This document shows, in pieces, positions 1 to 64,000 of a stretch of 64,000 nucleotides of DNA. The notes under the pieces were generated by a model. The model had not been told where the DNA came from. It ran no database searches and was given only the letters and a program-made list of their open reading frames with translations. Source of the stretch: Tetradesmus obliquus. Taxonomy: Eukaryota; Chlorophyta; Chlorophyceae; Sphaeropleales; Scenedesmaceae. The DNA is taken from assembly GCA_030272155.1 (NCBI GenBank), contig CP126200.1, positions 1,302,001 to 1,366,000 of the forward strand, read 5' to 3'. A program made the translations under genes and the position numbers. Within the stretch, counting starts at the first letter, position 1. The number at the start of each line of letters is the position of its first letter.

Positions 1-1
1 C

Positions 2-2817
2 CAGGAGCTGCCTCATGACCCCATTGTCACGGACGTGCACGTGCCTGGCAGTAACTGGACGCTAGAAGTGGCGCCTGCCAGGGGCTGGGTGCCTGGCTGG
101 CGGCCGTGGGTGCTGGCGGTGGTGGTGATCGTGAGCTGCCTGATTGGGCTGCTGCTGGCGGCCATCCTAGTCAGCGCGCGGCTGCAGACCTGGCTCAAGG
201 TGAACAGCGTTTGAGCGCTGAGTGTTGCGGCTGGCGCAGCGGGTTGCTGCTTTCTGCTGATTTGTCCATCAAATGCGCGTATCGTGTGCGCATGGTTAAC
301 AAACAACACTTTGTAATGTGGTCTGCATGGCTGTTTGTTGGGTATTGGCGGTGGTGGTGATCGTGAGCTGCCTGATCGGGCTGCTGCTGGCTGTAATACT
401 TGTCAGCGCGCGGCTGCAGACCTGGCTCAAGGTGCGCGGTTGTCTGCTTGAACTGCTTGCTTTGCCTGCTGCTGTGCCGCGTCATGTCAGGAGGAACTAT
501 GTCTGCGTTGCTGTGCTATTTGTGTATCACCTGCTGCGTTGCCAGCCCGCCCATAATGCACTCGCCTAGGACAAGGAGTGCATAGACGTGCTGCTGGCTT
601 TTTCAGGTCTCAACGTCTCATTGCCGTCGGCATTGCTGTGTTGAACGCCTGCTGCCCCTTGCTGCGTCTGCAGTCTGCCAATGACGCGCTGGCTTAGGAG
701 AAGGAACACATGGACGTGCTGCTGGCTCGTACACACATCACGCCACAGCACAACCTGCACTGCTGCGTTCAACGCCTGCGTACTGCCTTCTGCTGCCTCC
801 TGCTGCACCTGCAGTCAGCCAATGATGCCCTGGCTCAAGAAAAGGAGCGCATGGACGTGCTGCTGGCTTACTAATGTCAAATCAACCTGCTGCAATCTGC
901 ATTTCTGTGTGTAATGCAGTCTGCCAACGACGCCCTGGCCCAGGAGAAGGAGCGCATGGACGTGCTGCTGGCGCGGCAGTACAACCTGATCAGCTGCGTG
1001 CTGCATCAGGACGAGAGCAGCAAGCCCAAGCGCAGCCTGGAGCACCGCACGCTGGGTGAGCGGCGGGGCTGGGTGGACACACGGCTGCTGCTGCTGCTGA
1101 CGATAGTCTCTGACAAGGCCAAATAGTTTGCTTAGCAGCACCCGTGGTTTTGCAGCTTTTGGGGCATGAGTTGCAGCTTGTCGGCTGCCAAACTCTAGCA
1201 ACATGACAACAATGCGCATGCTTGACCTGCCTAGGTGTCCTGCATGTGCAGCCACGAGCAAAGGACATGTCGCGTGAAGCAATTGAGTAGCATTGGGCTG
1301 ACCGCCGTGTTTCAACCCGCTCCTCATGCGCTGCAGCCAAGATCGAAGACATGCGGCGCGAGATCGGCGTGAGCAGCGGCAGCGCAGGCGTGGACGAGCT
1401 GCAGCTGATCGAGCTCATCGACGAGGGCACCTACGGCAAGGTCTTCCGCGGTGAGCCGGACAGCCGGACACGCACCAAACGGTGTGGATAACTACAGCGC
1501 TGTACGCTATGTAGCTGCTGCAGGGCATCTTGTGGTGCGGCGTCTTCTGCCTGATTCGTTGGGTTACGTCTGCCGCAGGCATGTGGCGTGGCAGCTGTGT
1601 CGCGGTCAAGTCCAAGATCCTTCCCGCCAAAACAACCTCCCACTCCTGTGTAATGCTGCTGCTGCTATCTTGTAACTTCGTGTTTGCAACAGGCATGTGG
1701 CGTGGTAGCTGCGTCGCGGTCAAGTCCATGATCCTGCCCGCCAAGATGAGCGGCGCGGAGAAGCGTGAGCGCATGGCGATCATGGAGGCCGCCATCAGCA
1801 GTGCCATGAACCACCCCAACATCGTGCAGGTGTGCTTGTTTTGTGATCTGAGTGATGCATAGGATCTGAACAATGTATGTTAATCTGCATGGCCATCATT
1901 TGAAATCTTGGAAGTTGCCATCAGCAGCGCCATGAACCACTCCAACATCGTGCAGGTGCGCTTGTCCGAAGTGCATCCCAACCACGGCAGCAGCTAATTG
2001 GGAGTCCTGTAAAGATCACAGGCAGCTTGCTCGCTGAGCTGATCCAAACATACCAAACAGCACTCATGCCTGCAGCTGCTGGAAGTTGCCTCCTTCGCAT
2101 CCAAACGTCTTGCGTCACAGAACTCAAGGAGCGTGATTATCTGTAACAGCATAGCACAACAGCACGCAACAGACAGGCTTTGCGGCACTGTGCTGACTCT
2201 CTTCATGTTGGCTGTCTGTGTGGCTGCTGCTACTGCTCCCCTGCAGACGTACACGTACATCATCAAGCCCTCCAGCAGCAGCATCGGCCACGCATGCTCG
2301 GCATCTGAGTGAGTACAGTCCACTCACACCTCACCAGCGCTGGGCCACACACTTTCCCTCGCGCTGGCTCGTCTGCCTGCGTCAACATCTGTATGTTGTA
2401 CGCGGCAGCGGAAGGGCAGTATGCCTCTCTGCATGGCATGCTTGCCTCTGCTTTGTGCACGCTCTGTCATGCGCCTTGTCACCTTGATGCTGTTGCGCAG
2501 ACACACACTGTGCTGTGCTGTACTGTGCTGTGATATGCTGCAACTTTCTGCTGCAGGGGCAGCCTGTCGTCGCTGGTGACAGCTGCTGAGCTGGCACCCA
2601 GCATGGAGGGGCTTGATGCGCCTGAGGCCAACCACCCCACAGTGCACAACTTCGAGGTGCGAGGTGTTGCTGCTGCTAATGCAATCAATGCCAGCCGTCA
2701 CCTTTGGGACCACACCTTGCAGATAAGAACAACATGAAGCTGGTTGCCTGCTGGCCGGCAAGCCATCAGCTCTTCCAAGGTGTTTCACGCCACTGCTCAT
2801 CAGCTTGGAACACGTAG

Positions 2818-2850
<33 letters not shown>

Positions 2851-3680
2851 AGGTCAGCCTCGTGCTGGAGTACTGCGACTGGGGCAGCCTGCGCACGGCG
2901 CTGGATGCAGGGGCATTCTTTGCTGGTGAGCTTTTGTGAGAGCGTTGTGTTCGACTGTCTGCCATGCCTGCTTGAAGTTTGACCATCTGCACGCCTGCAG
3001 CAACTTTGACCCATTGCTGTATAGCTGGAAGCAAGCATTACCTAGGGATTCTGGCCGCTGAATGTTTGGGTGCCTATGTGCTTGCAAATCGAGGATTGTT
3101 CTACCCTGCACACGCTTACGATTCGCTGAGATGACAGTATCGTTTCCAGGACACCACCTGCAGCTCATCGATCGGGTTGCTGAGTGCATGTATCATGCAA
3201 TGCTGCCGCTGCTGCTGTCGCTGCCTGCTGCAGAGGACAACTCCCTGAACTATGCAGCAATCCTTGACACAGCAGCAGACATTGCGAGGGCCATGATGCA
3301 CCTGCACAAGAACCAGGTGCGGCCCCAAACCAACTGCCGGCTGCCACAACACAACGGGCTTGCAAGTCCAGCATAAGGTCTTGAGATGTGTGGTCATTGT
3401 TTTCTCGCAAGCGGAACTGCAGCTATCAGGCCCTCAATGCGCTCCGTCAACAATGCTTCCCCGTCATATGGCTGCACAGCTGCAAAACCCGCATGCAGCT
3501 TTCCTCGTAGCTGACTGCTGCCACCGCTGTTGTGTTCCGCCTCCGTCACTGCTGTCTGCTGTCGCTGTCTGCGCCACCACGTTTGTGCACCCCATTGCCT
3601 TCTGCCCAGGTGCTGCACAGCAACCTCAAGGTGCGCAACGTGCTGGCATGCTGACTGCTGTGTCTGCTGCTGCTGCTGTG

Positions 3681-3726
<46 letters not shown>

Positions 3727-4635
3727 ATCTGCAACCACCGCAGGTGCTGCACAGCGACCTCAAGGTGCGCAACGTGCTGCTGAAGAGTGACGCCTCAGCG
3801 CGCGGCTGCATTGTCAAGGTGGCAGACTTTGGGCTGGCGGTGCGCATGGAATGCTGCGACACGCACGTGTCGGCCTTCCAGGTTGGTGCTGCTTTTTGGC
3901 TGCTGTCCTATGCGTGGAATGCTTCGACTGCATGCACATGCGGTGCGCACGGACTGCTGCGACACGCACGTGTTGGCCTTTCAGGTGCGCGCTGCTTTGG
4001 TTGGGTTGAACTGCACCTAATCCTCTGACTGCATGGTCGGGCGGTGCGCATGGACTGCTGCGACACGCACGTGTCGGCCTTTCAAGTGGGTGCTGCTTGC
4101 ATGTACGGCTTAGTAGCATGTACTGCATGCACTGCTCCACTCTGCATGGACCGCTGTGACACGCACGTGTCTGCGTTCCAGGGGCGATTGCAGCGTGTTG
4201 ACGGCACGTCTGCGGGTATGCTGACAGGTTTTATGGCCTTGCTTGCTGCCTTGTGCATGTATTCACACTGCAGCTGCAGCCGTGCTGTGGTATGCGCAGC
4301 TGCTTGCCTCTGTATCTGCGGCGGTGCACATGGACTGCTGCGACACGCATGTGCTTGCCTTCTGTGATTCTGGGTGCGCATTGCATCGACTGCACCATAT
4401 ACACCGATTGTGTAGACTGCTGAAACCCGCACGTGCCAGCCTTCCAGTGCATCGGCATATTTTTGCTTGTAGACGCTTGTAGGATTATGCTGCCTGGCAT
4501 GCCGCATTGTGTGCGTGTTCTTGGTTTAACTGGCTATGCTGCTGCTGCTGCTACTGCTGCTGCTGCTGCAGGGCACGATGAGCCACATGGCGCCCGAGGC
4601 GCTGCTGCATGGCACGCTGCACCCACCATGTGCTG

Positions 4636-4673
<38 letters not shown>

Positions 4674-5814
4674 AGGGCACGATGAGCCACATGGCGCCTG
4701 AGGCGTTGCTGCACGGCACACCACACTCACCATGTGCTGCTGCCGCTGCTGCTGCTGCTGCTGTTGCCGCTGCTGCTGCTGCTGCTGTTGCCGCTGCTGC
4801 TGCTGCTGCTTCTGCTGCAGGGCACGATGAGCCACATGGCGCCTGAGGCGCTGCTCACGGCTCACCGCAATCGCCATGTGCTGACTGCTGCTGCTGCTGC
4901 TGATGCAGGGCACGATGAGCCACATGGCACCTGAGGCGCTGCTGCACGGCCGCATCAGCAAGGCGGGTGACGTGTACGCCTTTGGCATCTCGCTGTGGGA
5001 GCTGTTCACAGGCGGCCAGGCATACCAGGGTGAGCAGGCGCTGGAAGCTGCTGCATCTTAGCAGTGGAAGTTGCTTCTCCCTGTTTCCTAGGTTATGCTT
5101 TCACATGTTGCTATGGGAGCTGTTCATTGGCGGCCAGGCGTACCAGGGTGAGCAGGCATAACACGTGCACTGACGGTCATGGTAAATACACTGAAGGTAG
5201 TTGTGTGTCTGGTGGTCAGATGTCCTTTTGGCATCTCATTGTGGGAGCTGTTCACAGGCGGCCAGGCGTACCAGGGTGCACGGGCAGCTCATGCATGGCA
5301 ATCATTGTGGTTCTTTCTTGAAAAGATGTCAATCCTCTGGCATCTCACTGTGGGAGCTGTTCACAGGCGGCCAGGCATACCAGGGTGAGCAGGCATCAAC
5401 ACGTAGTTAGTTCAGTTGTGTCAGCTGCCTCTTTAAAAGTAACTTTTGCAGTAATCAACCATGGGTGTACAGGCAAAATAATATGCTGCAGGATATTGGG
5501 TGCCGCTTGACTGTGATGTGTGTTGCATGAGTTGCTTCTCCATGTGCGTTGCTTCCCGCTGGACCCTGCTGCTGCTGCTGCTGCTGCGGTGGCGGCGGCC
5601 GCAGGCATCCCTCGCGCGCTGGTGGGGCCACCAGGTGGTGGTGCTGGGGCTGCGGCCCACGCTAACAGGCGGATCTGTTGCGTCCCGCTCAAACCTGCTG
5701 CTGGTGCTGCTGCTGCTGCTGCCAGGCATCCCTCGCGCCCTAGTGGGCCACAAGGTTGCCGTGCTGGGGCTGCGGCTCATTGCTGACAGATCACCCTGTT
5801 GCATCCCGCTCAAC

Positions 5815-5865
<51 letters not shown>

Positions 5866-8406
5866 CATTCCTCGCGCCCTAGTGGACCACATGGTGGCGG
5901 TGTTGGGGCTGCGGCCCATCGCTGACAGATGAACATGTTGTACCCTGCTCAACCCTGCTGCCACTGCTTCTGCTGCTGCTGTTGCTGCTGCTGCTGCTAC
6001 CAGGGATACCCCGTGCACTCGTGGGCCACAAGGTGGCGGTGCTGGGGCTGCGGCCGACGCTGCCCCCCTTTACCCCGCCAGACTTCAAGGCGCTCATTGA
6101 GGAGTGCTGGGCGCAGGACCCGGAGCAGCGGTAAGGCTTCTGCTGCTGCTGTCATGCATGCACGTGGTTGTGCTGCTGTGGGGCCGTGCTGCTGTGGGGC
6201 CGGGTTGTATATTGTTGACGATGCTCATTGAGGAGTGCTGGGCGCAGGACCCGGAGCAGCGGTGAGGCTTCTGCTGTCATGCATGCACGTGTTTGCGCTG
6301 CTGTGGGACCATGCCATCAGTTGAATGGTATTTCATGGCACCCAGGAACCAGTTCAAGTACATGATAACCCTTCAATGTTTGCTGCCAACGTCGTTTCCG
6401 CTGGCTTTATGCTGCCATTGTGTGCGGCTTGTGCAGGCCCAGCTTTGATGCAATCCTGGCCAGGCTGCTTGCCATGCGGCACGCGCTGGGCCCCGCTGCC
6501 ACGCATTGGTTCTTATGTTAGAACGCTGCTGCTGCTGCTGCTCTGCTCTTTGTTGCTCCCAGGCCCAGCTTCGATGCAATCCTGGCCAAGCTGCTGGCGA
6601 TCAGGCACGCGCTGGGCCCCACTGCCACATATGTCCTTTCATGTTTGGCTGCTGCTGCTCCTGCTGTTGCTGCTGCTCTACCCTTTGCTGCTTGCGCAGG
6701 CCCAGCTTTGACGCAATTCTGGCCAAGCTGCTGGCGATCAGACACGCGCTGGGCCCCGCTGCCTCAATGACACCAGTGTCTGACCGCTGCTGCTGCTGCT
6801 CCGCACTTTGCTGCACGTGCAGACCCAGCTTTGACGCGATCCTGGCCAAGCTGCTCGCCATGCGGCACGCGCTGGGCCCCACTGCCACACATTGGTCTTG
6901 ATGTGTGACTGCTGCTGCTACGGCTGCTGCTGCTGCTGATGATGATGATGATTCTCGTCCCTTTGCTGCTATCAGGCCCAGCTTTGACACAATCTTGGCC
7001 AAGCTGCTGGTCATCAGGCATGCGCTGGGCCCGGTTGCCTCAATGAACAATGTCTGAGCGATGCTGCTGCTGCTGCTCCGCGCTTTGCTGCACGTGCAGG
7101 CCCAGCTTTGACGCAATCCTGGCCAAGCTGCTGGCGATCAGACACGTGCTGGGTTGCAGTGCTTACTTTGTATGTGCATGTGTGGCTGCCGCTGCTTCCA
7201 TTTGCGCAGGCCCAGCTTCGATGCAATCCTGGCCAAGCTGCTCGCCATCCGGCATGCGCTGGGCCCCGCTGCCACGCCGCCCCTGGCACGCTACACGCTG
7301 CAGCACAAGGGGCGTGTGCGGGAGCGCAGCAAGTCTGAAGAAGCACAGCGGCAGGCAGCCAACACAGAGGAGGTGGGGGGGCGCCGTTGCGCACGCGGAA
7401 TGGGACAGAAAGATGATGTATGCCAGTGTATGCCAGATTTTATGTAGCTGTTGTGTGATTGCCATGGTGCTGGGTGGCAAGGCAGCCAGTTGCATGATGG
7501 GGTTGCTTGTGGGCATGTGGTTTCCCCCAAACACGCTGCAGCACAAGGGGCGTGTGCGGGAGCGAAGCAAGTCTGAAGAAGCCAACCAGCAGGCAGCTGA
7601 CACAGAGGAGGTGAGTTGTGATTGAGGGGTTTGTAGCACACAACAGAGCAGCAGCAGGGCCGCCAACCAGGCGGACAATAGTGTAGTCTGCAGCCACCTG
7701 AAAATGTGTAACTAAATCCAGCATGTGCAGTCAGTGTTGTTGATGAGGCTGTGCTCAACAATCATTGTTGTTGCTTCTGCTGCTGCTGCTGCCGCATCGC
7801 AGAACCTGGCGGGCGCGCAGGCGGGCGGCCTGGTGCGCATGTCATCCTACTACGTCAGCAGCAGCTGCAGCTCTGATGACGAGCAGGGGCTGGCTGGCTC
7901 AGCGGCAGCAGCAGCAGGCGGCAGCGGCAGTGGCAGCGGTGCGCCAGCAGGCATCCTTGTACCAAGCAGGAGCGTGACCATGAGCCTGTACCCTACAAAG
8001 GTGGGTCGAGGCAAGTTGGTTGGTTACCCCGTTGTGTTTCCGAAGTACTGTGCGTGCTGCGCGGGTTCTCGCTTCATGTTTGCTGCTTTGATTCTGTATG
8101 CACTGAGGATGCAAAACAGATCATGTGGTTTCCGGCAATCAAAAACATTTTGTCTGCTGCTGTGTTCATTTCTATCAACTCTGACTGGTCAAATGTCAAA
8201 CGTTTGACCTGCAGCTGGACCCAATCAAGGATGAGGAGGACGAGGGCGTGCCATGCTCCCCAGCAGCAGCAGCAGCAGCAGCAGCAGCTCGCCAGCCACA
8301 CAAGGCCAGCGGCGGCGGCAGCAGCAGCAGCAGCAGCAGCAAAACCAAGCCTGCAGGCAGCCCTGAGAGGGATCCTGACATTGAGGAAGGCGGGGCAGGC
8401 TCATGA
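2..8406 (+). CDS. Membrane-anchored RAF-like protein kinase, 5' partial
   Basis: The 5' end lies outside the window. My phase-consistent exons are 2-199, 920-1055, 1337-1450, 1693-1829, 2247-2308, 2557-2656, 2853-2925, 3234-3316, 3744-3881, 4909-5029, 6004-6130, 7210-7372, 7803-8000 and 8215-8406, giving 613 residues. The first exon holds a SNWTLEV-type extracellular tail, like the end of CHASE-like sensor domains, then one transmembrane helix. A short charged helix (AQEKERMD) follows, then a kinase domain from about residue 135: glycine loop DEGTYGKVFRG, VAVKS lysine, VLHSDLKVRN catalytic loop, VADFG, MAPEAL, and GDVYAFGISLWEL. The arginine of HRD is serine, so it is a non-RD kinase; substitutions here are common in algal RAF-like kinases. 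The C-terminal tail is Ala/Ser-rich and acidic. It probably phosphorylates Ser/Thr in response to an external cue; the ligand is unknown. Twelve of its exon edges carry junction echoes and its last exon is partly duplicated downstream. Confidence 0.85.
346..431 (+). repeat. Donor-side echo of transmembrane exon
   Basis: Near-copy of the end of the exon finishing at 199, repeating the VVVIVSCLIGLLLA helix and QTWLK, followed by an intact GTGCGC donor. It lies downstream of its parent. Confidence 0.85.
550..873 (+). repeat. Acceptor-side echoes of coiled-coil exon, 3 copies
   Basis: Three copies of the start of the exon at 920 (SANDALAQEKERMDVLLA), at about 550, 671 and 812. The last two keep a CAG acceptor. 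The first two have a TAG inside the copied codons (CTAGGA / TTAGGA), so they could not be read through. Confidence 0.8.
1577..1632 (+). repeat. Acceptor-side echo of ATP-lysine exon
   Basis: Copy of the start of the exon at 1693 (GMWRGSCVAVKS) with its own GCAG acceptor and a few substitutions. Confidence 0.85.
1914..1955 (+). repeat. Donor-side echo of helix-C exon
   Basis: Copy of the end of the exon finishing at 1829 (AISSAMNHPNIVQ; here Ser replaces Pro), followed by a GTGCGC donor. With the 1577 echo, this exon is echoed on both sides. Confidence 0.85.
3607..3652 (+). repeat. Acceptor-side echo of catalytic-loop exon
   Basis: Copy of the start of the exon at 3744, reading VLHSNLKVRNVL. 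The catalytic Asp codon is Asn in the echo, so its use would give a kinase-dead product. Confidence 0.8.
3940..4446 (+). repeat. Donor-side echoes of DFG exon, 5 copies
   Basis: Five copies of the end of the exon finishing at 3881 (ECCDTHVSAFQ), ending near 3984, 4085, 4181, 4363 and 4446. The first two keep GTGCGC and GTGGGT donors; the third has GGGCGA and the last two are degraded. Spacing is about 100 bp, with a longer gap before the fourth. Confidence 0.8.
4569..4860 (+). repeat. Acceptor-side echoes of APE exon, 3 copies
   Basis: Three copies of the start of the exon at 4909 (GTMSHMAPEALL), with acceptors at 4569-4571, 4672-4674 and 4818-4820. Each is preceded by a CTG run. Confidence 0.85.
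5112..5384 (+). repeat. Donor-side echoes of kinase lobe exon, 3 copies
   Basis: Three copies of the exon end finishing at 5029 (LWELFTGGQAYQ), ending near 5147, 5275 and 5384. Donors are GTGAGC, GTGCAC and GTGAGC. Confidence 0.85.
5602..5925 (+). repeat. Acceptor-side echoes of IPRALVGHK exon, 3 copies
   Basis: Copies of the start of the exon at 6004, with acceptors at 5602-5604, 5723-5725 and 5862-5864. Spacings are 121, 139 and 139 bp. Confidence 0.85.
6219..6261 (+). repeat. Donor-side echo of EECWAQDPEQR exon
   Basis: Nearly exact copy of the exon end finishing at 6130, followed by a GTGAGG donor. Confidence 0.85.
6434..7150 (+). repeat. Acceptor-side echo array of PSFDAILAK exon, 6 copies
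   Basis: Six copies of the start of the exon at 7210 (PSFDAILAKLLAIRHALGP), with CAG acceptors at 6434, 6560, 6697, 6820, 6973 and 7097. The parent acceptor is at 7207. Spacing is 110-153 bp. It is the highest-copy array here. Confidence 0.9.
7528..7610 (+). repeat. Donor-side echo of RERSKSEEA exon
   Basis: Copy of the exon end finishing at 7372 (LQHKGRVRERSKSEEA), followed by a stronger GTGAGT donor than the parent's GTGGGG. Confidence 0.85.
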
Positions 8407-8432
8407 GCGCTGCTGCGCATTTGACTGGTTAA

Positions 8433-8580
8433 GCATTAGACTGGTCAAACGTGACATGACGCTGGACCCCAAGGATGAGGAGCCAGCAGCAGCAGCAGCA
8501 GCAGCAGCAGCACTATGCCTGCTGGCAGCCCTGCGAGGGATCCTGACATTGACCAAGGCGGGGCAGGCTGCTGAGCTCTG
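8433..8580 (+). repeat. Echo of kinase last exon
   Basis: Degenerate copy of the 3' exon, including LDPKDEE, the CAG run, and the GGGATCCTGACATTGA and GGCGGGGCAGGC blocks. It lies just beyond the stop at 8406. Confidence 0.75.
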
Positions 8581-9387
8581 CTGCACAGGAGCTGCAGTGT
8601 GTGAGTAAAGGTCCCACCATCAGATGCGGCAGCTTATCAGTTACATGGGGCCCTTGTAACAGCAGGGTTGGCGCTGACCGTTGCTTCTGGTGCTGCTTGC
8701 AGCAAAACGTTCCAACGTCTGCATTGGCTCCGCTGACACGCAGTGCTCGTGTTTGGATGTGCATGGTGCTGGACGGTCAGCTGGCGTGCAGTACTGCTTT
8801 TTGGTTTAGCATCTCTTGGCATGCTTGCAAAGCCTGAACATTCGCAGCATGGGCGCAGCTGCTGTCCTGCTGTGCTTGATCCTATGCACCTTGGTCGAGC
8901 AGTTGCGGACCCCTGCAATGTTGGGCTTGCTGCATTGCAGCTGCAGCTGAGCATGTGTGCCGCTAGATCTGTATGTGTCTTAAGATCGCAGATGAAACTG
9001 GTTGCAGCTGAGCATCTGTGCTGCTGGATCAGTTCGAGTCCTTGAGGCCGATTGCGCAGATGAAAGTTGTTGGCAGCTGAGCAGCACCCCGGCCTCTAGC
9101 CAGCGCCCCTGCTGTGTTTTTGCTGCTGTCTGAGCAGCTGCAGCGCTGCCCTGAACCTACAGCGACTGCAGCATCGCTCTGCTTCTGCAGCATCTCTGTG
9201 AGCTCCTAGCATCCCTTTTCTGAACAACATGTCAGTTGCAGAGCCAGCAGCTGCCGTGCGCAGCCTCTGCAGTGATGTTGCGTGTGCCTTTTGCATCTCT
9301 TGCTACAACTGTACGGCTACTGGGCCATTTGAATGGTGCAGCTCCAGCTGCATAGCTCTCTTTAGTGATGTCTTTTGTGGCGAAGCA

Positions 9388-9590
9388 CAGCTGGATCTGA
9401 ACCTGCTGACTGCATCAGGCATGCGGCAGTGGCAAGCACGGCAAGCCTACTTGCACCTGGTGCAAGCTGCATGGTCTCTTCTGATCTCTTTGGCTGCACA
9501 GCTCGATTTGAACCTGCCGGCCGCACCAGGAATGCGGCAGCGGCGAGCACACAAAGCCTGCTGACACCTGGTGCAAGATGCGTGTGGTGT
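9388..9590 (+). repeat. Direct duplication, about 110 bp apart
   Basis: Two imperfect copies: CACAGCTGGATCTGAACCTG and CACAGCTCGATTTGAACCTG, each followed by a GCATCAGGCATGCGGCAG-like or GCACCAGGAATGCGGCAG-like block and an ACCTGGTGCAAG motif. Confidence 0.7.
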
Positions 9591-12545
9591 GTTCTGGGTG
9601 GATTGTGCAGGCTTGCGGACCGAACCCAACCCTTGCTAGGTCTCAAGGCCATTGCTCTTTAGCTGCTCAGCTGTGCTGCAGCTTGGTTGGTGGTTTATGC
9701 GATGTTCTGGCCATGTGGTGCTGTGGCGGGCTATGCTTGTTTGGCCAACACAGGCAGCAGCAGCATTTGTATTGCAGCAGCTGCGTGCATTGCGGGGCGG
9801 CAGCATCAGGCATATCAAATGCTGGCGACTTGCATCATCTGGTCCGTTGCTGCACTGCTGTGAAAGCTGCCTTGGTTGCATGCATCTTGCTGTCTGTGGT
9901 ACGCAAACACGCGTGTGCCACAGTACAGCATTACTTTGTGACACTTTGTTTGTTGCTGCACTGCTGTGAGCTGATAGAGCTAAATTAGAGCGAAGTTATT
10001 GAGGTTGACTGTACATGTTCGTGCTTTAGTGCTGTTTTTGTATCCTGTTCACCACGCTCGCTGTGTCATGCGATATGCTGCATGCATGGCCAGTGCTCTG
10101 CCTGCTGCTTCCGTCAGCTTGCATGCACCAAGCATGGGGCGAGGGCGTGTGGACTGCTGTGTTGCTGCGCCACGCGTTGTTGTTTTACCTGGCGCGTCCC
10201 TTTAATATCTTTGTGCTGTAGCCGCAGTTGGTGGGCATGCTGTTCAGCAGGTGCATTTCAGGCTGTGATGATTGGACAAACTGCGCTACGTGTTATGTTG
10301 TCATGTTATTGTGTTACATGCTGGGCTGCCAGAGCATGCCACCTCTGTTTCCCACAGCCTCTCTTGCTGTTCCTCTCTTTTTTAAACTCTTTCAAACTAC
10401 AGGCCTTGCTGAAGCAGCGGCCCATAAGCTGCAACAACATGTTTGCGCTCATGATTGGCCAGGCTATACGCATAATCAGCATATGGCATTGTGCAAACAG
10501 CTGTTGTAGCCGGGGCACACCGGTTCAAGCTTGCTGTGTGAGTGTGTTCGTGTTACATGGCAGCACACAACAGACTGGTGCACGAAGCCACATACTTGCA
10601 GTCTGTATTGTTTGTGCACCTTGCAGTGTATGGCTGCACATCGAGCGAGCTGTCATCCTCATCCGCTGCTGCACTCTGCGTACTTCTGGTGTATCTTTGG
10701 TCGCATTCAGTACAGTGGGATGTCAACAGCATCCTTTGCCTTCTGTTGCCCTCACATCATATGGCATGTGTTGTTTGCAGCGCACACACACCATCGTAAC
10801 ACTCTGCTCTGCACACACACCACCGTGACACTCTGTACCTCACATGCACATCGCAATGCATGCCGCTGTCCTGCTCTTTGACTGATAAAGGGCAAGCAAT
10901 CGAACTGGCGGTCCCTCTGCTCTGTGCAACCTGTGTTTGCCGCAAACAGGTTTTGGCTGCTGTTTCCAGTTGTGCGTGCTTCTCACATCACATGTAGATA
11001 GTTTGAGTGGCAGGCACAGCTGCCTGTGTTGCATAGGTGCTTACGGGTTGCAGACATGACCAGGTTCTTGAGCTATGCACTTCTGCAGAGGAATCGGCAT
11101 GCTGTGGTGTGTGGCACAGTGGCTGCTGCTGTTAGCAGGGCCTGGCATCATAAAATCGGCCAGGGATGCAACGCCGATGGCGGCTGTTGCTGTGGCTCGG
11201 CCATTAACTTGGTTTTTCCCAGGTTATGACAGGCGCTGTATGTCTAGGTTGGCATGGTTTGTGTTTGACATGGTGTGCATTGTGGTGGCGGCGGCTGGCA
11301 GCAGCCAGAATCCTGTTTTCATTGCGTCAAGCTACGGGCTTACCCCACATCACTTTGCGCATCAACCTGGCAGGTGTGCGCGGCGCAGGTGGTTTGTGTC
11401 CCACCCGCAGGTACCCCACCTAATCGGATTACGATAGACAGGATTGCCCCTAGTGGCCATAGCTACCTAACGTATGGGTCTGGGCCGCTGCTGGGGCTGC
11501 TCATGTCTGTGCACAGAGTTGATGGTTTGTGCCCGTTTAATTGCGCACACATGGGCCTGGGTTTGGGCTTCAGCTGCCCGTCACAGCTTTTGGTAACCAC
11601 GCTGTGCGATTTTAGCGGACATTTCTGGGCGAAGCCTTTGGCCAGGTCTGGGCCCTGTACTAAGGCTCAGCTAGTGGATGTGCACAGTGGGGCCGTCGTG
11701 CTAGTAACCAGGTGGGTCACCGCGCTCCCCTGGGGATTCAAGGGCAGGCTTAATGGGCAAACAGCGCACCTAAAAGCGAAACATACAAAACCACCATATA
11801 CATTTTAGGGATGTACCAAAGATTACAAGCGCGTTGACGTCCAGTCCCAGTGGCACTAGCGCAGGAAGCGCTTCCTTGTCCCTTGAAAAGCGATGGTGCG
11901 CTGCTCAGCACCGGCTGCTGTGCCGCCGTACAGCGCATGAGAGGTAAGCAGATCAACGAAACACTGATGTGCGCAACAAGGGTGGCAACATTGGTCCACC
12001 AGGCCACCAACACCTTAAGCTGATCATGAGCAGCACCATGCTGATGATGTGCGCCCAGCACGTGCCAACATCACACGCAATGTGATGTGCACGTTGTACG
12101 CGCCAAATCCAGCATCAAGGCATGTGCAACGGTGGCGTAATATCACAAGTCCAGTCGTAACAGTCACGCCATGCTGTCAACCCTGACGCGCGCACGTGTT
12201 GCGTCTCATCCATGTCACGTCCCAGGTATAGAGCAGTGATTGCAGGTGCGATGCTGTTGGGGTCTTTCATGATGTAGCTCCAACCACTCTGAACTGTGGA
12301 CACTGAGCACGCTGCCAAGCCTGCAGGCTGTCTTTGTACCAATATTCCAAACAAGATGCATACCAAGAATGCACAGGCTGTGTCCAAGTGCATAAATGCT
12401 GTTCAGCAAGATGATCACAGGTGTGTTGCAGCTGCAAATTACAGCTCGCTTGCAGCCAAACCATGCAAACTAAACCAGACAGTTTTCTCTGCAAGCCAGT
12501 GCTGCCCAGACCCAGCAAGCAACCGCACGTGTTGGGTTTTCAGTT

Positions 12546-14236
12546 CTAATTGCGCCGCCTGTCATGCCGCCTATCAGGGCTGCCAGCCCTGTGCCCAGCT
12601 ACAGCCTTGTGGCTGCCTGCTGCCACTCTGCTGCTGCTGCCCCTGCCGCCATCCACCCTGCCCGGCGACCGGCTCCTGCCGCTGCCGCCACTGCCGCCAT
12701 ACCCATTGTTGTAGCCGCCGCTGCTGCCGCTGCCTCCGCCCGCCCTGCTGCTGTCCATGCCCCTGCAGGTGTTGCCAGGCCTGCTGTAGCAATCCTGCCT
12801 GCCATTGTTGCTGTGGCTGTCTGGTTTGCTAATGCTGCTGTCCCTGCTGCTGGGACGGCTGGGGTGACTGCCAGGCTTTAGATCAGCGTCGCAATGCTGC
12901 TTCTGCTGCTTGTGCCTGTGGTTTGCAGGGTCTGCTGCAGCACCTGCCGCATGTGCTGCTGCACCGCGGCGTGGGCTGCTGCTCCTGCAGCGCTTGCAGC
13001 TGCCAGCAGCATCAGGCGCTGGCTGGCGGCCTGGCTGCTGCTGCTGCTGCTGAGCTGGTTGCTGCGTCTGGCATCGTTGCCGCTGTTGCTGCTGCTGCTG
13101 TGGCATGTGGGGAGGCTGCTGGTGCCTGTCCTGCTTCTGCTGTGGCTGCTGCAATGTGTTCTGCTGTTGTTGGTTCAGGCAGCTGCTGGTGATGTCGTGC
13201 ATGGCGTGAGGCAACTGCTGTTGCTGCTGTTGCTGCCTTGGCGGCGGAGGTAGCTGCTGCTGCTGCTGCTGCTGCTTGGGTGCCTTTGCCTGTACTGCTG
13301 GCTGCCGCTGCACGCGGGCCAGCTGCGCCTGCAGCTGCACTAGCTCCAGCCGCGTCGACTGCAACTGCGTGGTATGCCGCTTGATCTCTGCCTGTGCTGT
13401 CCTAAACAGGCTGGAGATGTTGGTCAGCAGTACAAGCCGCTGCGAGGCCAGCTGTTGTACCTGCAGGTGGGCCACACAAGTGTGGAGCATGTTAAACCAC
13501 TGTTCGTTGGTGTGACAGCATAGTATCTGGTTTGCGACAGCATCCTATGCAGTGTGGTAACTCATGCACACAGCTACTGCTCTGTGTGCGTGATGTTGGA
13601 GCAGACAGTGGCATGCAGTACATGGCGACACGCCAAGTCCTGTGCACGACTGACCCTCCGGTCCACTGTCTGCCCTCCAGTTATGCTCCTTTGCAAGCAG
13701 CAGGCAGCAGCCCACCAATCTCATAGCATCAGCTCTCTGCGTGAATTTTGTTGTTGCTGCTTACCTCACAACCCTTGGCTGCCAATGCTTCCTGCAATGA
13801 AGTGATGTGCTGGTCCCTCTGCGCCAGTGCTGCTTGAAGCTGCAAAGCACACAGCAGAATATCAGCTGCATGAGGACTGTGGCAGAGACGAAGGTTGTGT
13901 TGGCATGCTGTGCAGCAGCAAAGGGCACAGGCATATGAAGGCTCACCTCTTGAATCTGTTGACGCTGCTGCCTGACAACAATGGTGCCACCCTCATCGTC
14001 ATGTTCTGCAACTGCAAAGGTGATCCATGTGTTAAGCAAACCACCACGAGTATGAGTTTGAGCGTAGTTACTTTGTTGCGTGTCAGTAGCTGCTTACCGC
14101 ACTGCAGCCCTGCATACAGGTCCTCATCCTCGCTCTGCACTGCTGCTGCCTCCAGCTCTGCCAAACCTTCGTCTGCAGCGCCTACGCTATCACCAAGCAT
14201 CTCACTGATACCGCTGAGCCCCTCCAAGAGCGACAT
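12546..14236 (-). CDS. Coiled-coil/RS-like protein resembling the FLASH N-terminus
   Basis: Minus-strand exons 14098-14236, 13947-14011, 13765-13839 and 12546-13460 join in phase to give 397 residues. The start is the ATG of MSLLEGLSG. The N-terminus is acidic with SEDEDLYAGLQ. A coiled coil follows, with VLLTNISSLFRTAQAEIKRH at its heart. The C-terminal half is Gln-rich, then Arg/Ser/Gly-rich (GRSRSPGR). The LYAGL motif followed by a coiled coil carrying NIS-L-TA--EI-R is how I remember the N-terminus of FLASH (CASP8AP2), which binds Lsm11 of the U7 snRNP in histone pre-mRNA processing. This is recognition from memory, so the family call is tentative. It could instead be another nuclear coiled-coil protein. 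No SANT-like C-terminus is seen. Confidence 0.6.
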
Positions 14237-14571
14237 GGCACGCTACCGCTCAGCACTCGTGCCTGTGGCAGATTGTTGAGCCTCTGTAGAATGGCTGCTT
14301 GCAGTTGCTTTTAGCACGGAATGAAGAGAGTATTGTGCGAAGCTGAGGGTACGATTGGTGTCAGCTATGTATGTTTTCCATCGCCTTCGTTGTAATTTTG
14401 AAGGATTTCAAGCACAACACCTGAACCGCTGGTATGCAAGCATAGCTGAGGTGTGACGAACAATCAGTTTGGTGCATGCACTTAAATGTAAGACGCCAAT
14501 CAGCTGCATTCAAGACCGGTTGGCCTCCGTTGTGCTGCAACACCACGGGTCGTCACATCAGTCAAGGCAGC
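14237..14571. promoter_or_regulatory. Divergent intergenic region
   Basis: These 335 bp separate the start of the minus-strand coiled-coil gene from the RP2 start, so both promoters must lie here or overlap the first exons. I see no clear TATA box. Confidence 0.5.
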
Positions 14572-14910
14572 ATGGGCTGCCAGCTCTCCAAACGCAGGTC
14601 TCGTGCCTATCAAGAGTCACGAATAGAAATAACTGGAGAAGCAGCAGCTGCACCTGCATCAGCCTCGCCGAGCAAGGTACATTTCAAACATCTGTCAGGC
14701 TGCAATGCCATCAAAGTGTTGACCAAAGCACAGACATGTTCTGCCAGCTCTGCGACTCACATCGACTGTGCTGTGGTACTGCAGAAGCCAAAAGCTTGCG
14801 ATGAGCAGCAGCAAGCATGTGCAAACCAGCAGCAGCTCATCAAGGCAGGCAAGGCACCAGCAGCAGCTGTTGGCAAGGAAGGCAGCTCATCACACACAGC
14901 AGCAGCATCC

Positions 14911-14942
<32 letters not shown>

Positions 14943-16965
14943 GGCAGCCAAGCCCAAGTTGGACCCCAAGGACTTCATGCTGATGGAGCTGACTAGGCAG
15001 ACACGCTTGAAGCTCCCAGGGTGAGCTGGCAGCTCAAAGTTCAACTGCAAAGTTTCCAGTCATCTAGTCGATAGTTGAAAGCATCATGTGTTGGGCAGAG
15101 TTGCCGCTGAACAGCAGCACATGATGGTCGGACGGCATTGCACGGTCTATTGTACAATTTATAACGCAGCATAGACACACAATGTGTGAGACATGATGCT
15201 GCTACCTTGGCAAACGCTGACCACACCTGCAATATGCCACCACCAACAGGTCCATCAATGGGCAACAGTTCATCATAGACGGCTGCGAGGTAAGTACAGC
15301 TGCTAAACCCACGCTTCTGCTGCTGCTTGGCCAGCGTGTGCCTGCCTTAGCTGCTGTCCTGCAAGCAAACGCTGCAGACTGATGGCAGCAGAGAGTTAGC
15401 AGCGTCAACCAAGCAGAGCAGCAACACTGCCAGCAGCACTTCAAGACAATGCTAACACACAGGTGACCAGTTTCTTTCGGTGAACGGCCGTCACTCCTGT
15501 GCATGGTACCTCTCAGATATGTGTTGTAGCTGCACTAAGGATCCTGTACAAGTTGTGTTGCTGCAGGGCTGCGACTTGTATGTCATGGATGCCTGCGCCA
15601 TGGTGACAGTAGATGACTGCAAGGACTGCAGGATCTTCATCGGCCCAACAGAGAGCAGGTGAGCAAGGAGAAGCAGAAGCAAGTCACCACTGGTGTTCAG
15701 TGTGTACCTGGACTGTCCCCAAGCTGCCCAATTCAGGTTGAATGTATGATGTGGTTGTTTGGGGGTATCGCTCGCCCATGTGTCGGCAGTACACTTCCTG
15801 GTGATCCACCAACATTTCACGCAATCGTCGCTGCTGCTGTTGCTGCAGTGTGTTTGTGCGCAACTGCAGCAACTGCCAGCTGGTCTGTATCACACGCCAG
15901 TTGCGCACACGGGACTGCCAGGACTGCTCCATACTGCTGCGCAGCCGCACCCGGCCCATCATTGAGAGCAGCGCAGGCATTGCTCTAGGCTGCTTCTGCA
16001 CACCATATGCTGGCTTGGCACAGCAGATGGCGACAATGCAGCTCAGCCCTCTGCACAACTTCTGGAGTGATGTGTTTGACTTCACGCCTGCTGAAGCAGC
16101 TGCAGCAGCGGCAGCAGATATGCAGAGCGGCAAGCACTGGCGGCTGCTGCCGGCTGGCACAGGTCTGCAGCAGCACATGGGTCAGCTGCCAGAGCAGGTG
16201 CAGCAGCTGCTGGGCCATGCAGCGCATAATGAGCAGCGGCAGCAACACCAGGAGCAACAAGCAGCTGTGCAGCCTCTGACAGAGCAGGACAAGCAGGCAG
16301 CAGTTGGCACAGCCGGTGCGCTGTGCAGCTTGCAGGACATCCCAGAAGGCTGCTTTGCCTTCCTGCTGTTTCCCCCTGGGCAGCAAGCCGCAGTGCTGCA
16401 GTGGCTGGCAAGCCAGTTCCCGCTTCCTGCAAGCAGCAGCAGCAGCAGCTTGGCTGCTAGATGTAGCAGCAGCGGTGTTGAAGGCAATGATACTGCTGAC
16501 GTCACTGAGGTTGATGACATCACCTTAGATGAGAGCCCAGGCCCACAGGAGCAGGAGACTGCAGCAGAAGCAGCAGCAGAAGCAGCAGCACAGCCAGCAG
16601 CTGATGGCAATGCAGCCAAGGTTGCTGCCTCCCAGGAGCAGCAGGAGCAGCAGCAGAAAGAGCAACGGCAGCCACTGCTGCTGCATACCAATGAAGCAGC
16701 CGCACCTGCAGAAGTGCTGCAGCAGATGGCAGCAGCAGCAGGCTGGAGCCAAGCCCAGCTGAAGCAGCTCACTGCGGGACAAGCAGCAGCAGCAAAAGGC
16801 GATAAACACACCAAGCCGCGTGCTTGTTATATAGGAGTGGAAGTGAGCTGTGCCAGTGTTGAGCAGCAAGCATCACTGCGCAGCAGCACTGCAGCATTGG
16901 GTGCCCTCACTTGCAGCTCGCTGCAGGCAGCAAAGTTGTTCAGGAACCTTGGAACTGATGGCTGA
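14572..16965 (+). CDS. RP2: RP2 (XRP2) TBCC-domain protein, ARL3 GAP
   Basis: Exons 14572-15020, 15250-15289, 15567-15658 and 15849-16965 join in phase to give 565 residues, against about 350 in human. The start is fixed by MGCQLSKRR, the N-terminal Gly2/Cys3 dual acylation signature of RP2 with the following basic patch. An Ala/Gln-rich spacer precedes PKDFMLMEL. The TBCC beta-helix then shows SINGQQFIIDGCE, VTVDDCKDCRIFIGP, NCSNCQL, QLRTRDC and PIIESSAGIALGCF. The Arg of QLRTRDC and the Glu of PIIESS align with the catalytic pair of human RP2. FWSDVFDFTP closes the domain. The C-terminal part keeps the NDPK-like fold's start but is expanded by Ala/Gln runs. RP2 stimulates GTP hydrolysis on ARL3 in delivery of lipidated proteins to cilia and membranes. 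No junction echoes were seen in its introns. Confidence 0.92.
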
Positions 16966-17786
16966 TGGAAGATCCTGCGTACGGTGCATTCCTGTCTCGT
17001 GGGGACCTTGATTGGCGGTTCTCATGGTTTTAAGGTGCTCGAAGCAGCCAGCCGCAGTGCAGGCTTTGTACCCTGGCATGCTGGCCTGCACAACTGCATG
17101 CTCAGCACTAGAATGGCATGTGGCGGATTTGCCAAATCAGTGTGCCATATTTCCAAGGAATGGTGCCAGATAGCACTGCAGGCAGCGTAATTTTGGCGTC
17201 ATTCAGCAATAGTAATCAACATGCGCGCTGAATCGATGTGATGCTACTTGAAAGGGAGTATTGAGCAGCAATGTCTGACAGCCCGCTGCATGCGTTCAAC
17301 GCAAGTTCAACTTGCAAGTTGCAGGAAACCGCACCATGCATGCGTATGTAGGGCATCTCGCATGTTGACACCATATTGATGGCCGCTCGCGATGACAACG
17401 TACCCTTGGCAGCCTGTCAATGGCGGTGCACCATCTAGTGCCACGTAGTGGTCAACACTGCTTGCCCACCTGGTAACAGCGTGTTACAATGAAGTTCAAA
17501 TTGTAGACGCTGTTACGTGATGCTTACTCTTGAACACCATAGTTATTGATCATATTAGCTGGTTTGCCGAGCGATTGATTATGCTGCACAGCACGCTGCC
17601 CAGGACTGCAGTGAGCACTAGTGCTGTGCGTGCCGAGGCAACTCGCACCGCATGATTGCTCAAGACGCTCCTGCACATCTTTCAGATTGATTTATACATC
17701 GAGTTTGAACATCTACTTTCAGCAACAGCTTTGATTACGGCAGCCTGGCAAGGCAGTAACCAGTCCATGGGGGTTCCTCCTGTGCC
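16966..17786. other. Intergenic region between RP2 and FANCM
   Basis: RP2 3' flank and FANCM 5' flank. Only short open frames; no RNA gene or mobile element recognised. Less repetitive and more AT-rich than the genes around it. Confidence 0.6.
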
Positions 17787-18389
17787 ATGGAGGACGATGA
17801 CTTTGCAGACATTGTAAGTGAAGCATGAGCGTGCTTGATACTGTTTTATGGTTGTTGTGAGCGGGCAGCTGCTGAGCAGAAGCTGTCTGTTTTGTTCTCT
17901 GCAGGACTGGGATGAACTGGACAGCGCAGTACAGCAGCATGCAGCCCAGAAGACACAGCAGGCACCACCAGTCGCAGCTACAGGCCAAACTTGGCAGCAG
18001 AACAGCTGGACACAGCAACCTCAGATACACGGGCAGCACCAACAGCAGCAGCAGTACCAGCAGCAGAACCAGCAGCAGCCATGGCAGAGTAAACAGCACA
18101 CAGGGTGGCCTCAGCCAGCACAACAGCAGCATGCAGCAGCAGCACCAGTTAGCCGGCCATTTGCACAGCACAACAGCAATGTGCTGGCAACTCAGACCTG
18201 GCAGCAGCAGCAGCCATGGCAGCAGCAACAACAGCAGGCTTGGCAACCCCAGCAGGGACAACAGCAGCAGCAGCAGCAGCAGCAGCAGTTGCAGCAAAGC
18301 TGGCAACAGCAGCCTTCTCTGCAAGGGCCTCAGCAGCCAACAATTCATCCGTGGCAGGCACAGCCGCAGCCGCCGCCGCAGCAGCAGCC

Positions 18390-18440
<51 letters not shown>

Positions 18441-20496
18441 AGCAAGGGTTGCACAGCAGCAACCATGGACACAAGGGGTGGCTGGTGACACTCAACCGCA
18501 GCAGCAGCAGGCAGCCTCATCTCTGCATCGGCTAATGCAGGCACCGCACTTGCAACCAGGCATGGCTGTGCCCACTGGGGCTTCTTCTGTTAGCAACCAG
18601 CACAGCTTAAGCATGCTTGGGCCAGCAGCAGCAGCAGCTGGGCAGCAGCAGCGGCATGCAGGCTCGGGTACTAGCGCTGATGCTGCAGGGGCAGCTGCTG
18701 CTGGCAGCAGCAGGTCTCGTGTGAGGCCCTTGCAGGACAACAAGCTGCAGCCCTACCAGCAGCAGCCAGCCATGCAGCAGCGCAACCAAGCCAAGCAGCA
18801 GCAGAAGAAGCAGGGGCCGCAGGGGCAACAGGGGCAGCAAGACCTGCATAGGTTCTTTGAGGTTGACCCAGCGAAGCAGCAGCAGCGGCTGCAGCAGCAG
18901 GAGCAGCGGTGGCAGCAGCAGGCGCGCGAACAAGCCAGCCATAGGGCAGCAGCAGCTGCTGGTGGCAGCGGTCCTGCCAACCAGCTGCAAGATGACGACG
19001 TGATAGAGCTAGTTAGTGACGATGATGACGCAGAGCCGCAGCAACAGCAGCAGCCGCAGCAGCAGCAGTACAGGCCTCGCCAGCCGGCAGCGCCCCCCAA
19101 GCCTGTTCGAGTGGATGATCCTCAGCAAGTGCAAGCGCTGCTGGACATGGCCCTGCCAGGGCAGGCTGTGGGCAGCCAGACACCGGGGCTGCAGCTGGTG
19201 CACTGTCCTGCAAGCAACGCTGCTGGCGGGCTTGGCTGCAGGCTGAACAAGGAGGCTGCACAGTGAGTGATTGCATGGGTTGTGGCTAGAGGGGATGCAG
19301 GCCACTAAAGCCGCAGGGATTTGTAGGGTTGAGTGGGTGATTTGTAGGCTCTAGTGTCGTGAGTGATTGCATGGGTTGTGACTAGAGGGGATGCAGGCAT
19401 GCAAACCACTGAAGCCCAGGTATGTGTAGGGCCTGAGTGGGCGATTTGTAGGCTCGAGTGTCGTGAGTGGGTTGCATGGGTTGTGGCTGGCAGTAGCGCC
19501 ATCTGATTGAGCAGAGTTGTGTAGGGCCTGGGTCTCTCATGCCGTGGCAGCATAGTTTGATATACCACACAACCATGGTGTTGCTCTGCTTCTCTGTATT
19601 ACATGCCGTGCAGGGCTTGACTGTACCCTGCGTTGCCGCCGTCTCGTAAGTACCAGTTTACCATTGCCTGAGAATCAAGCACAAACCAACCATTTTCTTT
19701 GCATCCTGTTCTGTGCTCTATCGTGCAGGGCTTGGCTGTACCCTGCGTCGCCGACATCACGCGAGTACCAGTTTGTCACAGACAAAACAGTCAACAAGCA
19801 TATAACCATGTCCTTGCCTATCTCCTATGTTTTGTACTGTGCAGGGCTTGGCTGTACCCTGCGGCGCCGCCGCCGCGCGAGTACCAGTTCTCCATTGCGT
19901 GGACTGCCAGCCAGCACAACACGCTGGCCTGCATGCCCACTGCTTCCTGTGCTCTGTGCATGTGCAGGGTTTGGCTGTGTTTGCAGCGCCGTTCACGCGC
20001 GGGCCCCAATTCTTTGCGTGTTTCCTGGCAACCACACAACCACAACACTTGTATCCGCTGCATGATGTTTGTGTTCCGCAGAGCCTGGCTGTACCCTGCG
20101 GCGCCGCCGCCGCGCGAGTACCAGTTCTCCATTGCGTGGACTGCCTGCCAGCACAACGCGCTGGCCTGCCTGCCCACTGGGCTGGGCAAGACACTGATTG
20201 CTGCAGTGGTGATGTATAACTTCTACCGCTGGTTCCCCACGGTAGGTTTCACCCTGACAGAGATGCTGTTGTTTGACAGCAGATTGGGTGTGCATGGGGG
20301 CAGGCAATACGCTCATGGCTGCTGTGGTGATAAACAACTTCTTCCGCTGGTTCCCCACGGTGATGGTGGTAGGGGACGGGGTTTGACACCAGACACGTGG
20401 TGTGTCTATGGTATGTTATCCACCCAATAGTGTGGGTTGTAAGTTCCACTCTTGTTGACAGGGCCTCACTACTACAAGCATGCAAGCGTGCCACTA

Positions 20497-20535
<39 letters not shown>

Positions 20536-20787
20536 GACCCTCAGGGCAAGGTGGTATTCATCACGCCCACCCGCCCCCTTGTGGAGCAGCAGTTCCAGGC
20601 CTGCAAGGCCTTCATGGGAATACACAAGGTGAGATAGACACTGCAGCAGGGGTTTTGTACATTGTTGGTCTAGTTATTTGCAGTCCAACAGCAGCAGCAG
20701 CAGCAGCAGTGCGTTGTTTTGGGATTCTCCGCTCCTCATGCTGCATGCTGCCAACTCCAGCAAGAGCTGCAAATCACAGATACTGAC

Positions 20788-20824
<37 letters not shown>

Positions 20825-23705
20825 CGACGTGGTGAAGCTGCACGGCAACGGCAGCGACCGCATGGACGACTGGAACAACCACCGCATGTTCTTCACCACG
20901 CCGCAGGTGAGCCAGCGATGCGTTATGAGCTGCTCAAAGTCTTTAAGAAGGGTTTCCAGCTGCTGCAATCACCCTGCAGGAGTTCCTCGCAGCGCTTGAT
21001 TGCAGCTTGACTCCCGTGCATCACATGTGGCAGCTGTGCTTAGTGCTTATGACTGCGTACACACCCGCCACCACAACCCGCTGACAGCCTACGTGCCATT
21101 GCATGTCCTTTCCTGATTGCAGTGCCTGCAGAACAACCTCAAAACAGGCATACCACCTGGTGTGCCTAATGACAATTGCTTGTGCCCGCCTGCCATCTGC
21201 TATACTGCAAATTGCAGTGCCTGCAGAACGACTTGAAGAAAGGCACCTGCCCTGCACACAAGCTGGTGTGCCTGGTGGTGGATGAGTGCCACAGGGCAAC
21301 CGACACACCCAGTTTGAACCTTTATTGTTGTGTGCCATGTTTGTTGTCCTGCAGTGCCTGCAAAATGACCTCAAGAAGGGCACTTGCCCTGCGCACAAGC
21401 TGGTGTGCCTGGTGGTGGATGAGTGCCACAGAGCAACAGGGGATGCAGCAATGGCCAAGTCGCTGCAGCTGCTGCGGGAGCGCCGCGCCGTGTTCAGGGT
21501 GCTGGGGCTGTCAGCAACGCCTGGCAACTCACATGAGAAGATCAAGGTGCGCAGTTTGGTGTGCAAATCATAGCAGAACATGGACAAGAGCAGCAGAATG
21601 AGTGGCGGTGTGGCAGGGTGCTCCGACTATCAGCATCGCCTGGCAACTCACATGAAAAGATCAATGTGGGCCTACACTGCTGCTGCTAGCCTTTGCGATG
21701 CGCCAAAACACACTCTCACTGGGAAGTCTAGAACAATGTTGCTGCGTGATAAATACATGCAACTGAGACACGCTTGGTGATTTGTTTGCACTGATATGTT
21801 AGTGCACACCGCTGCTGCTGCAAAGCAGGCTGTGGTGCAGAACCTGATAACAACCCGCATCCAGTTTTGGGACGATGCCGATGCTGACGTGGCCCAGCAC
21901 TGCCAGGCATTGCTGCTGCTGCTGATGCCATTTCCAAGCACACAGCTCCCTTCTGATTGCCCAAACCATCGTTTCCCTGCTAACACGACTGTGACCCACA
22001 TGCGTGTGTTTGCACTCTTTTCTTTGCACACCAAAAACAGGCCGTGGTGCAGAACCTGATGATAAACCGCATCGAGTTCAGGGACGATGCCGATGCTGAC
22101 GTGGCCAAGCACTGCCACGTGCGCAGCCGCGAGCAGCGGCTGGTGCCGGTGTGCCAGGAGGGGCGGCTGATACGCCAGCTGCTGCGCAAGCTGATGACGC
22201 CACTGGCGATGCGGCTCAACACAGATGCAGAGGTGGGCGCTGCGGCTCCTGTTTGGGTCATTTGTTAAGCTTGGGAGTTTCTGTGTGCGCTGCATGTCAG
22301 ATCGTACACAAAAGCAAACCGGCAGCCCTCCAGCAAAGCAGGCCCGCACAAAAAAACAGCAAGGTTGGCGGTGTTTGGGACAAGGGTTTGGGAGGCCGAA
22401 AGCCTTAGTTCCAGGAGGGGCGGCTGATCCTGGCACTGCTGCGCAAGCTGACGTCGCCACTGGCGATGCGGCTCGACAGCAACGCAAAGGTGGGTGTACA
22501 TGGGCGCGGCTCCTCCAGTCCGGGCCATGTGTGGGTGCGGTGGAGTGGCTGCTTCATGCTCCATGCTGTTTCACGCTGAAACCTGCTCACAACCCTTACC
22601 TTTGTGTGTGCAGCTGCACGCAAGTTTTACTATCAAAGCAGACGAGCTTTCACGCCTTACATGGTGCAAGATCAGGCCCCCGGCCGGAAACTGTAAACCC
22701 TGTTTGTTGTGTGTGCTGCTGCAGGCGGGCTTCATGTTCCATGCGGACGAGCTGCTCACGCCCTACATGGTGCAAGATGCGCGGTCAAAAGCAGCAGGCC
22801 GCGCAGGCCTCGCAAAAGCAGCCTTCCCTAGCAGCAGCGGCAGGGGCGGCGGCAGGGGCAGGGGTGGCAGCAGTAGCCTGGTTCCCTCATGGGGCGGCAG
22901 GGGTGCAGGTGGCAGGGGTGGCAGCAGCAGCGGTGCTGCGTGGGGGCTTGGGGGTGATGTGAATCTCTTGTGGGAGGGTCTGCTGCTGCTGGCTGCTGCT
23001 GCTGAGGCGTATGAGCAGCTGGGGTCGAGGGGAGGTCTGGATGTGCTGCGCAGTGCGGAAGCTACCGGCAGCCGTGCTGCGTCTCAGCTGCTGCGCAGCC
23101 AGGCGAGCCAGGCGGACTATGCAGACCTGCTGCGGAGGCTGGAGGTGCGTTGTTAGGTGATGCAGGATTGTTTTAAAATGAAAGAGACAGGAGTGGTAGA
23201 TCTGCGGGTCCAGGCGCCACCTGGAGGCTGGATGTGGGTTGCCAGGGGATGCGTGATGCATGGTATGAGCAGCTAGGGTCGAGGGGAGGTCTGGATGTGC
23301 TGCGCAGTGTGGAAGCTACTGGCAACTGTGCCGTGCCTCAGCTGCTGCGCAGCCAGGCGAGCCAGGCGGACTATGCAGACCTGCTGCGAAGGCTGGAGGT
23401 GCGTATGGCGATTGCAGTGTTACGTCACAGAGAGGTGGCAGGTGGAATTGGGGAGGGCGGTAGGTTGTTGCATGTGCGTTGTGCGCCATCTAAAGACCTG
23501 TTGCGGAGGTTCGAGGTAGGTTTGAGAGGTTGGGCTTATTGTGTGTCATGGAAATGTAGCCAGCCGTCATGGCAGGTGTAGGTGCAAGCATGACTGCAGA
23601 TGTGTTTGCAGCTGCTACAAGTGTGGTGCTTTTGCCGGAGGCCACGCTTAGCCAGTAGGAAGTGCAATCACACACATTCATCCTCCTCAAACATAGTCAT
23701 TCAAC

Positions 23706-23742
<37 letters not shown>

Positions 23743-23815
23743 GCAGGCCACCGCTGCTGTGCCGCACCCAAAGCTGGCAGTGCTGGGGCAGCTGCTGCAG
23801 GAGCACTTTGACCAG

Positions 23816-23862
<47 letters not shown>

Positions 23863-24344
23863 GGGTGCCGATGAGGGCCCGGGCCGTGCCATTGTGTTCT
23901 GCACGTACCTCAAGGAGGTGGCCATGGTGCAGCAGTACCTGAGGCAGTATGAGCCGCTGATACAGGCTAGGTGGGTGGGTGGCGCGTAGTGGGGTGCATG
24001 CGCACATACTTTTGGGCAGCAGCTTATGTATTGACCTTGCAAGTGTTGGTCGCTGCTCAAGGGTTTTCAAGCAGCAGGGCTATGGCTGGCAGGAACATGT
24101 TAGATTCGCCCAAGTCTGCATGGCTGTTCAAACTGACGGTTTCTGGTGCGTACAAACTTGCCCAAATCGTCATCTTGTTGCTGTTCCATATACTAATGTG
24201 TGCTCTGCTGTGATGTGCTTTGTCACCCCACAGGGCCTTCATCGGGCAGGGCAATGCCAGCAGCCGCAGCACCACCAAAAAGGGCGGCAAGAAGGGGGGC
24301 GAGGCGGCAGCAGCAGCAGCAGCAGCAGGCTCCGGCGGCGGCGC

Positions 24345-24380
<36 letters not shown>

Positions 24381-25998
24381 GCTGGCTGAGCTGGGGGAGC
24401 TGGCTGGTGGCATGAAGCAGAAGGAGCAGCAGCGCGTGCTGCAGGAGTACCGGGACGGCTGCTTCAATGTGCTGCTGGCAACCTGCATTGGGGAGGAAGG
24501 CCTGGACATCCCCCAGGTGGGTGAAGTTGTAAACCTCAACAAACCTTGAGGAAGTGAAACCTACATGCTGTAACAGAAAGCAGTGTGGTGCATGTGGGGT
24601 ACAAGAGGGGTGCTTCAATGTGCTGCTGGCAACCTGCATCAGCAAATAGGGTCTGGACATACCTCAGGTGGGTGTGTCTGTTTACTTCATTTGTAGTTCA
24701 TTCTTTGTTGTTTGTATCAATTGCTGTCTGTTCAACCTGTCCTTATGAGCAGGGCTGGCCTTCACTTAGGTAGGGCCTGGTAGACACCTCAACCCAAAGA
24801 CAAAGCTACAGCCCTACAGTGTTCGACGAGAATCTGGGTTGGTGTGAGGCATACGTCTGTCCTTTTCAAAGCTGTGTATGCTGTTTTTAATCTAATGCAC
24901 TGTTTCACTGCTTTATCATCATGGTTTGTTTGCCTTGCTAATGCAGGTGGACCTCATCATCTGCTGGGATGCGTCCTCGCCCTCGCGCATGCGGCAGCGT
25001 GAGGGCCGCACCGGGCGCAGCAGGCCGGGGCGCGTGGTGACGCTGCTCAGCGAGGGGCGGGAAGCCCAGCACTACGAGGACAACCACGCCAAGGAGCAGC
25101 TGGTCAAGGTGGGTTTTAGCGTTGCGATTCGTCATGTCAGGGTGTGGTTCAGGGTTTGGGGTTTGGTGTTGGCCACCCAAGGGTCCGTGGTGACGCTGCT
25201 CAGCGAGGGGCGTGAGGCGCAGCATTACAAGGACAACCACGCCAAGGAGCAGCTGGTCAAGGTGGGATTTGCTGTTAGGAGTTGTTATGTTGGGGTGTGG
25301 TTCTGGGTTTGGGGTTTGGGGTTAGCCACTTGGGCCGCGTGGTGACGCTGCTCAGCGAGGGCCAGGAGGCGCAGCACTATGAGGACAACCATGCCAAGGA
25401 GCAGCTGGCCAAGGTGCGTTGTGCTGTTAGGGTTCAAGTTGTTGGGGTTTCTGGTATAGGGTTTGGGGTTTGGGGCCACCCGAGGTGCGTGGTGACGCTG
25501 CTCAGCGAAGGGCGGGAAGCCCAGCACTACGAGGACAACCACGCCAAGGAGCAGCTGGTCAAGGTGGGATTTGCTGTTAGGATTTGTTATTTGAGGGTGT
25601 GGTTTAGGGTTTGGGGTTTGGTGTTGGCCACCCAAGGGTCCGTGGTGACGCTGCTTATTGAGGGGCGCGAGGCGCAGCACTACGAGTTCAACTACGCCAA
25701 GGAGCAGCTGGTCAAGGTGGGCTCAGGGTTGGTGAGGGTTTACGAGTTCTGGGTGGTTATTAGGGCTTGGGGGATTTAGGTTTAGGTTTTGGGTGGAGAG
25801 CGCGAGGCGCAGCACTACCAGGACAACCATGCCAAGGAGCAGCGGAGAGAGGTCTGTTACAGGGGTGGGCAAGCTATCACTCTTGCCCACTGTGCGTCAG
25901 TGCGTCACTTGCCCCTCTTTCAGCTCACGTATCGTGAGAACCCCGCAGCTGGCCAAGGTGGGTCCGGGGCCCATCACTTTCGAAGAAAAGGGGCCCAT

Positions 25999-26051
<53 letters not shown>

Positions 26052-26750
26052 GACGGGAGAGAGGTCTGTCACAGGGGTGGGCAAGCTATCGCCCTAGAGC
26101 GAGTCACCTGCCCCTCTTTCAGCTCACATATCATGAGGACAGATTGACCAGCCGCCCTGTTGCAGCACTGGTGGAACAAACGCCGCATCGCTGGTGGCGT
26201 CCAGGTGGATCGCTGGTGGCGTCCAGGTGGAGCTGGCAACACTGGCTCCAGCATGCTGTGACCTCAGCAGCAGCAGTCATGGTGTAGCTGGTCATCACGT
26301 TGTGCCTCACACGTGCAAGGTCCCCAGTTCGGACCTGGGTGGCTGCATTTTGAACTCATCCCATGCACACTACCTATTTTCCCTCCGGTGTAGCTGAAGG
26401 CGGTGTTTGACGCGCAACTGCCATGTCACCTGCCAACTTCTGGGTTTTCCATGCAAGGGAGGGTTCAGGGAGCTGCTGCTGCTGCCGCCCTGCCAGCCGT
26501 TGCATGGCCTGCGTTTTGTAGACGGGTATCTTGCCACATGTTCATGCTGCGTGACGGCCACTGCTGCTGCTGCTGCTGCTGCGCAGGCGCACCTGCGTGC
26601 CAGCAACTTTGACCTGCACAAGGCTGAGGTAGCGATGCTGCCGCCAGACATCACCCCCACACCCACACTGGTGGTACTTCCCGACGCGGAGCAGGTGGGT
26701 GTCATAGCAGCAGTCCCTGCTGCTACTGTTGCTGGTGGTGGTGGTTTATG

Positions 26751-26786
<36 letters not shown>

Positions 26787-27505
26787 ACTTGCTCCTTGCT
26801 GTGGCAGCAGTAATGGTTTAGTGACATGCCTATACTGGCGGCGCTGCCAGACACAGAGCAGGCGCGTGCGATGGCTTATGCTAGTACTGTCGCTGCTGCT
26901 GGCGCATTCTGTGGCGGCTCATGCGCTATTGTTAGCACAGGCATCGCTGCTGCCTGACTGACGCGCAGCAGGTGCGTGTGATGATAGCAGTCACCGCCCC
27001 TACTACGTATGCTGCTGCTGTCGCTGCTGCTGCTGCTGCACTTGCTCCAAGTTGTTGTGGCAGCAGCGATGGTGCAGTAACACAGGGCAAATTTCAGCTG
27101 CAATGTCTTGCAGGATGCCAGCATCGTGCACCACTAGGCACACAGGCTTATTGGACAGTCGAAGCACCTGCTGTGCTGCATCAATAATGACTGCTGCAGG
27201 CGACGAAGCCGCGCGGCAAACGCAGCAACACCGCAGCCGCAGCAGCACCTCCAGCAGCAGCCGGCACCAGTGGCGCCGTGCAGAAGCGCAAGCGATCCAA
27301 AGACCCACAGCAGCAGCAGCAGCAGCAGCAGCAAGGCTTTGGCGCTGCGGGTCTGTTTGCACAGGCCGAGCCGGGGCTGGGTTATGCTGCTCTTGCGAAG
27401 CGTGCGCGTGGCGGCAGCGCCGGCAGGCAGCTTGGCCGCGGCAGCAGCAGCAGCAGAGCATATCTGGCAGAGGAGGATGAAGCGGAGGCTGTGTTTGCAG
27501 GAGAT

Positions 27506-27542
<37 letters not shown>

Positions 27543-28242
27543 GGTTAGGCAGGCGTGCGGCGGCTGGTGCTGATGCGGACAGTGATGATGGCTGGGGTAC
27601 GCCTGGCCCTCTGCCAGATGCTGCTGCTGCTGCTGCTGCTGCTCTCAGCACCTCATGGTTAGCAGCAGCAGAAGCAAGAGGCCCCCTAGGGGACGGCCAG
27701 CCGGCACCAGGCAAGGCCATTCGCCGGAAGCAGCAGCTGCAGCGGCTGCCTCAGCCTCAGCAGCAGCAGCAGCAGCAGCAGGAAGTGCTGGCACCCACTG
27801 AGCAGCTGGTGCACGACGTGTATGACATGTGCGGCATAACAGACAGCCAGCTAGACGACTTGGCTGCAGCCAAGCGGCCTGCTGCTGCTGGGGATGCTGC
27901 TGCAGCAGGGGACTGCAGTGATGATGATGTGCAGGTGGTGGGGGAGTCACCAGGCCCGCTGCATGCTCAGCAGCAGCAGATGCATGTTGCAAGGGTTGCA
28001 GCAGGTCGTGCATTGCAGCAGCAGGCTAGCCAGTGTGATGCTGCTGCTAAAGTGGAGCTAATCGAGCAGCTAGAATGTGATGCTTCATGCAATCAGCAGC
28101 AGTGGCAACAGCAGCCAGAGCAGCAGCGCCTGTTTGGGTTTGACCCTCGCACCGGCAGCTTCAGGCTCGCACCTGGCGCTGCAGCAGTGCTGCTGCCGGA
28201 GGGCAGCTGGGCCACTCAGCAGCTGCTGCAGAACTACCACCT

Positions 28243-28293
<51 letters not shown>

Positions 28294-30054
28294 TGAGCTT
28301 GCTGGCGGCGGTACCGCTAGCGGCTGCTTCAAAGCAGCTGCTGGTGGTGGTGCTGGTGCGCTGTCAGCAGTGCTTGACCAGCTGATGCAGCCACTGACTG
28401 ATGCTGAGCTGGCAGCAGCAGCAGCAGCAGCGGGGTCGCATGATGCTCATCCGCTGGTGGGCCTAGCGCTGCTGGGCTGCAGCTCACAGCTGGCAGCTGT
28501 GGCTGGCAGGAGAGGAGCAGCAGCTGATGTGGTGATGCAGCCTGCAGAGCAGACGCGTACAAGCGCATGCACAGCTGCCGTTGAGGAAGCAGCAGCAGCA
28601 GCCGCAGCAGGTGCTGATGGTAGCGATGCTGATGTGCTTGGCTGCTCTGATGATGAAGAGGCAGATGAGGCAGCTGGCGGTGCTGCTGCAGCGCAGCAGG
28701 CTCAGGTGCCCTGGCGGCTGAGGCAGAAAGCAGCAGCAGCAGCAGCAGCAGCAGAGGGGCCGGATACCGCAGCACTAGCTGCCGACGCTGTGCATTGCGT
28801 ACAGCAGCAGCAGCAGCAGCCAGATGAGGGCCACAGCCAGGAAGATGTGCCGCTGCTGCAGAGGATGCTGGCACTGGCAGGACCCAAGAAGCCCAGGCCA
28901 GCATCTGCAGCCAGGAAAGGCAAAGCAGCAGCAGCTCAGCAGCAGCAGATTGCTGCAGAAGGCACACAGGCAGATGTTCCATTGGCGCAGCGACAGCAGC
29001 AGCTGGCAGGCGTATGTGGTGGGGACGTGCACCAGCAGCAGCAGGAGCAGCAGCAGCAGCAGCTGTCACAGTCAGACATACCGCTGGCGTTGCGCATTCC
29101 AGTAGCCAGGCCCCAGCAGCAGCCATTGCAGCAGCAGCAGCAGCAGAGCAACCAACAGGCACCACATATGGCTGGTGCGACAGCGCAGCAGCCATCAGCG
29201 CCTCAAGCAGCAGCAACAGCAGCAGCAGCAGATGATGATGATGATGACTCGGATAACGACTCTTGGATGAGCCCGCCAGCAACACAGGCTGATGTGCCTC
29301 TGGTGCAGCGCCAGCAGCAGCTGACTGCAGCATCAACATCAGCAGCAGCAGCGGGAGAGGCGTGTGGCGTCGAGCAGCAGATGTTGCTGACTCAAGCTGA
29401 CGTGCCACTGGCCCAGCGCCAGCAGCAGCTGAGTACAGCAGCAGCAGCAGACACCACGTTAGAGAAGCCGAATGGTGAAGCGCACGAGGTTGTGTCGACT
29501 CAAGCTGATGGGCCACTGGCCCAGCGCCAGCTGCATCTTGCTGCTGCTGCTGCTGCTGCTGCTGCTGGGCCAGCAGCAGGTAGCAAAACAGCAGCTTTCC
29601 AGGGTGAAGATGATCAGGCAAAGCTACTGCCGGTGACTCAAGCTGACGTCCCATTGGCACGGCGGCTGCAGCAGCTAGCGAACGGTGCTGCTGCTTCCGC
29701 TCTTTCAACAGCAGGCGGAGTACGGGGCAAGCGCTTGCCAGCGGATCTGCTGCAGACGCAGGCAGATGTATCCCTGGCGCAGCGGCAGCAGCAGCTGGCA
29801 CAGCAGCACTGCAGCAGCACTGCATTGCCGCAGCTTGCTGCTGCCGCTGCTGCAGCGTCAGCTGGTGGTGATAAGCCAGGCCCTGGCATACAGGCTGCCA
29901 TGCCGTTGGGACTGCAGCAACAGGAGAGTGCAGCAGCTGGTGGCAGTTTGCAGCATGGCACGCAGCAGCAGCAGCAGCAGGGGCAGCAGGTTGGTGACAC
30001 ACTTGCAGATGCAGCAGTGGTGTGGCAGCAGGAGCTGTCACTTGGGCACCAGAC

Positions 30055-30103
<49 letters not shown>

Positions 30104-30172
30104 GGGCTTCAGGTTGATGACACATTTGCAGATGCAGCAGAGGTGTGGCAGCAGGAGCTGTCGCTTGGGCAT

Positions 30173-30204
<32 letters not shown>

Positions 30205-32454
30205 GCTGCTACCTCCAACAGATAGCACTGGTGATGGGCCTGGCGGGCAGCAGCAGCTTGGCTGCCTGCAGCCGCCGCAGCAGCAGGAGCTGGAACAGCT
30301 GCCCCAGGGCCTGTCTGTGCAGCACCAAGCAAATCAGCAGCAGCAGCAGCAGCAGCCCAACATTGTGCTGCCGTTGCATTCACAGCCTGTAGCGTCCCTG
30401 GCTCCTCCACCTGATATTGACCCATTCGATGACAGCGAGCAACCAGCAGCAGACAATGCATTTGATGCATTCGCGCTACCACCACCGCGGCAGCAGCCGC
30501 GGCAGCAGCAGCAGCAGCGGCAGCCGCTGCGGCGTAACGGCATGGGCAAGAACCGCGCCAGGGCAGCCATGCGGCGCCCCGTGCAGGCCTCATCCTGGGA
30601 CGAGCTGAGCAGCCAGGAGCCAGCAGCAGCAGCAGCAGCAGCAGCAGCCAATGCTCAGCCGCCGCCGCCGGCAGCAGCAGCAGCAGCAGCGCCAAGCAGA
30701 GCAGCAGGTGCTAGGCAGCCGCAAAGCACTGCAGTGGTATCACACCAGCCAGCACAGGAGGCAGCAGCTTCTCGAGCGGATGTGCCAGCCGGACAGCAGC
30801 AGCAGCTGCTGCAGCAGCAGCTGGAGCTGCCACAGGCAATGCAGGCAAACACGCAGCAGCAGCAGCAGCAGGTGCAAGTGGCCGCGGCTTCCAGCCACTC
30901 TGCAGGCGTGTCCTGGCTGCCCGACTCTATCGATGATCAAGCGGCTGATGGAGACCTGCTGCTGCTGCAAGTACCGCCAGCGCAGCAGGAACAGCAGCAC
31001 CAGCAGCTTGAAACAAACCCTCCTGGGCAGCTGCCACACGTGGATGCTGCAGCAGGTGCCGGCGAGGAAGCAGCACGGCATCAAGCTGGTTCAGCAGCAG
31101 CAGCGGCGGAGGCAGCTGGTGGTTTTGCCTTTACAGCTGCGCCTGCTGGCTGCAGGCAGGGATCAGCCACGCCAGACCTCAAGCTCAAGCCAGACAGCAG
31201 ACCCAGCAGCAGCAAAGCCCTGCAGCAGCAGCAGCCGGAAACCTTAGCAGCAGCAGCAGCAGCAGCAGAGCCGCAGCTGAGCAGGCAGCTGCGGTTTGAT
31301 GCTGCCGGCTGCATGTCGCCTCCCCCTGCACGCACCATGCCAGCTCCCTCAATCATACCCAGCACAGGCAAGCGCCAAGCTGCTGGCTACAGCAGCAGCA
31401 GCGGCAAAGGAGCTCGGCAGGGTTTAGGTGGCGGGCCTGCAGGGTTGAGCAGCGCGCACGAAACCCCAGGGACGGCTGGGCGGCCAGCACGGGGGCCCTG
31501 CACTTGGGAGGAGGGAGATCTGCGGGGCTTGCAAGGGCTGGAGGATCTGTTTGCAGCAGCCAGCAGCAGCAAGCCAGGCACAAAGCAGCGGCCACCATCT
31601 GCTGCTGCTGCTGATATCAGGATTGCTGCTGCTGTGGGTAGTGAATTGGGCGGCTTTGCTGCAGCAGCAGCGGCTGCAGCAGCAGAGCTGGGGATGGCTG
31701 TGACACCCGGCGCTGCTGCTGCTGCCAGAGCATGCAGCACCACACCAGCTGCTGCTGCTGCTGCTGCTGGCGGTGCATGCAGTGCTGAGCCGAGCACTGG
31801 CGATGGCAGTGCTGCTGCTGGTGTTGGGTTTGGCAGGCGCAAGCGGGCACGGCCGTTTGGCGGCCGCAGGGGTGCTGTGCTGCTGTCACAAGCCCTGCAG
31901 TCACCTGAGGCCAGCCCTGCGGCGGCGGCGGCAAGGCCTGCTGCTGTTGCTGCTGCTGCTGCTTCAGAGGATGTCCCTGAGTGCTTTGAGGACAGTGATG
32001 TGTGCCTTGCAGAGTCACCCGCACTGCTGAGGCAGCAGCAGCAGCGTGCAGGTGCTGGCAGGCTGCAGCGCACAGGGGCAGCAGCAGCAGCAGCAGCTGA
32101 TGCGCGTGGTAAGGTGGCGGGCCGCACTGCACCAGCTGAGCAGCAGCAAGCAGCAGGGAGGAAGCGGGCGAGGGCAGCCACAGGCGCTGCAGCTGCAGCA
32201 GCTGCTGCTGCTGTTGCTGGTGCGAGGGCCCGTCGAGCTGGCCGCTGGTGAGGGAATGAGGCTGCGTATATCTTTAGCATGTTCGCAACAATGCCCAATG
32301 TTTGAGTTGCAGGGCGCTGGTTTGCCTTGGTTTGTGCTTGTGTGAGCAGCTGAGCTGCTCTTAGGCATGCATGGCCATGACATTGCGTTATGCATGCATG
32401 AGCCCTGCTGCACTGAATTCGTGCTCAATCTAAAGTTGCCTGCTGGCTGTCATG

Positions 32455-32517
<63 letters not shown>

Positions 32518-33682
32518 AGCGTCTTCATTGACGAGGCGGCGGAGGCTGACAGTGACGACTCAGCTGCTGACTCAGCTGCTGACGAGGACGAGGATGACGA
32601 CCTGTCGGGCTTCATTGCAACGGAGGCCACCACACCAGGCGGCAGCGGAGCCACTGAGCGGTGAGTGCCTGATGCTTTGTCACATTGTTAAAGATATTTA
32701 CTGTCTGGAGGGTGCCCGCTGCGGGCATTAGTAGCAAAACATGTGGCAGCCAGCAAGGCGGCAGCATGGCAGCTGAGTGGTGAGTGCTGTATGGGGATGA
32801 ATGCGCTGACTCAGCTGCTGACGAGGACGAGGACGACGACCTGTCGGGCTTCATCGCAACAGAGGCCACAGCACCAGGCGGCAGCGGTGCCACTGAGCGG
32901 TGAGTGCCTGATGTAGGTGACTGCTGCTGTTGCCGAGTCAGCGCATGAGCTGATTGTCGACTTGCTGGGCTAATAATTGAGGCGAAGTTTGTTGTTAGGC
33001 ATGTGTCATACAGCACTGTGTTCTCAGCCGCTGACGAGGACGAGGATGACGACCTGTCAGGGTTGATTGCAACTAGCACTGCCGCAACCACACCAGGCGG
33101 CAGTGGCGCCACTGAGAGGTGAGTGCCTGACTTCATTATCAAACTAAGAAGTGTCGTCAACTGTTTAGGAGGGTGGGGGCAGCAGAGCTGGTGGCAGCAG
33201 AGCTGGTGGCAGCCAACATGGCGGCAGCAGGGCACACGCGGTGAGTGCTGAATGGCGTTGAGTGTGATGACAGCTGCTGACGAGGACGGGGATGACGACC
33301 TGTCGGCCTTCATTGCAACTGGCACGCCAGGCAGCAGCGGCGCCACTGAGCGCTGAGTGCATGAGGCTTGCGTGCCTAAGTAAAAGAGATGAAGCTCAAC
33401 TATCAAACAAATAACAAAGAAATGTCGCGGCAGCCCTTGCCATGTATGATGCTCCAAGGGCTGCTTGCTCATGTTCTCAATCCTTGCCGTTCGGATTGGC
33501 GACCTCTGCTCATGGTGCTGCTGCTGCTGCTGCTGCTGCTGTTGCTGCTGCAGCTCCACGCCCGGCATGGGCCTGTACCACCGCTCACTGCTGCTGAGTC
33601 AGCAGACGCCAGGCGGCGGGCTGGACATGTGGGCACTAGTGAATGGCAGGCACAGGGCACGGCCCCGCCACGTCAGCAAGCC

Positions 33683-33720
<38 letters not shown>

Positions 33721-34300
33721 GTGAGGCAGGAGAGGATGGCGGCTGGAGATCCAGAGAACACAGTAAGAAGGAGCCTGCTGCTGCTGCTGCTGCTGGGGCA
33801 GGGGATGTGTGGCTAGATGAGACGCCACCTGAGGCAGGTGGGGGTGGGGGTGGAGGCATGTGGGGTGATGAGCCGGCTGGTATTGCACTGGCTGACACAC
33901 CCAGCTGGTACAAGGCGGCAGGGGAGGAGGATGAGTATGAAGAGGAGTGTGAAGATGACAGTGAAGTTGAGTGTTCACAGTCAGAAGAGGAGGAAGAAGA
34001 GCAGGAGGAGGGGGAGGAGGAGGAGCTGCTAGGGAGCAGGAGGCAGCAGCAGCAGCAACAGCAAGGACGTGCTGCAGCAGCAGCAGCAGCAGCAGCAGCA
34101 GCTGGGCGGCGAGGCAACAGGGGCAGCAGCAGAGGCAGGCAAAGCAGGGGCCGGGTGCTGGCCTCTGAATTGGCTGCTACAGAAGTAACAGAAGTAACAT
34201 ATGAGATAGAGGAGCCTTCCGAGCTAGCAGATGACTTGCAGCAGCAGCAGCAGCAGCAGCAGCAGCTACTGCTGTTTGGAGGCAGGGCCGCAGCTGCAGG

Positions 34301-34353
<53 letters not shown>

Positions 34354-34916
34354 GGCGGCAGCGGCGGCGACAGGTCATAGATGACAGTGATGAGCTAGAA
34401 GATGATGGCGGGGCACATCAGCCAGCTGCTGCTGCTGCTGCTGCTGGTGGTGCTGCTGCTGGAGGCAGGCTAGGAGGGGCTGGGGGCATGATGGGGAGGG
34501 GCAGAGGTATAGGGACCAGCGCAGCAGCAGCAGCAGCAGCAGGGCGAGCAGCACAGGTAGAGTCACGCGTAGGAGTAGTCAGCAGTAGGCATGGCAGAGC
34601 AGGTAGCAGTGCTAGGCAGCAGCAGGGTAGAGCAGGAGTAGGGGATGTGATAGTGATAGATGATGGGAGTGATGACGCTGGCGATGCTGCTGCTGCTGCT
34701 GCTGCTGGGAGGAAGGGCAGTAGTGCAGAAGGAGAGGATGAGGAAGGGTGCAGCAGTGACGGCAGCCACGATGACGTGTGTGCATTGTGTAGGGGCGATG
34801 GGGAGCTTTTGATGTGTGATGGCTGTCCCCTGGCGTTCCATTTGCATTGTGTGGGCCTGCGCGTGGTGCCTGCAGGTGACTGGTACTGCAAGGTGTGCCA
34901 GGGCAGCGGCTACTGA
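17787..34916 (+). CDS. FANCM: FANCM/Hef/Mph1-type DNA translocase with C-terminal PHD finger
   Basis: Exons: 17787-17813, 17905-19262, 20082-20241, 20545-20628, 20823-20906, 21355-21546, 22041-22232, 22725-23144, 23747-23970, 24234-24516, 24947-25108, 26587-26694, 27200-32247, 32520-32660 and 33554-34916. All are in phase, about 3,281 residues; one or more short exons between 25109 and 26586 are unresolved. MEDDDFADIDWDEL opens it, then a Q-rich spacer. The SF2 helicase shows CLPTGLGKT, NFYRWFP, FITPTRPLVEQQ, DECHRA (DEAH position), LGLSATPG, FIGQG, GEEGLDIPQVDLI and QREGRTGR. The Mph1-like insert carries RGG boxes. A 1,683-codon exon is Q/A-rich with a 15-residue repeat. FIDEAAEADSDD and GLYHRSLLLSQ match the conserved FANCM C-terminal block. 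The protein ends in a C4HC3 PHD finger. FANCM remodels stalled forks and limits crossovers. The stop at 32249-32251 is skipped because a GTGAGG donor precedes it in phase. Confidence 0.9.
19263..19500 (+). repeat. Intronic tandem repeat after FANCM exon 2
   Basis: About 2.5 copies of a roughly 100 bp block beginning GTGAGTGATTGCATGGGTTG, starting at the exon-2 donor and again near 19359 and 19462. It repeats the donor itself. Confidence 0.8.
19611..20010 (+). repeat. Acceptor-side echoes of FANCM exon 3, 4 copies
   Basis: Copies of the start of exon 20082 (AWLYPAAPPPREYQF), with CAG acceptors at 19611, 19726, 19842 and 19965; parent at 20079. Spacing is 114-123 bp. The third is nearly exact; the others have drifted. 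Confidence 0.88.
20300..20359 (+). repeat. Donor-side echo of FANCM exon 3
   Basis: Copy of the exon-3 end (AAVVMYNFYRWFPT becomes AAVVINNFFRWFPT), followed by GTGATG. Confidence 0.85.
21120..21300 (+). repeat. Acceptor-side echoes of FANCM DECH exon, 2 copies
   Basis: Copies of the start of exon 21355 with acceptors at 21120-21122 and 21215-21217. The second extends through VVDECHRAT, so it holds the whole Walker B motif but no donor. Confidence 0.88.
21826..21910 (+). repeat. Acceptor-side echo of FANCM exon 7
   Basis: Copy of the start of exon 22041 (AVVQNL, DDADADVA, HC) with its own GCAG acceptor, 212 bp upstream of the parent. Confidence 0.85.
22412..22489 (+). repeat. Donor-side echo of FANCM exon 7
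   Basis: Copy of the exon-7 end (EGRLI, LLRKL, PLAMRL), followed by GTGGGT. It is open and could act as an extra exon of its own. Confidence 0.8.
22613..22675 (+). repeat. Acceptor-side echo of FANCM exon 8
   Basis: Degenerate copy of the start of exon 22725 (HADELLTPYMVQD), with a base lost within the copied codons so the frame shifts. Confidence 0.75.
23262..23516 (+). repeat. Donor-side echoes of FANCM exon 8, 2 copies
   Basis: A long copy at 23262-23399 (EQLGSRGGLDVLRS through LLRRLE, donor GTGCGT) and a short one at 23488-23516 (donor GTAGGT). Confidence 0.88.
24605..24668 (+). repeat. Donor-side echo of FANCM exon 10, with stop
   Basis: Copy of CFNVLLATCIGEEGLDIPQ in which the GEE codons have become GCAAATAG, putting a TAG in frame. 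The GTGGGT donor is kept. Confidence 0.85.
25188..25845 (+). repeat. Donor-side echo array of FANCM motif-VI exon
   Basis: Four clear copies and one partial copy of the end of exon 24947-25108 (VVTLLSEGREAQHYEDNHAK), with copied exon ends at 25261, 25413, 25563 and 25716; the partial copy is at 25797-25843. The period is a steady 150-153 bp, including a G-rich intron part with GGGTTTGGGGTTT. Confidence 0.9.
25997..26050 (+). repeat. (GA)n microsatellite
   Basis: About 25 GA dinucleotides in a FANCM intron. The flanks, 25846-25940 and 26052-26142, are themselves copies of each other, both ending in a CTCTTTCAG acceptor. Confidence 0.9.
26273..26347 (+). tRNA. tRNA-Val(CAC)-like sequence, probably pseudogene or SINE relic
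   Basis: The acceptor stem pairs 26273-26279 with 26340-26346 (one G-T wobble), with discriminator A. The D-arm GTGTAGCTGGTCATCAC closely resembles eukaryotic tRNA-Val. The anticodon CAC is at 26308-26310 after T33. The T-stem is CCCAG/CTGGG. Faults: the T-loop is TTCGGAC, lacking the near-universal A58, and the anticodon stem has two G-T pairs and one extra base. It sits in sense orientation in a FANCM intron. I read it as a decayed tRNA gene or tRNA-derived SINE head. Confidence 0.6.
26830..26970 (+). repeat. Donor-side echoes of FANCM exon 12, 2 copies
   Basis: Degenerate copies of the exon end at 26694 (VVLPDAEQ), ending near 26864 and 26970. Only the second keeps a GT donor. Confidence 0.65.
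28829..29930 (+). repeat. Protein-level repeat TQADVPLAQRQQQLA in FANCM
   Basis: About nine copies start near 28838, 28964, 29070, 29281, 29391, 29498, 29636, 29756 and 29889. They read SQEDVPLLQR, TQADVPLAQR, SQSDIPLALR, TQADVPLVQR, TQADVPLAQR, TQADGPLAQR, TQADVPLARR, TQADVSLAQR and IQAAMPLGLQ. Copies are about 35-70 residues apart within one exon, separated by Ala/Gln runs. Two related DDTFADAAEVWQQELSLG units follow at 29992-30175. Confidence 0.9.
32456..32519 (+). repeat. (CTG)n tract at FANCM acceptor
   Basis: About 20 CTG units ending directly in the CTGCAG acceptor of the FIDEAAE exon. Confidence 0.95.
32735..33352 (+). repeat. Donor-side echoes of FANCM FIDEAAE exon, 3 copies
   Basis: Copies of the exon end at 32660 (DEDEDDDLSGFIATEAT...GATER), ending at 32899, 33118 and 33352. 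The first two keep GTGAGT; the last reads GAGCGCTGAG, so its donor is lost. Spacing is 219-239 bp. Smaller GGCGGCAGCATGGCAG-like pieces lie between. Confidence 0.88.
34771..34913 (+). other. PHD finger at FANCM C-terminus
   Basis: Complete C4HC3 zinc site: CALC, C after RGDGELLM, CDGC, PLAFH, HLHC, then DWYCKVC, a few codons before the stop at 34916. It lies in the same uninterrupted exon as the conserved FANCM YHRSLLLSQ motif. The acidic start and GELLMCDGCP resemble PHD fingers that read unmodified histone H3 tails; ligand choice is inference. Confidence 0.92.
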
Positions 34917-35538
34917 GTGCTGGGCAGGTTCTGTGTATTGAAGTAGGCGGCTAAAACGTGGTGCGCTTCAGCAGTGCACGTGTGCAGCAGCTGCCGCTGC
35001 GCTTGAGTCAGTCACTGCTGTGTCACCTTTGTGGCATTTGAACGTGTCATGTCGCCGCCGAACCAGGTACACACTAGCACTTATAATGCGTTATGATATG
35101 TACAGTATCAATGTCAGATTCGCGATCGATTGTTCGTCGGTGGCTGCAAGTGTAGCTATAACTGTCTCGCTCGTCAGCCAAGGCCGCAGCATACACAGGG
35201 AACCCTCTCCGACGAATCAATATATTGCAAAATCAAGTACTTTGATTGAACTGAATCAATATCACATGGCGTTGGTGCTGAGGGCGGTGGGCTAGTTTGC
35301 GCGCTACTCCTAGTACCGTGCTGCCGCTCAGCAGCGCAAGCATCGCCATGGGGCGCAAACGGCTTGCAAGCTCAAGCTTCAACATTTATAGCGTGGTCTG
35401 TGCTGTTATCGGTGAGCTTAAGAAGGTTGAGCAGACCCAGTGCGCACATCAACATTGTAGCACTGCTGCCTAGACGTCACCACAGTATGATTCTCTGGCG
35501 CCTGCTACAGTTACCAAGACCATTGTCTGTTGGTGGTT
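34917..35538. other. Intergenic region between FANCM and protease
   Basis: No gene recognised. AT-richer than its surroundings and free of CAG runs. It holds the 3' flank of FANCM and the promoter of the next gene. Confidence 0.6.
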
Positions 35539-35774
35539 ATGCTTTTCATGTGTTACTCTGAGGTTATGGGGGGCTTTAGCGCTCTGCTGCTCTCAAACAG
35601 ACTGTGTACAGCTGTACAAGCTGATCTTATTGCGCATGCCTTCTTGCTCTTGGTAAACCTGCCTGCAGCTCTTGTGTTGGTTAACACAGTAAGGCCAGCA
35701 AGTGCAAGGGTACTGCTGCAGGATGAGACAGAAGCAGCAGACAGCAGTAGCAGTCTCAGCAGCCTCAGTGGTGT

Positions 35775-35848
<74 letters not shown>

Positions 35849-36166
35849 GCAGCAGCAGCAGCAGCCTCGAGCATCTGCAGCAGCTGCAGCGTCAGGTAGC
35901 GCTGCTGATGCAGCAGCAGCGGCGGCATGAACGGCTACTGCAGCGGCAGCAGCAGCAGCGGCGGCAAGGTCAACAGCAGCAGAATAATACAGCGGCAGTT
36001 GCTGCAAGCACACACAACTGCAGCATGGGCTGTGGGCCAATTGTACAGCCGGTGTGTGTGGCAGGCAATGTCACAATACAAAACGCTTGCTTGGCGCAGT
36101 GTCAAGGGCTGCTTGTGCTGCAGCAGGGCAGCTGCATCGTTCAAGGCGAAGGCGCCAGTGCAGGTG

Positions 36167-36207
<41 letters not shown>

Positions 36208-39200
36208 TCACAGCATACTGTTGTTTATAATAACATCTTAGTGGCAAAACACGTGGCGGGTCAAAGGCAAATTGCTGACACAGTATAATTGGCAGTATCT
36301 TACGATGATGAGCAGCAGCGGCAACAAATAGCAACAAAAGCAAAGCATCATCAGTGGAAGCCAGGACACGCCGCCTGTGTCCTGCTGCTGCAGTGTCTTT
36401 TGCAGTTGGTCAAGATGGGGAGGAAGCTGTTTTCTCCATTGCCTCTGCTCAAGACAAGCACAGTGATAGCAGCAGCAGGCATGACAGAAATGACAGAAGT
36501 GACCAGGACAACAAGCAGAAGTTCACTGCTGCACAGATGCAGCGCTTTGAGCCAGAAGGGTTTGTGCTGGTTGGGCAAGCAGCTGTCAGCAGCCACTTCA
36601 CCCCCAAGACCCCCAAGACCCTAAAACCGGTCAGGTGAGCATGCTGCAACGAGCAGCAAATGCGGGGTTTGACAAGAGGATGACAGCAGTGCACCTGCTG
36701 CTGCAATAGCAGTGCCGGCATATACCTGCCGAGGGATCCGGCAGCTGCTGACAGCAGATCGGGTGATGCATATGGGTCGACATCAGCGGGCCTGCATTGG
36801 CAGTGTACTGCCTAGCCCAGTTGCATGATAACAGCTGGGTTGTAGTTGGCTGCCCTATTGCATCGGCGCAAACAAACGCAACAGATCTGCATGAAAACAC
36901 AGAGGGAGCCGCCCTGCTGCAGCGCAACAAGCCCTTGACACTGCTTTCTTGCATCAACAGGCGCTGCCTGCATCTGCTGCTTCACACTCAACTGAGCCCC
37001 TCGCTATGTCTGCATGCTTTGCTTATTTGCCGACACACAGGGACAAGGATGCAGCTGCCAATGATCCTCGCCTCATGCAGCCAATGCACACCTCCAGACC
37101 CTTAGTAATTATCGGTTTGCTTCCTTGATGCCGCAGGGACAAGGATGCAGCAGCCAACGACCCTCGCTCCATGCAGCCGATGCGCATCTTCGGACTCTCT
37201 ATAACTATCTGCTTGCTTGCCGGATGCCGCAGGGACAAAGCTGCGGCAACCAATGATCGTTGCTTCAAGCCAATGCACACCGCCAGACCATTTTAACCAT
37301 CTGCTTGCTTGCCGCATGCCGCAGGGACAAGGATGCATCCGCCAATGATCCTCGATTTATGCAGCCGATGCGCATCTCTGCAGATGCATTGGTGTACGTA
37401 GACCCGCGCCCGAAAGAAGCAGCAGTAGCAGTGGCAGTCGCTGCCTGCGGCAGCAGCAGCAGCAGCAGCAGCAGCGGTAGCTTTACTGCCAGCTCACCGG
37501 ATCCTCCCATGCTACTGCCTGCTGAATCAGCAGCAGCAGCAGCACGGCTAGGAGGCCTCCCTGGCAGCAGCAGCAGCAGCAGCAGCAGTAACGAAGCAAG
37601 CTCAGGGCTGCAGCTATCCAGCTATCGGATGCATCCACTGAACCAGACGGCTGTGCCGGAGCCAGCTGACTGGTCCCGTGCGAAGCGCCTTGCAATGCGA
37701 CGCAGCAAGGAGATCATGGCCGGAACTGCTTTTCCGTATGATGCAGTCGGCAAGCTGACACTGCTCAATGCGGAAGGGGTGCCCAGGTGAGCGCAAATGT
37801 ACATGCGAAACAGGCAGACAGTGCTGGCATGGGTTTGGGTGGCTGACTTGCAGGAAAGCAAAAGCCCAAAGGAAGCAGCATGCAAGAAGTTGACAGCTGT
37901 AGACATCATATACGGTCACAGGTGTGACTTGCAGACAGGTAATGGAAGTGTCACATGTTTCGATGCAGCGCTGATCTATCAAAGGGGTCTTTAACTGCCT
38001 GTGTGCCATCATCAGCCTTTTAAATTTGACGTTGAACGTGTGTGTGGAGCCTCAAAACCATGATCGCCCACCTCAACTGACAGGGATGTACGTTGCTCAA
38101 ATATCAATAACTTACTGCCTGAATCTCACTCTAACCCCGTTTCCTGCAATGTCATGCATGACATGCAATCTGTTTGTGCTGCTGCAGCGCACACTGCACA
38201 GCCACGTGGATCGGAGATTACGCAGCCATCACAGCAGCGCACTGCATCTACGACAGGGAAACGAAAACCTTCGTGGATCCAAAAACGCTGCGCTTCGAAC
38301 CTGGAGTCTACACCAACGAATTGGGCGTGAAAGTAACTCCTCACAGAGCACACAAAATCTCGGGCATTCAGTATGTGAGCGGATACATCACCGCTCCAGC
38401 GCCGTTCTACCGGTTTTATGACGTGGCAGTTGTCATAACGCAGACGCCCAGGACCACCGGCAAGCTAGGGTTTGCGTGGAGCCCGCAGGGTTTTGAGGGC
38501 ATGCTAAACCACGCTGGATACCCTGGGGAGACGCCGCCGTTTGACAGTACAGGCCTCCGGAGAACTGTGTTCAGGTACGTGGTTTTGCAACAACCGATTT
38601 TTAAATGGCTGATCGGAGTCAGTGCTGCAAGGTAGACCCAGTGAACACTTCACAGGCTACATTGATATCAGGCATGTTGTCAGCTTGTGCATCCACCTGC
38701 CACAGCGCAGCAGTCAGCCAGCAAGCCAGGCACATCATAGCCGCCAGCAGGCCTACACATTACACTGGTTTATTTCAACTGCTGAAGAAGCTGGCGGTTT
38801 TACACTCATGGCGCTATCATCTGGTGGTGTGCATTTGTTCTGCAGGCACGGCACCTGCAACGTCCGCGGCGGCGACGGCGACGGCAGCGACCGCAGGCTT
38901 CGTATAAATAGCTTTACACCAATGGTGCCATCTGTTGCCATCTGCTGCTGCGCTGTTGTGCGGGATAATCTGCAGGTACGGCACTTGCAACGTGCGCGGC
39001 GACGGCGACGGCAGCGACCGCATGCTGCTGGTGCAGTCCGCAAGCAGCAAGCCCTGCAGGGTCATGGAGGTGGGGGAATCTGGCTCAGCCTTGTTTGAGA
39101 TGCGCGGCAGCAACACAGAGTACATGGCCGCTAAATTGTTGCAGCAGCAGCAGCAGCAGCAGCAGCGCAAGCGGGCAGCTGACAAGGCACGCCAGCAGGC

Positions 39201-40409
39201 TCGCCAAGCCGCAGCAGCAGCAAACAGAACAGCACCAACTAGCGCTGCAAACAAAACAGCACCAGGTGCAAAGAACACAGCAGCTGCTCCCGGTGCAGTG
39301 GCAGCGGTGATGAAGGCAACAGGCGGCAGCACAATACCAGCTCCTCGGGCAGTACCACAAAAGCATGTGGCAGGATCTCCAGTTGCAGCAGCCAACAACG
39401 CCACTCTGCTGAAACCAGGTGCAGCAGCAATGGCAGCAAGCGCAGCAAAAGGTGCACACACAGCGCCAACAAGCCTTGCTGCTGCTGCTGTTGTCAGGCA
39501 GCAACTCAGCCGAAACACAACAGCAGCGATGCAGCCGCCGCAGCAAGAACTGCCAGTGCTTCACAACAGAACACAGCAGCAGGCGCCAAAGCCAGCAGCC
39601 ACAATGAATGCTGGCATCCGCACGGCTGCTGCTGCAGCGCTGGCCACAACTTTAACGAACATTCTTGCGGATAAGCAGCCACCAGCAACAACAGCAGCAG
39701 CTGCTGCCGCACCAGCAGCAGAAGGTGCTGAACAACAGGCACCAGCAGCACCTACACCAGCAGCCGGTGCAGCTCAGCAGGCAGCACCAGCTGCTGCATC
39801 AAGCCAGACGCAGGAGGCCGAAGCTCTGTTCAGCATTGCATCGTTCCCTGCAGCCCTTGCAGCCTCAGTTCTTGCCTCAGTTCCTGCAGCAGCAGCACCC
39901 CAGGGCTCTGATGTTTTTGCAGCCCCTGCTGCTGCACAGCCGACATCAGAGGAAGAGCCTGCATCACCTGCAGCAGCACTACAGCAGCAGCAGCAGCAGC
40001 AGCCAGCAGCGGTGAGGACAGCTCTGATTGGGCCGCAGCTGCCGCAAGAGCTAGAGCAGCAGCGGCTAGCAGCACAGGCAGCACAGGAGCAGCAGCCGGC
40101 AGCACAACCAGATCAGCAGCAGCAGTCGCCTGCAACGCACTTTGATCAACAGCAGCAATCTGAAAATGCACAGCAGCAAAGCAGTGGGCAGCTTTTGACC
40201 CAACCTGCAGCTGCACCCATGAAGGATTTGAGCAATGCAAGGCAGCATGTTACCGTGGCATCTGACTTGCAGCCAACCCAGGCAGCAGTGCAGTTCACAC
40301 CGGCTGTCCAGACGCCACAACCAGCAGTGCATATCACACCGGCTGCTCAAATGCATCTGTCGCAGGAGCAGCAGCCGCAGCTTGTACATGCGCCTCAACA
40401 AGAGCAGCA

Positions 40410-40461
<52 letters not shown>

Positions 40462-40693
40462 GTGAGGCTGATTGGGCCACTACCACGTCAGCATGTGGCA
40501 GCCACCACTCCACTTGCTGATGTCACAGGCAAGGCTGCAGATGCACCATCACAATCACCGTCAGGTACAGCAGCAGCACAGACAGAGCCGAAGCAGCAGG
40601 CGCCACAGACAAAGCCCAGCACAGCAGACACTCCTGCGCAGCCACATCCTCAGAAACAGCAGCAGAAGCTGAAGCAGCAATACTATTCAAAAG

Positions 40694-40730
<37 letters not shown>

Positions 40731-40935
40731 AACCGCCCAAGCAGCCGCAGCAACTCCAACATCACCACTTATCACCCTTCCTGATGCCGCCGCCACATCA
40801 TCGAGCTTGCGATCTGACCAGATCGATGAACCCGAGTCCGAGGTTCTGCTGGACTCCTCAGGCCAACCGCAAGACGTTGTGGAGACTGTGTTTGCACCAG
40901 TGCTGGAGTTGAACCTGGCAAATGAGACAGCCATG

Positions 40936-40967
<32 letters not shown>

Positions 40968-41541
40968 TAATGGCAGCTTAGTAAAAGACAATGAGCTGCT
41001 GCTGTCGCCAGTGGGCCTGGCAATGCTGCCGCTACAGCCCGCCACAAATTATGTGTGGGCACTTGCTGCTACAGCAGAGCTGCTCGATGACGATGAGCAA
41101 CAGCCCACCACAGCAGCAGCAGCAGCAGATGGCAGCAAGGGGCCTGGGCCAGCTGCAGCAGGCCGTAGGCTGCTTAGTCAGCTGCTGGGATCAAAGCCAG
41201 CTGCAGCAGCAGCAGCAGCCGCAGCAGCACGGCCCAACGCCAAAGCCGCAGGCAGGCATCCTGCTACACCTGTCAGGCAGCAAGCTGTTGTATCAAAACA
41301 GCAGCAGCCACAGCTAGAAGCCCAGCAGCAACCTGCTGCCGGCCCCAGCAGCAGCAGCAGTGTCGTGCCGCCGCCGCTGTACCTTGTGCGTGGCGTGCTG
41401 TCGTTTAGTGGGCCGCTTGGCCCCATGGGTGCAGAGATGGACGTTGCTGTGGAGCTTGATAGAGAACTTTATGAGTTTGTGGCACGGGCGGCAGCAAGCA
41501 GGCCAGGTGATGATGAAGGCGTCGCGTGTGGCAACTGCTGA
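35539..41541 (+). CDS. Secreted Kazal-domain, V8-like serine protease with Ala/Gln-rich tail
   Basis: Exons 35539-36163, 36406-36634, 37325-37786, 38188-38574 and 38976-41541 join in phase to give 1,422 residues. The exact ATG is uncertain. A hydrophobic segment ending AALVLVNTVRPASA looks like a signal peptide or anchor. A serine run and a Gln-rich helix follow. A Kazal-like domain (about residues 160-199) has CSMGCGPIVQPVCVAGN and NACLAQCQG. The protease part reads FPYDAVGKL, CTATWIGDYAAITAAHC (His near 457), FYDVAVVITQTP (Asp near 517) and EVGESGSALF (Ser near 603), a full triad of the trypsin/V8-like fold. About 750 residues of Ala/Gln/Pro follow, then a folded-looking end with YLVRGVLSFSGPLGPMG. 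It probably acts outside the cell or in the secretory path. The Kazal region may inhibit the enzyme in cis. Confidence 0.75.
35776..35848 (+). repeat. (AGC)n run coding poly-Ser
   Basis: About 24 AGC units inside the first protease exon, coding an uninterrupted serine run. Confidence 0.95.
37038..37275 (+). repeat. Acceptor-side echoes of protease RDKDA exon, 3 copies
   Basis: Copies of the start of exon 37325 (RDKDASANDPR) with CAG acceptors at 37038, 37134 and 37230; parent at 37322. The period is 92-96 bp. Confidence 0.88.
38843..38905 (+). repeat. Acceptor-side echo of protease catalytic-Ser exon
   Basis: Copy of the start of exon 38976 (GTCNVRGDGDGSD) with its own CTGCAG acceptor, 130 bp upstream. 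Confidence 0.85.
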
Positions 41542-41687
41542 GCGCCGCTTTGCTGCTAGCAGACGTTATGGGAGCCGCGCAACATGTGGCTGTGGAAGCT
41601 GGGAGTGTTCAGATACCACGCCAATGCAGCGGCACACCTGTTTGGCATATGAAATCATGTTGTGACTGTCATTTTATATGCTGTATA

Positions 41688-41843
41688 AGCCCCATGGGTG
41701 CTGAGATGGATGTGGTGGCTGGACTGGATCTAATGCTGTACAGCTACATGTACGAGTTTGTGTCAAGGGCGCCCTTGCAACCCGGCGGCAGCAAGCAGAC
41801 GGTTGATGCTGAAGGCGTGGCTAGCACAGCATTGCATGACTAG
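41688..41843 (+). repeat. Echo of protease last exon
   Basis: Degenerate copy of the C-terminal codons (GPMGAEMDV, YEFVSRA, DAEGVA) beyond the stop at 41541, ending in another stop. Confidence 0.8.
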
Positions 41844-42819
41844 ATCCCGAATTCTGCAGCGCCTTGTGCTGTACTGTTAGCGTACCCCTAGTCAATGACA
41901 GCGCAGGTGAAAGTGTCAATGTTGCACCTGCTGGTGCTTGTAGCGCGCCAAAGCGTTACATGTCACCGTTCCGACGCACACAATGACAAGCTGTGTATCA
42001 CAGAACAGTCAAGCAGCATGCAGTATCACAAAAGATGCACACAGTTTGGCGTGGTTTCAAAACTCAACAGGTCACTGCTAGTGCCAGTGGCTGGTGACCT
42101 AAGGTCATGATCAGCCCTTTCGTCTTCTTCTAAGCAACATGGTCGACAGCAAATATGCAGTGCATCTGGACACGCTGAAGTGTTATAAAAAAAACAGCTG
42201 CTTGGATGACCAAAAGTATTGATCACGTCACAACGAGCTCTGCTTTCTCATGCGAATTGAAAGAGACTGGTTCACTTCAGCGCTTTTGTCCAGGCATCCG
42301 GCCACCGCATGCAGATGTGCTGAAAGCAGCACTGCCGCATATGCACCAACCAAGGCAGGCACTTGATATATAATCTGCATCTCAGTGGGCTGTACACAAT
42401 CCAACAATACGATTGAGCAGGTTGACAGCCATAATTGGGTCCCACCCTCAGCAGTGGCACCCCACTTTCAGCTGCATGTTTGGTGCTGATGACAGCAGCA
42501 GCAGTAGATAGACAAGCTCATCATCAAATGCCAGAGCTGCAACAACCTTTTGATCCTTTTATGTACGTCATCACAGGTCAACATGTCATAAATCCCCAAG
42601 CATGGCACTTCAAAGGCCAGCTACATGCCGCATGTGGCACATGCAGTAAACGACATGTATATATGTTCAGCAATGATGAGGCGCCACTGCTTCAGGGGTG
42701 ATACCACCTCCGCACATCCCCTTCAGTTTCTTGAGAGCATTCCTCCTCAGCAATGACACCAAGGTACATCCTGCATGTTTCACTGAACTATCACAGACAC
42801 ACCATACTAGTATTGTTGC

Positions 42820-42870
<51 letters not shown>

Positions 42871-43146
42871 GTGCACAGGCATCTGCACACTGCCAGTAGT
42901 GGCATTGAGGAGACCAAAGTGTACACAACAAATGCTGTGTCCAAGTGAAACTGCACGTGGGCACAACAACATCCGCGAGCAATGCTTCTTGGTGTGCATG
43001 CCAAAATGTACTAGAGTGGACAATCAGTTCACAGTGCAACAGTCTAGGCGCTTGCCACAACAATGCCATACACAGGAGCCCACAAGTTGCCAATCACATA
43101 ACACCAGTGCTCGTCCAAACTTCATTCACAGCCTCTGAGCAGCCTT
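41844..43146. other. Intergenic region between convergent genes
   Basis: Space between the 3' ends of the protease (+) and the cysteine-rich gene (-). It holds a (CTG)n run at 42826-42867 and no recognisable gene. Confidence 0.6.
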
Positions 43147-43552
43147 TCAACACGTGTAATCCTCATCCTGACACACATCCCTCACACGCCTCGCCTCACA
43201 ATCAGTTCTGCTTGCTCCTGCTGTCTTCACAGAATCTCCCTGCAGCACCGCCCCCACATCATACAAGCACCCAAACTCACTGAACCTCGTACTCCCATCC
43301 GCTGTAGTCATTGCATACAAACCGTCAGGCCCCTTGCACCATACCTCTGCCATGTCTCCCATGCTCACTTCGACTGCTGCTGTCACATTCTTGGCGTGAA
43401 TGCACGCCCTGCATCCTTCTGCTGCTGCTCTGCCGCCAGCCAGTTTGTGGCACTGCTCGCAGGTGTGGGCTGAGACATAGGAGCAGCCTGCAGGGTTGCT
43501 GATGGTGCCAGATACCCAGCCGGAGCCTGCAGCAGCAAATGCAGCAGCAGCA

Positions 43553-43584
<32 letters not shown>

Positions 43585-44136
43585 GGCAGCAACAGCTGTG
43601 GTGTTAAAATGGTGCAGCAGAGCATACTTTTGGCTGCATTACTGCAGTTACATCACTGCAGCTGGTAACATTTGCATGTACCCCTCCCGCTGGCTGCTGA
43701 TTGGGGTCTTCACTCCTGGTAAGTAAAGCACTGTACAAGCTGCAGCATAACACACCCACACACTGCAACATAACACTAGCATAAACGCACCTGCCTCCCC
43801 TTGCACCAGGGTAGGATTTGCTACATCATCAACCTGCAGCAGGCTGCACTTGTCCAGCGCCCATCTGTCTGTCTCGTACTTCTGCTCCCTGTACAAGGAG
43901 TCTGGGTAGGTGCAGCTGCCAGGTGCACTGTCAGAGGGCTGGCAAACCTGCAGCAGCAGCAGCAGCAGTACATCTCAACTGCACCACTGCGGATGCTGCA
44001 TCAAAGCAGCAGCAAAGCAGCAGCATACACCTGCGTATGAAGAAGAGTCAAGCAGATAGCATTAAACAACAGTGTCCAAGAGGACAGTCAACTGGTTGCA
44101 GTGTTTGGTGTCCTTGCCACATCCCCTGCAGATTGT

Positions 44137-44202
<66 letters not shown>

Positions 44203-45613
44203 CACCTTGTTATCCTGGCAGCCCCATGCGCACATCCCGATTGCATTGAAAGGCCCAGCAAAGTCAGCCGGCAGCGGAGGCACATTGACCATGTGCACAG
44301 AGCAGAATGTGCTGCAGCGCTCAATGTGGGTATCCGCATCCGGCGCTGCATCTGCAGGCAACATTTGGGCACCAGTGGTGGATGGCTGGACAAATGCTGC
44401 TGTGTGCCTTGTTACGGGTGCAATACCTCCAACAGCTATGTATGAACGACTGTTCTTCGATGGGTGTCACATGTCTAGCCAGCAGGCTGTGCAACCGACA
44501 AACAAAGTGACCCTGTGGCAGCACAGGGTCCTGCAGGTCACATACTGCGAGAATTGTGGATAATGTCGGCCTGTCATCACACCTCCTGAACGTGCCACTG
44601 CTTTGCAGGACCCGGCCATGAAGCACTGCCCAGCACTTCACTTTATCAATTGAAAGAAATGAGGTGCTGCTGCTGCTGCTGCTGCTGCTGCCACCACTCA
44701 CAGTCCTTTGCGCTGGCCTTGTATGCCAGGCAGCCAGCACCACAGCCGGGGTGCACCTTGCCAGACATGGTGGCTGGGTCATAGCTGCACACCTGCAGCA
44801 GCAAGTGTGCATATGTGGCACGGGAAGTTGATGAAGTGCCAACTCCAGGACCCCGGTTGAGTCACAATTCGCGCAACACACAGAATGCTGGAAATGTAAT
44901 GTAGAAGCAGATGATGGGCAGATGGTTGCAGGCTGGCGTCCAACCTGGCACACATCATTACTGGCAACCTATTGCTGCGCACGTCTGCTGCTGAGCCTGC
45001 TCTTGTTGTCGCCAAGCTCTCTCAAGCACAATGAGAAATGTGCCACTCCTGTGTACTGCAGCTGCTGGCTCACCGCCCATGCATTGCAGTCAGGAGTCCG
45101 AAAGCAGCGCTTCTCACACCTGCAGCAGCAGCAACAGCAGCAGCAACAGCAGTAGCAGCAGCAGCAGCAGCAGCAGCAGCATCTCACTCTGAACAATGAA
45201 TACACAAAGGTGTGCTGACAAGCACATGCGCACTAGCTGCAGGCAGAACGGCATGAGCTGGCGGTGCGTCAGGTTGTCAGTTCCGTATGAGCTGGCGGTG
45301 CGTCAGGTTGTCAGTTCCGTATGAGCTGGCGGTGCGTCAGGTTGTCAGTTCCGTATGAGCTGGCGGTGCGTCAGGTTGTCAGTTCCGTATGAGCTGGCGG
45401 TGCGTCAGGTTGTCAGTTCCGTATGGCCGCCCCAGCAGCAATGACCTGGCTGTCTTACACACCAGTATACGACCAAAAACATCATTGAAACACACAGCCT
45501 CACCCTGCTGCGTCAAATACTTTGGGCGCGCCGCCATATGCCAGGCTGGCCACGTCCCTCACCAGCACCCTGCCCACCACCAGGCGGCTGAAGCGACGCA
45601 CCACCACGCCTGC

Positions 45614-45647
<34 letters not shown>

Positions 45648-46103
45648 GTGGCGGCGGCGGCAGAAGCAGTGTTGACGGTGTGCTAGGGTAATGCAGATTT
45701 GGTCAGAATGCCCTGGTGTGTAGCTGACAGCAGGCTGAAGGAAGGGTGCTTGTAGCAGACTTGTGGCACTCATCAGAAACAGACCCACTTTGCGGTGCAA
45801 TGCGAGGAAAAGGGAGGCTACAGGAGCTGCCGTAAGTGTCAGTGGTACCATATGTTACAACATAAATAACATGATCCCAAAATATCACGGCTGGTGTGCA
45901 ACATAAATATCCGTTGTTTCTTCAAGTTGCAAACCTGGCCTTCGCACTCGCACTCTCTAAAGCAACCTCACCTGATGCCAGCTGCTGCGTGGATGCCACG
46001 TCAGCACTGCCAGCTGGCACTGCTGCACTGGCAGACACTTGTGCAGGGGCTCGCTGAGCTGCTTGCTGCTGCTGCTGCTGCTGCTGCCGCTGCTGTTGTT
46101 GTC

Positions 46104-46141
<38 letters not shown>

Positions 46142-46384
46142 CGCTGTTGAGCGGCTTGCTCTTTGGCGAACTGGGGTCGCAACGGCGGGTTGTTTGATGG
46201 AGCTGCCTCCACTACCTTAGGAGGATGCCCATCCACCACCTGCTGCTGCTGCTGCTGCAAGGGAGGGTGCTGCACTTGTAGCTCTGACTGCATCACAGGC
46301 TGCAGCGGCGGAAAGTACTGTGGTTGTGGCTGCTGCTGCCGCTGCTGCTGCTTGTGTGTCTGCTGTCCTGTTGCGTCCACAGAG

Positions 46385-46417
<33 letters not shown>

Positions 46418-46521
46418 ACCGTTGGCGGCGATGCGCTTGCAAGAGGTGCAGATTCAGAGCTTGCTGACTTTGCTGGCGGGCCTGGCGATGCAGATTGGAC
46501 AGGCTGCGCTGGCATAGCTTC

Positions 46522-46554
<33 letters not shown>

Positions 46555-47015
46555 ACTGCCAGCGGCACTGGCATTGCTACTGCCAGTGCTGGTGATGCCC
46601 CTCTGCTGCGAAGCAGGCTTGCACCACCTCCACCACTGGTCTTGTCGCACACATATCAACCCACTTCCACAAGGCCTGTTTTGCGCATCAATGCCCCCAT
46701 GGTACTCCCCTCCACAGGCATCTTCAGCCTGAGCTCATTAGGCAAGCAAGTTCCCTGTGAAGTCCCTGGTGAACTTGCAAGGCAGAGGCTGCCACTGCCT
46801 GGCCTGCAAAATGAGGCTGATGAGCACTGCTGGAATGCAGCTGTCAGCTTGTGCCAGCGGCTAATTAGGGCAGCTGCTTCTGCTGCTGATATGGAGGAGG
46901 TTGAGGATGCTGCTGCAGCTGTGTGTGTGATGTCTTTGCGAGCGCAGGTTTTGCTCAGTGCAGCTAGCAGCAGCAGGCAGGCCAGGAGCCAAGCTGACCT
47001 GTGTGCTGCAGCCAT
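43147..47015 (-). CDS. Secreted cysteine-rich protein with PAN/apple-like segments
   Basis: Minus-strand exons 46665-47015, 45972-46605, 45504-45609, 45074-45119, 44702-44792, 44206-44351, 43791-43947 and 43147-43487 agree in phase at every junction and give 623 residues. The N-terminus MAAAHRSAWLLACLLLLAAL with a likely cleavage after KTCA is a good signal peptide. A spacer with CSSASFCRPG and a long Gln-rich exon follow. Then come FSRLVVGRVLVRDVASLAYG and cysteine-dense exons: CEKRCFRTPDCNAWA, PGCGAGCLAY, IERCSTFCSVH, GMCAWGCQD, HTCEQCHKLAGG, CRACIHAKN, ending DEDYTC. The C-x3-C...C-x-AW pattern recalls PAN/apple modules, which bind proteins or glycans outside cells, but I cannot name the family. 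The first intron is only 59 bp, so that join is the weakest. An opposite-strand frame covers exon 1. Confidence 0.6.
44138..44201 (-). repeat. Long CTG run at start of an intron
   Basis: About 21 CTG units on the minus strand, directly after the GTGCGC donor of the exon 44206-44351. Here the run follows a donor, unlike most CTG runs in the window. Confidence 0.92.
45253..45422. repeat. 34-bp minisatellite, 5 copies
   Basis: Five perfect copies of a 34-bp unit beginning ATGAGCTGGCGGTGCGTCAG. They lie in the intron 45120-45503 of the cysteine-rich gene. Lack of divergence suggests recent expansion. Confidence 0.97.
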
Positions 47016-47196
47016 GGATGTGCAGGCACTACACGCGTTCAAATAAGCCTGGTGCAGCTAACCAAATCGTTTTGGCTAGAGTATGAGTGGCTTGGATGCG
47101 CCACGGTGTTGCTAGGAAACGGCTTGCTTTGCTGCTGCTGCGGCAGCCGCAGCAGCATGCAGCAGCCGCAGCAGCATGCAGCAGCAGCAGCAGCAT

Positions 47197-47234
<38 letters not shown>

Positions 47235-47934
47235 CGCACAAGCACCTTCAGCAGTTCACGTACAGCTGCTTGAACTGCCGTTGTGCTAAACATGTAAAGT
47301 GTCGAAGTGCGTCGGCTGATACTGGCGCATGCTGCAACGGCTCTGCTCATTTCAAGACCCAGGCCTCACCTCAAAGAAGTCGCCGCAGCTTGAGAGCCTC
47401 AATCTACTAACAAACGTACGCTGCTGAGTAACTTCTAAAGTCTAAGGAAGTGCTGCATGCACATGATCTTGAGCTTCCTTGTTTATGCAAGCAACGCGAA
47501 ACTTTCGCTCGCGATCGACGTGTCGCAGATGAAAGCAGTAACCTGTAGAAGATACGGACCGGCAATGCTGCGCCATTGAGCTTTCCGTTGCCGCTTGAAT
47601 GCTGTGTTCGTGCTCTTGCGGTCACAGCGTCATTGTCACTTGCGCTTCGGGGCCCGCAGCACAGCCATGTTCTGCTGTAATAACATTGATAAAGTTATTT
47701 TTTCTGTGTTTTATAACAAGTGCTGGCTGCTACAATGAAGCGGAAGGGACAAGTGCATGCCTAAGTTCTGGTGAACATCCAGCATGCTCCAGCATGCAGC
47801 TGCGCAGCTGCAGCCTGCAGGTGTGAAGATAGGCAGCCGTCTGACATCCCAGCAATCGCGCGCACGTAATAGGTAACAACTAGCATACCGTTCGTTTGTA
47901 GAGCATTGGACGCTGCTGGACATGTCCAGCACAC

Positions 47935-47965
47935 CTCGGTGATCACCGAGCTCATGAGCTCGGTG
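47935..47965. repeat. Overlapping perfect palindromes
   Basis: CTCGGTGATCACCGAG (47935-47950) overlaps a 22-bp perfect palindrome at 47944-47965 centred on CTCATGAG. The two share CACCGAG, giving three alternating CGGTG/CACCG arms that could form alternative hairpins. Confidence 0.9.
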
Positions 47966-47998
47966 AGCTGGAACTGCTGCAGCTATATAGGATATATC

Positions 47999-48056
47999 CG
48001 ATAGCCCGGGAGTCCCGGATATAATCGGCAATAATCGGCGATATAATCGGCGATTG
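47999..48056. repeat. Short AT-rich direct repeats
   Basis: Three copies of ATAATCGGC, near 48020-48052, preceded by GGATATATCC and TCCCGGATAT. The setting is a locally AT-rich island. Confidence 0.8.
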
Positions 48057-48596
48057 GCAACAGCTGTGACAGCACGATGCTGTGAATTTGCTACTGGGCC
48101 TCGAGAGCTCTCAAGCAGTGATGAATCCCGAATCTTTACAGCTTCAGTTAAGAATCCCTGGAAAACAAGAGGAAATATGCAAGCAGGGTAGGACACAGCA
48201 TACATCACAATAGTGGCATTAATTAGTCAGTGACTACCGTGTATTACACGACGGGAACACAGCCCATTTCAACGCCAACAACAGCTTGCAATCAGCTGGC
48301 CAGCTGCCCATGGGGTCAATGGGCAAACATACATGCACTTGCCTTGCTTCAAGGTGCCTGCATTTGCAGACATCAGTTGTCTGTGAAGCATACAGATTCC
48401 CTTAAGAGACGAGTTTTGCTTCTGTTTCAGCAGAACCACAGCATAGAGCATTGGTTCTTGAGCGTGTGGCTGGCCCAGGTTACCTTGGCAGTGCAGCGCC
48501 ATATCTGGCTGTAGAAAATTAGACTGGCCGCGGCCAGCGGCAGACACCTTGAAGTAAGGCAAGTGCTATAATACGCTGTACTGGTTGAGGTTTCTC

Positions 48597-48773
48597 ATGG
48601 CTCGTCGCTTGCAAGGGAAGCGGACTGTTGGGAGCCTCCTGTCACAGTTTGCTTGCAGTGCACGTGCTGCAGCGCTAGCCGCTGAAGACCTCAGTAGGGT
48701 TTGGGCCCAGCTTTGGGGCCGCACCAGTCCCTACGTCGGGCAGGCACGTCTTCACGTTTCAATAAAGATCTAG
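48597..48773 (+). CDS. Possible small protein, unrecognised
   Basis: 58 codons from MARRLQGKRTVG, with a basic, amphipathic N-terminus of the type seen in organelle transit peptides, then LLSQFACSARAAALAAEDL. No family recognised. A longer minus-strand frame overlaps it (48691-49062), so coding is doubtful. Confidence 0.2.
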   Translation: MARRLQGKRTVGSLLSQFACSARAAALAAEDLSRVWAQLWGRTSPYVGQARLHVSIKI

Positions 48774-49240
48774 TAACGTATGGTGTTTTGGCGCTAGCCA
48801 TCACCCTGCCATTTGCCTCTCGTTTGGGTTGAATTGCAAGTGTCCTAGCTGGTGACACCTCATCTCCTTCCGGAGATCTCCTTGCCGCAGGGGCCATGCG
48901 TACAAGCATAAGCAGGAAAATAATACTTGAAGAATAGTTTATGCTGTGCGTTTGAGCCTTGCCACTACCACCAGCTCGCTGGCTTGAACACACAGAGGCA
49001 GGCTGTGCTCGCCCCAGGACCAGCAAAAACAGTTTCAGTGGGAGTTTGTATCTGTTACACACCCGGTCGTAGCTGCTTCAACCTCGTGGGACTACACAGG
49101 TGCGTACCTCACTGGTCCCGTGCTGCCACGGCTGCTTGAGCATTGGTGTGCACTTCAGCACTTATCGCAAACGGTGCACAATATCCACCTGCAATGCTCT
49201 TGGGCCGTTGCTAGGTCGTCCCAGGTGCTGCAGCAACACT

Positions 49241-49292
<52 letters not shown>

Positions 49293-49615
49293 CTTCATCC
49301 ACACTGTTCATCAGCAGCTGGGTTGAACCATCCACGCCATAGCATGTTTTTGCATGTCGCCACCACCGCCAGAAGTACGTACCCTCTTTGTTAGCACTTT
49401 GGAGCGTTGCGCACAATCTGCTGCCAGCAGCCTTGTATGCACTGGCTGCAGCTTGCAGGTGGCCAGCTTCCACAGGGCAGCTGCTGCTCTACTGCTGTAC
49501 GCCGCACTGTGTGCTGTCCGTTGCAGACATACTTTTCATCATCTTGCTCGCGCAAGCTTGTCTATTGCTCCCATTGCAACAAAACCCACCCCCGCTGCAC
49601 ACAGGCAGTGGCAGC

Positions 49616-50994
49616 ATGGCTACGCCACACACAACCGGCACACCTGTGGGGGGCAGCGCGCTTTCCCGCAGCCTGAGCGGGCCTGAAACGCACACCACCT
49701 CACAGCCCTCGCAGCAGCAGACCCACTCCAAATGGCATGAGCAGAAGGTGTTTTATGCCACGGAGCGCGACTATCGCGCGAAGAGCAACACATACGGCAC
49801 GCAGCAGATGCAGCAGCTGCGCTACGGCAGCGCGGCTGTGCACATCCCAAAGGTACGTGGGCATCCTGAAAGCGTGGATAGCATTGGGTTCTGTTTCAGC
49901 AAGCATGCGAGTGTGCGTGTGGAGGGGAGAGAGAATACAGAGCAGAACTGGTCCTGCCAGCACCAGCAGAGGCCCCGCAAGCTGCTGTTGCTCTTGGCCC
50001 ACACAGCTATAGTGACTTGGGGCTGCACCTACAGTATACTGGCAGACAGGCATGCCTGCCTGCGGAACAGCACTTGCCCAGCTCATCCATTGTCGTGTGC
50101 TGCTTTTCGGATCTCTGCAGCTGCGCGAGCCGGGACAGGAGATGGCGTATCGCATCCCCTTTGCGGTGCGTCACAAAAGCAACATCAACAAGGACGGTCG
50201 CTACTTCATCACACTGTATGACCACAAGACTGGCAAGCCCCTGAATCTGGAGGACTTTGAGGCAAAGGTTTGTGCAGGGCTGCGAGTTGTTATGACATCT
50301 AGTGACATCGAATGACGTGTTACATGACAAGTCTGCTGTATCGTTGCCAGGGAGGCAGCAAGGCGAGGCGATGCTGCTGTGCAAATGCACTCGTGTTGCT
50401 GCTGTGTTATGCTGTCCTCCTGGCGCCAGCTCTAGCGCTGCTATGTATGTCAGCTTTGCTGCGTTGCTTTGTTTGCTTTGACCAGGCGGCATCCCTGCAC
50501 ACCCTTTATAGGAGTAGTAAGTAGTAAGATAACAACGTTTTTGAGTTGAAGCGGCTGATGCGGTCTGCCTGCGCAGATGAACGACAAGAAAATCCTGCGC
50601 GGCAAGTCAGGCAGTCACAGGAGCATCACTGCAGATGTGCCAGATGTGTTCAACTGCTGCTGCTGCTGTGGCGTCCCTAACCCGGGACCCTGCACAGAGC
50701 CGCAAAGTGAGCACGCAACATACTGATGAAATGTCCTGCGAGTTGCAGTGCCACAGCATCAGCGAGCTGACAGGAGACGCAGCAGCAGTACCAAGCATGT
50801 GTTCAAGCAACACCTACCCGTTGCTGTGTATGTTCTGCTGATGCTGTGACACCATGAGCAGACAGCGTCCTGCGAGCAGCTGCAGGAGCTTGGCCGCTAG
50901 CTCTCAGAATGCAGTCAGAGGCATCTGCACGGCAATCCAAGTTGCATCACAAGCCGTTCCGCTGGGTGCCACCTGCCGTGATGTTGCTGCCTCA

Positions 50995-51047
<53 letters not shown>

Positions 51048-52119
51048 AGAGCGGAGTGCGGCACGGGAGCGCTTCCTCAAGGAGGTGATGGACGCTGTGG
51101 GATGGAGCAAGAAGAAGGAGCTGGTGGTGTTTGTGCACGGCTACAACGTAAATTTCGAGGGGTGCATCAAGAGCGCAGCACAGGTGACTGCTGAGTGCAG
51201 ATGTGGAATGTGCTGCTGCGGCATCATGCCTGCAGCTGACACTCAACTGCATGCATGCATACGGTGTCATAAGTGGCTGCCGAGAGAGCAGCATGGGGAT
51301 ATGCTGCTGCAGCTCAGGCTTGTCGGCATGTATACTGTTCGCTGGGGTGAGTCGGCAGTAGCTCTGCTGCTATTGCGGCCGCTTCTTGTTTTTGTCTCTC
51401 TGCTGTGCAATTACTTGACGTTGCAGCTCCTATACATGCATGTGCATGCGGCAGTAGCAAAAGCCCACCAACCCCACCCCTTAAGCAGCTGCAGTCAATC
51501 TCTTGATGGTGCCACCATGATGGTGCCACCTGTGGTGCTGCACAACACCGACTTTTTGCTGCTCATGCGCCTGCAGCTGACGTTTGACACTGCCCAGGAT
51601 TACAGCATGATCGACCTGCCAGGGCGCTTCCACTACCAGCATCACCAGCGCGTGGCTGTCGCCTTTGACTGGGCCAGCGCCTCATGCTGGACGGCATATG
51701 GCTTCTTGCCATTTGTGAAGGTCAGCAGCAGCGGCAAGCAGCAAACCATGCTTGTTTGGTCAAGATGTGAATGCTGGCAGCATGCAGCGATGCTGTTGAT
51801 CTCGTGCAGCAGACAGTGTGCTTCCAATGCTGTATGGTTGGGATACATCACGAGCGCAGCGTGCCTAAACATGCACACCATGCAGGGCCTCATGATACCA
51901 GCAGCCTTGCTGCGGGCGATGCAACAGCGAGCTGCGTAGAAGGTGCAGAAACATCATTGTGCAACATTACATGCATAGCGTGCTTCTTAATGCCAGGATT
52001 ACCTGCTGGCAGCTGCTGCCATTACTGCTGATGCAAAGCGATTGAGGGCTCTGCGGCATAGCTGTAACTGGTTGCAGTTGGTTGCGCTGGCGCACTGCTG
52101 TTCTGGCTGTGCTGCCAAC

Positions 52120-52191
<72 letters not shown>

Positions 52192-54510
52192 GCCACAGGA
52201 TGACAGGGAGAGGGCAGCCGAGGCAGGGCCCAAGCTGGCGCACCTGCTGCTGGACCTGGCGGCAAAGGTGCTGCACTCACTGCGCAGCTCATGCGTCTGC
52301 ACATGTGGCTACTGGCTCTCAGCAGCCGCCAGCGGCAACAGCTAACCGTATGTGCCGCTGCTTCCGTGGTTGATCCCTTGCTCATTCCAGAAGCTCTGGC
52401 CGCGCTGCTAAACACCAATTTCGCTGCTATGCATGCTGACAATGCTGTTGCCGCATCCCCAGATGAAGGAGCTGGAGGGGGAGAAGAGCTGCAAGGCGAT
52501 TCATCTGGTGGCACACAGCATGGGCAACTACGTCTTGCACTACGCCGGTGAGTATAAGCAACTCAGTCAAGAACCTGTGAGTGCCTTTGTGTATCGTTTT
52601 CTGGTTCCCTTTGCTCCTTGGGAGATTCAGTGGCTCAGCACCGGCGTTTTTAGCATCGGCGGCAAACCTGCCGCACAAGAAGAACATTGCCAGTCAAAGA
52701 TGCGGGTTGAGCCTTGCAAGAGCGACCACTTCTAGATGGTCTATCACAGACACATGCTGCTACAACCTGGGCAACCCGTGCCACCTGCGCTCTTCTGCTA
52801 CTGTCTGCATCTGTCATGCTTGTGCTGTGTAGTTGAGCACCTGTGCAACATACCTGATTGCCCAGCAGCAACAGCAGCAGCAGCAGAAGCAGATGCAGCC
52901 GCGGCACAAGCAGAAGAAGCAGAATCAAAGGCAGAAGCAAATGCAGAAGCAAATGCAGATGCAGCAGCAGAAGCAGAAGCAAAAGCAAAAGCAGCAGCAG
53001 CAGCAGCAGCAGAAGCAGAAGCAGAAGCAGCACCAGCACCAGCACCAGCAGCACCAGCAGCAGCAGCAAGGGCGCCGGACATGCTGGCACAGGTTGGCCT
53101 GTGCCCACTACCACCATCATCAGCAGCAGCCCTAGGCCTCACCAGCTTGGAGGCGCCGCCAGCTCTGGCACCTGTCAGGGAGAACTCAGAATCACTGAGC
53201 ATGAGCAAGAACGAGAGAGTGGCTGCTGCATCGTCTGCCCCAGTAGTCCCAGAGGAGGCAAAGCCGGCAGGCGCAGCAGACGCAGCAGCTGTGGCCGGCA
53301 GCTGCAGCAATGCACCCACTGGTGTAGCGTCCCAGCAGCAGCTGCGCAGCTGTGTGGTGGCTGAGGCAGAGGTGTCTGGCGCTGCAGGGCTGCATGGCAG
53401 AAGGGAGCAGCTGCTGCATGCGCAGTGCCTGCTTCGCAACAGGAAGGGGCAGCTCCTGGTAAGACAACAGGAGGGCGAGATAGCGCAACATGCATCCTGC
53501 AGCAGAACTATCGAAACTCGGTTGGTGCACATGGTTGTTTCTTGCTGCAAGCGTTTGTCCGTGCCAGCTGCACTGCCATATGGTGCACCAGCGCCGATCG
53601 GTCAGGAGGATATAAGAGTAGCACTTGCCCCAAGCAACAGGGTTTCAGCATGAGACGCGTGTGATGTCACTGCGATCAGCAGTTGCCTACAAGTGAATGG
53701 GGAGGCCAGAAGCAAGCAAGCACCATCTCTGCGTGCAAGCTGCTGACAAAGCTTGCACCGTCGTTGCTGCTGCAGATGCAGCTGACAAAGACAATGATTC
53801 TGGCAGCAGCAGACGTGGCGCGGGTTGACTTGGAGAGGACGCTGAGCCAGGTGAAGGCGGGCGCTAACACACACCACACGCCCATGCCACACACCACACT
53901 CTACTGCAGCAGGCGCGACTGGGCACTGGGGTTGTCAAGCGTGCTGCGCGTGCTGGGGTGCACGGTAAGGGTGCTAGGGTGTCACATCATAGAGTAACAC
54001 AACAAGACAAACAGACATGGTAATTCAAATGAGACCGAGCGGCATTCATCAAGCTTGTCGCCGCGGCCTGTGTCAGAGAGTGATAGGGTTGTCACGTGTG
54101 TAATGTGCAGTGCAGAGGTTATGCCGGGCGCAGACAACCTGCCACTGCGATGCGGTTGGTTACTCGTCCGCCTACATTATCAGCAAGCATTTTTGAGGAT
54201 AAGATGCAGGGCGCTGTCCGTGCTGTTGTTATGCCAAATGCAGCAGCTGTTGAGGTGCATGGTGCTGCAGCCGCCGGTGCTAGATAACATCTTTCACAGG
54301 TCCTCTGCCAGATCTGTTTGCCCTTTGTGTAATAGGATTTTAGTCTTAATCTGCAAAATCTCAGCCTGTGCTGCAGAACCATGCCGTGTTTGGTTTTGCG
54401 CAACACGCGCAGTGCATTCTGTATTCAACCGACTGCCTGCTTGCATGTTCATCATCGCACGGTTTTTTTTTAAATGACGAATTCTAGACAAAGCCAGAGT
54501 GATGTGCGTG

Positions 54511-54568
<58 letters not shown>

Positions 54569-54733
54569 AGCGCACTGATGGCCGTGCGGGCTTCTTCTGG
54601 CGCAAGCCGCCCTGCTTTGAGGGCCACCTGTTCCACCCCTTCTTGTGCGATGACGTCACAAGCGTGGACTGCACGGGTGAGAGAGGGACGCCCTGCCTTT
54701 CTCACGATTATCTGTTCGCTGCACTGTCGCTGC

Positions 54734-54774
<41 letters not shown>

Positions 54775-55164
54775 CTGCTGAGTGCCATGCACAGCCAAGC
54801 TCTGCGATGCTGGTGTTGCACCAGTGGCCCACCTCTTCCTGCAAGCACTTTCCTGCAAACCTGCCTTCTTGCAGGGTTCTCCGCAGACTGGATGGGCCAC
54901 GGCTACTTCCGGGAGCACAGGCAGGTGCTCACCGACATGAGCCAGGCCTTTGCAGGCATAACAAGCACCGGGCTGCGCACAGTCATCACGGCAGCAAAAG
55001 ATGGCGAGCCTTGGAAGTGCACGGCCTGCAATGAGAAGGTGATGGACAACAAGAGCATTGAGCTGTTCACAGTGATGACTGTGGAGGAGCAGCACGCGCA
55101 GCAACTGCAGCTGCTGCGGCGGCAGCTGCAGCTGCTGGCTGGCTGCGAGACGCTGCAGCAGTAG
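49616..55164 (+). CDS. DUF900-type alpha/beta hydrolase
   Basis: Eleven exons in phase: 49616-49852, 50121-50267, 50577-50706, 51050-51183, 51577-51720, 52199-52267, 52463-52547, 52866-53458, 53776-53964, 54571-54676 and 54875-55164, giving 707 residues. MATPHTTGTPVGG is the start. The hydrolase core has ELVVFVHGYNVNFEG (near 195-210), VAVAFDWASA, the nucleophile elbow HLVAHSMGNYVLHYA (Ser near 306), MILAAADVARVD, LYCSRRDWALGLSSVLR, and SADWMGHGYF (His near 619). The order and spacing fit PF05990 (DUF900) hydrolases, whose substrates are mostly unknown. Exon 52866-53458 inserts about 197 residues rich in Ala/Glu between the nucleophile and the AAADV strand. The C-terminus adds CTACNEKVMDNKS and a Gln/Leu-rich helix. 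The N-terminal ~170 residues are unrecognised. No junction echoes seen. Confidence 0.82.
52121..52190 (+). repeat. (CTG)n tract at hydrolase acceptor
   Basis: About 23 CTG units followed by CCGCCACAG, the acceptor of exon 52199. It is among the longest triplet runs in the window. Confidence 0.95.
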
Positions 55165-57168
55165 AAAGACAAGCAGCAGCGGGATCTGCTGCCGCAGCAG
55201 CAGGAGCTGAAACATCAGCAGACGGCCAGCCCCGCTCGGCATGTGGTGCTGTGAGTGGGGCAGCAGCGGGATGTGTGAGACAGGTGATAGGCACAGCATG
55301 CAGCGGTGCATGCAGCGACAAGCCAATGAAGAATTGTGCTTGGCCCATGGGTACTCCTCTCAATGAAACCCGGTTCTCTCTGTAGATACGTTGCGTGGCA
55401 CCGGCTATAGTAAAGTGGCTCACTGGCTGTTGTTTGGTTGTTCTAGCTGGGACCTGTCACCAGCAGCAGCAACAGGGAAACAACAGTGCATCACCAACGA
55501 TCCGGGATCTGCAGGATCCGACTGCAAGGGGCGGTCCTCTGTTGTCATTTCATGACATGTCAAGTTGTATCATGTTGTCTTGTCACCTCATCTCGTCATG
55601 AAGGGTGGCTGGTGTTTGCTGGGTTCAGCTTCATTCACATAACATGAGTTCTGTACTTGCTGTGCTCACCTTCACGTCTGTCTTCATCATACGCATTTCA
55701 CAAACACATAACATTCAAGATTGTCAACAGATGTAGTCTGTAAGCGTCCGTGCTGATTTTGGCCTGGTACTTCTGCTGAGTTTGCTTATGTCAGCTGGTG
55801 ATCCATAAGGAGCGCACACATGCATGCAGGGGACTTGCAGGCCTCTGCATTTTTTCTGTAGTCCCTGTGTTCTTGCAATGTGCGCTGCTTCTTTACAGCG
55901 AAGCCCCCAGGGTCGGATGCTGGTAGTTGCGCTACCGCATATGGGCTGGGAAATGAACTCAGATGTGAAAGTTGCTCTGGCCTACTATATGCTTGTCAAC
56001 AGGGGTATGGCAAGCTCCTTTGCGCTCGCTGGGCCTTTATGTCTTAGGACTGATCAACCAGCAACAGGTTATGTTGCTGTGTTGCAAAGCTTGGCGGCTG
56101 TGTCTGTGTGCTTGTCCTGCCTCCTTTAAGACTCACTGCATGCTTTCACCAGCTATGTTGCAGTGCAGTGCTGCACTAGTGCACGTGACATCTGCCACAA
56201 TATCAGATGTTCTGCTGCTGGCAGGTGCACACAGTTGTGCAGGCAATACAGGCAGGCAATGCAGTGCCAGCCCTCACTTTCAAGCTTCACGCTGTTTATC
56301 ATCCACACCTGCGCTGCATTGCACGCCGCTGTCCTGTGAGTGTTCAGCAGGAATCAGCCGGTTGTCCATATGTCGTGCATGCGTTTTTCATCTGACATGC
56401 ATCAGAGACTGCTGTTGAACATACCGTGACTGCTACAACAAGTGACTATTACATCCATAACTGACTCGGCCCCTCTCACCTGTGTCAACAGTGTTGCTTT
56501 TGGGAGTATATGCTGAGCGCAGAGGGTTGCACCATGCTGCAGCGGCTGCCAACAGGCACACTGCAATCGTACATGTTTGTGCTGCTTCAGCAGTAGGCGC
56601 TTGATGGACAGCAACGCAGCCCAGCTGAGCGGGCCGCTCATCAACATTCATTGTTAATAAAAGTTTCCGTGCTGATGTTTTGTCTGCCATGCATGCACCA
56701 CAACTGGGCCCAGCAGCCAGTCTTATTTGTGACTCCCCGTACAGCAACCATCTGCCATGCTTACTGAACATGTCATGCCCAGGAAAACGTGGCAAGTATC
56801 TTGAAAAGAACTACTTGTCTATTTCGTGTTTTTTGGGCAATACTGCTGTTTTCCAGCGCCGTGATGGTGTCATGACTGGCAAGCTTGGTTTGCATTTGAA
56901 CGCCCAAAAGCCCAGGCCTGGCTGCTCTGAAAACCCTGGCTCTGCCAGGCTGGGCACAGGCATTGCCACAAGCTAATTACAGAGCTCAAACCGCGCGGCA
57001 AACATTCAAACATCTTACTCACAGGCAATATACTGTGCGCAAGTTGCAACGCAGCGGCTTTCCGTACTCGAACCTTCAGCAGCTTGCAGCTTGCTGCTGC
57101 TCCTGCTGCTGCTGAGTGATAGCGCCGCTGCCGCGCCTTGTCTTTAAGCAGCGCGTGCCGTTCTCACC
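55165..57168. other. Intergenic region between hydrolase and RRN3
   Basis: No gene recognised. Only short open frames; few triplet runs. It contains the hydrolase 3' flank and the RRN3 promoter. Confidence 0.55.
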
Positions 57169-60100
57169 ATGAAGCGTTCAAAGTCGAAAGGAGACGTGAC
57201 AAAAGCGAAAAACAAAGCAACAGCCTTGCGAGACCACGTGCGTGATGCCCTGAAAGCCAGAGCCACGGGAGCGCAGTCACCTGCTTACAACAAGTGAGGC
57301 ACAGCATGGTTCGGCTGGCTCTTGCGTGTTCTCAGCACTAAGCGTGTTTCACACATCATGGTATGTATCTGGACCTCTGCATGCCACCTAATGCCCATGC
57401 CAGCTACTGTAGTGCAGTGCTACTGCTGCCTTCACTCTGCCACCATGCGCAGCACTCAGACCTTGTCCATGTCCTGCAAGAGGCTGCCAACACGCTCATA
57501 TATGGTTCAGCAGTTGACCAAGCCGTTGACCAAGCAAGGTTCGACCGTTGCCTGCAACCATGTGTTTGCACGCGCTGCTGCCCATCTGCAGCTTTGTCAA
57601 GGAGCTGCAGTCGCTGCGCCGCAAGCTGGAAAGCAGCCCAGATGATGCAGCAGCAGAGTTCAGCCTCATTGCTCTCATCCAGGCGTTGACCACCTGCGTG
57701 TCAGCTTTGAAAGAGGGCATCCACGATGCAGTGCTCACCAGCATCCTCAGCATCAGCCTCTGGAGCTGCAGCAAGGTGTGCATGGCTTTTGCGGCAACTG
57801 CGTGACAGCACACAGCAGTTGCGGCAAGGCATGATAGCAGGCAGGGTAGCTGTTGTGGCACGGCAGCGTGCAGCAGCAACAGCAGCTTACCAGGCAGGCA
57901 TTGCAGTGCTGGGCCCTGATGTTCACCTCTGTCTGCTGCTTGTACAAGCTGTTTGCATCACCTGCTCGCCGCTTACTTTCATGTTGTGTTTCCTGTCTAC
58001 CCCTGCCACGTGCTGCTCATCTACATTGTTGCTTCTTGCACTACATTGCCTGCAGGCGGTGCGTGCTGCAGTGCTGAACCTGGTGGTGGAGCTGGTGGTG
58101 TCCAGCAGCACCTTCATCCCCAACAGCATGCAGGTGGGGCCAGCGGCGCTGCGGCGAGCGCAGCAGCAGTGGCAGCTTGCAGGAGCAGCCAGCTCAGCTT
58201 GCAGGCAGCGGCTTGCAGGAATTAGCTTGCATACAGCCTGCAGGAAGTTGTCAGGGCAGCTTGCAGTGAGCAGCAGGGGGCTCCTTGCAGAAAACAGGTA
58301 TTGGCAGCTTGCACAAGGCAATCAGCGGCGGCTTACAAGCAGCAGCTTGCAGGCGGCTTGCAGGACAGCAGTGTGAGCTGCGCGGGTAGCCTGCAGGAAG
58401 CAGTGTGGTGCACCACCATGTACTGCATTGCACTGCCTCCCTCACTGTCCTGTGCTTTGTACTGCACTGCTGTTCTGCCAGGTGTTGATCTTCAACCTGC
58501 TGCCACCACGCGGCAGCCCGCCACTGCAGCCTGATGAGCGCGGCGCTGCTTGGAGCGCTCCGCCGCTGGCTGTGGAGGTGCAGGCGCAGCTGGTGGATGC
58601 CATGGAGCGGGTGAGCGGGTTGTGCAGGCAAATGATCATTCAGCTGCTGCGCATTTGTCATATAGCTATGGTGTGGGCACCGCTGGCAGTGCAGGTGCAG
58701 GCGCAGCTGGTAGATGCCATGGAGCGGGTGAGCGGGAACATAATGTGCACGCAATCGAGCAGCTGCGGCTCTAAAAGTATCGTAGAGCTAACATAGAGCT
58801 ATGGCCAGGGCAATCTGCTGCATTGGTTGTATAAGATGCGAACAACATTCCTCACGGCTTTGGGCCCTGCTCAAAGTTCAGTAAGACATGGACTGTTTTG
58901 GGTACAAGAAGCATGAACTGCGGCACACAAATTTGCAGCACCATGCTTGCATTGGCTCTGTACAACTGCATTATACTCCGTTTCGGTTGGCTAAGGCGGC
59001 ACATAACTGACGTTGCACCGCTGTTTCCTTTCTCAATCTGCATACACGCGATGCATGCTTATGTGTGGTTCAAGCACTAGGACTTGAAGCCTTGCACCAC
59101 AACACTGACATCCTTCGTGGCTCACAGCGCTTGTGCCACAATATCCAAAGCGACACGTGTCATGTAGCTGCACTTTGCTGACTTTTAGGCTGACCTTCAA
59201 CACATGGGTTGATTACTGATTTGACCACTTGCGGCACAGCCGCGTGCAGTACAGATCCATGTTCGCAGCAGGCGGCAGTTCATTAATTTGCACAGCGTTG
59301 CCACGCAGTACCACCAACCAACCACGCAGTACCACCAACCAATATGTGTACACAGGCAGTGCTCTGTGCACATGGCAATGAACAAGGTACTAGCAGTACA
59401 CGATGTTTGCTGCAACGTGCTATTTATGAAGTGGCCGTTCAAGGTTTGGTAGCGCGCGTAACTGCACTAATTATTTGCCCCAGAGCTTCTGCCCGCACTG
59501 CTCGTTACATGACATTGTTCAATAAATGATATGCGGTGATAATGTTGAGGGATTCATGGCTCAGGCCATATGCTATACATCAGTAGCAGTACCTGTATGC
59601 TCCGTAAAACAAATCAACATGCAATGTGTTGTAGAGTAGTACAGTCCCTGTATGATTGAAAAGTGCTGAAGTCTGTATAGCTTTCAGCTAGCAGGGGCGG
59701 AACCAGCAGGTGAAAAGGTAGCTGCAAGCCACTTGGCACGACTGGCGTGCTGTGTGCTGATGCCATGGTAACAGTCGCACCAGAACTGCCACACGAACAC
59801 ATCAGCAGCTGCCTGCCCGAGCTGTTCACGTTCATGTTGATGCTGCTTCTGACCTCCGCGCTCACTTCCTGCCTGCTGTTTGTTTTGTTGCTGCTTGCGT
59901 TGCTGCTGTCTGTCATACCCACCGCAGGCCATCCAGCTGGTGCCTGCGCTGCCGACGCGGCTGCTGCCCATGCTGGTGCAGAACATCCCGCACAAGCTGC
60001 GAGACAGGCCCAGCCAGTGCTTGTTCCTGCGCGCACTCATACTGCTGGCGGAGGGCAAGGTGGGTTGTGATGTTTTATTGTGTTGGTTTCTGAGTCTGCG

Positions 60101-63009
60101 CATCCGTCTGCTGCTGCTAGCCTGTGCCTCTTCCTGCGCGTCGTCGTACTGCTGGCGGAGGGCAAGGTGGTCCCTCAGGGTGAGTTGATGACAAGTATGG
60201 CTGGAGAATTTGCTGCTGTCTACAAGTGCCTCCTTTCTGCAGACGGCCGATGTCGCTTGCTGGCCAACAGCACGGCATGCGTTGCATGCGCAGGTGGCTG
60301 TCCATGGTGTGGTGTTGCATGGGTCACACCCAGACGTGAACGCACAGTTCGGTGCAGTGTGGCGTGCATGGCTGCGGGCTTGTGCTTGCTTTGCCGTGCG
60401 CCACTCACTCTTTTTTGCTTTATGTCTGTCGTGTGCAGGTGGGCAGCAGCCTGCGTGAGGGGCTGCTGCTGGGCGTGGTGGAGCACCTGCTGAGCATCGA
60501 CGCTGACATCAAGTGGCAGGAGATCGTGGACGCGCCAACGGGTGCGCTGCGGCAGCAGCAGCAGCAGCAGCAGCTTATATCACAGCTGAGCACTCGCGGT
60601 GTGTCAGTGCAGGCTGCTTTGTTGCTGTATCGTATTCTGTGACCACACCATGCGTGCCGCTTTTGGGGTAAGTTGCTGCGAGGCCTGTTTCTGCATATCA
60701 TGTGTGCTGTAAAGCGCAAGCCTTTAAGCTGCTCAATATGCCGCCGCTGCTGCTACTGCTGCTGCCAGGCTACGATCACGAGGAGGGCTCCTCTGATGAG
60801 GAGCAGGACGACATCTTTGAGCTGGAGGGCATGGCGCAGGAGCTGGACATCAACGATGCTGCCACAGCGCAGCAGATGCATGAGCAGCAGCTGGCGGCAC
60901 TGCAGGTGGGTGGAGTGGCGAGTGGTGTCCGTTGTTTGTGTTGTGTGTGCCTGTGGATGGCTGCAAGTATGCCCACTGGGGCACAGCAGTTGCTGCTGTT
61001 TGTGGATTTTCTTTTTCGTCAGGCAATGAACACTGTCTGACCACCAGACTTTACAGCAGCCATGCAGCATGCACACAGCCTTTACATCACAATTGCACGT
61101 GCGTGCTGCTTTCTATTTCATCAATGCAGGATCGCTTCCACGACCCAGCCGCCTTTGCAGCAGCCACTCGGCACACTTGCATTGATGAACAACGTGTACA
61201 TGCACAGTTGCTGATGATCTGTGTGCTGCTGCCTGCCTTGCTTCCCTTCAGGACGGCTTCCACGACCCAGCCGCATTTGCAGCAGCCACACAGCACGCGC
61301 ACAGCCTGCGCCGGCTGCAGCAGCAGCTGGCCGCCGCCGCCAACGGCAGCAGCAGCAGCGCCAAGCGGCCGCCAGTGGACGAGACAGCAGACAAGCTGGA
61401 CAGCCTCATGGAGATGACTTTCACGCACCTGCAGTGGCGGGTAAATGCAGGACAGCTGGGGCCGGCGTGGCAGACGATGCTGGCTGCGTTTGAACGCACG
61501 CTGCTGCACGCGCACCGCTGCAAGTTCACGCAGTATTTGTTATTCTTCCTGGCACTGAAGGACCCAATGCGCTGCTGCAGCAGCTTCAGTGCTTGCTTGA
61601 TGAGCTTGCTGAGGGATACCAGGCAGCCGCCGATTACCCGCAGCGCATGTGCAGCGTATTTGGCAAGCTTCCTTGCACGGTTTGCGCTGGCGCCTAAGGA
61701 GCTCGTTGTGGATGTGGCAGGGAAGCTTGCGAGCTGCTGCCAGGAGTATGCGGACTCTGTAATGCAGCAGCAGCAGCAGGGTGGGGCGCTGGGCGGGCGC
61801 AGCAGCAGCAGTAGTGGATTGGTGCTGCTGCAGAGCAGCGGCAGCAGCAGCAGCAGTGCGGCGCCCGGGCCGCTGGCGCAGGTGCAGCGGCACCAGGCGT
61901 TCTACGCGATGGTGCAGGCGCTGCTGTATGTGCTGTGCTATCACATGCAGCCCCTGCTACAGCAGCAGCAGCAGCAAGATGCGCAGCAGCTGGACACGCA
62001 GCAGCAGCAGCAGCAGCAGCAGCAGCTTGCGGCGTCTGTGGAGCAGCTAGTGCGGCAGCAGGTGCTGCCGCTGCTGTCGCACCCGCTGGCCCCGCTCGCA
62101 GTGTGCCACCAGGCAGTTACACACGAGTTTGTGCGGCAGGCGCTGCTGCTGGGCTTAGCAGACGACTCTTGGGAGGCCGCAGCAGTGGAGGCTGTAGCAG
62201 CCCACCAGGCGGCTGTAGCAGCCGCCAGCGCAGCAGCGGCGGCTGTCGTGATTGGCGGAGACGGCGCTGCTGATGCGGCCGGTCAGGTGCGGGGCGTGCT
62301 GCGTCCGCTGGAAGTCTTCTTTCCGTTTGATCCATACCTGCTGCAGCGCAGCAGCAGGTCTTTGGAGCTGGGGCGGAGCTATACCTGCTTCTCGCATGGG
62401 CAACCGCATGTGGCGGGTGATGCGGCGCTGGCAGCAGCAGCAGGGCAGCAGGCTGCTGCTGCTGCTGCTGCTGGTGGGGCAGATAGTGACGGCAGCGGCA
62501 GCGAGAGTGACAGCGAGAGTGAGGAGGAAGGAGAGGAGGCTCTGCTGCAGCGTGCTGCTGCTGCCGCTGCTGCTGCTGCTGGATCTTCGCCGCGCGCGAA
62601 TGGTGTGTCTGAAGACGATGAGGACAGCAGCAGCGGCAGCGGCAGCGAAGATGAAGCTGATGAGCCAGCAGCAGGTGCTGCAGCAGCGGCAGCTAGCGGC
62701 AGGGGCCGGCAGCGGGGCGGCCTAGTGCCAGTTGGCTTTGCAGCAGCAGCAGCGCGGCGCCAGGCTGGGCTGGGCCTTTCAGGGCCGTCACCGCCTGCTG
62801 ACATGATGGCAACATCACTTGTAGCTGCACCATATATGGCTGGCATGGGTATGGGTGGTATGGGCATTAGCTTTAGCCCTGGAGAGGCCGCCATGGCAGA
62901 TCAGATCGGGGCGTCACCCGGGGTGTATGGGGTGTCACCGGGTATGGCGATGCCCATGTCATATACGTATGAGGGGGCGTACATGCAGAACCTGCCCGCA
63001 CGCAGCTAG
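57169..63009 (+). CDS. RRN3: RNA polymerase I initiation factor RRN3 (TIF-IA)
   Basis: Exons 57169-57293, 57592-57775, 58056-58133, 58482-58610, 59928-60059, 60439-60541, 60769-60905 and 61252-63009 join in phase to give 881 residues, against about 650 in human. The N-terminus is basic (MKRSKSKGDVTKAKNK). The HEAT-like body shows AEFSLIALIQALTTCV, RLLPMLVQNIPHKLRDR, LFLRALILLAEGK and LLGVVEHLLSIDADIKWQEI. An acidic loop follows (EEGSSDEEQDDIFELEG), then DETADKLDSLMEMTF. Next come the typical SACAAYLASFLARF block, FYAMVQALLYVLCYHM, and the hallmark LEVFFPFDPYLLQRS. A long Ala/Ser/Glu-rich C-terminus ends AYMQNLPARS. RRN3 bridges Pol I to promoter-bound factors on rDNA and is controlled by growth-dependent phosphorylation, often in acidic Ser-rich loops like the one seen. 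Three exon edges carry echoes. Confidence 0.93.
58160..58380 (+). repeat. Intronic CAGCTTGCAG-type repeats
   Basis: About ten scattered CTTGCA/CTTGCAG motifs in 220 bp just after the RRN3 donor at 58133 (GGCAGCTTGCAGG, CGGCTTGCAGG and similar). Each CTTGCAG resembles an acceptor end. Confidence 0.7.
58676..58727 (+). repeat. Donor-side echo of RRN3 exon 4
   Basis: Copy of the exon end at 58610 (PLAVEVQAQLVDAMER becomes PLAVQVQAQLVDAMER), followed by the same GTGAGC donor. Confidence 0.88.
60118..60167 (+). repeat. Donor-side echo of RRN3 exon 5
   Basis: Copy of the exon end at 60059 (LFLRALILLAEGK becomes LFLRVVVLLAEGK), followed by GTGGTC. Confidence 0.85.
61127..61176 (+). repeat. Acceptor-side echo of RRN3 last exon
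   Basis: Copy of the start of exon 61252 (DGFHDPAAFAAATQH becomes DRFHDPAAFAAATRH) with its own ATGCAG acceptor, 122 bp upstream. Confidence 0.88.
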
Positions 63010-64000
63010 TGTAGCTGCTGGCTGCATTGTGTTGCGTTGTGCCTTTGCGAAGCGTGCTTCATGCAACGCTTTACATTGCTGCGTGGGCCGTGAAGGCATG
63101 TGTGGCTTGTTATGCTGTGGGAGGAGTTTACTTGTAGGCGGTTTGGTCAGCAGTAGGTGAGCGGCAGCAGGTTGAGGTAGCGTAGGCATCAGAGTGTGAG
63201 TGGCGGGTAGCCAGGAGTAGCTTGGTAGCAGCACTAGTGCAGGGTGCATCTGGGGAGCATGGTTTGTGAGGTGCTGCGTGCCATGCAGCAGAGTCTGCGG
63301 TGATCATATCAGGTTGGCAGCGTATTAGATGCTGGCTGTGCGTGGTGTGAGGCATAGTGCTGTTCAGCTGTGTTAGTGTGCAGGTTGGACGCTTGTAGGC
63401 AATGCTGGCATGTTGCTGTGCTGCAAGAAACTGCAAGCAGCAGCACTTTGCGTAGCCATCCAGCTGCAGCATGCAAGGGTCATCAGATGTGGCATGGCAG
63501 CCAGCACCGTTTTTGATGGAGCAAATTGATTGATCAACGGCGATTGCTTGCAGTTGAGTTCTGCTGATAAGCACTTGCGATTGGACCCCGCATGCAGGGT
63601 GCTGGGGCAGTCAGTGCTGCTGTTGCCCGGCCACGCGGGGCGATGCCCAGCCAGTTCTGCAATGATGAGCTGCTGTACAGCCCGTAGTTTTATGTGAGTA
63701 GTAATTCTTATAATGATTTTTGGGCTGATCGAACTGTAGAGCGTGTGCTTGGTCATTACGCTCGGCACGTACCTTCTCATATGAGTGGGGCTGTTAGATG
63801 GCGTCCCTGCCTGCACCTTATCGGTCGAACTGCCTAATCAATTATGGCTTTGTCTTTCAACTCCAGGTCGACAACACGTACATGAATAGAACACGCTTTT
63901 TGTGCCTGCGAGGAGCAATTACATTCCGGAACAGAATTGCAGACAATCAGCTGGACAGACATGGCAGATTCCAACAACAATGCCATTACAGTAATCAAGG
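63010..64000. other. RRN3 3' flank
   Basis: No coding sequence recognised. AT content rises toward the window end. Confidence 0.55.

Follow-up and report, generated by a model that had tools for sequence, protein, structure and literature searches.

Rogers in 1989, Gao and Lynch in 2009 and Hellsten in 2011 are said to stand behind the idea that introns can be gained by tandem duplication, the described process closest to the one considered here. According to the available part of a paper on this process, the new intron derives from an AGGT-bearing exon stretch or from an intron-exon unit, and the likeness to the present case is that a short genic stretch with splice signals is duplicated and the coding sequence is kept intact by splicing. 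The same part of that paper also names an 83-bp tandem duplication that lies within an intron and leaves gene structure unchanged. The difference is that in the green alga Tetradesmus obliquus existing introns hold copies of exon edges, and that such copies recur at many edges. A second relative is concerted evolution, in which tandem repeats are kept alike by gene conversion or unequal exchange. Here as there, copies within one gene are closer to each other than to their counterparts in a paralog, but in the alga the partner is an exon under selection, and the copies, which lie in the intron of that exon, are apparently fragments that are not translated. Introner elements, finally, share with the present case a repeated sequence tied to introns but are, in the available part of the source, dispersed copies (PMC9860276), whereas no dispersed blocks of the kind discussed here were among the matches listed for two regions.

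A search of open-licence papers found no report of such exon-edge copies in introns, and the main text of PMC12571836 and PMC7955037, as far as it was available, lacks the word "intron". The copies, here called echoes, matter as a source of intron growth. In the accessible part of a comparison of five green algae, T. obliquus (another assembly) had the longest mean intron, 462 bp (PMC5966456). Each pair of exon and echo moreover places a selected and a free copy side by side, so that neutral rate, splice-site decay and ectopic conversion become measurable in one genome.

How could such echoes arise and stay recognisable? The reading that we favour, and hold to be somewhat probable, is that frequent small tandem duplication together with the tolerance of introns makes the echoes, and that re-homogenisation with their own exon keeps them similar. 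Duplications with units mostly of 90–260 nt are frequent in the alga, an origin to which the anatomy of the copies attests. When a duplicated unit spans an exon-intron border, a complete exon remains and the change is tolerated, so that partial exon edges with their splice site accumulate in introns. The echoes would then be re-homogenised, either through gene conversion in which the exon is the partner or through repeated unequal exchange, with copies lost and made anew; as the contrast between exon and intron parts and the paralogous genes suggest, the exon parts would thereby stay near their own exon while the spacers drift. If homogenisation holds true, introns would be reservoirs able to exchange sequence with exons.

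Gene Models and Exon-Edge Copies

The genome comprises 104,662,953 bases in 17 contigs. The window (W), the whole stretch of 64,000 nucleotides analysed, has a GC content of 0.52–0.64 in 2-kb steps; sequence sampled elsewhere is designated C1–C5, and L034 and L035 are loci of kinase paralogs. Gene models came from an unsupervised gene finder that used the sequence alone and was trained on the window plus 200 kb. In these 264 kb it yielded 321 introns with the donor CAG|GTGNG and the acceptor TGCAG|G, and the models as a whole gave 546 testable exon edges, 128 of them in the window. Four exon calls (C5 2068, 2415 and 11294, and C3 17776) may be wrong and were retained in the totals where they passed the filters. 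Pfam searches with model-joined proteins found a tyrosine/serine-threonine kinase at about 0.9–8.4 kb of the window, a DEAD/Helicase_C protein at about 20–34 kb, which we take to be FANCM-like, and further matches to TBCC, a DUF900 hydrolase and RRN3. A fourth gene with echoes besides those for the kinase, the helicase and RRN3 had no Pfam match and is called peptidase-like, a label of our own. At 27200–32247 the helicase model contains very long exons rich in polyQ and polyA with in-frame coding repeats (TQADVPLAQRQQQL...). (TGC)n tracts ending in CAG often precede acceptors in the window (e.g., at 4537–4572 and 5816–5861), and in one gene-finder run the acceptor model converged on TGC repeats; such tracts may serve as pyrimidine tract and promote slippage. 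By eye only, intron starts appear T/G-rich and intron ends C/T-rich, as do the spacers between echoes.

A local copy is present at 35 of the 128 edges tested in the window, which bears out the preliminary description of about thirty edges in four genes and of a high density of copies. The features listed in this paragraph and the next lie on the plus strand. In the kinase gene the intact exon 1693–1829 has one start echo (about 1579–1630) and one end echo (about 1888–1955). Exon 3744–3881 is preceded by a single start echo that begins at 3610 and measures about 39 nt by eye, and followed by five end copies, ending near 3984, 4085, 4181, 4365 and 4447. Exon 4909–5029 (GTMSHMAPEALLHG...) carries three start echoes of 42 nt each (4572, 4676 and 4821, within 4572–4862), with CCATGTGCTG in the spacer after each, and three end echoes (5098–5384, ending at 5147, 5275 and 5384). 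Three start echoes (5605, 5726 and 5865, within 5605–5923) lie before exon 6004–6130, whose end echo at 6223–6261 is identical in 39 of 39 positions. The highest copy number of any edge, six, is reached by the start echoes of exon 7210–7372 (6437–7160, near 6437, 6563, 6700, 6823, 6976 and 7100); the end echo of this exon at 7531–7610 is identical in 73 of 80 positions of its exon part and has no detectable intron-side homology.

In the helicase gene, exon 21355–21546 has a start echo at 21218–21300, and exon 22053–22232 has both a start echo (about 21841–21905) and an end echo (about 22408–22489). The end echo of exon 22725–23144 spans 136 nt (23263–23398; 127 of 136 identical), and its intron side beyond the donor has no significant homology. 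A further end echo, of exon 24234–24516, lies at 24585–24667, and exon 24947–25108 is followed by five end copies at 25181–25851 (offsets 153, 305, 455, 608 and 743). Exon 32520–32660 has three end copies at 32805–33358 (offsets 239, 452 and 698). In the peptidase-like gene a 96-nt unit is repeated 3.6 times at 37018–37378, which we read as start echoes of an exon of this gene. In the RRN3 gene end echoes of exons 58517–58610 and 59928–60059 lie at 58680–58727 and 60119–60166, and a start echo of exon 61252–63009 at 61127–61174.

Self-comparison of the window, with short tandem repeats masked, gave 63 direct pairs with an offset of at most 1500 nt and 3 inverted pairs, whereas order-3 Markov shuffles of the window, C1 and C2 gave no near pairs. 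The 264 kb contain 166 direct near pairs and 1 inverted. Near pairs number 20, 2, 6, 15 and 60 in five 40-kb blocks on other contigs and 6, 8, 10, 12 and 12 in five more stretches of 10 kb; short-range tandem copies thus occur at ten of ten other sampled sites, in variable number, indicating that the phenomenon is genome-wide but uneven. Across all models a copy lies no more than 1.5 kb away at 91 of 546 edges, namely at 39 of 275 acceptor and 52 of 271 donor edges. Echoes at both edges are found in 14 of 252 internal exons, 3.8 being expected under independence, and therefore cluster in some genes. An assembly artefact appears unlikely from the sequence, since numerous substitutions separate the copies and their spacers are often unrelated, which simple duplication of reads would hardly produce. 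Among side observations, a perfect 34-nt tandem repeat at 45253–45425 of the window (5.1 copies, 100%) is probably very recent given the identity of its copies, and two adjoining 10-kb stretches (L017 and L018, C3:1000001–1020000) have GC contents of 0.491 and 0.681.

Anatomy of the Duplications and Position Relative to Exon Borders

The preliminary description held the geometry to be strict in every case it checked, start copies lying upstream and end copies downstream of the intact exon. This applies to 27 of the 35 window edges, at which all copies are on the intron side, and not to the remaining window edges, which are mixed or have copies on the other side. Overall the numbers are 62 of 91 and 29 of 91, respectively. 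Many of these 29 are, in our reading, echoes called as exons by the gene finder, and a few are repeats within long exons (534, 519 and 501 nt). The anatomy supports the origin proposed there, a tandem duplication whose two breakpoints lie in the exon and in the intron, respectively, and which leaves one intact exon. At the 46 edges with a nearest anchored echo the offset is 88–298 nt (88–154 at 29 edges), the exon part is 24–209 nt long, and the spacer measures at least 41 nt in 45 cases. The offsets have their minimum at 88, 28 of the 46 fall at 99–154, and a gap follows up to 186. In the array of L035, young copies extend through the whole unit including its intron part.

Does the process aim at exon borders, as had been suggested with a replication or repair process in mind? 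Coverage by tandem copies was profiled around the junctions of 380 introns in 314 kb. On the intron side it is 17.4% at 0–10 nt from the junction, 10.2% at 60–70 nt and 10–14% deeper; on the exon side it falls from 18.1% at the edge to 4.4% at 110–120 nt, and in intergenic sequence it is 6.2%. For pairs with at least 80% identity the intron side has 7.6% at the junction, 3.4% at 60–70 nt and 3.4–5.2% thereafter, the exon side falls from 8.7% to 1.5%, and intergenic coverage is 1.7%. Edges are thus favoured, but only about 1.5-fold over intron interiors (1.5- to 2.2-fold at 80% identity or more), and targeting is not supported. A breakdown of the 166 near pairs in 264 kb gives 88 in contact with a junction, 48 with at least 90% exon sequence, some of which stop at a splice site, 17 confined to introns and 13 in intergenic sequence. 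Disruptive duplications within exons are expected to be removed by selection. The edge enrichment would in part be expected because the exon copy, held by selection, stays recognisable longer, and border targeting is not needed to explain it.

Dispersal was checked by DNA searches with two echo regions, in which 40 of 1339 and 40 of 205 candidates were scored. The matches listed belonged to simple repeats, to exons of paralogous kinases and to one short repeat that is dispersed in the genome and follows the last helicase copy; with simple repeats skipped, echo blocks appeared elsewhere only as the paralogous kinase exons among the matches listed for these two regions, so that a dispersed element is unsupported. 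The short dispersed repeat is a non-simple stretch of about 35–50 nt (25834–25893 and about 26056–26090) directly after the last helicase copy; it is found again at many sites of the genome, with more than 60 entries by hand count among the matches listed.

Echoes in Paralogous Kinase Genes

Among the matches listed, the DNA search revealed a related kinase gene on C4 (L034) and, on C14, a single exon (L035), and a protein search revealed more kinase relatives. In L034, end echoes accompany the counterparts of exons W 1693, 3744 and 6004, and start echoes the counterparts of 3744 and 4909. In L035 the 6004 exon is flanked by six start echoes and one end echo, and the 4909 exon is preceded by one start echo. 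The extents of the exon parts are often similar. For the 4909 start echoes they are 42, 42 and 42 nt in the window, 43 and 49 in L034 and 38 in L035; for the 6004 start echoes 58, 51 and 59 in the window and 56, 58, 52, 52, 52 and 52 in L035, L034 having no echo here; and for the 1693 end echoes 51 in the window, where an insertion shortens the alignment and the start GCATGGC is the same by eye, and 59, 58 and 59 in L034. Breakpoints are not always shared: the 6004 end echoes extend over 39 nt in the window and 41 in L034 but 60 in L035, the 3744 end echoes over 45, 52 and 38 nt in the window and 47 in L034, and the 3744 start echoes over 72 nt in the window, a value that runs into TGC repeats, and 34 in L034. 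Exon borders of the window gene and L034 agree at the compared edges except at the 6004 start, where the exon of L034 starts further upstream. Both genes have CCATGTGCTG or CATCATGTGCTG in the same place of the spacer that follows the 4909 echoes (W 4620, 4726 and 4871; L034 5137 and 5219); the 16-nt form has a single occurrence in the window and none in the five blocks. Shared breakpoints and shared spacer motif suggest that at least the 4909 start echo is older than the split of the genes.

An old unconverted echo should, by reasoning, show its own and the other exon's state about half and half. At sites where the exons of the window gene and L034 differ, 21 echoes of 6 edges match their own exon 145 times, the other exon 23 times and neither of the two 30 times. 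Neither the sites nor the echoes are independent, two echoes have no deciding site, and four of the five window copies at the 3744 end were used. By edge, own and other states number 19:2 at the 4909 start, 24:10 at the 6004 start (window echoes only), 28:0 at the 6004 end, 22:9 at the 1693 end, where the counts per echo are weak (4:3, 7:1, 6:2 and 5:3), 52:2 at the 3744 end and 0:0 at the 3744 start. That echoes appear to follow their own exon in paralogous genes was not part of the preliminary description, and in echoes older than the gene split such an excess points to homogenisation. We infer homogenisation from these states and from the contrast between exon and intron parts, not from conversion tracts seen directly.

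The main alternative is repeated new duplication at preferred breakpoints, which would also yield own-exon states, and both processes may take place. The window end echo of exon 6004–6130 looks fresh, having, besides its fully identical exon part, most of the first 50 intron bases identical, and it lies in nearly the same place as the L034 echo. In L035, hardly any difference is seen between the spacers of four of the six start echoes. The unshared breakpoints at the 6004 end, the 3744 end and the 3744 start also speak against the favoured reading.

On the minus strand of L035, the more distant paralog, at about 1718–1815 of the reversed locus, an exon begins inside what corresponds to the window exon 1693–1829, with a weak copy upstream, possibly an intron gain or loss beside an echo. 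Two loci about 96 kb apart (L036, C1:5609801–5611200, and L037, C1:5705401–5706800) were chosen as recent duplicates for rates in introns and exons; being 100% identical over 1399 nt they gave no rate and represent either a very recent duplication or an assembly duplicate.

Exon Parts Are Better Kept Than Intron Parts

Echoes have preserved their exon part far better than their intron part, a further point that the preliminary description did not make. If both parts had the same age, the intron would by reasoning be expected to be only about 1.5 times as diverged. Intron-side homology was scored beyond 8 nt past the junction, with the 95th percentile (7.8) of 205 null pairs as cut, in the 63 of 73 anchored echoes that kept the splice dinucleotide and had a spacer of at least 20 nt. 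Of the 63 echoes only 30 show such homology, as do 19 of the 36 whose exon divergence is below 9%. At edges with a single echo it is found in 5 of 23 and, with exon divergence below 10%, in 2 of 11; three duplications are entered twice among the 23 and one of them among the 11, and some misses, two of them among the 11, score 7, just below the cut. At C1 10885, for example, 63 of 65 positions of the exon part are identical and the introns are unrelated. For 18 edges with aligning introns (filtered for an intron score of 12 or more, 25 or more aligned sites and a divergence of at most 0.45, pairs with non-aligning introns thus being excluded), the exon parts have 97 mismatches against 143.5 expected (176.2 with Jukes-Cantor correction). 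They fall below expectation at 14 of the 18 edges, and at four (C1 38502, C1 34651, C5 2068 and C5 7009) the exon part exceeds the divergence predicted from the intron.

Could plain neutral tandem duplication without homogenisation suffice, the contrast being due to selection on one copy and to faster mutation and length change in introns? Such an explanation would fit the codon-position ratio of 2 described below, the nearly flat intron profile beyond 60 nt, and edges at which exon and intron parts seem about equally old (C4 38563 and C1 38502) or the exon part older (C5 7009). Yet a frozen copy gives at most about a 1.5-fold contrast, significant intron homology is lacking at 9 of the 11 slightly diverged single-echo edges just mentioned, and the third positions of the echoes, though free, diverge by only 17%. 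Neither does it predict that paralogs share breakpoints and a spacer while their echoes have own-exon states. We therefore regard it as a serious but rather doubtful account.

Homogenisation could also be imagined on a larger scale, as genome-wide rewriting of old intron echoes from their own exon, with a reach that ends at the splice junction, possibly templated by RNA or cDNA, and with echo mutations also fed into the exon. This stronger version of the favoured reading seems unlikely to us.

Coding Constraint and Splicing

Are the echoes themselves under constraint? A free echo beside an exon that changes at third positions only is expected to give a third-position ratio of 2. In the 73 anchored echoes of 48 edges, mismatches to the exon number 111, 103 and 219 by codon position, a ratio of 2.05 (95% CI 1.56–2.74, bootstrap over 48 edges); it is 2.00 with the nearest echo only and 2.14 in the window only, and all comparisons together give 193, 199 and 414 mismatches. 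The ratio of nonsynonymous to synonymous differences is 1.00 over 118 comparisons, where a neutral echo should give 1.28, or 1.07 with an assumed GC-to-AT bias of 2.5. The splice dinucleotide (GT or AG) is retained in 64 of 73 anchored echoes, and about 85% retention would be expected, calculated by hand from a divergence of 8% per site. Read-through meets an in-frame stop in 29 of 46 cases, only 6 of the 46 being open with the frame preserved, and the offsets leave remainders of 0, 1 and 2 upon division by three in 13, 18 and 15 cases, without preference for multiples of three. Together, the ratio near 2, the nearly neutral ratio of nonsynonymous to synonymous differences, the dinucleotide retention and the stops indicate that, within error, the echoes as a set mutate freely without coding constraint. 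A hint of constraint comes from the array of exon 7210 (9 nonsynonymous and 32 synonymous differences) and from the echo-echo counts, against which the whole set stands. Multi-echo arrays have a larger third-position excess, both between real exon and echo (89, 99 and 236) and between echoes (130, 117 and 270); array pairs are not independent, and a synonymous change on the exon branch enters the count anew for every echo of an array.

That echoes may feed alternative splicing, as had been proposed, accordingly finds no support in these sequence comparisons, and any effect on splicing would be a side effect. The related idea of a selected function, the echoes serving as splice decoys or as alternative exon edges, could draw on the retained dinucleotides, on the third-position bias among array echoes and on splice-site scores (6.03 for echoes and 6.39 for real sites; in 30 of 46 nearest echoes with the dinucleotide kept, the echo scores at least as high as the real site). 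Neutral decay, though, predicts about the same retention, and neither the unconstrained set nor its stops and lack of frame bias suit such a role, making this very unlikely. Slightly less credible still is exon-limited copying via RNA (cDNA or transcript-templated repair) with similarity stopping at the splice junction: by eye similarity ends about 5–14 nt from the junction in many of 22 pairs with exon parts 91–97% identical, in agreement with the intron-side homology test, but there is no direct trace of RNA, and plain tandem duplications run through the intron in the L035 array and at W 25108.
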